Shown in pieces: positions 1-64,000 of a stretch of 64,000 nt of DNA. The notes beneath the pieces are model-generated. The model did no database searches. It was given only the letters and a program-made list of their open reading frames with translations, and had not been told where the DNA came from. The translations under genes and the position numbers were made by a program. Origin of the DNA: Tragulus kanchil. Its lineage: Eukaryota > Chordata > Mammalia > Artiodactyla > Tragulidae. The stretch lies in the NCBI GenBank assembly GCA_022376925.1, contig JAIOJX010000025.1, forward strand, positions 97,057,608-97,121,607, read 5' to 3'. Position 1 is the stretch's first letter. Every line of letters begins with the position of its first letter.

Positions 1-1091
1 CAACTCTATATGATATGATAGGTACTATAATTATGTCCATTTCACAAATGTGGAAACCAAGGCACTGCTTGAGTTATTTATACATTGCCAAGGTTCTTCA
101 GTAGCATAGGAGTATACCACTTAGGCAGTGTTCTAGTTGCAGTGTTGTCCTGCCCTACTCAAAGCAGAATAGGTTGGAGCTGGGGAAGGAGGAGATTTCT
201 TAGAGGAGATTGCATTTGACTTAGCCTGAAGGGCCTAGAATCCTTGCAATTTCTGCTGTTCAGTATTATTCCTCCAATAACATCTGTAGAAGTTTGTTCT
301 GGCTGGAAATTTGCCTTTTTTTTCTTTTTTTATCTGTACACATTCATGCTTATATCTAGCAAATTTAGAGTGGTCTCTTTCTCTCTGTTCAATGCTTTCC
401 TTCCCTCCTCAGGTATCTTTTCAAGGTAACAGCTCAAAATATTTTTTGAGTATAAAAGTTTTGTATCCAAATGTGCCATGAGTTAGTCTATTTTCTCCTG
501 TGAGAGCATGTTTTTCCATTATACTTAACAAGTAACTCATGGCCATGGTCATGGTTCTATTCAGCCCTCAGTTTCCATGGTGGTGCCCAGTGATGATTGG
601 AGAACTAAGCTAGATCCTATGTTCCTGTATCCTGTTACAGGTGGAACACACACTCTCCAGTGCATATGAACTCCTGAGACTTTCTTCCTGTTTTGGATTC
701 CCAAACACAAACCTAAACATGGGCTCCTGCTTACTTCTGTGTGTTTCTATTCTCTTTTAGGGTTTGAAATAGATGCTTATCATCACAACCTTATTTTCTT
801 TTTAACATCTCTTAAAATTTTTTATATGTTTGCAATGGAGGAGGCATGTGAAACCAAATTTCTCTGTAAACACATTCTGCCATCTTGGCTGAAATTCACA
901 AAATTGTTATTTGCATTGTGCAATATTTCTCAGACTTAATCTCAGTTAATTATGAAAACCTGATGGATTATACTGTTTTTTGACTTACAGATGGAGAAAC
1001 AAACTCAGACATTTTATGATTAAGTCTGCAGAGTGATATGACTTGGGTTTGAATATGTATTTGCTTACAATTACCTTTAAATTAGAGGAGT
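1..1091. other. No recognisable feature
   Basis: AT-rich sequence without a convincing open frame, RNA gene or repeat family that I can name. Short open frames of 61-66 codons have no recognisable protein character. Confidence 0.5.
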
Positions 1092-1362
1092 CAGTTTTTT
1101 AAGAAACCTCCTTACTTTTCTACAAAGTGGCTGTACCAATTTACACTCGCATCAACAGTGTAGTAGGGTTCTCTTCTCTCTACACACTATATCATTTCTT
1201 GTTTGTACATTATTTGATGATACCCGTTTTGACTGGTTTGAAGTGATACATCATTGTAGATTTGATTTACATTTCTCTAATAATCAGCGAAGTTGAGCTT
1301 CGTTTCATGTGCCTCTTGGCTACCTCTATATCTTCTTTGGAGAAATGTCTTTATAAGTTTTC
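1092..1362 (-). mobile_element. L1 LINE, inverted 5' segment
   Basis: The minus strand reads as the last part of L1 ORF2 of the mammalian type, covering the stretch that starts at the 'agacatttctcc' region and runs to the 'gtgcagccact' region. It is truncated and mutated and encodes nothing. It directly abuts a plus-strand L1 3' end (1363-1785) that corresponds to sequence further downstream in the same element. The two pieces therefore look like one insertion with a 5' inversion. Confidence 0.75.
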
Positions 1363-1785
1363 TGAATGGAACAACACGGATGGACCTGAGAAATGTTGTA
1401 CTGAGAAATATGTCGTATTACATCCCTTCTATGTGGTATCCAAAAAGAAATGATGCAAATGAACTTACAAAACAGAAACAGTCTCATAGACTTAGAAAAT
1501 AAACTTATGTTTACTGGGAATCAGGATGAGGGGAAGTGATAATTAGAGAGTTTGGAATGGACATGTACAGACTGTTATATTTGAAATAGGTAACCAAAAA
1601 AGACCTAATGTGTAGCACATGGTAGTCTGCTCAATGTTATGTGGCAGCATGAATGGGAGGAGAGTTTGGAGGAGAATGGATACTTGTGTATGTATGGCTG
1701 AGACCCTTGATTGTTGACCTGAAACTATCACAACATTTTTAATTTGCTATACCCCAATACAAAATTAAAAGTTAAAAAAAATAAA
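1363..1785 (+). mobile_element. L1 LINE 3' end (ORF2 end and 3' UTR)
   Basis: The plus strand follows the artiodactyl L1 3' end in order: the 'aacatggatggacc'-like stretch, the 'acaaaacagaaacag' stretch, the 'tatagcaca'-like stretch, the 'cctgaaactatcacaaca' stretch, and the A-rich tail with 'caatacaaaat'. A CHR SINE has landed in the A-rich tail. Confidence 0.8.
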
Positions 1786-1788
1786 CAA

Positions 1789-2070
1789 GGCTTCCCTGGT
1801 GGTCCAGTGGGTAGAGAGTTCTTGCAGTGAAAGGGGCACTGGTTTGATCCCTGGACTGGGAGAATCCCACGTGCCATGGAGCAGCTGGGTCAGTGTGTCC
1901 AATTGCGGGCCAACACTTTGGAGAGCATGCGCCCAGGGTGGGTGCTCTGTGCCGAGAGAGGCCACTGCAATGGGAGGCCCACACAGTCCAAAGAATAAAG
2001 GTGAATGAAAAATAAACGACTAGAAAACTAATAAAAGAGGACAAAAAAATTAAAAAAAAATTAAATAAAA
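1789..2070 (+). mobile_element. CHR-type tRNA-Glu SINE
   Basis: Begins with a tRNA-derived head (ggcttccctggtggtcc..., with the B-box-like ggtttgatccc). The body follows with the agagaggccactgcaatgggaggcccac block and an A-rich tail. Flanked by gttaaaaaaa at about 1771 and 2072, a possible target duplication, although both sites are A-rich and so weak evidence. Confidence 0.8.
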
Positions 2071-2139
2071 AGTTAAAAAAAGAAAAAAACTTAAAAAAAC
2101 CCCCTGAAAAACAGTGATCAGAGGCAAGGGTTAGGGATT

Positions 2140-2330
2140 CAGATGATGGGGGATTGCCTTTAAACTCTACTGCTTATTAGCTATGAGATAATGAATATTC
2201 CTACCTAAAACCTCAGTATTTTTTTCATCTGTGATATGGAATAATTCCTAGTGATCAACCATTGCTTATATGAAGCATAGCACAGTTAGTGCCAGGCAAT
2301 TTGTAAATGTTTTCCAAATGGTCATTATGG
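2140..2330 (+). repeat. MIR SINE (degraded)
   Basis: Shows the order expected of MIR: 'ttattagctatgagat', then 'cctcagtattt...catctgt', then an end resembling 'gcacagttagtgccaggca'. Heavily mutated. Confidence 0.6.
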
Positions 2331-2334
2331 TTAG

Positions 2335-2969
2335 TTTTTATAGTTAGCTAGCTGTCTATCATCTGTAGTAGGTTATAGTCACAATACAGCTTGAAATAGA
2401 AGTATGTTAATCTGGAATGAGAAATGATAAAATTAATATTTGTCTATTTCTCATTATTATTCCAGAACTAAGTAAATATCCCTCTGCATTTCATTGACTC
2501 TAAAATACTGAGATTGTTTCTGTATCCTAAAAGATATAGATTTACGTCAGGTTTGGATTTGGGGTCCTAAGAGATTATTTTATGATCAGGGATGACATTC
2601 AACCCTCCCTTTCTTTCCCAAATAATTTGTTGGAATCTGGTCATATTTTATATTACTAATAAATTGTCAATGTACTATGTGGAAAAATTTGAAAAGACTG
2701 GTCTTCTTTTGGATGTTTTCATGTAACTTCCTCTTGTTTCTTAATTATCAGTGAACAGGTGAACTGTGTATTTCTGGTGGTCAATTACGGTACTCACGTC
2801 TGTGTACTCTTAAAAGATTTCCTCTAGACCAGAGCAGTGCATCTATATTTTAACATAGATGTCATTTTAGGATATTGTGAAATTGCAGATTCTCATTTTG
2901 TAAGCTCGTAATAAAATCCTATATTTTTAATAAGTACCCAACTTTGAAAATTCCTGAATTGAGACTTTT
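2335..2969. other. No recognisable feature
   Basis: AT-rich unique-looking sequence. No open frame over 60 codons on the plus strand, and no repeat I can name. Confidence 0.45.
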
Positions 2970-3185
2970 AGACTTCCCTGGTGGCTCAGTAAAGAATCTG
3001 CCTGTAGTATAGAAGACCAGGGTTTGATCCGTGGGTTGGGAAGATCCCCTGAGGGCAGGGCATGGCAACCCACTCCAGTACGTTTGCCTGGGGAATCTCA
3101 TGGGCAGAGGAACCTGGCAGGCTGCAGTCCCTCCCTGGGGTCACAGAGAGGTGGATGAGACTGAGGCAACTCAGCAGCAGCAAAT
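2970..3185 (+). mobile_element. Bov-tA SINE
   Basis: A ruminant-specific SINE. It has a tRNA-Glu-like head (gacttccctggtggctcag, then gggtttgatccgtgggttgggaagatcccc) followed by a Bov-A unit (ggcaacccactccagta...cctggcaggctgcagtcc) and an end in cagcagcagc. The 60-70 codon open frames here on both strands are products of the SINE, not genes. Confidence 0.9.
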
Positions 3186-3496
3186 ATAAATGCATTCTGG
3201 GCTTTATTCTCAGTGATTCTGATTTAATAAGAAAGAAATCAGATGTCTCTATATTTGAATATCTACACTGGTAATTCTGATAATATATCCTAGTTTTGTA
3301 ATTGCCAAAATAGATTTCGATTATGAGTGTTTGGTTAGTTGAGGCTCAATCTGTTTTTGAAATCTACCCTTCTATGCCATGTTCTTTGTGCTGCAGTCCC
3401 ACCAAATTACTAACATTTTCTGAATATGCTGTCTCTTTATGTGCTGCTTCCTTTGCTTAAAAAGTTATTCTGTTTATTAAGGAAATGACTTCTTGT
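3186..3496. other. No recognisable feature
   Basis: Unique-looking AT-rich sequence between a Bov-tA and a BovB fragment. Confidence 0.45.
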
Positions 3497-4200
3497 TGTT
3501 TAGTTGCTAAGTCCTGTCCGACTCTTTGCAACCCCATGGACTGCAGCATGTCAGGTTTCCATTGTCACCACCTCCTCCTCTTGCCCTCATTCTTCCCCAG
3601 CATCAGGATCTTTTCCAAAGAGTTGGCTCTTCACGTCAGCTGACCAAATATTGGAGCTTCAGCATCAGTTCTTCCAATGAATATTCAGGGATGATTTTCT
3701 TTAGGATTGACTGGTTTTATCTGCTTGCAGTCCAAACAACTCTCAAGTATCTTCTCCAGCATGACAGTTTGAAAGCACCAATTCTTTGGTGTTCAATCAT
3801 CTTTATGGTCCAACTCTCACATCTGTACATGGCTACTGGAAAAACATAGTTTTGAGTATATGGATCTTTGTCTGCAAAATGATGTCTTTGCTTTTTAATA
3901 TGTTGTTTATGTTTCCCATAGTTTTTCTTCCAAGGAGCAAGTGTCTAATTTCATGGTTGCAGTCACTGACTGTAGTGATTCTGGAGCCCAAGAAAATAAA
4001 ATCTGTCATTGTTTCCATTTTTATCCCATCTATTTTCTATGAAGTGATGGAACGAGATGCCATGATCTTAGTTTTTTGAATGCTGAGTTTAAGCCAGCTT
4101 TGTTACTCTCCTCTTTCATCTCATCAAGAGGTTCTTTAGTTCCTCTTCTCTTTCTGCCATTTGAGTGGTATCATTTACATAGATCTAGCTCTAATATAAC
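3497..4200 (-). mobile_element. BovB LINE fragment (ART2A-like), reverse transcriptase region
   Basis: The plus strand is the antisense form of the 5' ART2A/BovB sequence common in ruminant genomes (gactctttgcaaccccatgg, agcatcagg, tccaactctcacatctg, ccaaggagcaag). On the minus strand a 61-codon frame (3833-4018) contains LLLGRKTMGNINNILKSKDI, matching the C-terminal part of the BovB reverse transcriptase. The frame is broken on both sides, so it is a dead fragment. The part from 3778 onward is repeated at 4890-5312 because of the local duplication. Confidence 0.88.
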
Positions 4201-4233
4201 CCCCTCCAGGTAATCTTCTTTGATGCTCTGGAT

Positions 4234-4447
4234 CAGTGGTTCTCAAATGTGATTTTTGTCTCATTTTTTGCTTAGGGACACTTGATAACATCTAGAGACA
4301 TTTTTTGGTTGTCCCGACTTGGAAGGATGGAGAGTTTACTACTGACATCTGGCAGGTAGAGGTCAGGTATTGTTCTACAATGCCTAGAACAACATCAAAT
4401 ATGTACCTAGTCCAAAATATCTGTAGTACTGAGGCTGAGAAACCCTG
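4234..4447 (+). mobile_element. MER5A-type hAT-Charlie element
   Basis: Starts cagtggttctcaaa and ends ctgagaaaccctg, the terminal inverted repeats of MER5-type nonautonomous hAT elements. The interior has acattttttggttgtc, ctggcaggtagaggtcagg and caaaatatctgtagtactgagg in the expected order. Eight-base flanks (ctctggat and ctctaatc) are compatible with an old target duplication. Repeated at 5346-5559. Confidence 0.82.
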
Positions 4448-4608
4448 CTCTAATCTGTGAGAAGTCCCTTTTATTTTTCTCCCGATTGCTTCTGTATTAC
4501 TACTTACCACAGTGTTTATTGTCTGTTTTTCCTCTCACGAGGAGCTGTTGTGTTCTTGGACAAGGAATTTCCTTTTCATTTCTATTTCCTCACAACCAGT
4601 GGCTTGCA

Positions 4609-4633
4609 TGTGTGTGTGTATGTGTGTGTGTTC
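4609..4633. repeat. Short TG microsatellite
   Basis: Imperfect TG run interrupted by TA. Repeated at 5721-5745 within copy 2. Confidence 0.8.
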
Positions 4634-5345
4634 CATAAATACTGAACAAAATAAATGGTAAAGATCTGCTTGAATATATAACTGAACTTAAAAATAAACT
4701 TATATGCCATGTTTTGTGGTGAGCAGATGGGCTAACCTGAGATCTCAATCGATTCATGGACTTTCAGTGGGGTGAGATGTTACTGCAGCCTGAAAGGCAT
4801 AATATGAAATAATCCATCACAGACATAGGGTCAGCCTCCAGAGGGGAAAGAGAAAAAAACTACGTTTATCTCTTGCCAATTGGAAGGAACCAATTCTTTG
4901 GTGTTCAATCATCTTTATGGTCCAACTCTCACATCTGTACATGGCTACTGGAAAAACATAGTTTTGAGTATATGGATCTTTGTCTGCAAAATGATGTCTT
5001 TGCTTTTTAATATGTTGTTTATGTTTCCCATAGTTTTTCTTCCAAGGAGCAAGTGTCTAATTTCATGGTTGCAGTCACTGACTGTAGTGATTCTGGAGCC
5101 CAAGAAAATAAAATCTGTCATTGTTTCCATTTTTATCCCATCTATTTTCTATGAAGTGATGGAACGAGATGCCATGATCTTAGTTTTTTGAATGCTGAGT
5201 TTAAGCCAGCTTTGTTACTCTCCTCTTTCATCTCATCAAGAGGTTCTTTAGTTCCTCTTCTCTTTCTGCCATTTGAGTGGTATCATTTACATAGATCTAG
5301 CTCTAATATAACCCCCTCCAGGTAATCTTCTTTGATGCTCTGGAT

Positions 5346-5559
5346 CAGTGGTTCTCAAATGTGATTTTTGTCTCATTTTTTGCTTAGGGACACTTGATAA
5401 CATCTAGAGACATTTTTTGGTTGTCCCGACTTGGAAGGATGGAGAGTTTACTACTGACATCTGGCAGGTAGAGGTCAGGTATTGTTCTACAATGCCTAGA
5501 ACAACATCAAATATGTACCTAGTCCAAAATATCTGTAGTACTGAGGCTGAGAAACCCTG
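5346..5559 (+). mobile_element. MER5A-type hAT element, second copy
   Basis: Identical counterpart of the element at 4234-4447. It is present because of duplication 1, not because of independent insertion. Confidence 0.82.
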
Positions 5560-6001
5560 CTCTAATCTGTGAGAAGTCCCTTTTATTTTTCTCCCGATTG
5601 CTTCTGTATTACTACTTACCACAGTGTTTATTGTCTGTTTTTCCTCTCACGAGGAGCTGTTGTGTTCTTGGACAAGGAATTTCCTTTTCATTTCTATTTC
5701 CTCACAACCAGTGGCTTGCATGTGTGTGTGTATGTGTGTGTGTTCCATAAATACTGAACAAAATAAATGGTAAAGATCTGCTTGAATATATAACTGAACT
5801 TAAAAATAAACTTATATGCCATGTTTTGTGGTGAGCAGATGGGCTAACCTGAGATCTCAATCGATTCATGGACTTTCAGTGGGGTGAGATGTTACTGCAG
5901 CCTGAAAGGCATAATATGAAATAATCCATCACAGACATAGGGTCAGCCTCCAGAGGGGAAAGAGAAAAAAACTACGTTTATCTCTTGCCAATTGGAAGGA
6001 A

Positions 6002-7195
6002 CACAATTGACGGGAACCAGCTGGTTTTGAACTCTCCCAAAGACTGTGATCCATTTAATCAGTTTGGAATGCATCCATAACTTTGAAGGTAGATCAGGAA
6101 GGATGGGAAGTATGGACAAAGTCAGCTAAGACCGGCAATCTCCCCATTTAAAATATTTGATGTAAGAGACACAGTGATTAAAATAGAAAAAGCTATGTAC
6201 CTAGGGTTAAGGGTAAGGGTAGGAAGATGGTCATTCTTTATGATTTTGAAAACTGACAAAATGTGTTTAGTTTGGAATGATCTGAGAAACCTCACATAAC
6301 TCAGTCTGTATACCATTTCACTAACAGTGAGGGAAAATAATCAAATCTGCAGTTCCTGCTTTCTATCTGTCATCTAAGTCATTCCAGGGACAGTAATCCT
6401 GGGTAGTGTCTTTCAGTTGGAGCCATTTCCCGGGAGAGGCAGAGTTATTAATAAGACGCTGCAAGCTTGTGTCCTCCTGTTTTTGATTTTCCCTCTTTCT
6501 AATGCAGTTTCACTGATCTCTTGGAAGTGAGACTTATGCGGGATGTTCTTCCTTGCTCGCACTTTCCAAATGTGTTCCCTAAACTAAAATACTGTACCAT
6601 GTGCAAAATTCAGGTGGAGGAGATTAGAAATAATCTCTTACATTTGTATGGGATACTCCTGAAGAGCACATACTACATTTGCTTTCTTTTAGTCTCACAT
6701 TACCAAATTGATTCACTTGCCTTTCCTTATTTTCAAAACTGGCAACCCCTCCATAATTTTAATTTCAATTATCCTTATTTCTTCTCAGGCCCTTAATGCT
6801 TTTACCCTTTAACACCCCAACTTGGTGTTTCTTGAAGCCCAATGAGTCTTAGAATCCACTGACACTTCATTTTTACTGTCACTTTCCCCTCATGACCTCG
6901 CTAAATCATCATTGGCTCCAAGGGTTCATTACTCATCTCTTTCATCCTCCCTCAACCCCTCTACCATTCTTTCTCCTTTTTATATTTGCCTGGATGAACA
7001 TCCACCCTGCTTAATTCCAGCTCTCCTCCTCTTATGCATGTATACCTAAAGAGCAGGAGCTATCTGAAGAGGATTTTCCTTTCCCATTCCCACCTCCATA
7101 TATCCCATGAGTAATATCCAGTTTGACCAGTCTCCTTTCCAACTTACAACTTCTACCTTGTGACTTTTAACAATGCTTCAAAATTCGACTCAACT
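6002..7195. other. No recognisable gene; short TTAGGG-like stretch
   Basis: Unique-looking sequence. A small degenerate telomere-like tract (ctagggttaagggtaagggt) lies near 6200-6222. The 91-codon frame at 6521-6796 has no recognisable domain and low-complexity composition. Confidence 0.45.
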
Positions 7196-7203
7196 CTCTA
7201 GAC

Positions 7204-7400
7204 CAGTGCTTGGCAAATACTAATAGGAAGTATTTTAAACTTTGGAGGCCATACGGTTTCTGTCACAATTCTGTCATCCTAGCAGGAAAGCAGTCACAGA
7301 CAGTATAAAAATGAATGGGTGTGGCTATCTTCCAACTAAAGAATTCACAAAAGTTACCAGTGGACTGGATTTGGTCCACAAATGTAGTCTGTTGACCTTG
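7204..7400 (-). mobile_element. Nonautonomous hAT-Charlie-type DNA transposon
   Basis: Terminal inverted repeats are cagtgcttggcaaatac at the left and the complement of caaggtcaacagactac at the right. The interior has ggaggccatacggtttctgtc and gaatgggtgtggct...ggatttggtccacaaatgtag, as in a common mammalian MER-type element whose exact name I do not assign. It is flanked by an 8-bp target duplication with one mismatch: ctctagac at 7196-7203 and ctccagac at 7401-7408. Confidence 0.8.
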
Positions 7401-7408
7401 CTCCAGAC

Positions 7409-8139
7409 CATTCAATCTTCTACTATCTTAGATGACTATTTTAAATTTTCTTTCTTAAACCTTTAACAGTTGCTTCCTATCTCATACCAAGTCTTTGCTG
7501 TTACCCTTTTCTCTGCTTGATTAAAACATCAAAAGAAAGCAGAAAAGAAGAATCACATCTACTGTCCTCTCTGGGTGTGAGCCCATTTTATTCTGCATTC
7601 CCTCCTGTCTCTATGGATGAAATACCCATGTTTCTTTTTGAATCTGGCCTGACCTTTTGTACACTGGATCCCACCCTCTCTCCTCTAGGTAAGGAAAGGT
7701 TCCAGTAATCCTCTCCTGTACTATTAATTTGTTGGATTATTCAAGTCCATATAAATATACTGTAATACTTACCATCTTAAGAAAGAAAAAGAAAACCCTA
7801 TTCCTTGACCTCACATTCGTCTTTTGCTACATCTCCATTCCTCTGCCCCACTTACAGCAAATCTGAGAGAGTTATTTGTGTTTATTACCTCCTTTCCTCT
7901 CCTTCTGTCCTTTCTTCAGCCTACTCCCATTAGATTTTTATCCCCACCGTTCTACTACAGCAGCTCATTAGAATCAACCTACTGCAGATGCCTTTTTGCT
8001 GTCAACCCCAATACTTATGTTAGTCCCCGTCTCTGCAATATTTAAGGAAGTTGATAACAGTGTCCTTTTAGTCATATGACCTCCACATGACTCCTAGGAT
8101 TCCCCTGTCTTGTTACCTTCTTTATCACTGGCTGATCCT
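7409..8139. other. No recognisable feature
   Basis: C/T-rich unique-looking sequence. The 73-codon frame at 7824-8045 (and its copy at 8957-9178) is Leu/Ser/Pro-rich with no domain I recognise. Confidence 0.45.
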
Positions 8140-8465
8140 TCTCTGGCTCATGATTTCATGGTCTGCAGGTGAAATTGCTTATTTTCAGAGTCCTTCTGTG
8201 ATCAGCCTATTAAAAATTGTGACCATATCACAATGACCCTTAGCCCCATTACCTGCTTTATTTTCCCCATAGCAGTTGGAACAGTAAAACTTATTATATA
8301 GTTCTGTATGTTTCTGTTCATATTTTCTCCCATCACTAAAACATAAGCTCTGTGTGTACAGAGATGCTGTTCTGTTCACAGAGATATTGTACTGTTCACT
8401 GTTGTGTTTCTCACATGTAGTAGATACTCAGAAAACAGAACTGAACGAATTGTATGAAAGGATGG
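8140..8465 (+). repeat. L2 LINE 3' end
   Basis: Shows the L2 3' order: agagtccttctgtgatcagcc, then attacctgctttattttcc, atagcagttggaaca, cactaaaacataagctc, cacatgtagtagatactcag. Divergence is high, as expected for this old family. Repeated at 9273-9598 within copy 2 of duplication 2. Confidence 0.78.
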
Positions 8466-9272
8466 GTTCTTTATATCCTTCTGCACATAGTCATATGAGA
8501 TGTTTTTTTTTTTCCCTGAAGAGATTAACATTCAAAATAGCTAAGTGATCTGTGAAAAGTCATACCTTAGGTAAGAAGCAAACACCCAAAAAGACATTCC
8601 ACCACAATTTTTTGAGGATTGCTATCAAACTTCTGCTTAACCCCGAGTTATGAGAGCCTAACAAAAGCCTACCCTATTCAACTGCTGAGGGCTCTGTTTT
8701 TTAAAAAATGAAATGCAATTAGCAGAAAGAAGAATCCATCTCTGTACCTTTATCTGCATTTTGTCTAGGCCTTTTCTCGGCCTGACCTTTTGTACACTGG
8801 ATCCCACCCTCTCTCCTCTAGGTAAGGAAAGGTTCCAGTAATCCTCTCCTGTACTATTAATTTGTTGGATTATTCAAGTCCATATAAATATACTGTAATA
8901 CTTACCATCTTAAGACAGAAAAAGAAACCCCTATTCCTTGACCTCACATTCGTCTTTTGCTACATCTCCATTCCTCTGCCCCACTTACAGCAAATCTGAG
9001 AGAGTTATTTGTGTTTATTACCTCCTTTCCTCTCCTTCTGTCCTTTCTTCAGCCTACTCCCATTAGATTTTTATCCCCACCGTTCTACTACAGCAGCTCA
9101 TTAGAATCAACCTACTGCAGATGCCTTTTTGCTGTCAACCCCAATACTTATGTTAGTCCCCGTCTCTGCAATATTTAAGGAAGTTGATAACAGTGTCCTT
9201 TTAGTCATATGACCTCCACATGACTCCTAGGATTCCCCTGTCTTGTTACCTTCTTTATCACTGGCTGATCCT

Positions 9273-9598
9273 TCTCTGGCTCATGATTTCATGGTCTGCA
9301 GGTGAAATTGCTTATTTTCAGAGTCCTTCTGTGATCAGCCTATTAAAAATTGTGACCATATCACAATGACCCTTAGCCCCATTACCTGCTTTATTTTCCC
9401 CATAGCAGTTGGAACAGTAAAACTTATTATATAGTTCTGTATGTTTCTGTTCATATTTTCTCCCATCACTAAAACATAAGCTCTGTGTGTACAGAGATGC
9501 TGTTCTGTTCACAGAGATATTGTACTGTTCACTGTTGTGTTTCTCACATGTAGTAGATACTCAGAAAACAGAACTGAACGAATTGTATGAAAGGATGG
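9273..9598 (+). repeat. L2 LINE 3' end, second copy
   Basis: Same sequence as 8140-8465, present through duplication 2. Confidence 0.78.
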
Positions 9599-9861
9599 GT
9601 TCTTTATATCCTTCTGCACATAGTCATATGAGATGTTTTTTTTTTTCCCTGAAGAGATTAACATTCAAAATAGCTAAGTGATCTGTGAAAAGTCATACCT
9701 TAGGTAAGAAGCAAACACCCAAAAAGACATTCCACCACAATTTTTTGAGGATTGCTATCAAACTTCTGCTTAACCCCGAGTTATGAGAGCCTAACAAAAG
9801 CCTACCCTATTCAACTGCTGAGGGGCTCTGTCTGTTAGTAAGTTCACTTATATACATTGAG

Positions 9862-10100
9862 GACAATGCAAATTGGTAGAGCCATCATGGAAAACAGTAT
9901 AGTTGTTTCTCAAAAAGTTAAAAATAGAATTACCATATTATCAAGCAATCCCACTTCTGGGTATACATCTGAAGACAATGAAATTAGTATCTTGAAGAAG
10001 TATCTGCACATTCATATTCACTGCAGTACTAAACAAAGTAGCAAGATATGGAAGTCTCCAAAGTGCCCTTTGATAGATGTATAGATGAAGATGTGGCAGC
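9862..10100 (+). mobile_element. L1 LINE ORF2 3' fragment
   Basis: Follows the end of L1 ORF2 on the plus strand: aatgcaaattggtagagcca, accatattatcaagcaatcc, cacttctgggtatacatct, cattcactgcagtac-like, agcaagatatgg. Truncated at both ends with no intact frame. Confidence 0.75.
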
Positions 10101-10354
10101 TGCACTTTTAAGCATCACAACATGTACCTCGCACCCCACCCCCACCGCCCCTCACACACACATCTGCTTGACTCCGATGGCCATGCTCTGAATGGCTGTA
10201 TGTACCCACAGTAATTTTGAATGGCAGAAAGGAAATACAAAGCAAATAGAAGAAGGAGGTTTGTGTTTCCAGACCTCTGGGTATCCAAAGGGGCTTCTGT
10301 GAACTTGAATTGGTGATCTGACTACAGTGGATCTGAACTCACAAATGATAGTAC

Positions 10355-10565
10355 AGTGGTCAAGAAACTGAGTAACCTTAAGTGATTTTTGGCTCCATCA
10401 TCCATTGACTGATTTTCACTGAGTGATTTACCTCCTTGTGAATCAGTTTCTTCATCTATAAAATGGGTTAACAATGTGACTCATTTAAGAATACTAAACT
10501 AATTCACTTTAGTAAAGTGCTTAGAAAAGCACTGTCTGCAGAGTAAACTCTAATGAATTCTGTTC
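10355..10565 (+). repeat. MIR SINE (degraded)
   Basis: Contains tcagtttcttcatctataaaatgg followed by a MIR-like end (aaagtgcttagaaaagcac). Upstream bases fit the MIR tRNA-like half only loosely. Confidence 0.65.
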
Positions 10566-11397
10566 GAAATAAAACTTTATCCTGCCTCTTGCGACAGACT
10601 TTGGCAATTCAGCAAAAGTGGCACAGAGCTATGTGTCGGATGACTTTAACCTTTCCTTGGAAAGAGCACAGAGTAACAATTTAGGCTTCGCTGGGAATTT
10701 CTTCTGACTGATTTGACCTGTCAATTTGAAGAAGAAAAAGGGAAAGAAACTTACCAAGCACCTAGTCAATTCAATTAAACATCAGTTTGCCTGATTATTT
10801 TACATTGAGCTGACTGGCAGTTTGCCTGAGGAGATCAAAATGGCTTGTTTTGGCATCACTTGGCACAGGCTGAGAGCTGACAAATGATTTTTGAATTTAT
10901 GGAAATGGGGTCTATGCTGATTTTCCAAGATCACGACTATGCCCAAGCTCATGACACCAGGGGAGGGAGAGGAAATTATCAGACTCCTGATGATTTATAT
11001 ATAGCTAGACTCCTGTTGGTGACTAAACATTACTATCATGGGTTTGGAGGCCTGAGTTGGTTTTGCTTCCTGAATTTTGGGAAAGTGTGCCCAATCTGGG
11101 TTTTCAGGTCTGCTGCATACCTGTGTGGACCCAAGTGACACGGCTGCTGTTCTCCACCAGTACCAATGACAGAGCTTCCCATCTCAACTTTGTCGCTTCT
11201 GTGTTCTTGGGTTCTTTTCCCCAGTGCTCATTGTAAGAGCTCAGGCAGTGTCTTCTCAGTGGATGCTGACTGGGATCGAGATAAACAAGCAGGAAACTGA
11301 CCAAAGCTCAGACATCAGACAAGACATAATTGAGAGGCAAAGGTGATCCAAAAACAGACTCATTTTTTTGAAGTTGAAACAGTGTATTTAAGAAGGT
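10566..11397. other. Unique-looking non-coding sequence
   Basis: No repeat or gene recognised. The stretch 10700-10880 has a mixed, non-repetitive texture that could be a conserved non-coding element, but that needs alignment to other species. Confidence 0.35.
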
Positions 11398-11536
11398 CAG
11401 AGTTTGTTTTCTTTTCCTTTTTTTCTTTTTTTTTTAGAGCGATAGGAAAGTAAAGTTTATTATAGGTGGGGAAGGGAGAGTCAGTATCAGAACAGTGGGC
11501 AGGCTCAAGGGAGAGCCCACAGAGTTTGTTTTCTTT
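11398..11536 (-). mobile_element. Short retroposed transcript 3' end with 17-bp target duplication
   Basis: A ~105-bp insert (11415-11519) lies between two exact copies of cagagtttgttttcttt (11398-11414 and 11520-11536). On the minus strand the insert ends with an AATAAA signal (in ctataataaactttac) and, about 20 bases later, an A-rich tail. This is the signature of an L1-mobilised, 5'-truncated polyadenylated RNA. The source transcript is unknown; an LTR transcript end is one possibility because of the AATAAA-to-tail spacing. Confidence 0.75.
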
Positions 11537-12539
11537 AGAATATTTAGAACAAATGACATTGCCAACAGCTCAGGCCACCTTATGGAGACATTTGGCCATT
11601 TCCATCTGAGAAATGCTTCACAGGCTGGGTAGGTTTCCCTAAAAAGATAGGCTGAAGTATGCACATGGTTTTAATGGTTTCTGAACTGAAAATCACTGTA
11701 AGTAACTGCCATTAGGTGTTTGTGCTAACCAGAAAATTCATCAGTTGATGAAATATTCCAAACCTGTGAGGGCTTCATCTTCCTGCAAACTCCAACAGCC
11801 ACTGGGATGAGGGGTGGGCCTTCAGCAGCAGAATGTACAGGAGCTGATGTAGAAACCTTCATCCATCTCCTCTCCCTTCTCTCATTTCATACCTTCCCCT
11901 GAGCAAGCCCATTCTGTGTCTTTCCTTTCTATTCATATAAAGATATCTACAAATTTGCATGCAAAGCTTTGTCCCATGAACCACAGCCTGGCCGTCATTG
12001 GATAACACCTAGTTTCTCAGGAATCAGGCTGTATATAATAGTAAGTGACATGGCAATGAGGTTCTTTCTTTTCTAATTTTCTTTCAGTCCTCTTGCTTAG
12101 ACAGAATCTTAAGTCCTAGGCTAGATGTTCTAATACTTATTTAACACTTTTACCTCTCTCTTTCCAAAGAGGAAGTGCTAGCTCGGCAACTTTCAGCAGC
12201 CAACAGTATCTAGGTATAATTTAGTAGTATTGCTTACTTTTCACTATACTTTTTATGCATACTCTGTGTTGCAAACTGAGCTGTTTTTCCTTTGGTGTAA
12301 CTGGGTATAAACTTTAATCCATAAACCAATTTATTTCTGTTAAAATTGTGAGTTGAATTCCTGTGGAGATTTTAAGTAAATAACAGTAACTATGATGCAC
12401 GGATAGGGCAGAACTCATGTGGAAGGTATTTCAATGACTGTAGTCCAGCAAGCATTTGATTTTGAGGGCTGAAATTAGAGTACAATGTAGTAATGCTTCT
12501 TAACTTTAACGTATAATAACGTATAATTTAACTAACTCG
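11537..12539. other. Unique-looking non-coding sequence
   Basis: No gene or repeat identified. Most of it, from 11668, is repeated at 12788 onward by duplication 3. Confidence 0.45.
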
Positions 12540-13909
12540 AGATCTAGTTAAAATAAAGATTCTCATTCAGTAGACCTGGGATGGATTATAAGACCTAAAG
12601 GTGCTTCCAGCAAGTTTTAGGATCATGCTGGGTGACTGGTCATACTAGTACTGGGGACGCCTTTCAAGGAAAGGACCTGATACCTCTCGCTCTTCCTGGT
12701 CTCAGACTCACCAAGGGCTCACACTCTAGCATGGGGTCAACACTGATTGTAATAATTGGGTTGTTACATGTCCCTATTTTATCCATAGTTTTAATGGTTT
12801 CTGAACTGAAAATCACTGTAAGTAACTGCCATTAGGTGTTTGTGCTAACCAGAAAATTCATCAGTTGATGAAATATTCCAAACCTGTGAGGGCTTCATCT
12901 TCCTGCAAACTCCAACAGCCACTGGGATGAGGGGTGGGCCTTCAGCAGCAGAATGTACAGGAGCTGATGTAGAAACCTTCATCCATCTCCTCTCCCTTCT
13001 CTCATTTCATACCTTCCCCTGAGCAAGCCCATTCTGTGTCTTTCCTTTCTATTCATATAAAGATATCTACAAATTTGCATGCAAAGCTTTGTCCCATGAA
13101 CCACAGCCTGGCCGTCATTGGATAACACCTAGTTTCTCAGGAATCAGGCTGTATATAATAGTAAGTGACATGGCAATGAGGTTCTTTCTTTTCTAATTTT
13201 CTTTCAGTCCTCTTGCTTAGACAGAATCTTAAGTCCTAGGCTAGATGTTCTAATACTTATTTAACACTTTTACCTCTCTCTTTCCAAAGAGGAAGTGCTA
13301 GCTCGGCAACTTTCAGCAGCCAACAGTATCTAGGTATAATTTAGTAGTATTGCTTACTTTTCACTATACTTTTTATGCATACTCTGTGTTGCAAACTGAG
13401 CTGTTTTTCCTTTGGTGTAACTGGGTATAAACTTTAATCCATAAACCAATTTATTTCTGTTAAAATTGTGAGTTGAATTCCTGTGGAGATTTTAAGTAAA
13501 TAACAGTAACTATGATGCACGGATAGGGCAGAACTCATGTGGAAGGTATTTCAATGACTGTAGTCCAGCAAGCATTTGATTTTGAGGGCTGAAATTAGAG
13601 TACAATGTAGTAATGCTTCTTAACTTTAACGTATAATAACGTATAATTTAACTAACTCGAGATCTAGTTAAAATAAAGATTCTCATTCAGTAGACCTGGG
13701 ATGGATTATAAGACCTAAGGTGCTTCCAGCAAGTTTTAGGATCATGCTGGGTGACTGGTCATACTAGTACTGTGGACGTCTTTCAAGGAAAGGACCTGAT
13801 ACCTCTTGCTCTTCCTGATCTCAGACTCACCAAGGGCTCACACTGTAGCATGGGGTCAACACTGATTGTAGTAATTGGGTTGTTACATGTCCCTATTTTA
13901 TCCATAGTT
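11668..13909. repeat. Direct ~1.1 kb duplication 3 (period 1120)
   Basis: Copy 1 is 11668-12787 and copy 2 is 12788-13909, directly adjacent. I saw no differences over the first ~930 bp. About seven differences then sit in the last ~190 bp of copy 1 (for example ctggggacgcc against ctgtggacgtc). A third copy of that end (14654 onward) agrees with copy 2, so copy 1 is the odd one. Confidence 0.97.
12540..12660 (-). repeat. MER5-type hAT fragment
   Basis: Carries gattctcattcagtagacctggg and then gcttccagcaagttttagga, in the order of the MER5A1/MER5B interior. Also present at about 13660-13780 and 14750-14870 because of duplications 3 and 4. Confidence 0.5.
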
Positions 13910-14455
13910 CTTAAAATTTAGTGTTTTTCAAAATCACCTACAATGTTTGTTAAAGCATGAATTACTGGACCCATCCAGATAGTTTATGGTTAAGCAGGTC
14001 TCAGAAATGGCTTGAGGAGCTGCATTTCTTTTTTTTTTTTTTTTTTTTGAGGGAAGGTCCTTTTATTATTATTATTATTATTTTTTATTTTTGGGCGGGG
14101 GTCGGGTTAGGGAGGGAGGGGAGCGGGCGGGCCACTTCTATTGGTCTTTCATTTCTCTGTTTTCATCCATCTTTGTTCTTTGGCTCCCGTGGGCCTCCCA
14201 TCGCGGTGGCGTCTGTCGCTGCAAAGCGCCGGCTCTGGGCGCATGCGCTCCAGAGCTCCGGCTCGGTGATTAGACACATCGGTCCAGCCGCTCCGCGGCA
14301 CATGGGATCTTCCCAGGTCAGGGCTCGAACTGGCACCCCTTGTATTGCAAGGCGGTGTCCTTACCCACTGGACCACCAGGGGAAGCCCAGAGGAGTTGCA
14401 TTTCTAACAAGTTTCAGAAAATGGTGATACTGCTTGTCTAGGGACCAGACTATAC
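13893..14455 (-). mobile_element. MER5-type hAT element split by a CHR SINE
   Basis: The outer parts follow MER5 (tttcaaaatcacctacaatgt, gttaaagcatgaattactgg, ggttaagcaggtctcag, then tttctaacaagtttcag, gatactgcttgtctaggga). The SINE at 14030-14389 interrupts it at gcatttct. Repeated at 14982-15541. Confidence 0.75.
14030..14389 (-). mobile_element. CHR-type tRNA-Glu SINE inside a MER5-type element
   Basis: A minus-strand SINE with long poly-T and an ATT microsatellite at the tail side. The body has gggcctcccatcgcggtgg and ggcgcatgcgctccagagc. The tRNA-like head ends ggaccaccaggggaagccc. Target duplication of 16 bp with one mismatch: gaggagctgcatttct (14014-14029) and gaggagttgcatttct (14390-14405). 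The 156-codon plus-strand frame at 13957-14427 is produced by this insertion and is not a gene. Repeated at 15119-15475. Confidence 0.9.
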
Positions 14456-15118
14456 ATAAACTTTACAAGTGGATGTGTGAGTATCAAACAGTGGGAACAC
14501 AGCATTATCAGGAAGGACAGCACTCATTCTGACTATGGTGCCACTCCTTTGTTCTCCAAACATTCAAGACTTCTTTAAAGCTTCAGCAGGAATGCCAAGG
14601 TAACTGGTAGAGACTGAGTGGGGTCCCATCACCCCAATGTGGATTTGACTGTACCAGCAAGCATTTGATTTTGAGGGCTGAAATTAGAGTACAATGTAGT
14701 AATGCTTCTTAACTTTAACGTATAATAACGTATAATTTAACTAACTCGAGATCTAGTTAAAATAAAGATTCTCATTCAGTAGACCTGGGATGGATTATAA
14801 GACCTAAGGTGCTTCCAGCAAGTTTTAGGATCATGCTGGGTGACTGGTCATACTAGTACTGTGGACGTCTTTCAAGGAAAGGACCTGATACCTCTTGCTC
14901 TTCCTGATCTCAGACTCACCAAGGGCTCACACTGTAGCATGGGGTCAACACTGATTGTAGTAATTGGGTTGTTACATGTCCCTATTTTATCCATAGTTCT
15001 TAAAATTTAGTGTTTTTCAAAATCACCTACAATGTTTGTTAAAGCATGAATTACTGGACCCATCCAGATAGTTTATGGTTAAGCAGGTCTCAGAAATGGC
15101 TTGAGGAGCTGCATTTCT

Positions 15119-15475
15119 TTTTTTTTTTTTTTTTTTTGAGGGAAGGTCCTTTTATTATTATTATTATTATTTTTTATTTTTGGGCGGGGGTCGGGTTAGG
15201 GAGGGAGGGAGCGGCGGCCACTTCTATTGGTCTTTCATTTCTCTGTTTTCATCCATCTTTGTTCTTTGGCTCCCGTGGGCCTCCCATCGCGGTGGCGTCT
15301 GTCGCTGCAAAGCGCCGGCTCTGGGCGCATGCGCTCCAGAGCTCCGGCTCGGTGATTAGACACATCGGTCCAGCCGCTCCGCGGCACATGGGATCTTCCC
15401 AGGTCAGGGCTCGAACTGGCACCCCTTGTATTGCAAGGCGGTGTCCTTACCCACTGGACCACCAGGGGAAGCCCA
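15119..15475 (-). mobile_element. CHR-type SINE, second copy
   Basis: Counterpart of 14030-14389 in copy 2 of duplication 4, about 3 bp shorter in a G-rich run. Confidence 0.9.
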
Positions 15476-15760
15476 GAGGAGTTGCATTTCTAACAAGTTT
15501 CAGAAAATGGTGATACTGCTTGTCTAGGGACCAGACTATACATAAACTTTACAAGTGGATGTGTGAGTATCAAACAGTGGGAACACAGCATTATCAGGAA
15601 GGACAGCACTCATTCTGACTATGGTGCCACTCCTTTGTTCTCCAAACATTCAAGACTTCTTTAAAGCTTCAGCAGGAATGCCAAGGTAACTGGTAGAGAC
15701 TGAGTGGGGTCCCATCACCCCAAGTTTTGCTTTCTCATACATCCCAGGTGCATGTATACA

Positions 15761-16150
15761 AGTTGTTGTTACGTTGCTAAGCTGTGTCTGACTCTTTGCG
15801 ACCCCATGGACTGCAACATTTCAGGCCTGCTTGTCCCTCACTGTCTCCTGGAGTTTGCTCAAGTTCATGTCCATTGAACTGATGATGCTATCTAACGATC
15901 TCATCCTCTGCCACCCTCTTCTCCTTTTGCCTTCAATCTTTCTCAGCATCGGGGTCTTTTCCAGTAAGTCAGCTCTTCGCATCAGGTGGTCAAAGTATTA
16001 GAGCTTCAACTTCAGCATCAGTCCTTCCAATGAACATTCGGTATTGATTTGCCTTAGGAGTGACTGGTTTGATCTCCTTGCTGTCTAAAGGAGTTTCAAG
16101 AGTCTTCTCCAGCACCAGAATTTGAAAGCATGAATTCTTTGTTGCTCATC
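15761..16150 (-). mobile_element. BovB LINE fragment (ART2A-like)
   Basis: The plus strand shows the antisense ART2A order: gtgtctgactctttgcgacc, catgtccattgaac, gatctcatcctctgcc, agcatcggggtctttt, gtccttccaatgaacatt, agagtcttctccagcacc. Ends in a TATG/CA microsatellite. Confidence 0.88.
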
Positions 16151-16203
16151 CTTTATGTATGTATATATGTACATATGTATGTATGCATACACACACACAC
16201 AGA
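16151..16203. repeat. Microsatellite (ATGT/CA)
   Basis: Imperfect tatgta repeats followed by a short CA run at the end of the BovB fragment. Confidence 0.8.
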
Positions 16204-16574
16204 GTAGTGTAGTGGTAGGGAGCCAACAGTAGATGTAGTTTCCTAGCCATATGTCACATTAATATGCCTAACATCTTGTGACTATGATAGAGTTTTTTGT
16301 AGTGTGGCAAATACATCTATTTGTGAATGCCCAATTCAGACATAATGTCAGGACACCTAAGCACCAACTTGCATTGTAATTCTTTTTCTTTCACCTGGAT
16401 ATGTCACACTGTAGTACGTATATATTCTATAGTGTGTAATAGTATATATATTATAATTTATAAAATAACAACAATAATAGTAACAAATTTAAAATTTGCT
16501 GTGAGGATTAAAAGAAAAATAATACCTATAGAGTAGAGTATTTCATTACAACACTAGGACCAATCAATATTAAT

Positions 16575-17290
16575 GGCCAAATAAATAAGCTTTATTTAAG
16601 GACAAGGAGGAGGATGTGTGGCTGGAGCTTCCTGAGGGAGGGAAAGGAAAGAAGATGAAATAGTAGGTGAGGAAGTCAGGGGCCAGCTCTTACAGAGACA
16701 TGCAGTTCAGCACAGCTTGGGTTTTTTTTTTTTTTTTAATTAATTAATTTATTTATTTTGGTGGGGGTAGGGGGGGGTGGGGGGGGGGAGCAGGTGGGCC
16801 ACTTAGAGCGCCGGCTCAGGGCGCATGGGCTCCAGAGCGCGGGCTCGGTAATTGGACACATGGGTCCAGCTGCTCCACAGCACGTGGGATCTTCCCAGGC
16901 CAACCAGGGAAGTCCACAGCTTGGATTTTAAGTGTAATGAAAAGTAGCTGGAGGGTTTAAAGCTGAAGTGCAGTACGATCTGATTTACATTTTACAATGT
17001 TCTGTCTGCCTTGCAGAGAAGAGAATATAAGGAGCAAGAGTCCAAGTTGGGAGACTAGTTACAGTGCCCAGGTGTTGGTGACAGACTTTCACTAGCAGTG
17101 ATAATGGTGAGAAGTAGCCAGACTGAAGCCATATTCTGGAGACAGTGTTTCAGAGAGATTGCTGAGCAGTGGAAAGAAAGAGTAATTGAAGATGACTCTC
17201 AGGTCCAAGTAACTGAGTGAATGGATGAGGGTGCCATTACTGAAATGAGGAAACTAAAGAAGCAGGTTTGGTGAAGTTTCTCAGTATTTT
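16575..17290 (+). repeat. Old interspersed repeat interrupted by a SINE
   Basis: Contains ordered pieces typical of a widespread ancient mammalian repeat (gtgtggctggagc, tcaggggccagctct, gctggagggttt, acgatctgatttacattt, tggtgagaagtagccaga, aagatgactctcaggtcc, gaggaaactaaagaagcagg). I do not assign the family name. Repeated at about 17660-18376. Confidence 0.55.
16721..16914 (-). mobile_element. CHR-type SINE, internally deleted
   Basis: Minus-strand SINE: poly-T, AATT-rich tail and G-rich run, then gagcgccggctcagggcgcat and tgggatcttcccaggccaaccagggaagtcc. The segment normally between the gggatc and accaggg parts of the head is missing. Target duplication cacagcttgg at 16711-16720 and 16915-16924. 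Repeated at about 17807-18000. Confidence 0.85.
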
Positions 17291-17806
17291 GTTCAGACAC
17301 ACAATATGTGAATTCTTTTTTATAGAAATATGTGTGAAGGGAAAAATTGAGCATTTAGGGATTACTCAGTGCCATATGTCACATAATATGTCAGTACTAT
17401 TTTTTCATGTGAATGCCCAATTCAGACATAATGTCAGGACACCTAAGCACCAACTTGCATTGTAATTCTTTTTCTTTCACCTGGATATGTCACACTGTAG
17501 TACGTATATATTCTATAGTGTGTAATAGTATATATATTATAATTTATAAAATAACAACAATAATAGTAACAAATTTAAAATTTGCTGTGAGGATTAAAAG
17601 AAAAATAATACCTATAGAGTAGAGTATTTCATTACAACACTAGGACCAATCAATATTAATGGCCAAATAAATAAGCTTTATTTAAGGACAAGGAGGAGGA
17701 TGTGTGGCTGGAGCTTCCTGAGGGAGGGAAAGGAAAGAAGATGAAATAGTAGGTGAGGAAGTCAGGGGCCAGCTCTTACAGAGACATGCAGTTCAGCACA
17801 GCTTGG

Positions 17807-18000
17807 GTTTTTTTTTTTTTTTTAATTAATTAATTTATTTATTTTGGTGGGGGTAGGGTGGGGTAGGGAGGGGGAGCAGGTGGGCCACTTAGAGCGCCGG
17901 CTCAGGGCGCATGGGCTCCAGAGCGCGGGCTCGGTAATTGGACACATGGGTCCAGCTGCTCCACAGCACGTGGGATCTTCCCAGGCCAACCAGGGAAGTC
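17807..18000 (-). mobile_element. CHR-type SINE, second copy
   Basis: Counterpart of 16721-16914 in duplication 5. The G-rich run reads differently, as expected of base-calling noise in a homopolymer. Confidence 0.85.
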
Positions 18001-18435
18001 CACAGCTTGGATTTTAAGTGTAATGAAAAGTAGCTGGAGGGTTTAAAGCTGAAGTGCAGTACGATCTGATTTACATTTTACAATGTTCTGTCTGCCTTGC
18101 AGAGAAGAGAATATAAGGAGCAAGAGTCCAAGTTGGGAGACTAGTTACAGTGCCCAGGTGTTGGTGACAGACTTTCACTAGCAGTGATAATGGTGAGAAG
18201 TAGCCAGACTGAAGCCATATTCTGGAGACAGTGTTTCAGAGAGATTGCTGAGCAGTGGAAAGAAAGAGTAATTGAAGATGACTCTCAGGTCCAAGTAACT
18301 GAGTGAATGGATGAGGGTGCCATTACTGAAATGAGGAAACTAAAGAAGCAGGTTTGGTGAAGTTTCTCAGTATTTTGTTCAGACACACAATATGTGAATT
18401 CTTTTTATAGATATGTGTGAAGGGATATTGAGAAA

Positions 18436-19559
18436 ATCTAGAGTCTGATGGTCAGGGAATAGATTAGAACTTGATTCACATTTATGAATCATGAGCATTT
18501 AGGGATTACTCAGTGCCTTTTTATCTGGAGAAGAGCTTATACAATGAGAATATAGATAGAGAAGAGATTTCCTGTCAGTGAACTCCTGCACATAGAGCCC
18601 CAGAGAAGCAGATGCTGTAAGTTTAGCTGAAGAGAGAAATTAGTACCTATAAGATAACACCTGAAGATGTGGCACCGCTCAGGAAGAACTGACCAAGAGG
18701 GCCACCAGGGAGCATGTATCCTATGCCTAGGACTTCCAATTCAGCCCGAGATTTCTCCACCAGACATGGCAGAGGAACTAAACTGATTGAACCATGCAAA
18801 AAGAGGCAGTAGGTTGCCTGAGCTGTAGGGAATGAGGGCATCACCGAATATGCCCAACTGACACCTCAACATTGAGTTAATCCCTATTCTAGGCACAACT
18901 TCAAGGAGTAGAATGTGCCCTTCAGGTGCTCTTGGCATCTCAAGTATGTGCCAAGAAGAGCTGAAATTGCCATGATCTAGATAAGAAATGTGGCAGTCAA
19001 CCCAAGCTGTTTGTCTAAAAAAATAATAGTATATTTGTCGCATGTGGTCCGAAATTTGCATTCACTGCATCATAATTCTAATTGCTGATGGTGTAAATGC
19101 AGTTTCCTAACTAACAGAGAAAGAATGTTTTGCTCATCATTTTCCCTTTCCCAGGGAATGCTTGCCTTTGCCTGATATACCAGTTTTGGAACAGGATTTT
19201 TTTTTAAAAAAAGTGTTTTATGCATAGTGATGAGCTAAGGAAGCATCTCTCCCTGCCTGGAGTCATGAACCTGACACAGTTAACACAGTGAAATCTGCTG
19301 TACATTTAATCAGAGGTAGTTAATTTGATTTTCTAAAATTAAGCAGAGCATCAGTTTGTCATTAGGCCTGAGAATTACTGGGTTTCAGAAGTCACCCTGC
19401 CTACCCCAAAAGGACTTTATTGGATATGAGTAATAACAACCTACAAATATATTGATGATAATGAGCATCTAAATGTTCTGTAAGAAAAAGAAAGCAAAAA
19501 AAAAAAAAAAAAACCTGACAAGCATGAATGGTGACTCATGATAGCCAGAATTCTTAAAA
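18436..19559. other. Unique-looking non-coding sequence
   Basis: No gene or named repeat. The 106-codon minus frame at 18741-19061 has no recognisable domain. Confidence 0.4.
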
Positions 19560-19720
19560 TTTATGATCATTGCAACATGAAAAAATAATTATGAATAATA
19601 AAAATCTGTTGCAATAATTAGCTGTAATGAATGCTCATGGTGAGCTAAATGAACTGGAACAATTTAAGGCATTATCACATAATTTGCATCTTGTGTTATG
19701 TCAGATCATTTTATCATTAG
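19560..19720. promoter_or_regulatory. Possible conserved non-coding element (AT-rich, POU octamer)
   Basis: Repeat-free stretch with several TAAT/ATTA cores and one exact ATTTGCAT octamer at 19682-19689, the consensus bound by POU-domain factors. Such clusters are common in developmental enhancers, but AT-rich DNA yields them by chance too. Function is inference only. Repeated at about 20665-20825. Confidence 0.25.
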
Positions 19721-19911
19721 AGAGAAATAGGGAGAAGTAGAGAGAAAGAAAAAGAGACAAAGGAGACAGAATGGAAGCTGATGAAGAAAAAGTAACGAAA
19801 CGTGCTACATATTATATTTTTTAAAGTGAATTTTAAAATCCATTCCAAGTTATTTGAGGGTGTCAAAAATGTGAGAAAATCATAGGTGTATCAGACATTC
19901 AAATCTGACAA

Positions 19912-20200
19912 AATTGGGTTTGAACCTCTACCTGTCTTTTTACATTTTATGTAACAAAGGCAATTTCCTTAGCTGACCTAAGTCTGAGTTACGTTTGTCA
20001 AACAGAATATTCATAGATGTTGCCTAAAGCTGTGATGAGAAGTGAATTGGTTGTATCAACAGCTAACTTTTAGTAAATATTCATTATGCACCTGACCTTC
20101 TCCTGGACACCTCCATAAGAACTACATCATCATTCAGTCCTCCTGACAACCCTAATCAGTGAGAGATATAGTGGTATTTTTTATAGATGAGAAATGAAGA
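19912..20200 (-). repeat. MIR-like SINE(s), degraded
   Basis: Contains gggtttgaacctctacctgtc in one orientation and cattcagtcctcctgacaa...ttatagatgagaaatgaag in the other. This suggests two adjacent old MIR fragments. Repeated at about 21017-21305. Confidence 0.5.
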
Positions 20201-21457
20201 CCTAAAGTATGGAATACGAAGAGTAAGCTATGGAGTAGTAATTGGTACTAGGAGACTTAGTTTCCAGAATTGCATCTTTCACTCTTCCTCTAAAAGCCTC
20301 TTTCAGCCAGCAGCAGAGTTCAGTAAAGATCAGGTGTCACTTTTTCATTTTATCACTCTTTTGAAATTCACAAACCTGACACAGTTAACACAGTGAAATC
20401 TGCTGTACATTTAATCAGAGGTAGTTAATTTGATTTTCTAAAATTAAGCAGAGCATCAGTTTGTCATTAGGCCTGAGAATTACTGGGTTTCAGAAGTCAC
20501 CCTGCCTACCCCAAAAGGACTTTATTGGATATGAGTAATAACAACCTACAAATATATTGATGATAATGAGCATCTAAATGTTCTGTAAGAAAAAGAAAGC
20601 AAAAAAAAAAAAAAAAAACCTGACAAGCATGAATGGTGACTCATGATAGCCAGAATTCTTAAAATTTATGATCATTGCAACATGAAAAAATAATTATGAA
20701 TAATAAAAATCTGTTGCAATAATTAGCTGTAATGAATGCTCATGGTGAGCTAAATGAACTGGAACAATTTAAGGCATTATCACATAATTTGCATCTTGTG
20801 TTATGTCAGATCATTTTATCATTAGAGAGAAATAGGGAGAAGTAGAGAGAAAGAAAAAGAGACAAAGGAGACAGAATGGAAGCTGATGAAGAAAAAGTAA
20901 CGAAACGTGCTACATATTATATTTTTTAAAGTGAATTTTAAAATCCATTCCAAGTTATTTGAGGGTGTCAAAAATGTGAGAAAATCATAGGTGTATCAGA
21001 CATTCAAATCTGACAAAATTGGGTTTGAACCTCTACCTGTCTTTTTACATTTTATGTAACAAAGGCAATTTCCTTAGCTGACCTAAGTCTGAGTTACGTT
21101 TGTCAAACAGAATATTCATAGATGTTGCCTAAAGCTGTGATGAGAAGTGAATTGGTTGTATCAACAGCTAACTTTTAGTAAATATTCATTATGCACCTGA
21201 CCTTCTCCTGGACACCTCCATAAGAACTACATCATCATTCAGTCCTCCTGACAACCCTAATCAGTGAGAGATATAGTGGTATTTTTTATAGATGAGAAAT
21301 GAAGACCTAAAGTATGGAATACGAAGAGTAAGCTATGGAGTAGTAATTGGTACTAGGAGACTTAGTTTCCAGAATTCGCATCTTTCACTCTTCCTCTAAA
21401 AAGCCTCTTTCAGCCAGCAGCAGAGTTCAGTAAAGATCAGGTGTCACTTTTTCATAT

Positions 21458-22246
21458 CCCCTTTGTGAGCAAAATGAAATATTCATTTACATTTGTGAGT
21501 TGGCCTTATTGTAATTTATTCAGCTCTACAGCACGAAGGGCAACATTTGGGGTTGGCTTTGAAATTCTCCTAGTATATAACCAGTCCCCTACAGTAGAAA
21601 CCCTGCATTGTGAGAAGACAAGGTTACTGCCGGTGACTTTCTCAGTTGGAAGGTGATTAGCGGCTCCCAGATGTAAGTTTTACCTGACAACCGGCAGGAT
21701 GGAAGAGGCATCTATCATCCAGGGCATTTGAGAAAAGCCCCACTTGACCTACTCTGACAGGGACCTCTCTGTGACTTGGCGGACTGAGATTTCCCTGGTA
21801 CCTGGATTCAGAGCCTCTCTGGGTGGGGCTCTGTATGGTAGTGAGGGGTGGAGGGAGGTTAGTTCTATGCCCTGGAGCAGGAAGACAGGAGATTTAATTG
21901 CCCAAGTTTCCTTTAATCTGCTTGGGCATTATTTGCAAATGAAGTGAACTGGACACTCTCAATCTGTGTCTACTTAAATAACATTGGAAAAGGCACTTGA
22001 TACAGCACTTTGTTATTAAATATGAGCATTGAAAAAAAAGCCCCGTATTCATAAAATGAGTTTATTATTTCTTCATTTTATAGTATACCAGGAGTCATCA
22101 AATAGAAATATCTTGGACTTTCCATGTCGAATGAGAAAGCTGGTGTGGTTTTCACTGAGTTAAAATGGAATAAACTGTCAAGTTGTAGTCTCCACTGTAT
22201 TGAGGCATAAAATAATCCAAAACAAAGAATATGCAAACATGAAGGG
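21458..22246. other. Unique-looking non-coding sequence
   Basis: No gene, RNA or repeat identified. The 71- and 67-codon frames lack protein features. Confidence 0.45.
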
Positions 22247-24440
22247 CAATTCCTCACCCTATAGGTAGATTGGTCCTGTTTCCCGAATGTTCACTATTTT
22301 TCATTCAAAAGAAATGCAGTGACGGGAGCTTTAGCCTCAGGGCCCCTCCTCTCCTGACCCCACAGCCCACCTCTCTTTTCTCCCCTCAGGTCCTTTGCTC
22401 ACCAGCCTCTGTTTGCTCTCTGGTGGCCTGCCTGCTGGAGGTTATCAAATGACACAGCTAACACATCGCCCTCTTACCCTCCAGTGGGAGGGAGGGGGTT
22501 ATTTTCCTCTTTCTGTCTTTTGAGGATGTGTCTCCACTTGTCAGATAAATGCCTCCAGGCTGAACAGGGGTCTGCAGGAATCCACTTGTAAAGAAAAGAG
22601 AGGAGAAAGGAGGAGGAACATTCCCTTTAGGCAGCATTTCTACTTTGGGCAAACAGTGCCAGCTCCAGGTTCCCTGGGCAGAGCCACAGGGCTGATTTTA
22701 AGGCATCATTTTCATCTATGGACATCATGTCAGTTAGTTAGAAAACTTGTCTGGGGATTGGATGGTCTCATTGATGGAAAAGGCATATTTGTTGCTCAGT
22801 GGTTGCTAAAATCTCACATATGAAATATTGTTCTTATTTGATTATAATCAGAAAGGATTGGCTCTCTTTAGTATGCACAGGGGTCCTCACTCACAGCCCG
22901 AGTTAGCTTCAGGCAAAACAAAAATATGGGGAAAGCAAACAGCCCTAGGTTGCCAATTATCTCAGGTCTGTTACAAAGATTGTTTTCCTTGCATTTTATT
23001 GTTGATTGATTGCTCTGTTGAAGGAAAGAGAAAGAGTGAACTGGTCACTCTGGGCGGAAAAGAGAGAGAGAAAGAGAGGGGGAGAGAAAGAGAGAGACAG
23101 GGATATTGATTGATTTACCTAATTGCTTAATTTCTTCGGTCAAGTGATAAGGACATTTATCTTTTCTGAAGTACTGGGTCTTAGTGGTCTTCCTGGGACC
23201 CAAAGAATACTTGAGATTCACCTTCCAGTGTTGCCATTTTCTCAGAGGACTTGGTGAAACAATTTTATTCCCAGTTTACAACCTAGTGTTTCTTTTTTAA
23301 AAAGTCAGTATATGGTCAGGTTTTTTTGAACCGACTTTAATCAATTCCTCACCCTATAGGTAGATTGGTCCTGTTTCCCGAATGTTCACTATTTTTCATT
23401 CAAAAGAAATGCAGTGACGGGAGCTTTAGCCTCAGGGCCCCTCCTCTCCTGACCCCACAGCCCACCTCTCATTACTCCCCTCAGGTCCTTTGCTCACCAG
23501 CCTCTGTTTGCTCTCTGGTGGCCTGCCTGCTGGAGGTTATCAAATGACACAGCTAACACATCGCCCTCTTACCCTCCAGTGGGAGGGAGGGGGTTATTTT
23601 CCTCTTTCTGTCTTTTGAGGATGTGTCTCCACTTGTCAGATAAATGCCTCCAGGCTGAACAGGGGTCTGCAGGAATCCACTTGTAAAGAAAAGAGAGGAG
23701 AAAGGAGGAGGAACATTCCCTTTAGGCAGCATTTCTACTTTGGGCAAACAGTGCCAGCTCCAGGTTCCCTGGGCAGAGCCACAGGGCTGATTTTAAGGCA
23801 TCATTTTCATCTATGGACATCATGTCAGTTAGTTAGAAAACTTGTCTGGGGATTGGATGGTCTCATTGATGGAAAAGGCATATTTGTTGCTCAGTGGTTG
23901 CTAAAATCTCACATATGAAATATTGTTCTTATTTGATTATAATCAGAAAGGATTGGCTCTCTTTAGTATGCACAGGGGTCCTCACTCACAGCCCGAGTTA
24001 GCTTCAGGCAAAACAAAAATATGGGGAAAGCAAACAGCCCTAGGTTGCCAATTATCTCAGGTCTGTTACAAAGATTGTTTTCCTTGCATTTTATTGTTGA
24101 TTGATTGCTCTGTTGAAGGAAAGAGAAAGAGTGAACTGGTCACTCTGGGCGGAAAAGAGAGAGAGAAAGAGAGGGGGAGAGAAAGAGAGAGAGACAGGGA
24201 TATTGATTGATTTACCTAATTGCTTAATTTCTTCGGTCAAGTGATAAGGACATTTATCTTTTCTGAAGTACTGGGTCTTAGTGGTCTTCCTGGGACCCAA
24301 AGAATACTTGAGATTCACCTTCCAGTGTTGCCATTTTCTCAGAGGACTTGGTGAAACAATTTTATTCCCAGTTTACAACCTAGTGTTTCTTTTTTAAAAA
24401 GTCAGTATATGGTCAGGTTTTTTTGAACCGACTTTAATCA
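22247..24440. repeat. Direct ~1.1 kb duplication 7 (period 1095)
   Basis: Copy 1 is 22247-23341 and copy 2 is 23342-24440, directly adjacent. Copy 2 has tctcattactcccc where copy 1 has tctcttttctcccc, about 120 bp from its start, and an extra GA in the purine tract near its end. No repeat family is recognised inside the unit. Confidence 0.97.
23059..23098. repeat. GA-rich simple repeat
   Basis: Imperfect GA/GAAA run. Its copy at about 24154-24196 is 2 bp longer. Confidence 0.8.
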
Positions 24441-25214
24441 AAAGAGTTCAAAGTCCCTTATTTCAAGGCCTTATTTCAACATTTGTTGTTTTTACATTAA
24501 TTGTGTGTGTTTGTCATCTCTGGGTCAAAGTAAATTTTCGTGTAAACCAAATACTTTCATGTCCAACAAGGACATTCAGACATCAAAATCATCCCCCAGG
24601 AATGGCTTCAAACTACTTCTTTTGATAACATTCTGCCTGACATGTTCAGTGCACCCATCACATCAAAGTTGATTTTTTTTTTTTTTTAAAGACAAGGAAG
24701 AAACACTTTAATTTTGTTTTTCTTACGAGATGCATGCTTCAGTTTTTTTGTCCATGTGTAGATTTAAAACCAATGATGCACTTTCAAAAGAGGATTTTCA
24801 ATAACCTTGAGTAGAAATGTAGAATGCACAATTCTTATTTTGAACACATAGAACCTGACAGATTTAGGAATAGTTGTTAGAGGAGGTCACTCTGGGGCAG
24901 TTCTATAAAATGTTTAATGCTGACCTTAGTGGCCATGAACAGAATGAAAGCCTTCAAATCATCTTCCCTTCTTGAATGGTGATAAGTTGACACAGTGTTT
25001 CAAGTATACCATCTTTTCTATTGTCACTGCCAAATTCCTGGCTTGGGACTTTCTGATGCACCCAAGCTTTCACATGAGGTCTCCTATTGCATAAAAATGA
25101 ATGGCTGAGATCATAAGCAAGTGACTTTCTGGGAAAGATCCATAAAGTACTGATTCAAATGCTATCATTAATGGAAACACATTATGGAGGAAAAATACGT
25201 AGGTCAAATGTCAG
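24441..25214. other. Unique-looking non-coding sequence
   Basis: Contains a T-run at about 24669-24686 but no recognised repeat or gene. Confidence 0.45.
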
Positions 25215-27405
25215 TTTATGGCCTTTCATATTTTGCCTAAAATGCTTTTTTAGAAGGATGGTTTGGGAATGAATTTTAAGGGCTGCTGAAATATTTGTGC
25301 TTGATGGAACTAGTGAAAATATCTGTGGTAAAATAAATAACACATTTCTAAGGTTTCATGTCCTTATTTATTTCATCACGGTTCTTAAGTGCCCAGGAAA
25401 TGCCAGATAAATAGTGGGGATACTTAGATAAATGTTGTAGTTGCTTTGCTTATGGTGCAAAGAAGCTACTGGGGCAGTTAGGAGCTCCTCACTGTTATAT
25501 CAGAGATCCATGCCCAAAGGGTGAGCAGCCAAGTAAAAGAGTGTTCAGTAAGGATTTCAAGGAAGGAGATACCACTGAGTTCGCTTTTGCCTGTGAAGTA
25601 TTTTTAGGGAGAACAACATACTGGAAACTCAAGAAAGTTGGTCAGTGCCAGTAAGTTTGCCTAACAAATTCAGTTCTTTCTCTTTCTTAGGTAAAACTAC
25701 CCTGATGTTAGCATGAAATCTTGGAAAAAGTTTCATACTTTTACATTCCAATCCCCTATGATGAAAAGAATGTCTTTTTTGGTGTTCGTTCTAGAAAGTC
25801 GTGTTGGTGTTCATAGAACCAACTATTCAACTTCAACTTCATCAGCATAGTGTTTGGGGATAGACCTGGATTACTGTGAATCTGAATGATTTGCCTTGGG
25901 AAAAAAACCAAGACCATTCTGTCATTTTTGAGATTATACGCATGTACTGCATTTTAGAGTGTTTTGTTGACTATGGGGCTGCTCCATTTCTTCCGTGGGA
26001 TTCTTGCCCACGCTAGTAGATATAATGGTCATTTGAATTAAATTCACCCATTCCTGCCCCTTTTAGTTCACTGATTCCTAAGATGGCAGTGTTCACTCTT
26101 GCCATCTCCTGCTTACCCACATCTAATTTACCTTGATTCATAAACCAAACATTCCAGATTCCTATGCATTATTGTTCTTTATAGCATAGGGCTTTACTTT
26201 CACCACCAAACATATCAACAAGTGAGCATCATTTCTACTTTGGTTCTGGTGCTTTATTCTTTCTGGAGCTAATAGTAATTGCCTCCACTCTTCCCTGGTA
26301 GCATATCGGATTTATGGCCTTTCATATTTTGCCTAAAATGCTTTTAGAAGGATGGTTTGGGAATGAATTTTAAGGGCTGCTGAAATATTTGTGCTTGATG
26401 GAACTAGTGAAAATATCTGTGGTAAAATAAATAACACATTTCTAAGGTTTCATGTCCTTATTTATTTCATCACGGTTCTTAAGTGCCCAGGAAATGCCAG
26501 ATAAATAGTGGGGATACTTAGATAAATGTTGTAGTTGCTTTGCTTATGGTGCAAAGAAGCTACTGGGGCAGTTAGGAGCTCCTCACTGTTATATCAGAGA
26601 TCCATGCCCAAAGGGTGAGCAGCCAAGTAAAAGAGTGTTCAGTAAGGATTTCAAGGAAGGAGATACCACTGAGTTCGCTTTTGCCTGTGAAGTATTTTTA
26701 GGGAGAACAACATACTGGAAACTCAAGAAAGTTGGTCAGTGCCAGTAAGTTTGCCTAACAAATTCAGTTCTTTCTCTTTCTTAGGTAAAACTACCCTGAT
26801 GTTAGCATGAAATCTTGGAAAAAGTTTCATACTTTTACATTCCAATCCCCTATGATGAAAAGAATGTCTTTTTTGGTGTTCGTTCTAGAAAGTCGTGTTG
26901 GTGTTCATAGAACCAACTATTCAACTTCAACTTCATCAGCATAGTGTTTGGGGATAGACCTGGATTACTGTGAATCTGAATGATTTGCCTTGGAAACAAA
27001 CCAAGACCATTCTGTCATTTTTGAGATTATACGCATGTACTGCATTTTAGAGTGTTTTGTTGACTATGGGGCTGCTCCATTTCTTCCGTGGGATTCTTGC
27101 CCACGCTAGTAGATATAATGGTCATTTGAATTAAATTCACCCATTCCTGCCCCTTTTAGTTCACTGATTCCTAAGATGGCAGTGTTCACTCTTGCCATCT
27201 CCTGCTTACCCACATCTAATTTACCTTGATTCATAAACCAAACATTCCAGATTCCTATGCATTATTGTTCTTTATAGCATAGGGCTTTACTTTCACCACC
27301 AAACATATCAACAAGTGAGCATCATTTCTACTTTGGTTCTGGTGCTTTATTCTTTCTGGAGCTAATAGTAATTGCCCTCCACTCTTCCCTGGTAGCATAT
27401 CGGAT
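25215..27405. repeat. Direct ~1.1 kb duplication 8 (period 1096)
   Basis: Copy 1 is 25215-26310 and copy 2 is 26311-27405, directly adjacent. Copy 2 lacks two T in a T-run within its first 35 bp. Copy 1 lacks one C in its last 30 bp. A G/A-run near 25900 also differs. The duplicated sequence itself is unique-looking with no gene. Confidence 0.97.
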
Positions 27406-27829
27406 ACCTTCTGACCAGAGAGTTTATCTTCCAGTATTATATATTTTTGTATTTTCATACTGTTCATGGGGTTCTGACAGCAAGAATACTGAACTGGTTT
27501 GCCATTCCCTCCTCCAGGGGGCCACATTTTGGCAGAAGACTTCACTGTGACCTGTCTGTCTTGGGTGGCTTTGCAAGGCATGGTTCATAGCTTCATTGAG
27601 TTACTCAGGCACCTTTGCCACAGGACTGTGATCTGTGAGAGTTTTTCTGTGGTATATACTATTTGGACTAGGATGGGCACAGGACTCATGATCTCTCTAA
27701 TTATTGAAAAGTCTCTCATCTTGATTTTTGGCTCCCTTCTCTTCTGAATCTCTGTCCCCTGCCCAGCATACCTCTTGTACAGCAATGCCTTCACTTGTTT
27801 GCTATATCCAACGACACACAAATTGTATC
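27406..27829. other. Non-coding sequence with a Bov-A-like trace
   Basis: Around 27470-27530 the bases resemble a decayed minus-strand Bov-A unit (cagcaagaatactgaactgg, tttgccattccctcctccag). The frames of 78-108 codons crossing it are not credible genes. Confidence 0.4.
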
Positions 27830-28293
27830 CCTAGCTCACAATTTTCCTCTGAGTTCCAGACTAATAGAGTCTAGCATCTAGTCGATGCCTTTTCTTCTCT
27901 AGAAAGTCTTAGAAAAATCTTTGAAATCAAGCAGAACTCAACTTGTTGAGTGTCACTAATAGCTAAATTAGGCTTAAACAGAAATTCCGTGTTTTTTCTT
28001 AACCCACTCATTCTTAAGCTTCCTCCACATACAGTCCATCACTAAACTCTCTTGATTTTACTTTTTAAATGTCTGTGGAACCTGGCAATTTTCCTTTATA
28101 TCTATCACCAAAACTACTCCAAAGTACAATAAACCTTTGCTAGTTCTAGTTCCTAAGCGACTGAAATGTCCCTTATATCAGTCAAGTTGTCAGAAATTCT
28201 CCAGAGCAATGTATATGATATATGTGTGTATGTGTATATGTATAAATATGCACATATGTATGTGTGTGGATATATACATCCAAACACATATAC

Positions 28294-28509
28294 ATACTAT
28301 GCTGTGCTTAGTCACTAGGTCATGTCTGACTCTTTGTTACCCCATGAACTGTAGCCCATCAGGTTCCCCTGTCCATGGGGATTCTTCAGGCAAGAATACT
28401 GGAGTGGGTTGCCATGCCTTCTGCAGGGGATCTTCACAACTCAGGGCCTGAATCCAGGTCTGCCGCAATACAGATGGATTATTTATCAGCTTAGCCACCA
28501 GGGAAGCCC
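28294..28509 (-). mobile_element. Bov-tA SINE
   Basis: Minus strand: cttagtcactaggtcatgtc, ctgtccatggggattcttcag, agaatactggagtgggttgcc, and the tRNA-like head ending agccaccagggaagccc. Repeated at 29424-29637. A further ~68-bp partial Bov-A/head unit follows at 28509-28576. Confidence 0.9.
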
Positions 28510-28597
28510 AAGAATACTGGGGTGGGTGCCCTATGCCTTCTCCAGGGGCTCTCTCCACCTCAGAAATCGAACTGGGTTCTATACATATGTATAGGTA

Positions 28598-28640
<43 letters not shown>
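28598..28640. repeat. CA microsatellite
   Basis: About twenty perfect CA units between two Bov-tA SINEs. Its copy at 29727-29768 has about the same length. Confidence 0.95.
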
Positions 28641-28643
<3 letters not shown>

Positions 28644-28842
28644 TTATGTTAGTAGCTCAGTCGTGTTTGATTTTTGTGACCTCATGGACTATAACCTGCC
28701 AGGCTCTTCTCTCCGTGGAATTCTCCAGGGAAGAATACAGCAGTGGGTAGCCATTCCCTTCTCCAAAGGATCTTCCCCACCCGAAGATTGAACTAAGGTC
28801 TTCTGCATTCAGGCAGATTATTTTCTGAGCCATCAGGGAAGG
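28641..28842 (-). mobile_element. Bov-tA SINE inserted in LTR-like sequence
   Basis: Minus strand: tagctcagtcgtgtttgat, ctgccaggctcttctctcc, gccattcccttctcc, gagccatcagggaaggg. It splits sequence continuous in the related block at 36050-36075 (ggaaccc then ttaatgg). Repeated at 29769-29970, and in part at 30896-31047. Confidence 0.88.
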
Positions 28843-29725
28843 GTTCATAAATATTCTGTACATATATACATCTGATGATAACAGACTGAATTATTAGAAG
28901 ACATGGGAAATAGAGCCAGTTATATAAATTTCAAGGGTCAGTTGGCATTGATTGTATGCCTAGCTCACAATTTTCCTCTGAGTTCCAGACTAATAGAGTC
29001 TAGCATCTAGTCGATGCCTTTTCTTCTCTAGAAAGTCTTAGAAAATCTTTGAAATCAAGCAGAACTCAACTTGTTGAGTGTCACTAATAGCTAAATTAGG
29101 CTTAAACAGAAATTCCGTGTTTTTTCTTAACCCACTCATTCTTAAGCTTCCTCCACATACAGTCCATCACTAAACTCTCTTGATTTTACTTTTTAAATGT
29201 CTGTGGAACCTGGCAATTTTCCTTTATATCTATCACCAAAACTACTCCAAAGTACAATAAACCTTTGCTAGTTCTAGTTCCTAAGCGACTGAAATGTCCC
29301 TTATATCAGTCAAGTTGTCAGAAATTCTCCAGAGCAATGTATATGATATATGTGTGTATGTGTATATGTATAAATATGCACATATGTATGTGTGTGGATA
29401 TATACATCCAAACACATATACATACTATGCTGTGCTTAGTCACTAGGTCATGTCTGACTCTTTGTTACCCCATGAACTGTAGCCCATCAGGTTCCCCTGT
29501 CCATGGGGATTCTTCAGGCAAGAATACTGGAGTGGGTTGCCATGCCTTCTGCAGGGGATCTTCACAACTCAGGGCCTGAATCCAGGTCTGCCGCAATACA
29601 GATGGATTATTTATCAGCTTAGCCACCAGGGAAGCCCAAGAATACTGGGGTGGGTGCCCTATGCCTTCTCCAGGGGCTCTCTCCACCTCAGAAATCGAAC
29701 TGGGTTCTATACATATGTATAGGTA

Positions 29726-29771
<46 letters not shown>

Positions 29772-29820
29772 TTATGTTAGTAGCTCAGTCGTGTTTGATT
29801 TTTGTGACCTCATGGACTAT

Positions 29821-31973
29821 AACCTGCCAGGCTCTTCTCTCCGTGGAATTCTCCAGGGAAGAATACAGCAGTGGGTAGCCATTCCCTTCTCCAAAGGATC
29901 TTCCCCACCCGAAGATTGAACTAAGGTCTTCTGCATTCAGGCAGATTATTTTCTGAGCCATCAGGGAAGGGTTCATAAATATTCTGTACATATATACATC
30001 TGATGATAACAGACTGAATTATTAGAAGACATGGGAAATAGAGCCAGTTATATAAATTTCAAGGGTCAGTTGGCATTGATTGTATGCCTGTTTGTATTTC
30101 CTTTCCTGATTGGTGGCCTATACAAGCTCTATGCTGTACAAGGCAGAACCATAGGGAGGAGACAGGAAGTATGAAAAAGGGAAGCCAAGAGAGATTATTA
30201 TGACAACTCTTTTGGAGTTGTCTGCCCCCATGTCTTAGGAGTGTCTGTTTAATGAAAATTCTGTCTGCTTGAGCTATAACTGAGCTGTAATTTGTCTGTT
30301 GTTTTAAACCCTTCCAGTCCTTCATTCAGAATCTTTATTGTGACAAGACAAGAACTGAGGGGGAGAAAGAAACCCCCCTGACTTTGTCGCAGTGTCTTGG
30401 TGTAAGTGACTTGGACCCTAGACTGCCTCCGGATAAGGTAAGGGTCCTCGCCCTAAGGCTAGAAGGACCTTGATACCTGCTGAAGCTTCCTCTTGATTTC
30501 TTGCTTCTAGTCTCCTCAAAAACTCTGCAAATGGATAAGTGACTGTGATACAACTATGGCGCTTTGTCTGGGGCTATTCCCCAGCATGCTCCAAAGGCAT
30601 GTTCTGAAGGCTCCTCTGTCTCTTATGGCCCAGTAGCTGCTGCTCAGGTGGGTGAGGGTTCTCTTCTTTCTTCTCTGATGGTAATCCGTGGGCAAATAGG
30701 TGGCTGTGGATTCATCTGAGGGGTTTGTCTGCGTTCAGTTTGTGGGTTTAATTGTTACAGACCTGTCTTTAGGATCCTCAGCATGAAGTGTAATAGTCTC
30801 ATTGTACCTAGGGTTACTGAAATTCCAGTGCATATTGTTTTGTTGGAACATTAATTGCTTAATAGGTCTAAATTTACCTGCTTTTGTCTTCTTTTAACCT
30901 GCCCAGGCTCTTCTCTCCGTGGAATTCTCCAGGGAAGAATACAGCAGTGGGTAGCCATTCCCTTCTCCAAAGGATCTTCCCCACCCGAAGATTGAACTAA
31001 GGTCTTCTGCATTCAGGCAGATTATTTTCTGAGCCATCAGGGAAGGGTTCATAAATATTCTGTACATATATACATCTGATGATAACAGACTGAATTATTA
31101 GAAGACATGGGAAATAGAGCCAGTTATATAAATTTCAAGGGTCAGTTGGCATTGATTGTATGCCTGTTTGTATTTCCTTTCCTGATTGGTGGCCTATACA
31201 AGCTCTATGCTGTACAAGGCAGAACCATAGGGAGGAGACAGGAAGTATGAAAAAGGGAAGCCAAGAGAGATTATTATGACAACTCTTTTGGAGTTGTCTG
31301 CCCCCATGTCTTAGGAGTGTCTGTTTAATGAAAATTCTGTCTGCTTGAGCTATAACTGAGCTGTAATTTGTCTGTTGTTTTAAACCCTTCCAGTCCTTCA
31401 TTCAGAATCTTTATTGTGACAAGACAAGAACTGAGGGAGAGAAAGAAACCCACCTGACTTTGTTGCAGTGTCTTGGTGTAAGTGACTTGGACCCTAGACT
31501 GCCTCCGGATAAGGTAAGGGTCCTCGCCCTAAGGCTAGAAGGACCTTGATACCTGCTGAAGCTTCCTCTTGATTTCTTGCTTCTAGTCTCCTCAAAAACT
31601 CTGCAAATGGATAAGTGACTGTGATACAACTAAGGCGCTTTGTCCGGGGCTATTCCCCAGCATGCTCCAAAGGCATGTTCTGAAGGCTCCTCTGTCTCTT
31701 ATGGCCCAGTAGCTGCTGCTCAGGTGGGTGAGGGTTCTCTTCTTTCTTCTCTGATGGTAATCCGTGGGCAAATAGGTGGCTGTGGATTCATCTGAGGGGT
31801 TTGTCTGCGTTCAGTTTGTGGGTTTAATTGTTACAGACCTGTCTTTAGGATCCTCAGCATGAAGTGTAATAGTCTCATTGTACCTAGGGTTACTGAAATT
31901 CCAGTGCATATTGTTTTTGTTGGAACATTAATTGCTTAATAGGTCTAAATTTACCTGCTTTTGTCTTCTTGTG
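29821..31973. repeat. Direct ~1.08 kb duplication 10 (period 1075-1076)
   Basis: Copy 1 is 29821-30895 and copy 2 is 30896-31973, adjacent. It overlaps copy 2 of duplication 9, so 29821-30088 is present three times. Differences include gagggggagaaa against gagggagagaaa, ttgtcgcag against ttgttgcag, and a T-run length. Confidence 0.97.
29971..30390 (-). mobile_element. LTR-like block of an endogenous retrovirus, minus orientation
   Basis: Its reverse complement is clearly related to plus-strand 35650-36070 (shared acagctcagtta, agcagacagaattttcatta, cttcctgtctcctcc-type stretches). On the minus strand an ATTGG-complement CCAAT motif (30109-30116) lies about 55 bp upstream of a TTATATAA box (30049-30056). 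That order fits an LTR promoter. The exact LTR ends are not determined. A second copy lies at about 31047-31466. Confidence 0.55.
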
Positions 31974-32330
31974 AAAAATAACCAAAAGATGTCCATTCTA
32001 CCTTGATTATCATTATCAGCCTATAGAATGTTAATGTAAATGTGGTTGCTTAAGGAAAGTAGGTTGAGTGTTTTCAGAAAAGAAGATATGAGAAATGAAA
32101 ATCTGTTTTATTGAAATGAAAAGGATGATTTTGTTCTAGTGCTGTCTATTTTGAATTGGAAACAATAAGGGACAAAGTATGGTTACAGAAAGTGGCAGAA
32201 AGTTTGTGGGAGGGGAACATTGAAAGAAGAATTTTGTATATGGTCAGAGTCATCAATGGTTGAATTAACGTTAATGAGGTAAATGGACTTTATTAAGAAT
32301 AGGATGGTGTAGAACTGGATTTGGTGCTTC
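31974..32330. other. AT-rich sequence, unassigned
   Basis: Lies between LTR-like sequence and the reverse-transcriptase fragment. It may belong to the retroviral remnant, but no coding similarity is visible. Confidence 0.35.
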
Positions 32331-32394
32331 TTTTTCATGAAAAAACAAAGTTTTCTGGGAACACTCCTTTTGATATCAAATCACATGGCACCTA

Positions 32395-32560
32395 TGTCTC
32401 AATGATGAGGCCATCAAAGCTTGATATCCCAACATTCCTTAGTCCTTATATATTTCTGGGAAAGTACCCCCAGACAGCAGTTGGTTCTCAGTTCTAGACA
32501 TAAAATATGTCTTCTTTTGTATCCAGCTGGCACCAGAATCACAATACTTGTTTGCAGTAA
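32395..32560 (+). pseudogene. Endogenous retrovirus pol fragment (reverse transcriptase)
   Basis: The plus strand encodes SVLDIKYVFFCIQLAPESQY (about 32489-32548), which matches the motif-A region of gammaretrovirus-type reverse transcriptase. The catalytic-type Asp is present, but the usual D/A after Lys is altered to Tyr-Val. The 60-90 bp before it fits the preceding part of the domain in another frame, so at least one frameshift is present. No open frame continues downstream. In the host this is a dead remnant. Confidence 0.75.
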
Positions 32561-33000
32561 ATTTACTCTGGGAGCCCTCTGGGTTTAACTGGTTATCAGG
32601 TACCAGACCTACCAAGTAATCAAGCTTCAGCTTGGCTGTCAGACAGTAAAGTCCTCAGATATCAGATTCTTTTATTTGAAAACTCAAAGATAGTACCCCT
32701 TGTCATTTTCTGTAAGTTTAGCAGTCCCTGGTCCCTAAGCCACTTTATTCCTACAACCATGACCCTTCCCTCTATGCAGTCCACATAGACCTACCTAGCC
32801 CATGATTAGAACACTGTTAACAAGACTAACAGGACCAGATAGCCCATTCCTTTACCATTACTTTTGTTACTATCTAGAGTGGGTCTATGACAATGGAGTG
32901 TTTATCTCTGGAGATACCCTAGACTGATATTTTGGGGGATTGACAGAAGAAATCAATGACTTACATCCTCTCAGGGCAATAAAAGAACTAGATTTGCGGC
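32561..33000. other. Unassigned sequence within the retroviral remnant
   Basis: No clear coding similarity. Stop codons in all frames. Probably decayed internal retroviral or leader sequence, by position only. Confidence 0.35.
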
Positions 33001-35278
33001 TTTTCTGCCATGTTCCTAGTCTTGGGCACAGGCTCAGACTGCTTTACATCATGCTATCTATTCCTACCTAAGGTGAACACAATGCCAACAAGCTCAGCCA
33101 TATTTTCCACTCAGGCCCATCCAACATCGCTCCACTGGAATTCCTGGGGATGCCCAACTCTAGTAAAGGGGTTACCAAGGAGTCTTGTGAGCTGCCTTGG
33201 GATCCATGTTCTGACCTAGGGATGACTAGCTCTCAGATTGCAACCCATTAACTCCACCAAACACTAGCCACTGGAGAAACTGGGGACACCCAACTCCGGT
33301 GGAGGGTATTGTGGGAGATTGACTTGCCTTGACCTGGTGGGGGGCTCTGGTCCTTGAGAGGTTGATCTGCCTCATCCTGCTCAGAGATCTACATCTTGAC
33401 CTGGGATGCCTGGCTCTCAGGCTGCAACATTGCTGGGAAGGATAAATGCCAGAAAAACTTGCCCTAGGTCTGCTCATAGGAATAGAAGGAGGTCTGTTAG
33501 TTTTCCCTTTTCAGATGGGAAATAACAAAGCCACTCCCAGACAGATGCCCTTGAAAGGCATCCCTACTAACTGGGAGTTGTTTGTCCCTCAGACTCTAAG
33601 GCAAAGAAGAAGCTTGAGATACTTTTGTAATTCTGCATGAACACAGTGCTCTCTGGGGAATGGGGAACATGGCTCCAAGAATAAGAGTTTAAATTGCACT
33701 GTCATTCTGCAACTAGAGCTATTCCACAAGAGGCAAGGAAAATGGACAGAGGTCCTCTATGTCCAACTTTTCTCCCAACTAAAGGACATGAAGGGCCTAT
33801 GCCTTAAGTATGGGATTAATGTATACCCTAAATACCAGCCTACTAAGCAAATGGTGTTAGACACAGACAATTAAGAGAAGAAAGTCCCTCAAGAGGGTTT
33901 ACCTCCCACAGCTCCTATGTTGTCTGGTGCACCTTTTCCACTATATCCAAAATTGCCCCTTTACCCAAGAGCACCTCCACAAAAGCCAGCCTGGATATGG
34001 CCCTTGGTTGAAACCAGAGGGGAATTCAGAGTGACCTGGGTCCGTAAACCCTTATCCCTCCTAGAAGTAAGACACATCAAGACATATCAAGCAAGACCTG
34101 GGAAACTATACAGACTATCCAGGCAAATACATAGATAGCCTTTTCTGCCATGTTCCTAGTCTTGGGCACAGGCTCAGACTGCTTTACATCATGCTATCTA
34201 TTCCTACCTAAGGTGAACACAATGCCAACAAGCTCAGCCATATTTTCCACTCAGGCCCATCCAACATCGCTCCACTGGAATTCCTGGGGATGCCCAACTC
34301 TAGTAAAGGGGTTACCAAGGAGTCTTGTGAGCTGCCTTGGGATCCATGTTCTGACCTAGGGATGACTAGCTCTCAGATTGCAACCCATTAACTCCACCAA
34401 ACACTAGCCACTGGAGAAACTGGGGACACCCAACTCCGGTGGAGGGTATTGTGGGAGATTGACTTGCCTTGACCTGGTGGGGGGCTCTGGTCCTTGAGAG
34501 GTTGATCTGCCTCATCCTGCTCAGAGATCTACATCTTGACCTGGGATGCCTGGCTCTCAGGCTGCAACATTGCTGGGAAGGATAAATGCCAGAAAAACTT
34601 GCCCTAGGTCTGCTCATAGGAATAGAAGGAGGTCTGTTAGTTTTCCCTTTTCAGATGGGAAATAACAAAGCCACTCCCAGACAGATGCCCTTGAAAGGCA
34701 TCCCTACTAACTGGGAGTTGTTTGTCCCTCAGACTCTAAGGCAAAGAAGAAGCTTGAGATACTTTTGTAATTCTGCATGAACACAGTGCTCTCTGGGGAA
34801 TGGGGAACATGGCTCCAAGAATAAGAGTTTAAATTGCACTGTCATTCTGCAACTAGAGCTATTCCACAAGAGGCAAGGAAAATGGACAGAGGTCCTCTAT
34901 GTCCAACTTTTCTCCCAACTAAAGGACATGAAGGGCCTATGCCTTAAGTATGGGATTAATGTATACCCTAAATACCAGCCTACTAAGCAAATGGTGTTAG
35001 ACACAGACAATTAAGAGAAGAAAGTCCCTCAAGAGGGTTTACCTCCCACAGCTCCTATGTTGTCTGGTGCACCTTTTCCACTATATCCAAAATTGCCCCT
35101 TTACCCAAGAGCACCTCCACAAAAGCCAGCCTGGATATGGCCCTTGGTTGAAACCAGAGGGGAATTCAGAGTGACCTGGGTCCGTAAACCCTTATCCCTC
35201 CTAGAAGTAAGACACATCAAGACATATCAAGCAAGACCTGGGAAACTATACAGACTATCCAGGCAAATACATAGATAG
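33000..35278. repeat. Direct ~1.14 kb duplication 11 (period 1140)
   Basis: Copy 1 is 33000-34138 and copy 2 is 34140-35278, adjacent. I found no clear difference between the copies, and four open frames recur at exactly +1140 with the same translation. It contains leader-like and gag-derived sequence. Confidence 0.97.
33515..34138 (+). pseudogene. Degraded endogenous retrovirus gag (class I type), first copy
   Basis: A frame opens with MGNNKATP at 33515, the Met-Gly start usual for myristoylated Gag proteins, and stops at 33640. Further along, ELFHKRQGKWTEVLYVQLF (about 33715-33775) fits the conserved end of a gammaretroviral matrix region. The frame at 33917-34138 is Pro-rich, then has capsid-like character. 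Frames are broken by stops and shifts. The sequence recurs at 34655-35278. Confidence 0.65.
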
Positions 35279-35720
35279 ATTTCAACACTTCGACATTTGA
35301 TTTGATGTTGAAAGACACTGTGGTCATATTTAATTAAACCTTATCTGACCCTGCGTATGTTAGGGTTTTTTTTTAAAAAAAAGGCCCAAAGTATGCTACG
35401 GGGCTTCACATGTCAAGCAATAAATATCCAGTGGGCAAAACTGAACTGCCCTCCTCAGATCCCAATTGAAACTATAATGACCGTGAACATATTTGGGAGA
35501 GAGACTATTTTCTAATCTGTGTAAAGGCAGGACTAAAAGTAGCCCAACAAAAAGTAATCAGCTCTGCCCAAGACTCAGGGCGGACTCAGGAGCCCTACAA
35601 GAACCCCATCACCTTTCTGGAATGGCACTCAAAAAGTTTAGCAGTCTGTCAGGTCAGTTGCTTTCTCTCCCTTTGTTCCTGTCTCATTGCAACAAAGATT
35701 TGCAATGACAGACTGACTAA
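34655..35720 (+). pseudogene. Degraded endogenous retrovirus gag, second copy and continuation
   Basis: The first 620 bp repeat the fragment at 33515 because of duplication 11. Sequence from 35279 to about 35650 continues it with capsid-like pieces (ALT frames give DPNWNYNDREHIWERDY and KNPITFLEW). These match the order of a gammaretroviral capsid but fall in different frames with stops. The continuation recurs at 36411-36780. No protease, full pol or env follows, so most of the coding region is deleted. Confidence 0.65.
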
Positions 35721-37316
35721 ATGGTTTAAAATAACGGGTAATTTACAGCTCAGTTACGGTTCAAGCAGACAGAATTTTCATTAAACAACACTCCCAAGAC
35801 ATAGGAGCAGAAAATCCTGAAGGAGTCTTCCTAGCATTCCCTCTTGGCTTTCTGTTTTTATACTTCCTATCTCCTCCTTTTGGTTCTGTCCTGTAGCAAA
35901 ATAGGCCTTGCACCCACTACCAGTCATGAAAGGGGAAAACAAATGGACATATGCTCAAGGCCAGTATAACTGTTGAAAGTTATAAAACCACTGACTCTAT
36001 TTCTCATCTCTTCCAATAATTGTCTGTTATAATCAGATGTGTGCATGTATAGAATATTTAGGAACCCTTAATGGACTCCTAGTGGCCTAAGGTTACTTGA
36101 GGAAGCCCCTGTGGTTAGTATGTATACAGTGTGTTCCTAGAGTGCACCTGCAAAAGTTGGAAATGTCTCTGTGATTATTTTGTAGCATATGTTGTCTGGT
36201 GCACCTTTTCCACTATATCCAAAATTGCCCCTTTACCCAAGAGCACCTCCACAAAAGCCAGCCTGGATATGGCCCTTGGTTGAAACCAGAGGGGAATTCA
36301 GAGTGACCTGGGTCCGTAAACCCTTATCCCTCCTAGAAGTAAGACACATCAAGACATATCAAGCAAGACCTGGGAAACTATACAGACTATCCAGGCAAAT
36401 ACATAGATAGATTTCAACACTTCGACATTTGATTTGATGTTGAAAGACACTGTGGTCATATTTAATTAAACCTTATCTGACCCTGCGTATGTTAGGGTTT
36501 TTAAAAAAAAGGCCCAAAGTATGCTACGGGGCTTCACATGTCAAGCAATAAATATCCAGTGGGCAAAACTGAACTGCCCTCCTCAGATCCCAATTGAAAC
36601 TATAATGACCGTGAACATATTTGGGAGAGAGACTATTTTCTAATCTGTGTAAAGGCAGGACTAAAAGTAGCCCAACAAAAAGTAATCAGCTCTGCCCAAG
36701 ACTCAGGGCGGACTCAGGAGCCCTACAAGAACCCCATCACCTTTCTGGAATGGCACTCAAAAAGTTTAGCAGTCTGTCAGGTCAGTTGCTTTCTCTCCCT
36801 TTGTTCCTGTCTCATTGCAACAAAGATTTGCAATGACAGACTGACTAAATGGTTTAAAATAACGGGTAATTTACAGCTCAGTTACGGTTCAAGCAGACAG
36901 AATTTTCATTAAACAACACTCCCAAGACATAGGAGCAGAAAATCCTGAAGGAGTCTTCCTAGCATTCCCTCTTGGCTTTCTGTTTTTATACTTCCTATCT
37001 CCTCCTTTTGGTTCTGTCCTGTAGCAAAATAGGCCTTGCACCCACTACCAGTCATGAAAGGGAATACAAATGGACATATGCTCAAGGCCAGTATAACTGT
37101 TGAAAGTTATAAAACCACTGACTCTATTTCTCATCTCTTCCAATAATTGTCTGTTATAATCAGATGTGTGCATGTATAGAATATTTAGGAACCCTTAATG
37201 GACTCCTAGTGGCCTAAGGTTACTTGAGGAAGCCCCTGTGGTTAGTATGTATACAGTGTGTTCCTAGAGTGCACCTGCAAAAGTTGGAAATGTCTCTGTG
37301 ATTATTTTGTAGCATA
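35057..37316. repeat. Direct ~1.13 kb duplication 12 (period 1128-1132)
   Basis: Copy 1 is 35057-36188 and copy 2 is 36189-37316, adjacent. It overlaps duplication 11, so 35057-35278 occurs three times (also 33917-34138). A T-run is shorter in copy 2, and the end of copy 1 has ggggaaaaca where copy 2 has gggaataca. Confidence 0.97.
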
Positions 37317-37430
37317 TCTGTGAGTTCCTTTGGGCATGTCTGGGATGGGGGTTAGATATCAGCTTGCATCCTTTTCAGCTAGGTTACTCGTTGCTCATGC
37401 CTAACTTCCTACCTAATAAAATCTTCAACT
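35650..37430 (+). mobile_element. LTR-like block of an endogenous retrovirus, plus orientation (duplicated)
   Basis: Related in inverted orientation to 29971-30390. It has a TATAAAA box (35981-35987, and 37108-37114 in copy 2). Downstream of the single-copy exit there is an AATAAA signal at 37415-37420, giving a plausible U3-R order. It follows gag-derived sequence directly, consistent with an internally deleted provirus. Ends and target duplication not identified. Confidence 0.5.
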
Positions 37431-37689
37431 GATTAGATGAAATACACTTACATTGTGGAGGGTAATTTTCTTAAAGTCAACTGAGTGTATATATTAATCA
37501 TGTCTTAAAATACCTTCACAGCATTATTTATGCCATTATTTGACCAAAAAACTGAAACTATATTCCAGCCAAGTTGATACATCAAATTTAACCATTACAC
37601 CTCCAATCCCTTTTAATCCCTTTTCAGTGCTCTAGGCAGAGTTATGTTTTCAAAGCATGAAGTGGATGGTATAACTGTTCATTCCCAGT

Positions 37690-37850
37690 AATCTATATTC
37701 ATGTGATTATTTGGTTAAAGTCTGACCCACCTCAAAATAGTAGTAGTTCCCTAAGAACAAAGGCTGTGTCTGTTGTTTATGATGGTATCTTATACACGTT
37801 CATGGTGGATACCCAATAAATACTTGTTTTAAGAAAGGAGAAATTAATAT
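37690..37850 (+). repeat. L2 LINE 3' end
   Basis: Contains gttccctaagaacaaaggctg, gtctgttgtttatgat and ggatacccaataaatacttg, as in the L2 3' end. A second L2-like piece may follow at 37875-37950. Confidence 0.65.
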
Positions 37851-37950
37851 GGATAATTTACTCAGCAACTCTTCACAATAAAACATTGAGTTCCTTGTAA
37901 GCAAAGACCCTCTTTTGTCATGTTTCTTTTATTACCAGCACCCAGCATAT

Positions 37951-38439
37951 AACTATGAATGTGGAAATTTGTCCTTAATATGGAAAAAGTTAGTTTGGAA
38001 ATATGGAGACAATAATCATTACATGGCTGGCCCTAAGACTGAGAGTTCAATGAGTAGTGATGCAGTTGTTGACCATGTATTGTTTCTAATAAGGTGATAA
38101 AATAAGCAGAAGCAGCTGTTGGAAAGAGAAATGAGATGACTAGCTGACATGAAAGAGACCATGTGGTCTTAAAGAGGTGACCAGAGTGGCCTTAGTTAAA
38201 TTCCGGTGTTTTGGGTTTTTTTTTTTCAGCTTAAAATCTGGACATACCTTTATTTCAGTCTTTGAAATCTAAGAAATTTCTGATTCCCTATAAGAAATAT
38301 CAACCTAATTCTTCCCTTTTTATATTTAGGTTATTGATAAGATCTTTTACTCCTTGTAGTCAGAAGAAATCAGTTCAACAATGTGCTTTCAGGGAGTGCT
38401 ATGACAAGATTAGTCATTATATTACTTTCATATACATGC
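37951..38439. other. No recognisable feature
   Basis: Unique-looking AT-rich sequence. The 107-codon frame at 38262-38585 runs into the AT/ATAC simple repeat and is not a gene. Confidence 0.45.
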
Positions 38440-38565
38440 ATTATATCTATAATATATATATAAGTGCAAATATAAATAAATATATCTATAAATATATACA
38501 GATATATATCTATATAGATAAATATATATATACATATACACATATATATATATGTATATATTTAG
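38440..38565. repeat. AT-rich simple repeat
   Basis: Long imperfect TA/TATAAA/TACA run. Confidence 0.9.
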
Positions 38566-38597
38566 CTGCATTAGGTTTCAGTTGAAATGCATGAGTT

Positions 38598-38765
38598 TTT
38601 TTTTTTTTTTTAGTCTTCGTTGAGACATAGGGGCTCATTTAGTTGTGGCATGTGGAGTCTTTAGTTACAGCATGAGAGATCTAGTTCCCTGACCAGTTTT
38701 TCAAACCTAGGCCCACTGCAGTGGAGACACAGAGCCTTAGCCACTGGACCAGTAGGAAAATCCAT
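38598..38765 (-). mobile_element. CHR-type SINE
   Basis: Poly-T, then agtcttcgttgagacat, agttgtggcatgtgg, gatctagttccctgacca, and a tRNA-like head ending ccactggaccagtagg. Confidence 0.8.
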
Positions 38766-39445
38766 AGCCTGCCTTTTTTGACTCTTTTCTCCTGCTGTTT
38801 TTCTCCCTTCTCTGTTTCTTCACTGTCTCAAGTGTTATAAAGAATACTTGTGGAGGTTACATTTTGCCTACCTGATCTAAGAGTGAACATGAATTTTAGG
38901 GAATTTGGCTAGATTTAAGTGAAAGTGCAATGGACTTAACAATACAGAAAACAGTAAGTATAACAGCATGGACATTACTATTATCTATCATTTATTGGTT
39001 GTTTAGGTTGTGCAGTACTCTGCTAGATTTCTCTGAAAATATTTCTGACTGTGGCGCTCCCTTTACCTCTTAACATTTTGCATTTTTATTGGCATATTTG
39101 CCACATTGTTCTAGAATTTCTCTGATCAATCTTTTTCACCATGAACTGGAATATCCTAACAGAATAATTTTAAATCAAAGATGTTGAATCTTTATATTCT
39201 ATATGAAGAAAATAGGCAAAAATATATTATCCTAGACATTTTTGTCATAGCTAATGTATATATAGTGCTTATTAGCTGGCAGTTACTTTTCTAAGTATTT
39301 TAAAATGTTTTATATTAATTTATAATGCATTTTTGAGGATTACAATCTAATGGATTTTTGGATTCCTAAGATGTTTTTGTACCAATTTTTATCTCCTTAG
39401 GGAAGTTGAATTTAAATTTTGGCTCTGTGCTTTCTTTCTTTGGAT
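38766..39445. other. Mostly unassigned; weak MIR trace
   Basis: A decayed minus-strand MIR is possible at 39243-39330 (agtgcttattagctggcag, ttctaagtattttaaaatg). Otherwise nothing recognised. Confidence 0.4.
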
Positions 39446-39448
39446 AAT

Positions 39449-39945
39449 AGATATATTAGGGTTCAGAAACAGAATCAATGATATATATATATATATATAT
39501 ATATATACACCTACATATATATCTGTGTATGTGTGTATACATATACACACACACACAAACACATGTAGAAAGATTTACTATCAGGTATTGACTCATGTGA
39601 CTATCTAGATTGAGAAGTTGGGCCATCTCCATTTGCCAGCTAAGACTCTGGGAAGAAGGTGGTGTAGTTTCAGCTCAAACCTAAAGACCCAAGAGTCAAG
39701 AGTGCCGATGTCTGAAGGCAGGAGAGGATGGATATTCTAGCTAAAGCAAGACAGCAAATTCACCCTTCTTCTGCCTTTTGATTCTGTTCAGTCCCTCAAT
39801 GGATTTGATGATGTCTGCTCATGTTAATGAAGGTCATCTTGACCCAGTCTATCAATCAAATGCTAACTTCTTTTGCGAACACCCTCCCAGACTACCCCAA
39901 AATAATGTTTCACATTGAAGCAAGAAACTTAATACCATGAGGATC
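39449..39945 (+). mobile_element. MLT2-type ERVL solo LTR
   Basis: Follows MLT2 order: atatattagggttcagaaacag, an AT/CA microsatellite, gatttactatcaggtattgac, tcacccttcttctgcc, gattctgttcagtccctcaa, tcaaatgctaac, aacaccctcccagac, ccaaaataatgtttc. Old and diverged; no internal viral genes beside it. Confidence 0.75.
39479..39560. repeat. AT/CA microsatellite
   Basis: (AT)n followed by mixed TATG/CA repeats inside the MLT2 LTR. Confidence 0.95.
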
Positions 39946-40014
39946 AATTTTCTGTCATGTAAAACAAGGACTGAGTCACCCACTTCTCATCATGCATATT
40001 CCTAGCTCTTTATT

Positions 40015-40226
40015 GGGCTTCCCCAGTGACTCAGCCTTGAAGAATCTATCTGTGAATGCAGGAAATGCAAATTCTGTTTCTGAGTTGGAACGATGCCCTG
40101 GAGAAGGAAATGGCAACCCACTTCAGTGTTTTTGCCTTGGAAATCCCATGGATGAAGGAACCTGGCAGGCTACAGCCCATATGGTCGTAAAGAATTGGAC
40201 ACGACTTAGCAACTATGCAACAACCT
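40015..40226 (+). mobile_element. Bov-tA SINE with target duplication
   Basis: Head gggcttccccagtgactcag, Bov-A body (aaatggcaacccacttcagtg, acctggcaggctacagccc, ggacacgacttagcaac). Flanks tagctctttatt (40003-40014) and tagctccttatt (40227-40238) form a 12-bp target duplication with one mismatch. Confidence 0.92.
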
Positions 40227-40238
40227 TAGCTCCTTATT

Positions 40239-40815
40239 ATCTTTCACCTTCACTCCTCAGATTAATGTAACCATATGATGAAAAAGAGAGATGAAGGAAC
40301 TCAGGGTATAGGAAAGATAATGACAGTAATTGTTGAGCACTTCAAGGTGAAAAAAGAAAGAGAGAACAACCAATGGATTCTGGTCATGGTGCTACACAAG
40401 GATAGTTGGAGCTGGACTTTCAAGTGAATACTTGTTAAATGAAAATGTGAAGCAGTGATTAGAGTTGGAAATAACAACACTGAGGTAGTTATGGGTGTGA
40501 ATGACTGTGGTAGGTGAGTTGGTATCTATGCTGGAGGAGAGAGAAATTAGGAACTGAGAGGCCAGTAGGGGCAAATTATCTACACAATCATATTGGAATT
40601 ACATAGGACATAAGAGAGATATAGTGTGTTAGAGAGGGTATAGGTGACTTAAGAGTTAAAGTGGTCAGAAAATGTCCTACATATTCCCAATAGAAAGCTA
40701 TATTATGGAGTCAGAATACTTGAAACTTACTGTACTACTAGTTACTAGTTATATAACACTGCAAATTTTCTTTTTTTGACTGTTAGATTTCTCATTTTAA
40801 AAATGACTATAAGAA
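40239..40815. other. No recognisable feature
   Basis: Unique-looking A/G-rich sequence with no gene. Confidence 0.45.
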
Positions 40816-40992
40816 CTGCCTCTGCGACGACAGAGGCCACCGCAATGGGAGGCCCACAGGAGCCAAAGAACAAAGACGGGTGAAAATAGACAAATGAAAG
40901 ACCAATAGAAGTGGCCCGCCCATCCCTCTCCCTGCCCACCCCACTCCCAAACAGATAAATAAATAAAATTAAAAAAAAAAAAAAAAAAAAAA
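40816..40992 (+). mobile_element. CHR-type SINE, 5'-truncated
   Basis: Starts within the body (gaggccaccgcaatgggaggc), then agaccaatagaagtggcccg and a ~24-base A tail. The tRNA-like head is missing. Confidence 0.85.
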
Positions 40993-41481
40993 CGAGGGCA
41001 TAGTGTTTTCACTCCTTTAAAAATTGGAGACTGAATGACATTTGAGGGCTGCTTTTTAATTCATTTTCCTATATTTATCATCTATTTTCAAATAACTAAC
41101 TCTGATCAATAAACATTGTAGATGATTTTATTTGATAAGTAGTTATAGAGTCTCTGTTAGATGCCAAGCTCATATTCTTTATATGTGATACTTTACATTT
41201 TACCCACAATAAATCTCAGTTCACTTTACAGTGAACTTCAATTTTTAGATATTTCTCCCCTAGGTTCAGGAAAACAAACCAATTTTCTAACAGCCTGAAT
41301 ATTAATAAGTTTTCATTGACAGAGAGGTTCTATAATGTGTAGAGTACACACAATACCCTTTTACCCAAGCACAAACCTCTTTGGTGGCATTAACTAAAAT
41401 GGAAAAAAAAGCAAGCATGCCAGTAAACACACAAAACAAAAATAAACTAGCAGGTTTGAATTTGCATCCCTACTTTAGCTG

Positions 41482-41608
41482 TAGAAGGAAATGGCAACCC
41501 ACTCCAGTATTCTTACCTGGAAAATCCCATGGAGTGAGGAGCCTGGCAGAATACAGTCCCCATAGGACTGCAAAGCGTTGGACATAACTTATTGACTAAA
41601 CAACAATA
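41482..41608 (+). mobile_element. Bov-A monomer
   Basis: gaaggaaatggcaacccact, cctggaaaatcccatggag, gagcctggcagaatacagtc, ggacataacttattgac. No tRNA-like head. Confidence 0.88.
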
Positions 41609-41785
41609 ATGTGCTTTAACTATAAAACACCGTATGCTGTGTACGTATTTATGTTACAGTTGTGTAATTTGTGTTTAAAAATAAAAGGCATTAATCATGT
41701 TTTTGTAATAATAATTAGTAATAGTTTTGACCATGTTTAAAGGTGGAATTAAATACATAATGGGTCTGCTTTAATAATTACATGT

Positions 41786-41963
41786 GGTAAAGAATCCACC
41801 TGCCGTGCAGTAGACTTGGGTTTTTTGATCCCTGGGTTGGGAAGATCCCATGGAGAAGGGAATAGCTAGCTACCCACTCTAGTATTCTTGTCTGGAGAAT
41901 TCCATGGCTCATCCGTGGGTTGAAAAGAGTCTGACACAACTGAGAGACTATCACTTAACTTTA
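41786..41963 (+). mobile_element. Bov-tA SINE
   Basis: tggtaaagaatccacctgcc, gatccctgggttgggaagat, agtattcttgtctggagaat, gagtctgacacaactgag. Repeated at 42876-43053. Confidence 0.9.
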
Positions 41964-42679
41964 ATACTTACAGTTTCTAATTGGTATTTGGCAATAAATT
42001 TCAAATTCTGAGAAAGTAAGGAACATGTTATTTTCTTATTTTTGATCCTAGGGCCTACCACAAAGTAGGTCCTCAGGAAATGTTAATTGTTTTTTAAATT
42101 TAAAATTTAAAACCATGTGGATTTTATAGTGAACAAAATGATTTTTAAAATGAATTATAAACCTAAAACAAAAACTAACATTTTTCAAGTGTGAAAATAG
42201 ATATTGCTTCTAAATTAATCTCATGTAAGTTATAAATCAAAACCCCAGTATCTGAGATATTTTTATGTATAGATTCGAAACAAGCAACAGCTCTGCTAAA
42301 TGCTTCTAGATGTTAAGAACACATATGGGTAAGATGAATAATTTACCATGTCTGACATTGAACAGTAGTTTAACTGACCCCTCCACTCTTCAAACATCTG
42401 GTATGTTTTCAATAAATAGGGCAGCAGTAAACGTAATATAGAAGAAAAACTTGCTCAGGGGTTTAGGGATATGAGTTTGTTGGGCTGTGGGATTATGGAT
42501 GTATATGCTTTTAATCATAGAAGATTATGTACATACAATCAGTATTTTTTATTAAAAAGCATAAATAGCTTCTGAATAACGTTTGGAATTTGAAATACAA
42601 GCAGTGAGCTCTAAGGGCAATGTAATTTTCTTAACAATTACAGTTTCCCTTCAATGAGAATTTTTATTTTGCCAAGCAT

Positions 42680-42808
42680 GGTGATGGGCAAATTGAGTTC
42701 ATTACCTTTCGTCCTTAAAACCATCTTAAAAGATAGGTATGGTCTTCAGTTTAATTATGCAGGAACTGAAGTGTGAAAAGGTGAACAAAGTAGCTGCAGG
42801 TCACAAAA
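42680..42808 (-). repeat. MIR-like SINE
   Basis: Antisense MIR pieces (ggaactgaagtgtgaaaagg, agtagctgcaggtcac). The single-copy exit at 43897 onward continues with caagatttgacttcagg, as MIR should. Repeated at 43770-43935. Confidence 0.6.
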
Positions 42809-44126
42809 GAATAGTTTTGACCATGTTTAAAGGTGGAATTAAATACATAATGGGTCTGCTTTAATAATTACATGTGGTAAAGAATCCACCTGCCGTGCAG
42901 TAGACTTGGGTTTTTTGATCCCTGGGTTGGGAAGATCCCATGGAGAAGGGAATAGCTAGCTACCCACTCTAGTATTCTTGTCTGGAGAATTCCATGGCTC
43001 ATCCGTGGGTTGAAAAGAGTCTGACACAACTGAGAGACTATCACTTAACTTTAATACTTACAGTTTCTAATTGGTATTTGGCAATAAATTTCAAATTCTG
43101 AGAAAGTAAGGAACATGTTATTTTCTTATTTTTGATCCTAGGGCCTACCACAAAGTAGGTCCTCAGGAAATGTTAATTGTTTTTAATTAAATTAAAGCCA
43201 TGTGGATTTTATAGTGAACAAAATGATTTTTAAAATGAATTATAAACCTAAAACAAAAACTAACATTTTTCAAGTGTGAAAATAGATATTGCTTCTAAAT
43301 TAATCTCATGTAAGTTATAAATCAAAACCCCAGTATCTGAGATATTTTTATGTATAGATTCGAAACAAGCAACAGCTCTGCTAAATGCTTCTAGATGTTA
43401 AGAACACATATGGGTAAGATGAATAATTTACCATGTCTGACATTGAACAGTAGTTTAACTGACCCCTCCACTCTTCAAACATCTGGTATGTTTTCAATAA
43501 ATAGGGCAGCAGTAAACGTAATATAGAAGAAAAACTTGCTCAGGGGTTTAGGGATATGAGTTTGTTGGGCTGTGGGATTATGGATGTATATGCTTTTAAT
43601 CATAGAAGATTATGTACATACAATCAGTATTTTTTATTAAAAAGCATAAATAGCTTCTGAATAACGTTTGGAATTTGAAATACAAGCAGTGAGCTCTAAG
43701 GGCAATGTAATTTTCTTAACAATTACAGTTTCCCTTCAATGAGAATTTTTATTTTGCCAAGCATGGTGATGGGCAAATTGAGTTCATTACCTTTCGTCCT
43801 TAAAACCATCTTAAAAGATAGGTATGGTCTTCAGTTTAATTATGCAGGAACTGAAGTGTGAAAAGGTGAACAAAGTAGCTGCAGGTCACAAAAGAGAAAT
43901 GAGCAGAACAAGATTTGACTTCAGGTCTCACAAATGCAAGGGCACACGCTCTTTTTTTGCAGCCTGCCTTTTAGAGTTCTTGTGAGATTAAGTTAATAAT
44001 AATACAAACACTTTACATATATTAGCATATTTAATCCTTGGAGAAAACAATGGGGAAATTGAGAAGACACGGTCTACACATAAGAGAAATCATGGACAGC
44101 TCCTAGTTCAAGCATGACACATACAT

Positions 44127-44299
44127 TTGGTTGTTCAGTAGCTAAGTTGTGTCTTTTGCCACCTTATGGACTGTGACCCACTAGATTCCTCTGTCCATGG
44201 GATTTCTGAGTGGTTGCGATTTCCTTCCCCAGGGGAGATCAGATCTGTGTCTCTTGCACTGGCAGGCAGATACTTTACCACTGAACTGGCAATGAAGCA
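44127..44299 (-). mobile_element. Bov-tA SINE
   Basis: Minus strand: ttcagtagctaagttgtgtc, attcctctgtccatgggatt, ctggcaggcagatactttacc. Flanks catgacacatacat (44113-44126) and catgacatatatt (44300-44312) are a likely old target duplication. Confidence 0.88.
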
Positions 44300-44416
44300 A
44301 CATGACATATATTAGGTACCAAGAAAATATAAGGTCACTTCTCTGCATGTTGTCAATGATTTTTACAGAGTAAACACAGAGTAAATAATGGAAATTTTAA
44401 TACCTGCATTGCATGT

Positions 44417-44632
44417 GTATGTGTGTGCTCAGTTGTGTCTGACTCTTTGTTACCCCAAGGCCTGTAGCTTGCTAGGCTCCTCTGTCCATGGAATTTTATA
44501 AACAAGAATACTTGAGTGGGCTGCCATTTCCTACTCCAGGAGATCTTCCGAATCTAAGAATTGAACCCACATCTCCTGTGTCTCATGCATTGGCAGGAAG
44601 CTTCTTCACCACTAGAGCCATCTGGGAAACAC
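44417..44632 (-). mobile_element. Bov-tA SINE
   Basis: Minus strand: gtgtgctcagttgtgtctga, ggctcctctgtccatggaat, aagaatacttgagtgggctg, gcaggaagcttcttcacca. Confidence 0.9.
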
Positions 44633-44669
44633 AATATATGCATTATAGATAAATTTAAAAAGCAGAACA

Positions 44670-44975
44670 GAGCTTCCTTGGTGGTCCAGTGGGTAAAGAG
44701 TCTACCTTGCAGTACAAGGGACACCTGTTTGATCCCTGGTCTGGGAAGATGCCACGCGTGGAAGAACAGCTGGGTGTGTGTGTCCAGTTACTAGCCGGCA
44801 CTCTGGAGCACATGTGCCCAGAGCCAGTACTGTGCAATGAGAGAGGCCACTGCGATGGGAAACCCACACATGCTAAAGAATAAAGATGGATGAAAAGTAA
44901 AAGATGACTTAGAGGCAAAAAAAAAAAAAAAGGTAACCTAATAGATTAAAAAATGATCATTAAAAAAAAAAAAAG
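44670..44975 (+). mobile_element. CHR-type SINE with target duplication
   Basis: Head agcttccttggtggtccagt...gtttgatccctggtctggga. Body agagaggccactgcgatgg. Tail with two A-runs. Flanked by gcagaaca at 44662-44669 and 44976-44983. Confidence 0.88.
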
Positions 44976-44983
44976 GCAGAACA

Positions 44984-45640
44984 AATACTAGATAGCCCCT
45001 CAGACTATTGTTTTATATGGCATTTCACTCCTCCCATATATAGGAGAGTTATGATTTTCTATATTTAGGTTTATAGAAATATCTGGCACAGTGATCACTT
45101 TTGGATTATGTCTGTTTCATAAACTCTTGTAGTCAGGGCATTTTCATCTAAATGCCAGGCAATTTGTGATTACTCTTGTTTTATGACCTTTCAGTCAGTA
45201 TGCAATCTATTTGACAGTGCTCATCCAACACCTATAGTAATTTTGCTTAATATGAGAGTTAGTTTTCCTGAGAAACAAACTTAGGTCTTAATAAATCAAA
45301 TATAATCCAATACTTCTGCAATCCTACCTTAATCGACTTATCTTCAAATGGTACGACAAAAAGAATCATGTTTGCTGGCATGATTTGTTTCTTTGGAAAT
45401 CTATGCTAATTCCAGTTTATAGTCTATTGCTTTTGCTTTACTAGACTATTTTTATGAATAGGTAGTTCATCATCCTGGTGAAGCTAGAAATAAAAATGTT
45501 TCAGGAGAGAACAGGTTTCACACCACAATCATGTGGCAGATCATGGAACTTTATCATGGCCTTCATTTAATTTAGATGAAATTGGTAGGGAGACTGAGGG
45601 ATATTTATTAGTTTGTGGTCATTTTCTGCCTCTTTCACCC
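44984..45640. other. No recognisable gene
   Basis: Unique-looking AT-rich sequence up to the L2 fragment. Mostly repeated at 46192 onward. Confidence 0.45.
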
Positions 45641-45659
45641 CTCCCTCTGCTACACACAC

Positions 45660-46045
45660 ACAGTTAAGCATTCATGTCTGTATTCTTTGCCGCCCTCTAA
45701 ATAGAATATATGTTTTCTGAGGGGTAGAAGTAATGATTTTATAACTATTACATTACCTTCCATGCCTATCAAAATAAGAAGCACATAGTAGGTGATCAGT
45801 GCTTCCCCAGTGGCTCAGCAGGTAAAGAATCTGCCTGCAATGCAGGAGACACAGAAGGCATGGGTTTGATTCCTTCATAAGGAAAATCCACTGGAAAGCA
45901 AATGATAACTACTTCAATTTTTCTTGCCTGAAAAATCCCAGGGACAGAGGAGCCTAGGAGGGTACCATCCAATGGGTCACAGAGTTGAACACGACTGAGT
46001 GCCTAAGCACAAACACAGTAGGTGATCAGTAATTCTAGTTGGCTC
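45660..46045 (+). repeat. L2 LINE 3' end interrupted by Bov-tA
   Basis: The L2-like end (atgtctgtattctttgcc, tagaatatatgttttctgag, aagcacatagtaggtgatcag) is split by the SINE at 45801-46016. Repeated at about 46730-47112. Confidence 0.6.
45801..46016 (+). mobile_element. Bov-tA SINE with perfect 14-bp target duplication
   Basis: gcttccccagtggctcagca, gtaaagaatctgcctgcaat, gaggagcctaggagggtacc, gaacacgactgagtgcc. Flanked by agtaggtgatcagt at 45787-45800 and 46017-46030. Repeated at 46870-47085, and its 3' half again at 48142-48243. Confidence 0.95.
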
Positions 46046-46983
46046 ATATTCTCAGTCAACCAAGGAGTATAAAGTTGTGGTTGAAGAAACTTAGCTTTAA
46101 TCTTTGATTCCTGTATGCTGTATAATCTTGGGAACGTTATTTAAACCTCATCTTTTCATCTGTGCATTGTGGCTGATGTCTTAATTTTATTTGTCTGTTT
46201 CATAAACTCTTGTAGTTTTAAATGCCAGGCAATTTGTGATTACTCTTGTTTTATGACCTTTCAGTCAGTATGCAATCTATTTGACAGTGCTCATCCAACA
46301 CCTATAGTAATTTTGCTTAATATGAGAGTTAGTTTTCCTGAGAAACAAACTTAGGTCTTAATAAATCAAATATAATCCAATACTTCTGCAATCCTACCTT
46401 AATCGACTTATCTTCAAATGGTACGACAAAAGAATCATGTTTGCTGGCATGATTTGTTTCTTTGGAAATCTATGCTAATTCCAGTTTATAGTCTATTGCT
46501 TTTGCTTTACTAGACTATTTTTATGAATAGGTAGTTCATCATCCTGGTGAAGCTAGAAATAAAAATGTTTCAGGAGAGAACAGGTTTCACACCACAATCA
46601 TGTGGCAGATCATGGAACTTTATCATGGCCTTCATTTAATTTAGATGAAATTGGTAGGGAGACTGAGGGATATTTATTAGTTTGTGGTCATTTTCTGCCT
46701 CTTTCACCCCTCCCTCTGCTACACACACACAGTTAAGCATTCATGTCTGTATTCTTTGCCGCCCTCTAAATAGAATATATGTTTTCTGAGGGGTAGAAGT
46801 AATGATTTTATAACTATTACATTACCTTCCATGCCTATCAAAATAAGAAGCACATAGTAGGTGATCAGTGCTTCCCCAGTGGCTCAGCAGGTAAAGAATC
46901 TGCCTGCAATGCAGGAGACACAGAAGGCATGGGTTTGATTCCTTCATAAGGAAAATCCACTGGAAAGCAAATGATAACTACTT

Positions 46984-49303
46984 CAATTTTTCTTGCCTGA
47001 AAAATCCCAGGGACAGAGGAGCCTAGGAGGGTACCATCCAATGGGTCACAGAGTTGAACACGACTGAGTGCCTAAGCACAAACACAGTAGGTGATCAGTA
47101 ATTCTAGTTGGCTCATATTCTCAGTCAACCAAGGAGTATAAAGTTGTGGTTGAAGAAACTTAGCTTTAATCTTTGATTCCTGTATGCTGTATAATCTTGG
47201 GAACGTTATTTAAACCTCATCTTTTCATCTGTGCATTGTGGCTGATGACAGTGTTTATTACCACATGGAGTCAGATAAGATAAACAGCACAGTTGTTGTC
47301 ACATTGTAAGGACCAGTAATATTGTCTTTAATTATTTTTTTAAAAATGGATAAAAAAAACACTTTGCAGACATTTAAATAAATGATTAAATGGTTTTTCT
47401 ATTTGACAAGGTTTTTCATGAAATTTACATGTTTATAAGTATATTAGTCAGGGTTCTCCAGAACAACAGACCTACTAAGAGTGGGTAATCTACTGTTGTT
47501 ACTGTTTAGTCACTAGTTAGTGTCTGGCGCTTTTGAAACTGTAGCCTGCCAGGCTCCTCTGTCCATGGGATTTCTTGGACAAGAAAACTAGAGTGGATTG
47601 CCATTTCCTTCTCCAGGGATCTTCCTGACCCAGGGATCAATCCTGCATCTCCTACATTGCAGGAGGATTCTTTACTGCTGAACCAACGGGGAAGACCATA
47701 TCTATATCTCTGTCTTTATCATATGGACATAGATAAAAGATTTGTTATGAGGAATTAGCTCATTCAGTTATGGGATGGAGATATTAACAATCTGCCCTCT
47801 GCAAGCTGTAGACCCGGGAAAGCTGGTATTGTAATTCAGTTCAAATTCAAAGACTTGAGAACCAGATGAACCAGTGGAGTAAATACCAGTTTTATGGTCA
47901 GAGACAAAGGTGAGATGGAGTAGGATGGAATGGGATGGGATGACCAAGCTCAATCAGTAAGGCAGAGAAAAAGAAGCAAATGTCTTCTTTCTCCACTTTT
48001 TGATCTATTCAGTCCCTCAAGGAATTGGATGATGCTAGCCACTTTGGGGAACACAATCTATGATTCAAATGCTAATCTCATATGGAAACATCCTCACAAA
48101 CATAGCCAGAAATAATGTTATATTTGGGTAGCTCATAACTAGTCAATTTTTCTTGCCTGAAAATCCCAGGGACAGAGGAGCCTAGGAGGGTACCATCCAA
48201 TGGGTCACAGAGTTGAACACGACTGAGTGCCTAAGCACAAACACAGTAGGTGATCAGTAATTCTAGTTGGCTCATATTCTCAGTCAACCAAGGAGTATAA
48301 AGTTGTGGTTGAAGAAACTTAGCTTTAATCTTTGATTCCTGTATGCTGTATAATCTTGGGAACGTTATTTAAACCTCATCTTTTCATCTGTGCATTGTGG
48401 CTGATGACAGTGTTTATTACCACATGGAGTCAGATAAGATAAACAGCACAGTTGTTGTCACATTGTAAGGACCAGTAATATTGTCTTTAATTTTTTTTTA
48501 AAAATGGATAAAAAAACACTTTGCAGACATTTAAATAAATGATTAAATGGTTTTCCTATTTGACAAGGTTTTTCATGAAATTTACATGTTTATAAGTATA
48601 TTAGTCAGGGTTCTCCAGAACAACAGACCTACTAAGAGTGGGTAATCTACTGTTGTTACTGTTTAGTCACTAGTTAGTGTCTGGCGCTTTTGAAACTGTA
48701 GCCTGCCAGGCTCCTCTGTCCATGGGATTTCTTGGACAAGAAAACTAGAGTGGATTGCCATTTCCTTCTCCAGGGATCTTCCTGACCCAGGGATCAATCC
48801 TGCATCTCCTACATTGCAGGAGGATTCTTTACTGCTGAACCAACGGGGAAGACCATATCTATATCTCTGTCTTTATCATATGGACATAGATAAAAGATTT
48901 GTTATGAGGAATTAGCTCATTCAGTTATGGGATGGAGATATTAACAATCTGCCCTCTGCAAGCTGTAGACCCGGGAAAGCTGGTATTGTAATTCAGTTCA
49001 AATTCAAAGACTTGAGAACCAGATGAACCAGTGGAGTAAATACCAGTTTTATGGTCAGAGACAAAGGTGAGATGGAGTAGGATGGAATGGGATGGGATGA
49101 CCAAGCTCAATCAGTAAGGCAGAGAAAAAGAAGCAAATGTCTTCTTTCTCCACTTTTTGATCTATTCAGTCCCTCAAGGAATTGGATGATGCTAGCCACT
49201 TTGGGGAACACAATCTATGATTCAAATGCTAATCTCATATGGAAACATCCTCACAAACATAGCCAGAAATAATGTTATATTTGGGTAGCTCATAACTAGT
49301 CAA
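46984..49303. repeat. Direct ~1.16 kb duplication 15 (period 1157-1158)
   Basis: Copy 1 is 46984-48141 and copy 2 is 48142-49303, adjacent. It overlaps duplication 14, so 46984-47248 occurs three times (also from 45915). Copy 2 lacks one A in an A-run within its first 20 bp. T- and A-runs near 47330/48490 also differ. Confidence 0.97.
47495..47697 (-). mobile_element. Bov-tA SINE inside an MLT2 LTR
   Basis: Minus strand: gtttagtcactagttagtgt, gcctgccaggctcctctgtc, agagtggattgccatttcct, cattgcaggaggattctttac. Repeated at 48652-48855. Confidence 0.9.
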
Positions 49304-49330
49304 GTTGACACATAAAATTAATCATCACAA
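48595..49330 (+). mobile_element. MLT2-type ERVL solo LTR interrupted by Bov-tA
   Basis: Starts tatattagtcagggttctcc and ends agttgacacataaaattaat then catcaca, the two characteristic ends of MLT2 LTRs. The interior has ggaattagctcattcagtta, attcagtccctcaagg, tcaaatgctaatctcat and catcctcaca in order. The partial first copy is 47440-48141. No viral coding sequence is attached. Confidence 0.85.
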
Positions 49331-49566
49331 CAGGTAATATATCTATTGAATATTTTTATATTATTTACTACAAATGGGGAGAGACCCTTCTTTTCAGTGT
49401 GTACAATACAATAAAACTTTCTAATCATTATCCCTATAATATACACTTAAAGTGTTTTCTCTTGCAAAAGTATGTTTATATGTGTTTCATTTTAACAGTT
49501 TCTTTACAGTTATAGTGGAAAAGTAAGTTTACCTATTTTGAGTCCTAGGGTACTCATCTATAAAAT
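49331..49566. other. No recognisable feature
   Basis: AT-rich unique-looking sequence before an L1 insertion. Confidence 0.45.
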
Positions 49567-50238
49567 GGGACAGATACTCTTTTTAAAATTATTTATTTAT
49601 TACTTTATTTTAAAGTTTTTATAGAGCTTTGTTGTTCACAGACATGCATGTTCCCAGATCAGTCATATGAATATCCCTGGTCTCCTCCCCCTTCCCAGGC
49701 CCTCCCAGGCTGTCACACCAAGCCACTGCAAGAACTCCCATTCCCTTAGCACAATGACAATAGCTATATTTTTCACATATGATAGTATAGGTTTCCATGT
49801 TGCTCCCTCTATGTGTCCCACCCACTATTCATTCTCCACAATATCCGTATGTCTATTCTCTCTCTGTTTTTCCATGGGTTTACTGTGTGTGTTACCATTA
49901 CACTTTTACTAGGTTCCATATATATGTGTTAGTATACTGTATTTGCCTTTCTCTTTTTGACTTACTTCACTTTGTATGATAGGTTCTAGCTCCAGCCACC
50001 TCATTAGGACTGATTCTTCTGCATTTCTTTTAACAGCTGAGTAGTATTCCATCATATATATGCACCAGAGCTTCTGTATCCATTCATTCGTCAATGGACA
50101 TCTAGGCTGCTTCCATGTTCTAGCTATTGTATAGAGAGCTGTAATAAACATTGGGGTACAAGTTCTTTCAGTTTTGATTTCATATGGGTATAAGCCTAAT
50201 AGTGGGATTGCTGGGTCATATGGGGGACAGATACTCTT
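49567..50238 (-). mobile_element. L1 LINE, 5'-truncated, with perfect 15-bp target duplication
   Basis: A 642-bp minus-strand L1 3' end (49582-50223). The plus strand carries the antisense 3' UTR, then the end of ORF2 (gagtagtattccatc, ttcattcgtcaatggacatc, gggattgctgggtcatatg). Exact target duplication gggacagatactctt at 49567-49581 and 50224-50238. The clean duplication suggests a younger insertion than other L1 pieces here. Confidence 0.93.
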
Positions 50239-50415
50239 GACTCACAAACTTTAAATGTGTAGAACCCTGGTGTCTTTTCAATTTAGACTTTTGATCTGGA
50301 TCATAGTGTGACTTTAATACACAATGAATTTCTGTGTTTGAAAAATAACAGGTGCCTATATCACTGCAAGCTTCATTTATTGGGTAATTTAGGATCTTGG
50401 CTTGGGTATTTTAAC

Positions 50416-52602
50416 AAGATAAGAGGGTCTTTTTTTCTCATATATAATTTCACTAAAATAAGTAGGTCAGAGTTTCAAATCCCAGTAGATTTTCTGGTGC
50501 ACCATATTCCTTTTTGTTTCTCTTTCACTCCTTGTAGTGTACTACTGGGTGCTTGACAAAGCTAATTCACCATCCTGATGCATACATCCCAGCCTATGGA
50601 AAGGAAGAAAAGAGGACAAAGACAAAAAAATAAACTTCTTTGTAGGGATACCATGTAGGATTTTAACACATCACTCTAACCACATTTATTGGACAGAATT
50701 TAGTCAAGGGGCTTTAACTAGTTGCAAGGATGCTTGAGACATATAATGTTTAATCAGAAAGCTATGTGCTCAGTGGAAACCCAGAGGTTTAATTATTAAA
50801 ATAGAGAAAGGAAGAATGGGTACTAGGGAATAATTAGCAATCTGTATCACATGCATACCATTGCAGCAATTCTCTAAGGGTGATCTTATTGTCCACATTC
50901 AATGGATAGGATAGTTGAAATTCAGAGAGAGGAAATTACTTGTCAAAAGTCACTTAAATGTGTAGATCAAAGAAGAAGGGCAATTACAATCAAAGCAGGC
51001 ACTATACTAGGTTCTCAGCTATAAAAGAGAAGGGAAAAATAGCTACTTGATATTGTTTTGCGACCCATCAGAAAACGGACTGCTGCAGTGTTCACGTGTC
51101 ATCGGCAAGGCTGTGTTTTACAGGCAATCTTGTGGGAGCTGACATAACAGGAAGAAAATTAAATCATTGAATGTAGTTGCTAGAGTTAAGCCCTTGGAAG
51201 GGGGAAAAAAAGCATGATTTGTTTTCAATTACATGATTATACAGGTCTCAAAGATTCTCCTTTCTGTCCTGGGTAGTTAAAATTTCCATTCTTTTTGACC
51301 ATGAGCTTTCAGTTGGATTTTCAGCTTGAGAGAACATTTTTAGCTTGAGAATACAAGTAATATAAAATTACACACAAAACAAATTCAGCTCTGAAAATAT
51401 GGGGATGACAAGATAATAAAAAATGTAGGAGCAAAAAGATTGGACAAGGCCTATCAATTTGCCAAAATTTTGAGGTCAGATATCCATGGACCATGAAACT
51501 AGCAGTCAGGAAGGTTTCATTAAGATAAGAGGGTCTTTTCTCATATATAATTTCACTAAAATAAGTAGGTCAGAGTTTCAAATCCCAGTAGATTTTCTGG
51601 TGCACCATATTCCTTTTTGTTTCTCTTTCACTCCTTGTAGTGTACTACTGGGTGCTTGACAAAGCTAATTCACCATCCTGATGCATACATCCCAGCCTAT
51701 GGAAAGGAAGAAAAGAGGACAAAGACAAAAAAATAAACTTCTTTGTAGGGATACCATGTAGGATTTTAACACATCACTCTAACCACATTTATTGGACAGA
51801 ATTTAGTCAAGGGGCTTTAACTAGTTGCAAGGATGCTTGAGACATATAATGTTTAATCAGAAAGCTATGTGCTCAGTGGAAACCCAGAGGTTTAATTATT
51901 AAAATAGAGAAAGGAAGAATGGGTACTAGGGAATAATTAGCAATCTGTATCACATGCATACCATTGCAGCAATTCTCTAAGGGTGATCTTATTGTCCACA
52001 TTCAATGGATAGGATAGTTGAAATTCAGAGAGGGAAATTACTTGTCAAAAGTCACTTAAATGTGTAGATCAAAGAAGAAGGGCAATTACAATCAAAGCAG
52101 GCACTATACTAGGTTCTCAGCTATAAAAGAGAAGGGAAAAATAGCTACTTGATATTGTTTTGCGACCCATCAGAAAACGGACTGCTGCAGTGTTCACGTG
52201 TCATCGGCAAGGCTGTGTTTTACAGGCAATCTTGTGGGAGCTGACATAACAGGAAGAAAATTAAATCATTGAATGTAGTTGCTAGAGTTAAGCCCTTGGA
52301 AGGGGGAAAAAAAGCATGATTTGTTTTCAATTACATGATTATACAGGTCTCAAAGATTCTCCTTTCTGTCCTGGGTAGTTAAAATTTCCATTCTTTTTGA
52401 CCATGAGCTTTCAGTTGGATTTTCAGCTTGAGAGAACATTTTTAGCTTGAGAATACAAGTAATATAAAATTACACACAAAACAAATTCAGCTCTGAAAAT
52501 ATGGGGATGACAAGATAATAAAAAATGTAGGAGCAAAAAGATTGGACAAGGCCTATCAATTTGCCAAAATTTTGAGGTCAGATATCCATGGACCATGAAA
52601 CT
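50416..52602. repeat. Direct ~1.1 kb duplication 16 (period 1102-1106)
   Basis: Copy 1 is 50416-51500 and copy 2 is 51522-52602, with a 21-bp filler. Copy 2 lacks three T in a T-run within its first 25 bp and one GA in a GA run. It contains a MIR-like piece near 50880-51000 and otherwise unique-looking DNA. Confidence 0.96.
51020..51260. promoter_or_regulatory. Possible conserved non-coding element
   Basis: Repeat-free, comparatively balanced base composition with several CpG and a CACGTG E-box (in gttcacgtgtcatc, near 51095). Distinct from the AT-rich flanks. A regulatory role is inference only. Repeated at about 52125-52365. Confidence 0.2.
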
Positions 52603-53159
52603 GTTTAAAAATTGCTCTGGATAAATAAATATGTGTTTGTAAAACTTGCTTACAGAGTGATTTTTTGCACTTTATATCTAGGCAAATGGTAGAAAATTAA
52701 GATAAAAAATTTCTTGTGATGACAACAACATGAATGCTAAGGTATATATCCATACTGAAAGATGACTTATTCAGCATGGGAATGCATTTCTAGGCACACT
52801 CAATTATCACATAATTTGTAGTACTTCTTCCGGGCATTAAATTTTTTCAATCAGCTATCTAATTTTATTTTGGAGTTCTTACCTTTTACAATGCTTTTAC
52901 TTTTTTCATTATATTAGAAAAACTCAATTAGATTCACTGATTTTGACATTCTTCTTTATCCTGTGAATTTCCCTTAAAGATAGGTTGCCTATAGACTTTG
53001 CTGGTAGGTAACTTTGGATGGAAATATGTTTTCAAAGAAGGAAACAAATATTCCACACCAAATACCTAAATTTGAAAACAGAAGATGTCCCTATATACTG
53101 AGAATCATAGTCAGAAAGAGAACCTCAGTTTATTTCTTTGATGTAAGTAATTGACTAAT
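52603..53159. other. No recognisable feature
   Basis: AT-rich unique-looking sequence, repeated in copy 2 of duplication 17. Confidence 0.45.
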
Positions 53160-53385
53160 GGGCTTCCCAGATGGTGCTAGTGGTAAAGAACACACCTGCC
53201 ATTATAGGAGAGTTGAGAGATGCAACTTTGATCCTTGGGTTGGGAAGATTCCCTGGAGGAGGCCGTGGCAATCCACTCCAGTATTCTTGCCTGGAGAATC
53301 CCATGGACAGAGGAACCTGGTGGTCTACCATCCATAGGATTGCAAAGAGTCAGGCGTGACTAAAGTGACTTAGCATGCACATACA
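53160..53385 (+). mobile_element. Bov-tA SINE
   Basis: gggcttcccagatggtgcta, gatccttgggttgggaagat, actccagtattcttgcctgg, gagaatcccatggacagagg, acctggtggtctaccatcc. The 62-codon frame inside is SINE-derived. Repeated at 54279-54504. Confidence 0.93.
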
Positions 53386-54924
53386 CAGTTGATGAATATC
53401 AATGACAAAAAAGAAAATGATGTGATCCCAGCATCTCCTATTACAGTGGTCACCTCTAAGATTCCTTCCCATCTTCTAATCCTCCTGTAATCAAGCAGGA
53501 GCCTATGGACCTCTCACAGAACAGGCCTTCTCCCAGAACTACTTTAGCTCCTCCGTGAAGTGCCTAGGTAATAGAATTTGATGTTTTATTTCCTGAGTTG
53601 TTTTGCAGATAAGCTCTGAATGGGGATGACAAGATAATAAAAAATGTAGGAGCAAAAAGATTGGACAAGGCCTATCAATTTGCCAAAATTTTGAGGTCAG
53701 ATATCCATGGACCATGAAACTGTTTAAAAATTGCTCTGGATAAATAAATATGTGTTTGTAAAACTTGCTTACAGAGTGATTTTTTGCACTTTATATCTAG
53801 GCAAATGGTAGAAAATTAAGATAAAAAATTTCTTGTGATGACAACAACATGAATGCTAAGGTATATATCCATACTGAAAGATGACTTATTCAGCATGGGA
53901 ATGCATTTCTAGGCACACTCAATTATCACATAATTTGTAGTACTTCTTCCGGGCATTAAATTTTTTCAATCAGCTATCTAATTTTATTTTGGAGTTCTTA
54001 CCTTTTACAATGCTTTTACTTTTTTCATTATATTAGAAAAACTCAATTAGATTCACTGATTTTGACATTCTTCTTTATCCTGTGAATTTCCCTTAAAGAT
54101 AGGTTGCCTATAGACTTTGCTGGTAGGTAACTTTGGATGGAAATATGTTTTCAAAGAAGGAAACAAATATTCCACACCAAATACCTAAATTTGAAAACAG
54201 AAGATGTCCCTATATACTGAGAATCATAGTCAGAAAGAGAACCTCAGTTTATTTCTTTGATGTAAGTAATTGACTAATGGGCTTCCCAGATGGTGCTAGT
54301 GGTAAAGAACACACCTGCCATTATAGGAGAGTTGAGAGATGCAACTTTGATCCTTGGGTTGGGAAGATTCCCTGGAGGAGGCCGTGGCAATCCACTCCAG
54401 TATTCTTGCCTGGAGAATCCCATGGACAGAGGAACCTGGTGGTCTACCATCCATAGGATTGCAAAGAGTCAGGCGTGACTAAAGTGACTTAGCATGCACA
54501 TACACAGTTGATGAATATCAATGACAAAAAAGAAAATGATGTGATCCCAGCATCTCCTATTACAGTGGTCACCTCTAAGATTCCTTCCCATCTTCTAATC
54601 CTCCTGTAATCAAGCAGGAGCCTATGGACCTCTCACAGAACAGGCCTTCTCCCAGAACTACTTTAGCTCCTCCGTGAAGTGCCTAGGTAATAGAATTTGA
54701 TGTTTTATTTCCTGAGTTGTTTTGCAGATGTAACCAGGCCCCCCAAAACAAATGGAAGACATTAACTATTTGATGACCATGAGCACATCGTCTCATGGCT
54801 TCCTGGAGCCTAAGAGCTGAGAAAGTTAGCACCTGTGACATCATGCTGCTATCTCATTATTAACCAGAGCCTTGTGCCCAAGCTGATCACAGATCTACAA
54901 TTCCCTTCTCTCACCTAGCTTTTA

Positions 54925-55183
54925 TTTATTTTTTAAATTTTAGCCTTTTTTTATTGGTCCTTCATTTATTTTCATCCATCTTGACTATTTGGCCTGTATG
55001 GGCCTCCTATCACAGCAGCCTCTCATCGCAGAGCACAGGCTCCAGGCACATGCGCTCCAGAGCTCTGGCTCATAACTGGACACACCACTTCCTGGCACGT
55101 GGGATCCTCCCGTGCTAGTAATCGAACCGGTGCCCCTTGCAGTGCAAGGTGGACTCTTTACCCACTGGACCGGCAGGGTAGCC
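54925..55183 (-). mobile_element. CHR-type SINE with target duplication
   Basis: Minus-strand SINE: tttattggtccttcatttat, tgggcctcctatcacagcag, ggcacatgcgctccagagc, then a head ending actggaccggcagggtagcc. Flanks ctcacctagctttta (54910-54924) and ctcacctggctttta (55184-55198), 15 bp with one mismatch. The 119-codon minus frame here is SINE-derived. Repeated at 56032-56290. Confidence 0.92.
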
Positions 55184-55198
55184 CTCACCTGGCTTTTA

Positions 55199-55840
55199 GA
55201 AGTGCTTTTCTGAAACCCTTCAGTGAATTTGGGGCTTTTTAGCGCATTAGCCACCCATCTGCTTGCATGGCCCTGAAATAAACCTTTCACTGCTCCAAAC
55301 TCAGATGTTTTCATTTGTTTGGCCTCACTGTGTGTTGGGCACACAAACTTGCATTAACACCCACACCCATCAAAAGCTAATGAGGAAATTCAAAATTCTG
55401 GGCTGAACAACCTTTAGAAAAATTTCTCCCTTTGGTTATCAGTCAGTATTTGAGTAACAGATGCTCATTGTTTCCTGTAATATAATGATTTTCTAGTGTG
55501 CAGAATTAAGCAAAATATTGAACTGTGAGAATGAAAAAATGGAATTAAACACTGTGTAGATTAATTTTAGTAGTTGATAAAATCCATACCTCTAAAAATC
55601 GTATTCTTTATTTTTCATGCTTTTCTGATATTGATCTTGGACTCCTTATATTTTCACGCTGCTACTATCTCTTGCTAGTTTGCCATGTTCTAATCTCATA
55701 TATAACCTAAGATGTAGAATTACAGAAACATAGAATGGAAAAATTGCTTCAAATTTGAGTCCCCGTGACACAAGGGCAACTGGCCAATTCAATGGTAAAC
55801 ATCCATCAGACCGTGGCCAAGATTTTTAGACCATGTTTAA
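55199..55840. other. No recognisable feature
   Basis: AT-rich unique-looking sequence; repeated in copy 2 of duplication 18. Confidence 0.45.
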
Positions 55841-56606
55841 AACCAGGCCCCCAAACAAATGGAAGACATTAACTATTTGATGACCATGAGCACATCGTCT
55901 CATGGCTTCCTGGAGCCTAAGAGCTGAGAAAGTTAGCACCTGTGACATCATGCTGCTATCTCATTATTAACCAGAGCCTTGTGCCCAAGCTGATCACAGA
56001 TCTACAATTCCCTTCTCTCACCTAGCTTTTATTTATTTTTTAAATTTTAGCCTTTTTTTATTGGTCCTTCATTTATTTTCATCCATCTTGACTATTTGGC
56101 CTGTATGGGCCTCCTATCACAGCAGCCTCTCATCGCAGAGCACAGGCTCCAGGCACATGCGCTCCAGAGCTCTGGCTCATAACTGGACACACCACTTCCT
56201 GGCACGTGGGATCCTCCCGTGCTAGTAATCGAACCGGTGCCCCTTGCAGTGCAAGGTGGACTCTTTACCCACTGGACCGGCAGGGTAGCCCTCACCTGGC
56301 TTTTAGAAGTGCTTTTCTGAAACCCTTCAGTGAATTTGGGGCTTTTTAGCGCATTAGCCACCCATCTGCTTGCATGGCCCTGAAATAAACCTTTCACTGC
56401 TCCAAACTCAGATGTTTTCATTTGTTTGGCCTCACTGTGTGTTGGGCACACAAACTTGCATTAACACCCACACCCATCAAAAGCTAATGAGGAAATTCAA
56501 AATTCTGGGCTGAACAACCTTTAGAAAAATTTCTCCCTTTGGTTATCAGTCAGTATTTGAGTAACAGATGCTCATTGTTTCCTGTAATATAATGATTTTC
56601 TAGTGT

Positions 56607-58738
56607 GCAGAATTAAGCAAAATATTGAACTGTGAGAATGAAAAAATGGAATTAAACACTGTGTAGATTAATTTTAGTAGTTGATAAAATCCATACCTCT
56701 AAAAATCGTATTCTTTATTTTTCATGCTTTTCTGATATTGATCTTGGACTCCTTATATTTTCACGCTGCTACTATCTCTTGCTAGTTTGCCATGTTCTAA
56801 TCTCATATATAACCTAAGATGTAGAATTACAGAAACATAGAATGGAAAAATTGCTTCAAATTTGAGTCCCCATGACACAAGGGCACTAAAGCAGGTGGCC
56901 AATTCAATGGTAAACATCCATCAGACCCACTTGTTGAATGCTGAGCAATGAAGACAACTGCTTGATGGGGTGGATTTTCCACTTGACAGTAGGTTACTGT
57001 TTGACACTGTAAGGCAGAATGTGTGTGAGTGTTTCTGCAGACGTATTACCTCCCCTAAGGGTGCCTCTAACCTGCACAGAGAAGTCTGCTCATCTGTCTT
57101 ATAGTGACTGCATATCAAGGGCTCCCTTTTTCTTGAGTACCCAGGCATTTTACTAATCAATATGCTACTTGGAATTAAAGATATTTTAGACAGGCAATTG
57201 TGCTTTCTGATGCTTAATCTCTTTTGATCATATATCATTACTCATTTAATGTAGCTTGAATTAGATTATTTTAAAATTGATTCAATTAAGTGTAATCTAC
57301 AGATCATTTAAAGGCATTTACTATATTGTATTATATTAATGTATAATAGTTGTACTGAATGAGTACCTAATATGTGCCTGGCATTATACTAAATTGAGAG
57401 ACTATCATGCTAACAAGAGTCTGAATGTTAGATATTTGTCACCTCCATTTAAAGATGCTGTATCTGAGACAGATGTTTAACAGAGAGGTTACATATCTTT
57501 TCCAGTGCTACAGAGCATATAAAAGGCAGACAGAGCTGGGATTTGAAGCCATGGCTGGCAAATTGCAATTCTGACATGTTTAATCATTATTCTACAGTTT
57601 CCTGAATGATTTTGACTTTTCTCACAAGGGACCGTGGTCACTATGGTTGTTATGTACTAAAAGTGGTACTATGTTTTTCTGTTTTTATTGTTTTGCAGAA
57701 TTAAGCAAAATATTGAACTGTGAGAATGAAAAAATGGAATTAAACACTGTGTAGATTAATTTTAGTAGTTGATAAAATCCATACCTCTAAAAATCGTATT
57801 CTTTATTTTTCATGCTTTTCTGATATTGATCTTGGACTCCTTATATTTTCACGCTGCTACTATCTCTTGCTAGTTTGCCATGTTCTAATCTCATATATAA
57901 CCTAAGATGTAGAATTACAGAAACATAGAATGGAAAAATTGCTTCAAATTTGAGTCCCCATGACACAAGGGCACTAAAGCAGGTGGCCAATTCAATGGTA
58001 AACATCCATCAGACCCACTTGTTGAATGCTGAGCAATGAAGACAACTGCTTGATGGGGTGGATTTTCCACTTGACAGTAGGTTACTGTTTGACACTGTAA
58101 GGCAGAATGTGTGTGAGTGTTTCTGCAGACGTATTACCTCCCCTAAGGGTGCCTCTAACCTGCACAGAGAAGTCTGCTCATCTGTCTTATAGTGACTGCA
58201 TATCAAGGGCTCCCTTTTTCTTGAGTACCCAGGCATTTTACTAATCAATATGCTACTTGGAATTAAAGATATTTTAGACAGGCAATTGTGCTTTCTGATG
58301 CTTAATCTCTTTTGATCATATATCATTACTCATTTAATGTAGCTTGAATTAGATTATTTTAAAATTGATTCAATTAAGTGTAATCTACAGATCATTTAAA
58401 GGCATTTACTATATTGTATTATATTAATGTATAATAGTTGTACTGAATGAGTACCTAATATGTGCCTGGCATTATACTAAATTGAGAGACTATCATGCTA
58501 ACAAGAGTCTGAATGTTAGATATTTGTCACCTCCATTTAAAGATGCTGTATCTGAGACAGATGTTTAACAGAGAGGTTACATATCTTTTCCAGTGCTACA
58601 GAGCATATAAAAGGCAGACAGAGCTGGGATTTGAAGCCATGGCTGGCAAATTGCAATTCTGACATGTTTAATCATTATTCTACAGTTTCCTGAATGATTT
58701 TGACTTTTCTCACAAGGGACCGTGGTCACTATGGTTAG
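56607..58738. repeat. Direct ~1.09 kb duplication 19 (period 1088)
   Basis: Copy 1 is 56607-57660 and copy 2 is 57695-58738. The end of copy 1 and the ~35-bp filler look like a degraded reading of sequence following copy 2 (ttgttatgtactaaaagtgg against tagtttatgtactagtgtgt). The first ~300 bp also occur at 55499, making three copies. Confidence 0.96.
57350..57600 (-). repeat. MIR SINE
   Basis: Antisense MIR order: gagtacctaatatgtgcctg, cagagaggttacatatcttt, aggcagacagagctgggatttgaagcc. Repeated at 58438-58688. Confidence 0.75.
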
Positions 58739-59953
58739 TTTATGTACTAGTGTGTGTAAAATATGTGTTTATTTGCTCTCATCACCATTTCCTCTATTTT
58801 CTAAGAAAGGGGTTACATTGTTCTATATGTTTATAACTAAAAATCATGTCTTTAATCATCTTTGTATATATTAGATGTCCTCCTTGTCTTGAATAAAAAA
58901 ACTCTAGAGAAAAATTCAGATTAGAATTTTCTTGAACCATGTTAAAGAGAAAGTTTAAGTTATTAATTTTTAGCATTTTAAAGACATATGAAATATCTGG
59001 AAGGCTAGGGTTTTATTTGGCTTAAACCCTTGGCCCTGCTTTTCACCCCAGACTCACCTGGGACCTAAGAATCACTGTGCAAATTTTGTGAGTGGGCATA
59101 TTTGAGTATTTTTTAAGTGCATTTTTTCTTGTCTTTCAGTTTCATATCTGTATTTCCAAATGAGTGTGCATTTCTATGTGAGTAAACATCAACCTACTTT
59201 TTCCCCACAGTGGTGATTTTATTTCCAATGAGGTCTGTAATAGATTTGGGGTAACTTCTAATATTTAAGAGAATTCAAATCATACTTGAAGAGAATTCAA
59301 CATTAACCCTTTTGCTTGTCAATATTCTACCATGCCCAGGTCCCTCTACCTACTTTTTTCTGACTAAATCATAAGCATTCTCAGAGCCAATTTTCCAAAT
59401 TTTACTTTGAAATTTTTATTTGATCAGCAGCCTCAAGATCTAAGGGGGATTACATTTCTCTCTTTTATTTTTCTCGAACTAGCATAAATAATCCTCTTTG
59501 TGATAATACCCTGTCTTCCAGCATACTTGTTTATCATAAGAGGACTCTTATTTCCATGGACTAATGCACTCAGAAGCTTGGCTGACTTTCTGATGCAAAT
59601 GTCAGACAGGAACCATGTCTTTGCTTTTCCAGCCAAATTGCCTCATTTTTACAACACTGTGCTTGATTTATAGGGGTCTTTGAAATATTGAAATTGCCCC
59701 CTGCACTAAAAGAAATGCATCCTGTAGGCATTTTAGTATAGAAACATTAATAAGAATAATTTATAGGGGAAATGGGTTGCAGGGTTTTGGAAAATATTCA
59801 ACTCTGAGCAAAATATGGCAGTGTCAATGAACAACACTGACATTCTAAAGGGAGGTACGTTTATTGAGGGATAGCCAGAGCCAATCCCAAAAGAATGTCA
59901 TAATTTCTTAGTTTGGATTTAAATAACCCTTATAGAAATAGTTTAAAAAAGGG
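58739..59953. other. No recognisable feature
   Basis: Single-copy AT-rich sequence with no gene or named repeat. One of the longer unduplicated stretches. Confidence 0.45.
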
Positions 59954-62207
59954 AACATAAGAAATCAATTCATTTTTGTGTTTCTTATAGTATGTTTCAT
60001 TTTTATTGATAAATGGTCCAAAGTGACCATCAACCATATCCTTACTCAAAAATAGAATTTATATCTCATTTAGGCATTTAACTGGGGAACATAGCTATGT
60101 CTATAGAGGAAATGGGAAGACTGAAGAAAGAGACTAATTGATTGTATGTGTTCAACATGGCAGGAATAGGGACAGACAGCTTATAAGTCTTTTAAAATTT
60201 CAGTCCTTCCATATAACATCAGACATGGGTGTTAGTGTTTACATGTTATGGGTCAAGTGACATTCCTAGAATCTCATGGTTACTAAATCTTGGATCAAAT
60301 ATGCAATTCCTAGAACACTTTGGCGTGAGGGGAAGAGAAGGAATAAAATAATTAGTTCAAAAATAAACTTATTTTGTCTATAGCTCATTAAATATGAAAG
60401 TATTCCTATATCCAGTGAGTCACAATTATGTTTTTCCAAATACATGATATAATTTCAATACCAATTGGTATGTTAGTGTTATAGGAACGGAGAGTCGATT
60501 CTGGCAACATAATTTTTATCTCTCTTTATAGTAGTTTCATAATGGTTTTATGTAATAATTAAATAGTTTTATGAGTATTTAATGGTCAGAGGGAGTCTTT
60601 CAAAATGCTTTAAACAAGAACTATGCATGACAATAGACACATGGCAATAGAAATGAAAGTAGTAGGTAGAAGTGAGAGATTGAAAAATTTAGAAAGGCGT
60701 TGGAAAAACCAAGAAAATGAGAAAATTAAAGGAGAGGAAGGGGGAAATCTTGATTAAATCCAGTGCCTTTAGGATATAGATTGCTTCTGGATAATTTTAT
60801 TCATTTGTGTTTGGTCATTTTGAGAGATCATTATTTTTTGAACAGTGACTATAGACCAACCTTTATTCTGGACAATAAAGCTACAGAGTTCCGTGAGCTT
60901 AGAGATATATGTTGGTCTCAAGACATGGGTCATTGGGATTCAGCATGAGTGAACAACAAAGGACTTTTAACTGAAATTTAAAACATCAGGAAAGATTTCT
61001 TCAAGGAAGGGATAATTAAGCTGGACTGAGACTAGAGAGGTAAAGATGGGTTAACTAAAGACAACAAGTTTGAGCAGAGAACATAAGAAATCAATTCATT
61101 TTGTGTTTCTTATAGTATGTTTCATTTTATTGATAAATGGTCCAAAGTGACCATCAACCATATCCTTACTCAAAAATAGAATTTATATCTCATTTAGGCA
61201 TTTAACTGGGGAACATAGCTATGTCTATAGAGGAAATGGGAAGACTGAAGAAAGAGACTAATTGATTGTATGTGTTCAACATGGCAGGAATAGGGACAGA
61301 CAGCTTATAAGTCTTTTAAAATTTCAGTCCTTCCATATAACATCAGACATGGGTGTTAGTGTTTACATGTTATGGGTCAAGTGACATTCCTAGAATCTCA
61401 TGGTTACTAAATCTTGGATCAAATATGCAATTCCTAGAACACTTTGGCGTGAGGGGAAGAGAAGGAATAAAATAATTAGTTCAAAAATAAACTTATTTTG
61501 TCTATAGCTCATTAAATATGAAAGTATTCCTATATCCAGTGAGTCACAATTATGTTTTTCCAAATACATGATATAATTTCAATACCAATTGGTATGTTAG
61601 TGTTATAGGAACGGAGAGTCGATTCTGGCAACATAATTTTTATCTCTCTTTATAGTAGTTTCATAATGGTTTTATGTAATAATTAAATAGTTTTATGAGT
61701 ATTTAATGGTCAGAGGGAGTCTTTCAAAATGCTTTAAACAAGAACTATGCATGACAATAGACACATGGCAATAGAAATGAAAGTAGTAGGTAGAAGTGAG
61801 AGATTGAAAAATTTAGAAAGGCGTTGGAAAAACCAAGAAAATGAGAAAATTAAAGGAGAGGAAGGGGGAAATCTTGATTAAATCCAGTGCCTTTAGGATA
61901 TAGATTGCTTCTGGATAATTTTATTCATTTGTGTTTGGTCATTTTGAGAGATCATTATTTTTTGAACAGTGACTATAGACCAACCTTTATTCTGGACAAT
62001 AAAGCTACAGAGTTCCGTGAGCTTAGAGATATATGTTGGTCTCAAGACATGGGTCATTGGGATTCAGCATGAGTGAACAACAAAGGACTTTTAACTGAAA
62101 TTTAAAACATCAGGAAAGATTTCTTCAAGGAAGGGATAATTAAGCTGGACTGAGACTAGAGAGGTAAAGATGGGTTAACTAAAGACAACAAGTTTGAGCA
62201 GAGAACA
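59954..62207. repeat. Direct ~1.13 kb duplication 20 (period 1124-1126)
   Basis: Copy 1 is 59954-61079 and copy 2 is 61080-62207, adjacent. Copy 2 has shortened T-runs twice in its first 50 bp. The right part (from ~60990) has gaaagatttcttcaagga and related pieces resembling the unnamed ancient repeat at 16575. The rest is unique-looking. Confidence 0.97.
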
Positions 62208-62530
62208 TAGAGTGTTCCAGGCACATTCTTTCCTGTGCAGTGTCCATAAGAGAGAGCAAAATGGCACAGTCTAAGAGATTTAACTTGTTTGGAATTCCAG
62301 GAGTGTAGAATGAGAGGACACAGGAAATAGGACCAGTGGACCTACTAAGAGGCTATCCAGTATTTCTTTCATTAAAGCAAACATCATTATTACCTTGTGA
62401 TTATATCATTCATCTCTTGTCTACTCAAAAACATTTATTATATGCTCTGACATTTAATGTGAGTGTTTTATAATGAAAATATTATTTTACAAGTTCCTAG
62501 TGAGAAATGGAATATTTATGCCATAACAGT
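62208..62530. other. Unassigned, possible old repeat
   Basis: agtgttccaggcacattctt and following bases may continue the ancient repeat seen at 60990-61079. Otherwise nothing recognised. Confidence 0.35.
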
Positions 62531-62539
62531 AAACAAAAG

Positions 62540-62995
62540 ATATCATAGCCATCAGTGACTGCAGCCCTCCAATGTGAGCTGGTGAGCCCTGAGGGCACTC
62601 AGTAAGGAAGCGAATATATGCCATCAGACTGCAGCCACTCTCCTTGGTGAGCCTGGAGAAACCTCAGGATGTAAAAACAAAGGATACTGGCCTGAGATTT
62701 CTGAGATACATATCAAAGGAATGATTTCAGTAAGCTCAGACTTTCCTATCTTCCCATGCATAGAAAAATCACTAAATTCCCTAATTTGGCATATCTGGTT
62801 TTCTTTAGCTTAGAGTACTTTTTAGATGTTCCAACTATCTGCCCTTTGTTGCAAAACTTCTATGTAACCTGGCTGCCTCTCCTTACTGCCTCTGAACAGT
62901 TCTCTCAGAGTTACTTGAGCTGCTCCTTCTTGAGCTTGAAGTCCTGAAAATTCCCACCAGATAAAACATAACTCTGAACTCTTAGGTTGTACATA
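62540..62995 (+). mobile_element. Probable ruminant LTR
   Basis: The 3' part (ttgagctgctccttcttgag, cttgaagtcctgaaaattcc, ccagataaaacataactctg, cttaggttgtacat) resembles the R/U5 end of ruminant endogenous retrovirus LTRs. The 5' end and target duplication were not located, and no viral genes adjoin it. The first part recurs from 63660. Confidence 0.4.
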
Positions 62996-63600
62996 AATTT
63001 TAGATTGATATTAGTGGAGTTTGAGAAAACACCCTCCTGTGTTTCTCCTTTTTCACACACTCATAGTACTTGTGACACCAGATACATGTTTTTCCCACAC
63101 ATCAACTAATCATTTGTGACACTGTGTGACCCGTAATTCCATGCAATTTTATCATTATCTACTTGGAATTATCATCAAATCACACAAGTTAACTGTGCTC
63201 AGTTCCACAATATCGCCCCCAATTGACATACCAATTGCAAGTCCTGGGGTGTCTGCAACCTGTACTTCTGACTGACTAGAAATTGGGGTTTCTATGACAC
63301 CCTTGTTAGGAATGGCTCACAGAACTTGGAGAACACTTACACTTACCGGTTTAGTTTGAAGAATATAAATAAAGGGTACAGATAAACAGATGAAGAGATA
63401 CTATGTGGTCATGTTCACCAACTCAGAAGCTTTTCAAACATCGCATTTTTTGGATTCTTATGGGGGCTTTATCAAGTAGGTCTGATCACTCATTAACTCA
63501 GTCTCCTGTCCCTTTCTCTCTTCCTTGAGAGCAGGGAGTCTCTAAGCTACTAGGCAGGGCTTGATCTTTCTGTTAACCAGCTGCCATCCTTGAGAGCAGG
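62996..63600 (-). repeat. Possible old LTR (MaLR-like)
   Basis: Pieces such as gttcaccaactcagaagctt, tttttggattcttatggggg and tttatcaagtaggtctgatc are in the antisense order of an old mammalian LTR family. The family is not assigned. Confidence 0.4.
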
Positions 63601-64000
63601 GAAAATATTATTTTACAAGTTCCTAGTGAGAAATGGAATATTTATGCCATAACAGTAAACAAAAGATATCATAGCCATCAGTGACTGCAGCCCTCCAATG
63701 TGAGCTGGTGAGCCCTGAGGGCACTCAGTAAGGAAGCGAATATATGCCATCAGACTGCAGCCACTCTCCTTGGTGAGCCTGGAGAAACCTCAGGATGTAA
63801 AAACAAAGGATACTGGCCTGAGATTTCTGAGATACATATCAAAGGAATGATTTCAGTAAGCTCAGACTTTCCTATCTTCCCATGCATAGAAAAATCACTA
63901 AATTCCCTAATTTGGCATATCTGGTTTTCTTTAGCTTAGAGTACTTTTTAGATGTTCCAACTATCTGCCCTTTGTTGCAAAACTTCTATGTAACCTGGCT

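Follow-up and report, generated by a model that had tools for sequence, protein, structure and literature searches.

A series of 21 near-identical direct repeats of about 1.1 kb in Tragulus kanchil DNA, probably left by unmerged assembly overlaps

The 64,000-bp stretch of Tragulus kanchil DNA analysed here (the window) contains 21 near-identical direct repeats that are almost certainly not real in the animal: they are very probably false duplications from the assembly of long reads, in which successive consensus pieces would have been written out in series with their overlaps left unmerged. This reading is preferred because the length of the overlap is constant whatever its content (20 pairs, mean 1110 bp, sd 22.5), because differences in triple-covered places are private to the tails or heads of pieces (none to a middle), because differences between copies are enriched near the copy ends, and because the junction of one pair carries altered continuations of both outer flanks. 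The series is without biological significance, and serves as a warning on assembly.

Count, size and spacing of the repeats

Exact-seed self-comparison followed by local alignment places the repeats between positions 3777 and 64000 (Table 1). Twenty of the 21 pairs are complete; the last is cut by the end of the window and visible for 400 bp only. Among the complete pairs, the period ranges from 1075 to 1161 bp (mean 1110.0, sd 22.5, n = 20), the length of copy 1 from 1021 to 1173 bp, and the spacing from copy 1 to copy 2 from -12 bp (an overlap) to +81 bp (a gap). Identity between copies is 98.60-100%. A total of 21,171 20-mers recur in the window, and none in any of five order-1 shuffles; the window contains no Ns.

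These values bear out the sequence-only reading made earlier of this DNA, which had listed 21 direct duplications of about 1.1 kb lying head to tail or within 85 bp of each other: its 21 periods agree with the re-measured ones within 0-4 bp, and the collapsed length it proposed, about 41 kb, is re-computed as 40,674 bp with the cut pair taken at its full period, or as 41,400 bp with that pair taken at the 400 bp visible. It had also described the units as mutually unrelated, which is true of most but not of all. In an all-against-all comparison of the 21 units, six neighboring pairs (3/4, 9/10, 11/12, 14/15, 16/17, and 18/19) overlap as tiles, with short stretches there present three times; outside these tile overlaps, cross-matches are either diverged (72-88%) or shorter than 40 bp. 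The absence of a common motif, likewise claimed, stands to the extent that no boundary motif is convincing, one of the four boundary types falling at 3.0% and one at 8.4% of random draws, uncorrected.

Table 1. Direct repeat pairs in the window, with coordinates of both copies.
Pair	Copy 1	Copy 2	Period (bp)	Identity (%)	Remarks
1	3777-4895	4889-6008	1112	99.91	
2	7646-8697	8779-9831	1133	99.72	81 bp between copies
3	11664-12790	12784-13909	1120	99.29	7 tail-private differences
4	13555-14637	14646-15723	1091	99.45	overlaps pair 3
5	16322-17342	17408-18425	1086	99.41	junction 17343-17407
6	19268-20348	20373-21455	1105	99.82	
7	22247-23344	23342-24441	1095	99.64	
8	25215-26311	26311-27405	1096	99.54	
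9	27822-28961	28951-30089	1129	99.82	
10	29820-30893	30895-31970	1075	99.35	overlaps pair 9
11	33000-34138	34140-35278	1140	100	
12	35056-36190	36188-37317	1132	99.47	overlaps pair 11
13	41720-42810	42810-43895	1090	99.36	
14	45109-46178	46192-47247	1083	98.60	copy 2 lacks 13 bp near its head
15	46974-48146	48135-49303	1161	99.49	overlaps pair 14
16	50416-51500	51522-52602	1106	99.63	
17	52489-53610	53612-54729	1123	99.64	overlaps pair 16
18	54732-55812	55841-56927	1109	98.80	4 tail-private differences
19	56606-57659	57694-58749	1088	99.72	overlaps pair 18
20	59953-61085	61079-62209	1126	99.82	
21	62475-62874	63601-64000	1126	100 (over 400 bp)	copy 2 cut by window end

The pieces lying between junctions are 1.85-6.6 kb long, and the part that each shares with the next is nearly constant at 1.1 kb. 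The longest junction-free interval between repeats, of about 4.4 kb, is at 37318-41719.

Differences between copies and sequence at the junctions

Differences between copies amount to about 2.5 events per kb. There are 66 differences in the 20 complete pairs (pair 21 was left out), of which 55 remain once the 11 nearest to the alignment ends (within 12 bp) are dropped. Seventeen of the 55 lie 12-60 bp from the copy ends, where 8.9% would be expected (p = 3.6e-6, with differences treated as independent); counted by pair, 10 of 20 have a difference in this zone, versus 3 of 20 in an equally wide zone at the center. The direction of these changes also depends on position. Within 100 bp of the copy ends, bases are missing from copy 1 in 11 cases and from copy 2 in one, versus three and eight, respectively, within the same distance of the starts (Fisher p = 0.003, untrimmed); after the 12-bp trim, the corresponding counts are 8 vs 0 at the ends and 3 vs 5 at the starts (p = 0.026), and with a 60-bp zone the trimmed comparison gives p = 0.07. 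Since the middle zone also favors an extra base in copy 1 (13 of 15 internal indels, i.e., those at least 60 bp from the copy ends; p = 0.007), it is the end zone alone that departs in this test of direction.

At internal substitutions, the base in copy 1 alone equals its neighbor in 15 of 23 cases, and the reverse is found in 4 of 23. The internal indel and substitution biases represent a systematic difference between the tails and heads of pieces. Internal differences are clustered: of the 38, 29 have a neighboring difference no more than 20 bp away (2.8 expected). Contact with a homopolymer of at least 4 bases is seen for 24 of the 38 (baseline 16.7%). In both respects they resemble errors in a long-read consensus, not parental alleles.

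Six places (1,560 columns) are covered three times, by pieces in succession, which allows each difference to be assigned to the tail, middle or head of a piece. With overlaps left unmerged, errors should be confined either to the first piece, in its tail, or to the third, in its head, and not to the middle of the second. Among the 17 differences found, 11 are tail-private, 6 head-private and none middle-private; the place shared by pairs 11 and 12 has no differences. The head-private differences are at columns 7-26, five of the six within 9 columns of the start of the piece, and the tail-private ones are all in two places, at columns 162-317 of 356 and 266-289 of 322. The probability of such a pattern by chance is 0.001 if all 17 differences are independent, 0.008 if those five head-private differences are dropped, and 0.09 if the count is by place, this last value being limited by the concentration of all 11 tail-private differences in two places. 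The pattern matches the prediction for unmerged overlaps, but is not strong when taken alone.

Piece ends, if degraded, are further predicted to contain sequence that lies beyond the overlap. In the junction of pair 5, positions 17348-17373 are identical to 18492-18517, a 26-bp exact match 66 bp past the end of copy 2, and positions 17371-17384 are identical to 16246-16259, a 14-bp exact match located before the start of copy 1; in a longest-match control, none of 300 random stretches equaled the first length, and one of 300 the second. The gap of pair 2 resembles sequence that precedes copy 1 (0.6% of random), and that of pair 6 has a 10-bp flank match (0.7% of random by longest match, 4.1% by score). 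The gaps of pairs 4, 14, 16, 18, and 19 gave no outer-flank signal (eight gaps of at least 8 bp tested, in 16 uncorrected comparisons), and a version of the test with shorter flanks is weaker throughout: 6.6% and 0.9% for pair 5, 4.2% for pair 2, and 17% for pair 6. A junction made by tandem duplication should be free of outside sequence; this expectation fails at pair 5, with weak signs of the same at pairs 2 and 6.

Origin of the repeats

In the proposed mechanism, assembly would have produced a succession of consensus pieces, about 1.85-6.6 kb long and each with about 1.1 kb in common with the next; if the shared part was not merged and the pieces were written out in series, every overlap would be present twice. 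Concatenation of overlaps without merging had already been suggested in the sequence-only reading, and the triple-covered places (weakly, when counted by place), the enrichment of differences near copy ends and the pair 5 junction all point to it. The overlapping elements had been taken for contigs or long reads; at 1.85-6.6 kb, the pieces look more like layout units than like either contigs or whole long reads. A plain duplicate of identical text, introduced in data handling, is ruled out, as at least one difference separates the copies in 19 of the 20 complete pairs.

False duplications of a related kind are known from the Vertebrate Genomes Project (VGP). According to excerpts from two reports, its “homotype” false duplications are near-identical, non-allelic, tied to contig boundaries and of differing consensus quality (PMC9516828, PMC8081667), and one example is attributed in such an excerpt to a bug in FALCON (PMC8081667). 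On its sequence, the present series appears to work like them. As described in those excerpts, the VGP copies are about as long as a read (PMC9516828, PMC8081667) and typically have gaps between them (PMC9516828), whereas the present copies keep to a constant length of 1.1 kb, 21 times in one window, and there are no Ns. Among the literature matches listed, as represented by title or start of abstract, none describes this failure or a constant 1.1-kb series, which is not proof of absence.

Two explanations outside unmerged overlaps need to be weighed. One is a heterotype false duplication, in which each of the two parental haplotypes would account for one copy. The number of differences between copies falls at a plausible level of heterozygosity, which is what such a duplication would give; the differences, however, are clustered, homopolymer-linked and concentrated near copy ends, none of the 17 in the triple-covered places is middle-private (with the by-place chance of 0.09 noted above), and a single common length is not expected of haplotype blocks. 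Parental haplotypes are therefore very improbable as the source. The other is that the animal really carries recent tandem duplications, made by some unknown process with a fixed 1.1-kb step. Both copies are, after all, present in the sequence as given, and in 12 of the 20 complete pairs any gap at the junction is 1 bp at most. Against this, there would have to be 21 repeats of one length in about 60 kb, with neither a common unit nor a convincing motif; anomalies are concentrated at the ends of pieces; and the pair 5 junction holds both outer flanks, for which tandem duplication gives no reason. Real duplication on these terms is barely credible. It would call for a genuine process, active at many unrelated sites, that duplicates a fixed length of about 1.1 kb and copies inaccurately at the edges, where parts of both outer flanks are drawn in; the chance that such a process exists is minute.

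If the repeats are unmerged overlaps, which program made them? Pieces of varying length with a shared part of fixed length suggest a graph with nodes of fixed size. The maker is likely a long-read assembler with a layout of this type, among which wtdbg2 fits best, with about an even chance of being the maker; the class of artefact does not depend on this identification. Its consensus program, wtpoa-cns, joins adjacent layout units that overlap by one node, and has an option for the expected overlap. Two adjacent edges would share one 1024-bp vertex, and if the consensus step failed to join them, each shared vertex would be written twice. In the literature, wtdbg2 (also called Redbean) is described as decomposing reads into 1024-bp segments that are merged into vertices (PMC7730629), as tiling reads in 256-bp bins (PMC9902641, PMC11831799), as built on a fuzzy Bruijn graph (PMC9848057), and as relying on wtpoa-cns as a second program for its consensus (PMC12037172).

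Adjacent layout units built on such vertices (PMC7730629), if left unjoined, would share about 1 kb, much as the pieces do here. The likeness is incomplete: the shared part (1075-1161 bp, mean 1110 bp) is 8% longer than a 1024-bp vertex, and the spacing of units has no 256-bp quantization (R = 0.087, p = 0.87, 19 spacings), although consensus indels could blur such steps. A scan of periods from 200 to 330 gives a best p of 0.25. The 256-bp steps are an expectation of the present analysis, drawn from the bin size. For wtdbg2 with Nanopore reads, passages of the Inspector report mention more collapses, not expansions (PMC8590762).

Another possibility, of the same artefact class and somewhat short of an even chance, is that a different step was responsible: a chunked polisher, gap filler or scaffolder that wrote chunks or contigs one after another with their overlaps kept. 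Any tool that cuts with an overlap of about 1 kb and fails to stitch would leave identical anatomy, and this possibility is favored by the two features that fit wtdbg2 poorly, namely that a 1024-bp node does not directly yield 1110 bp and that 256-bp quantization is absent. A polisher working in fixed chunks is unlikely, given the variation in piece length from 1.85 to 6.6 kb, and contigs or reads so short with a single constant overlap would be unusual.

Should the repeats indeed be unmerged overlaps, about 35% of the window is redundant (22,600 of 64,000 bp), and sequence of this kind would lead to wrong gene models, repeat counts and segmental-duplication calls. Self-alignment, which needs no reads, is enough to screen other assemblies for the signature of head-to-tail copies with a constant period.

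Other sequence content

No Rfam family is present in the window at the gathering threshold, and nine of the 12 stop-to-stop frames of at least 110 aa have no Pfam match, the other three being second copies of frames searched. One of the 21 units compared with phage records and one 26-base junction string compared with IMG/VR likewise gave no match. SINE-like peptides in the window are presumably ruminant. A fragment on the minus strand at 49909-50241 has no Pfam match, but matches the LINE-1 ORF2p of solved structures (E = 2.8e-31) and is a C-terminal fragment of LINE-1 ORF2; it supports a mammalian origin of the sequence. An inverted dispersed repeat is also present, at 29967-30382 and 35648-36069, the two parts being 76% identical over 427 bp.
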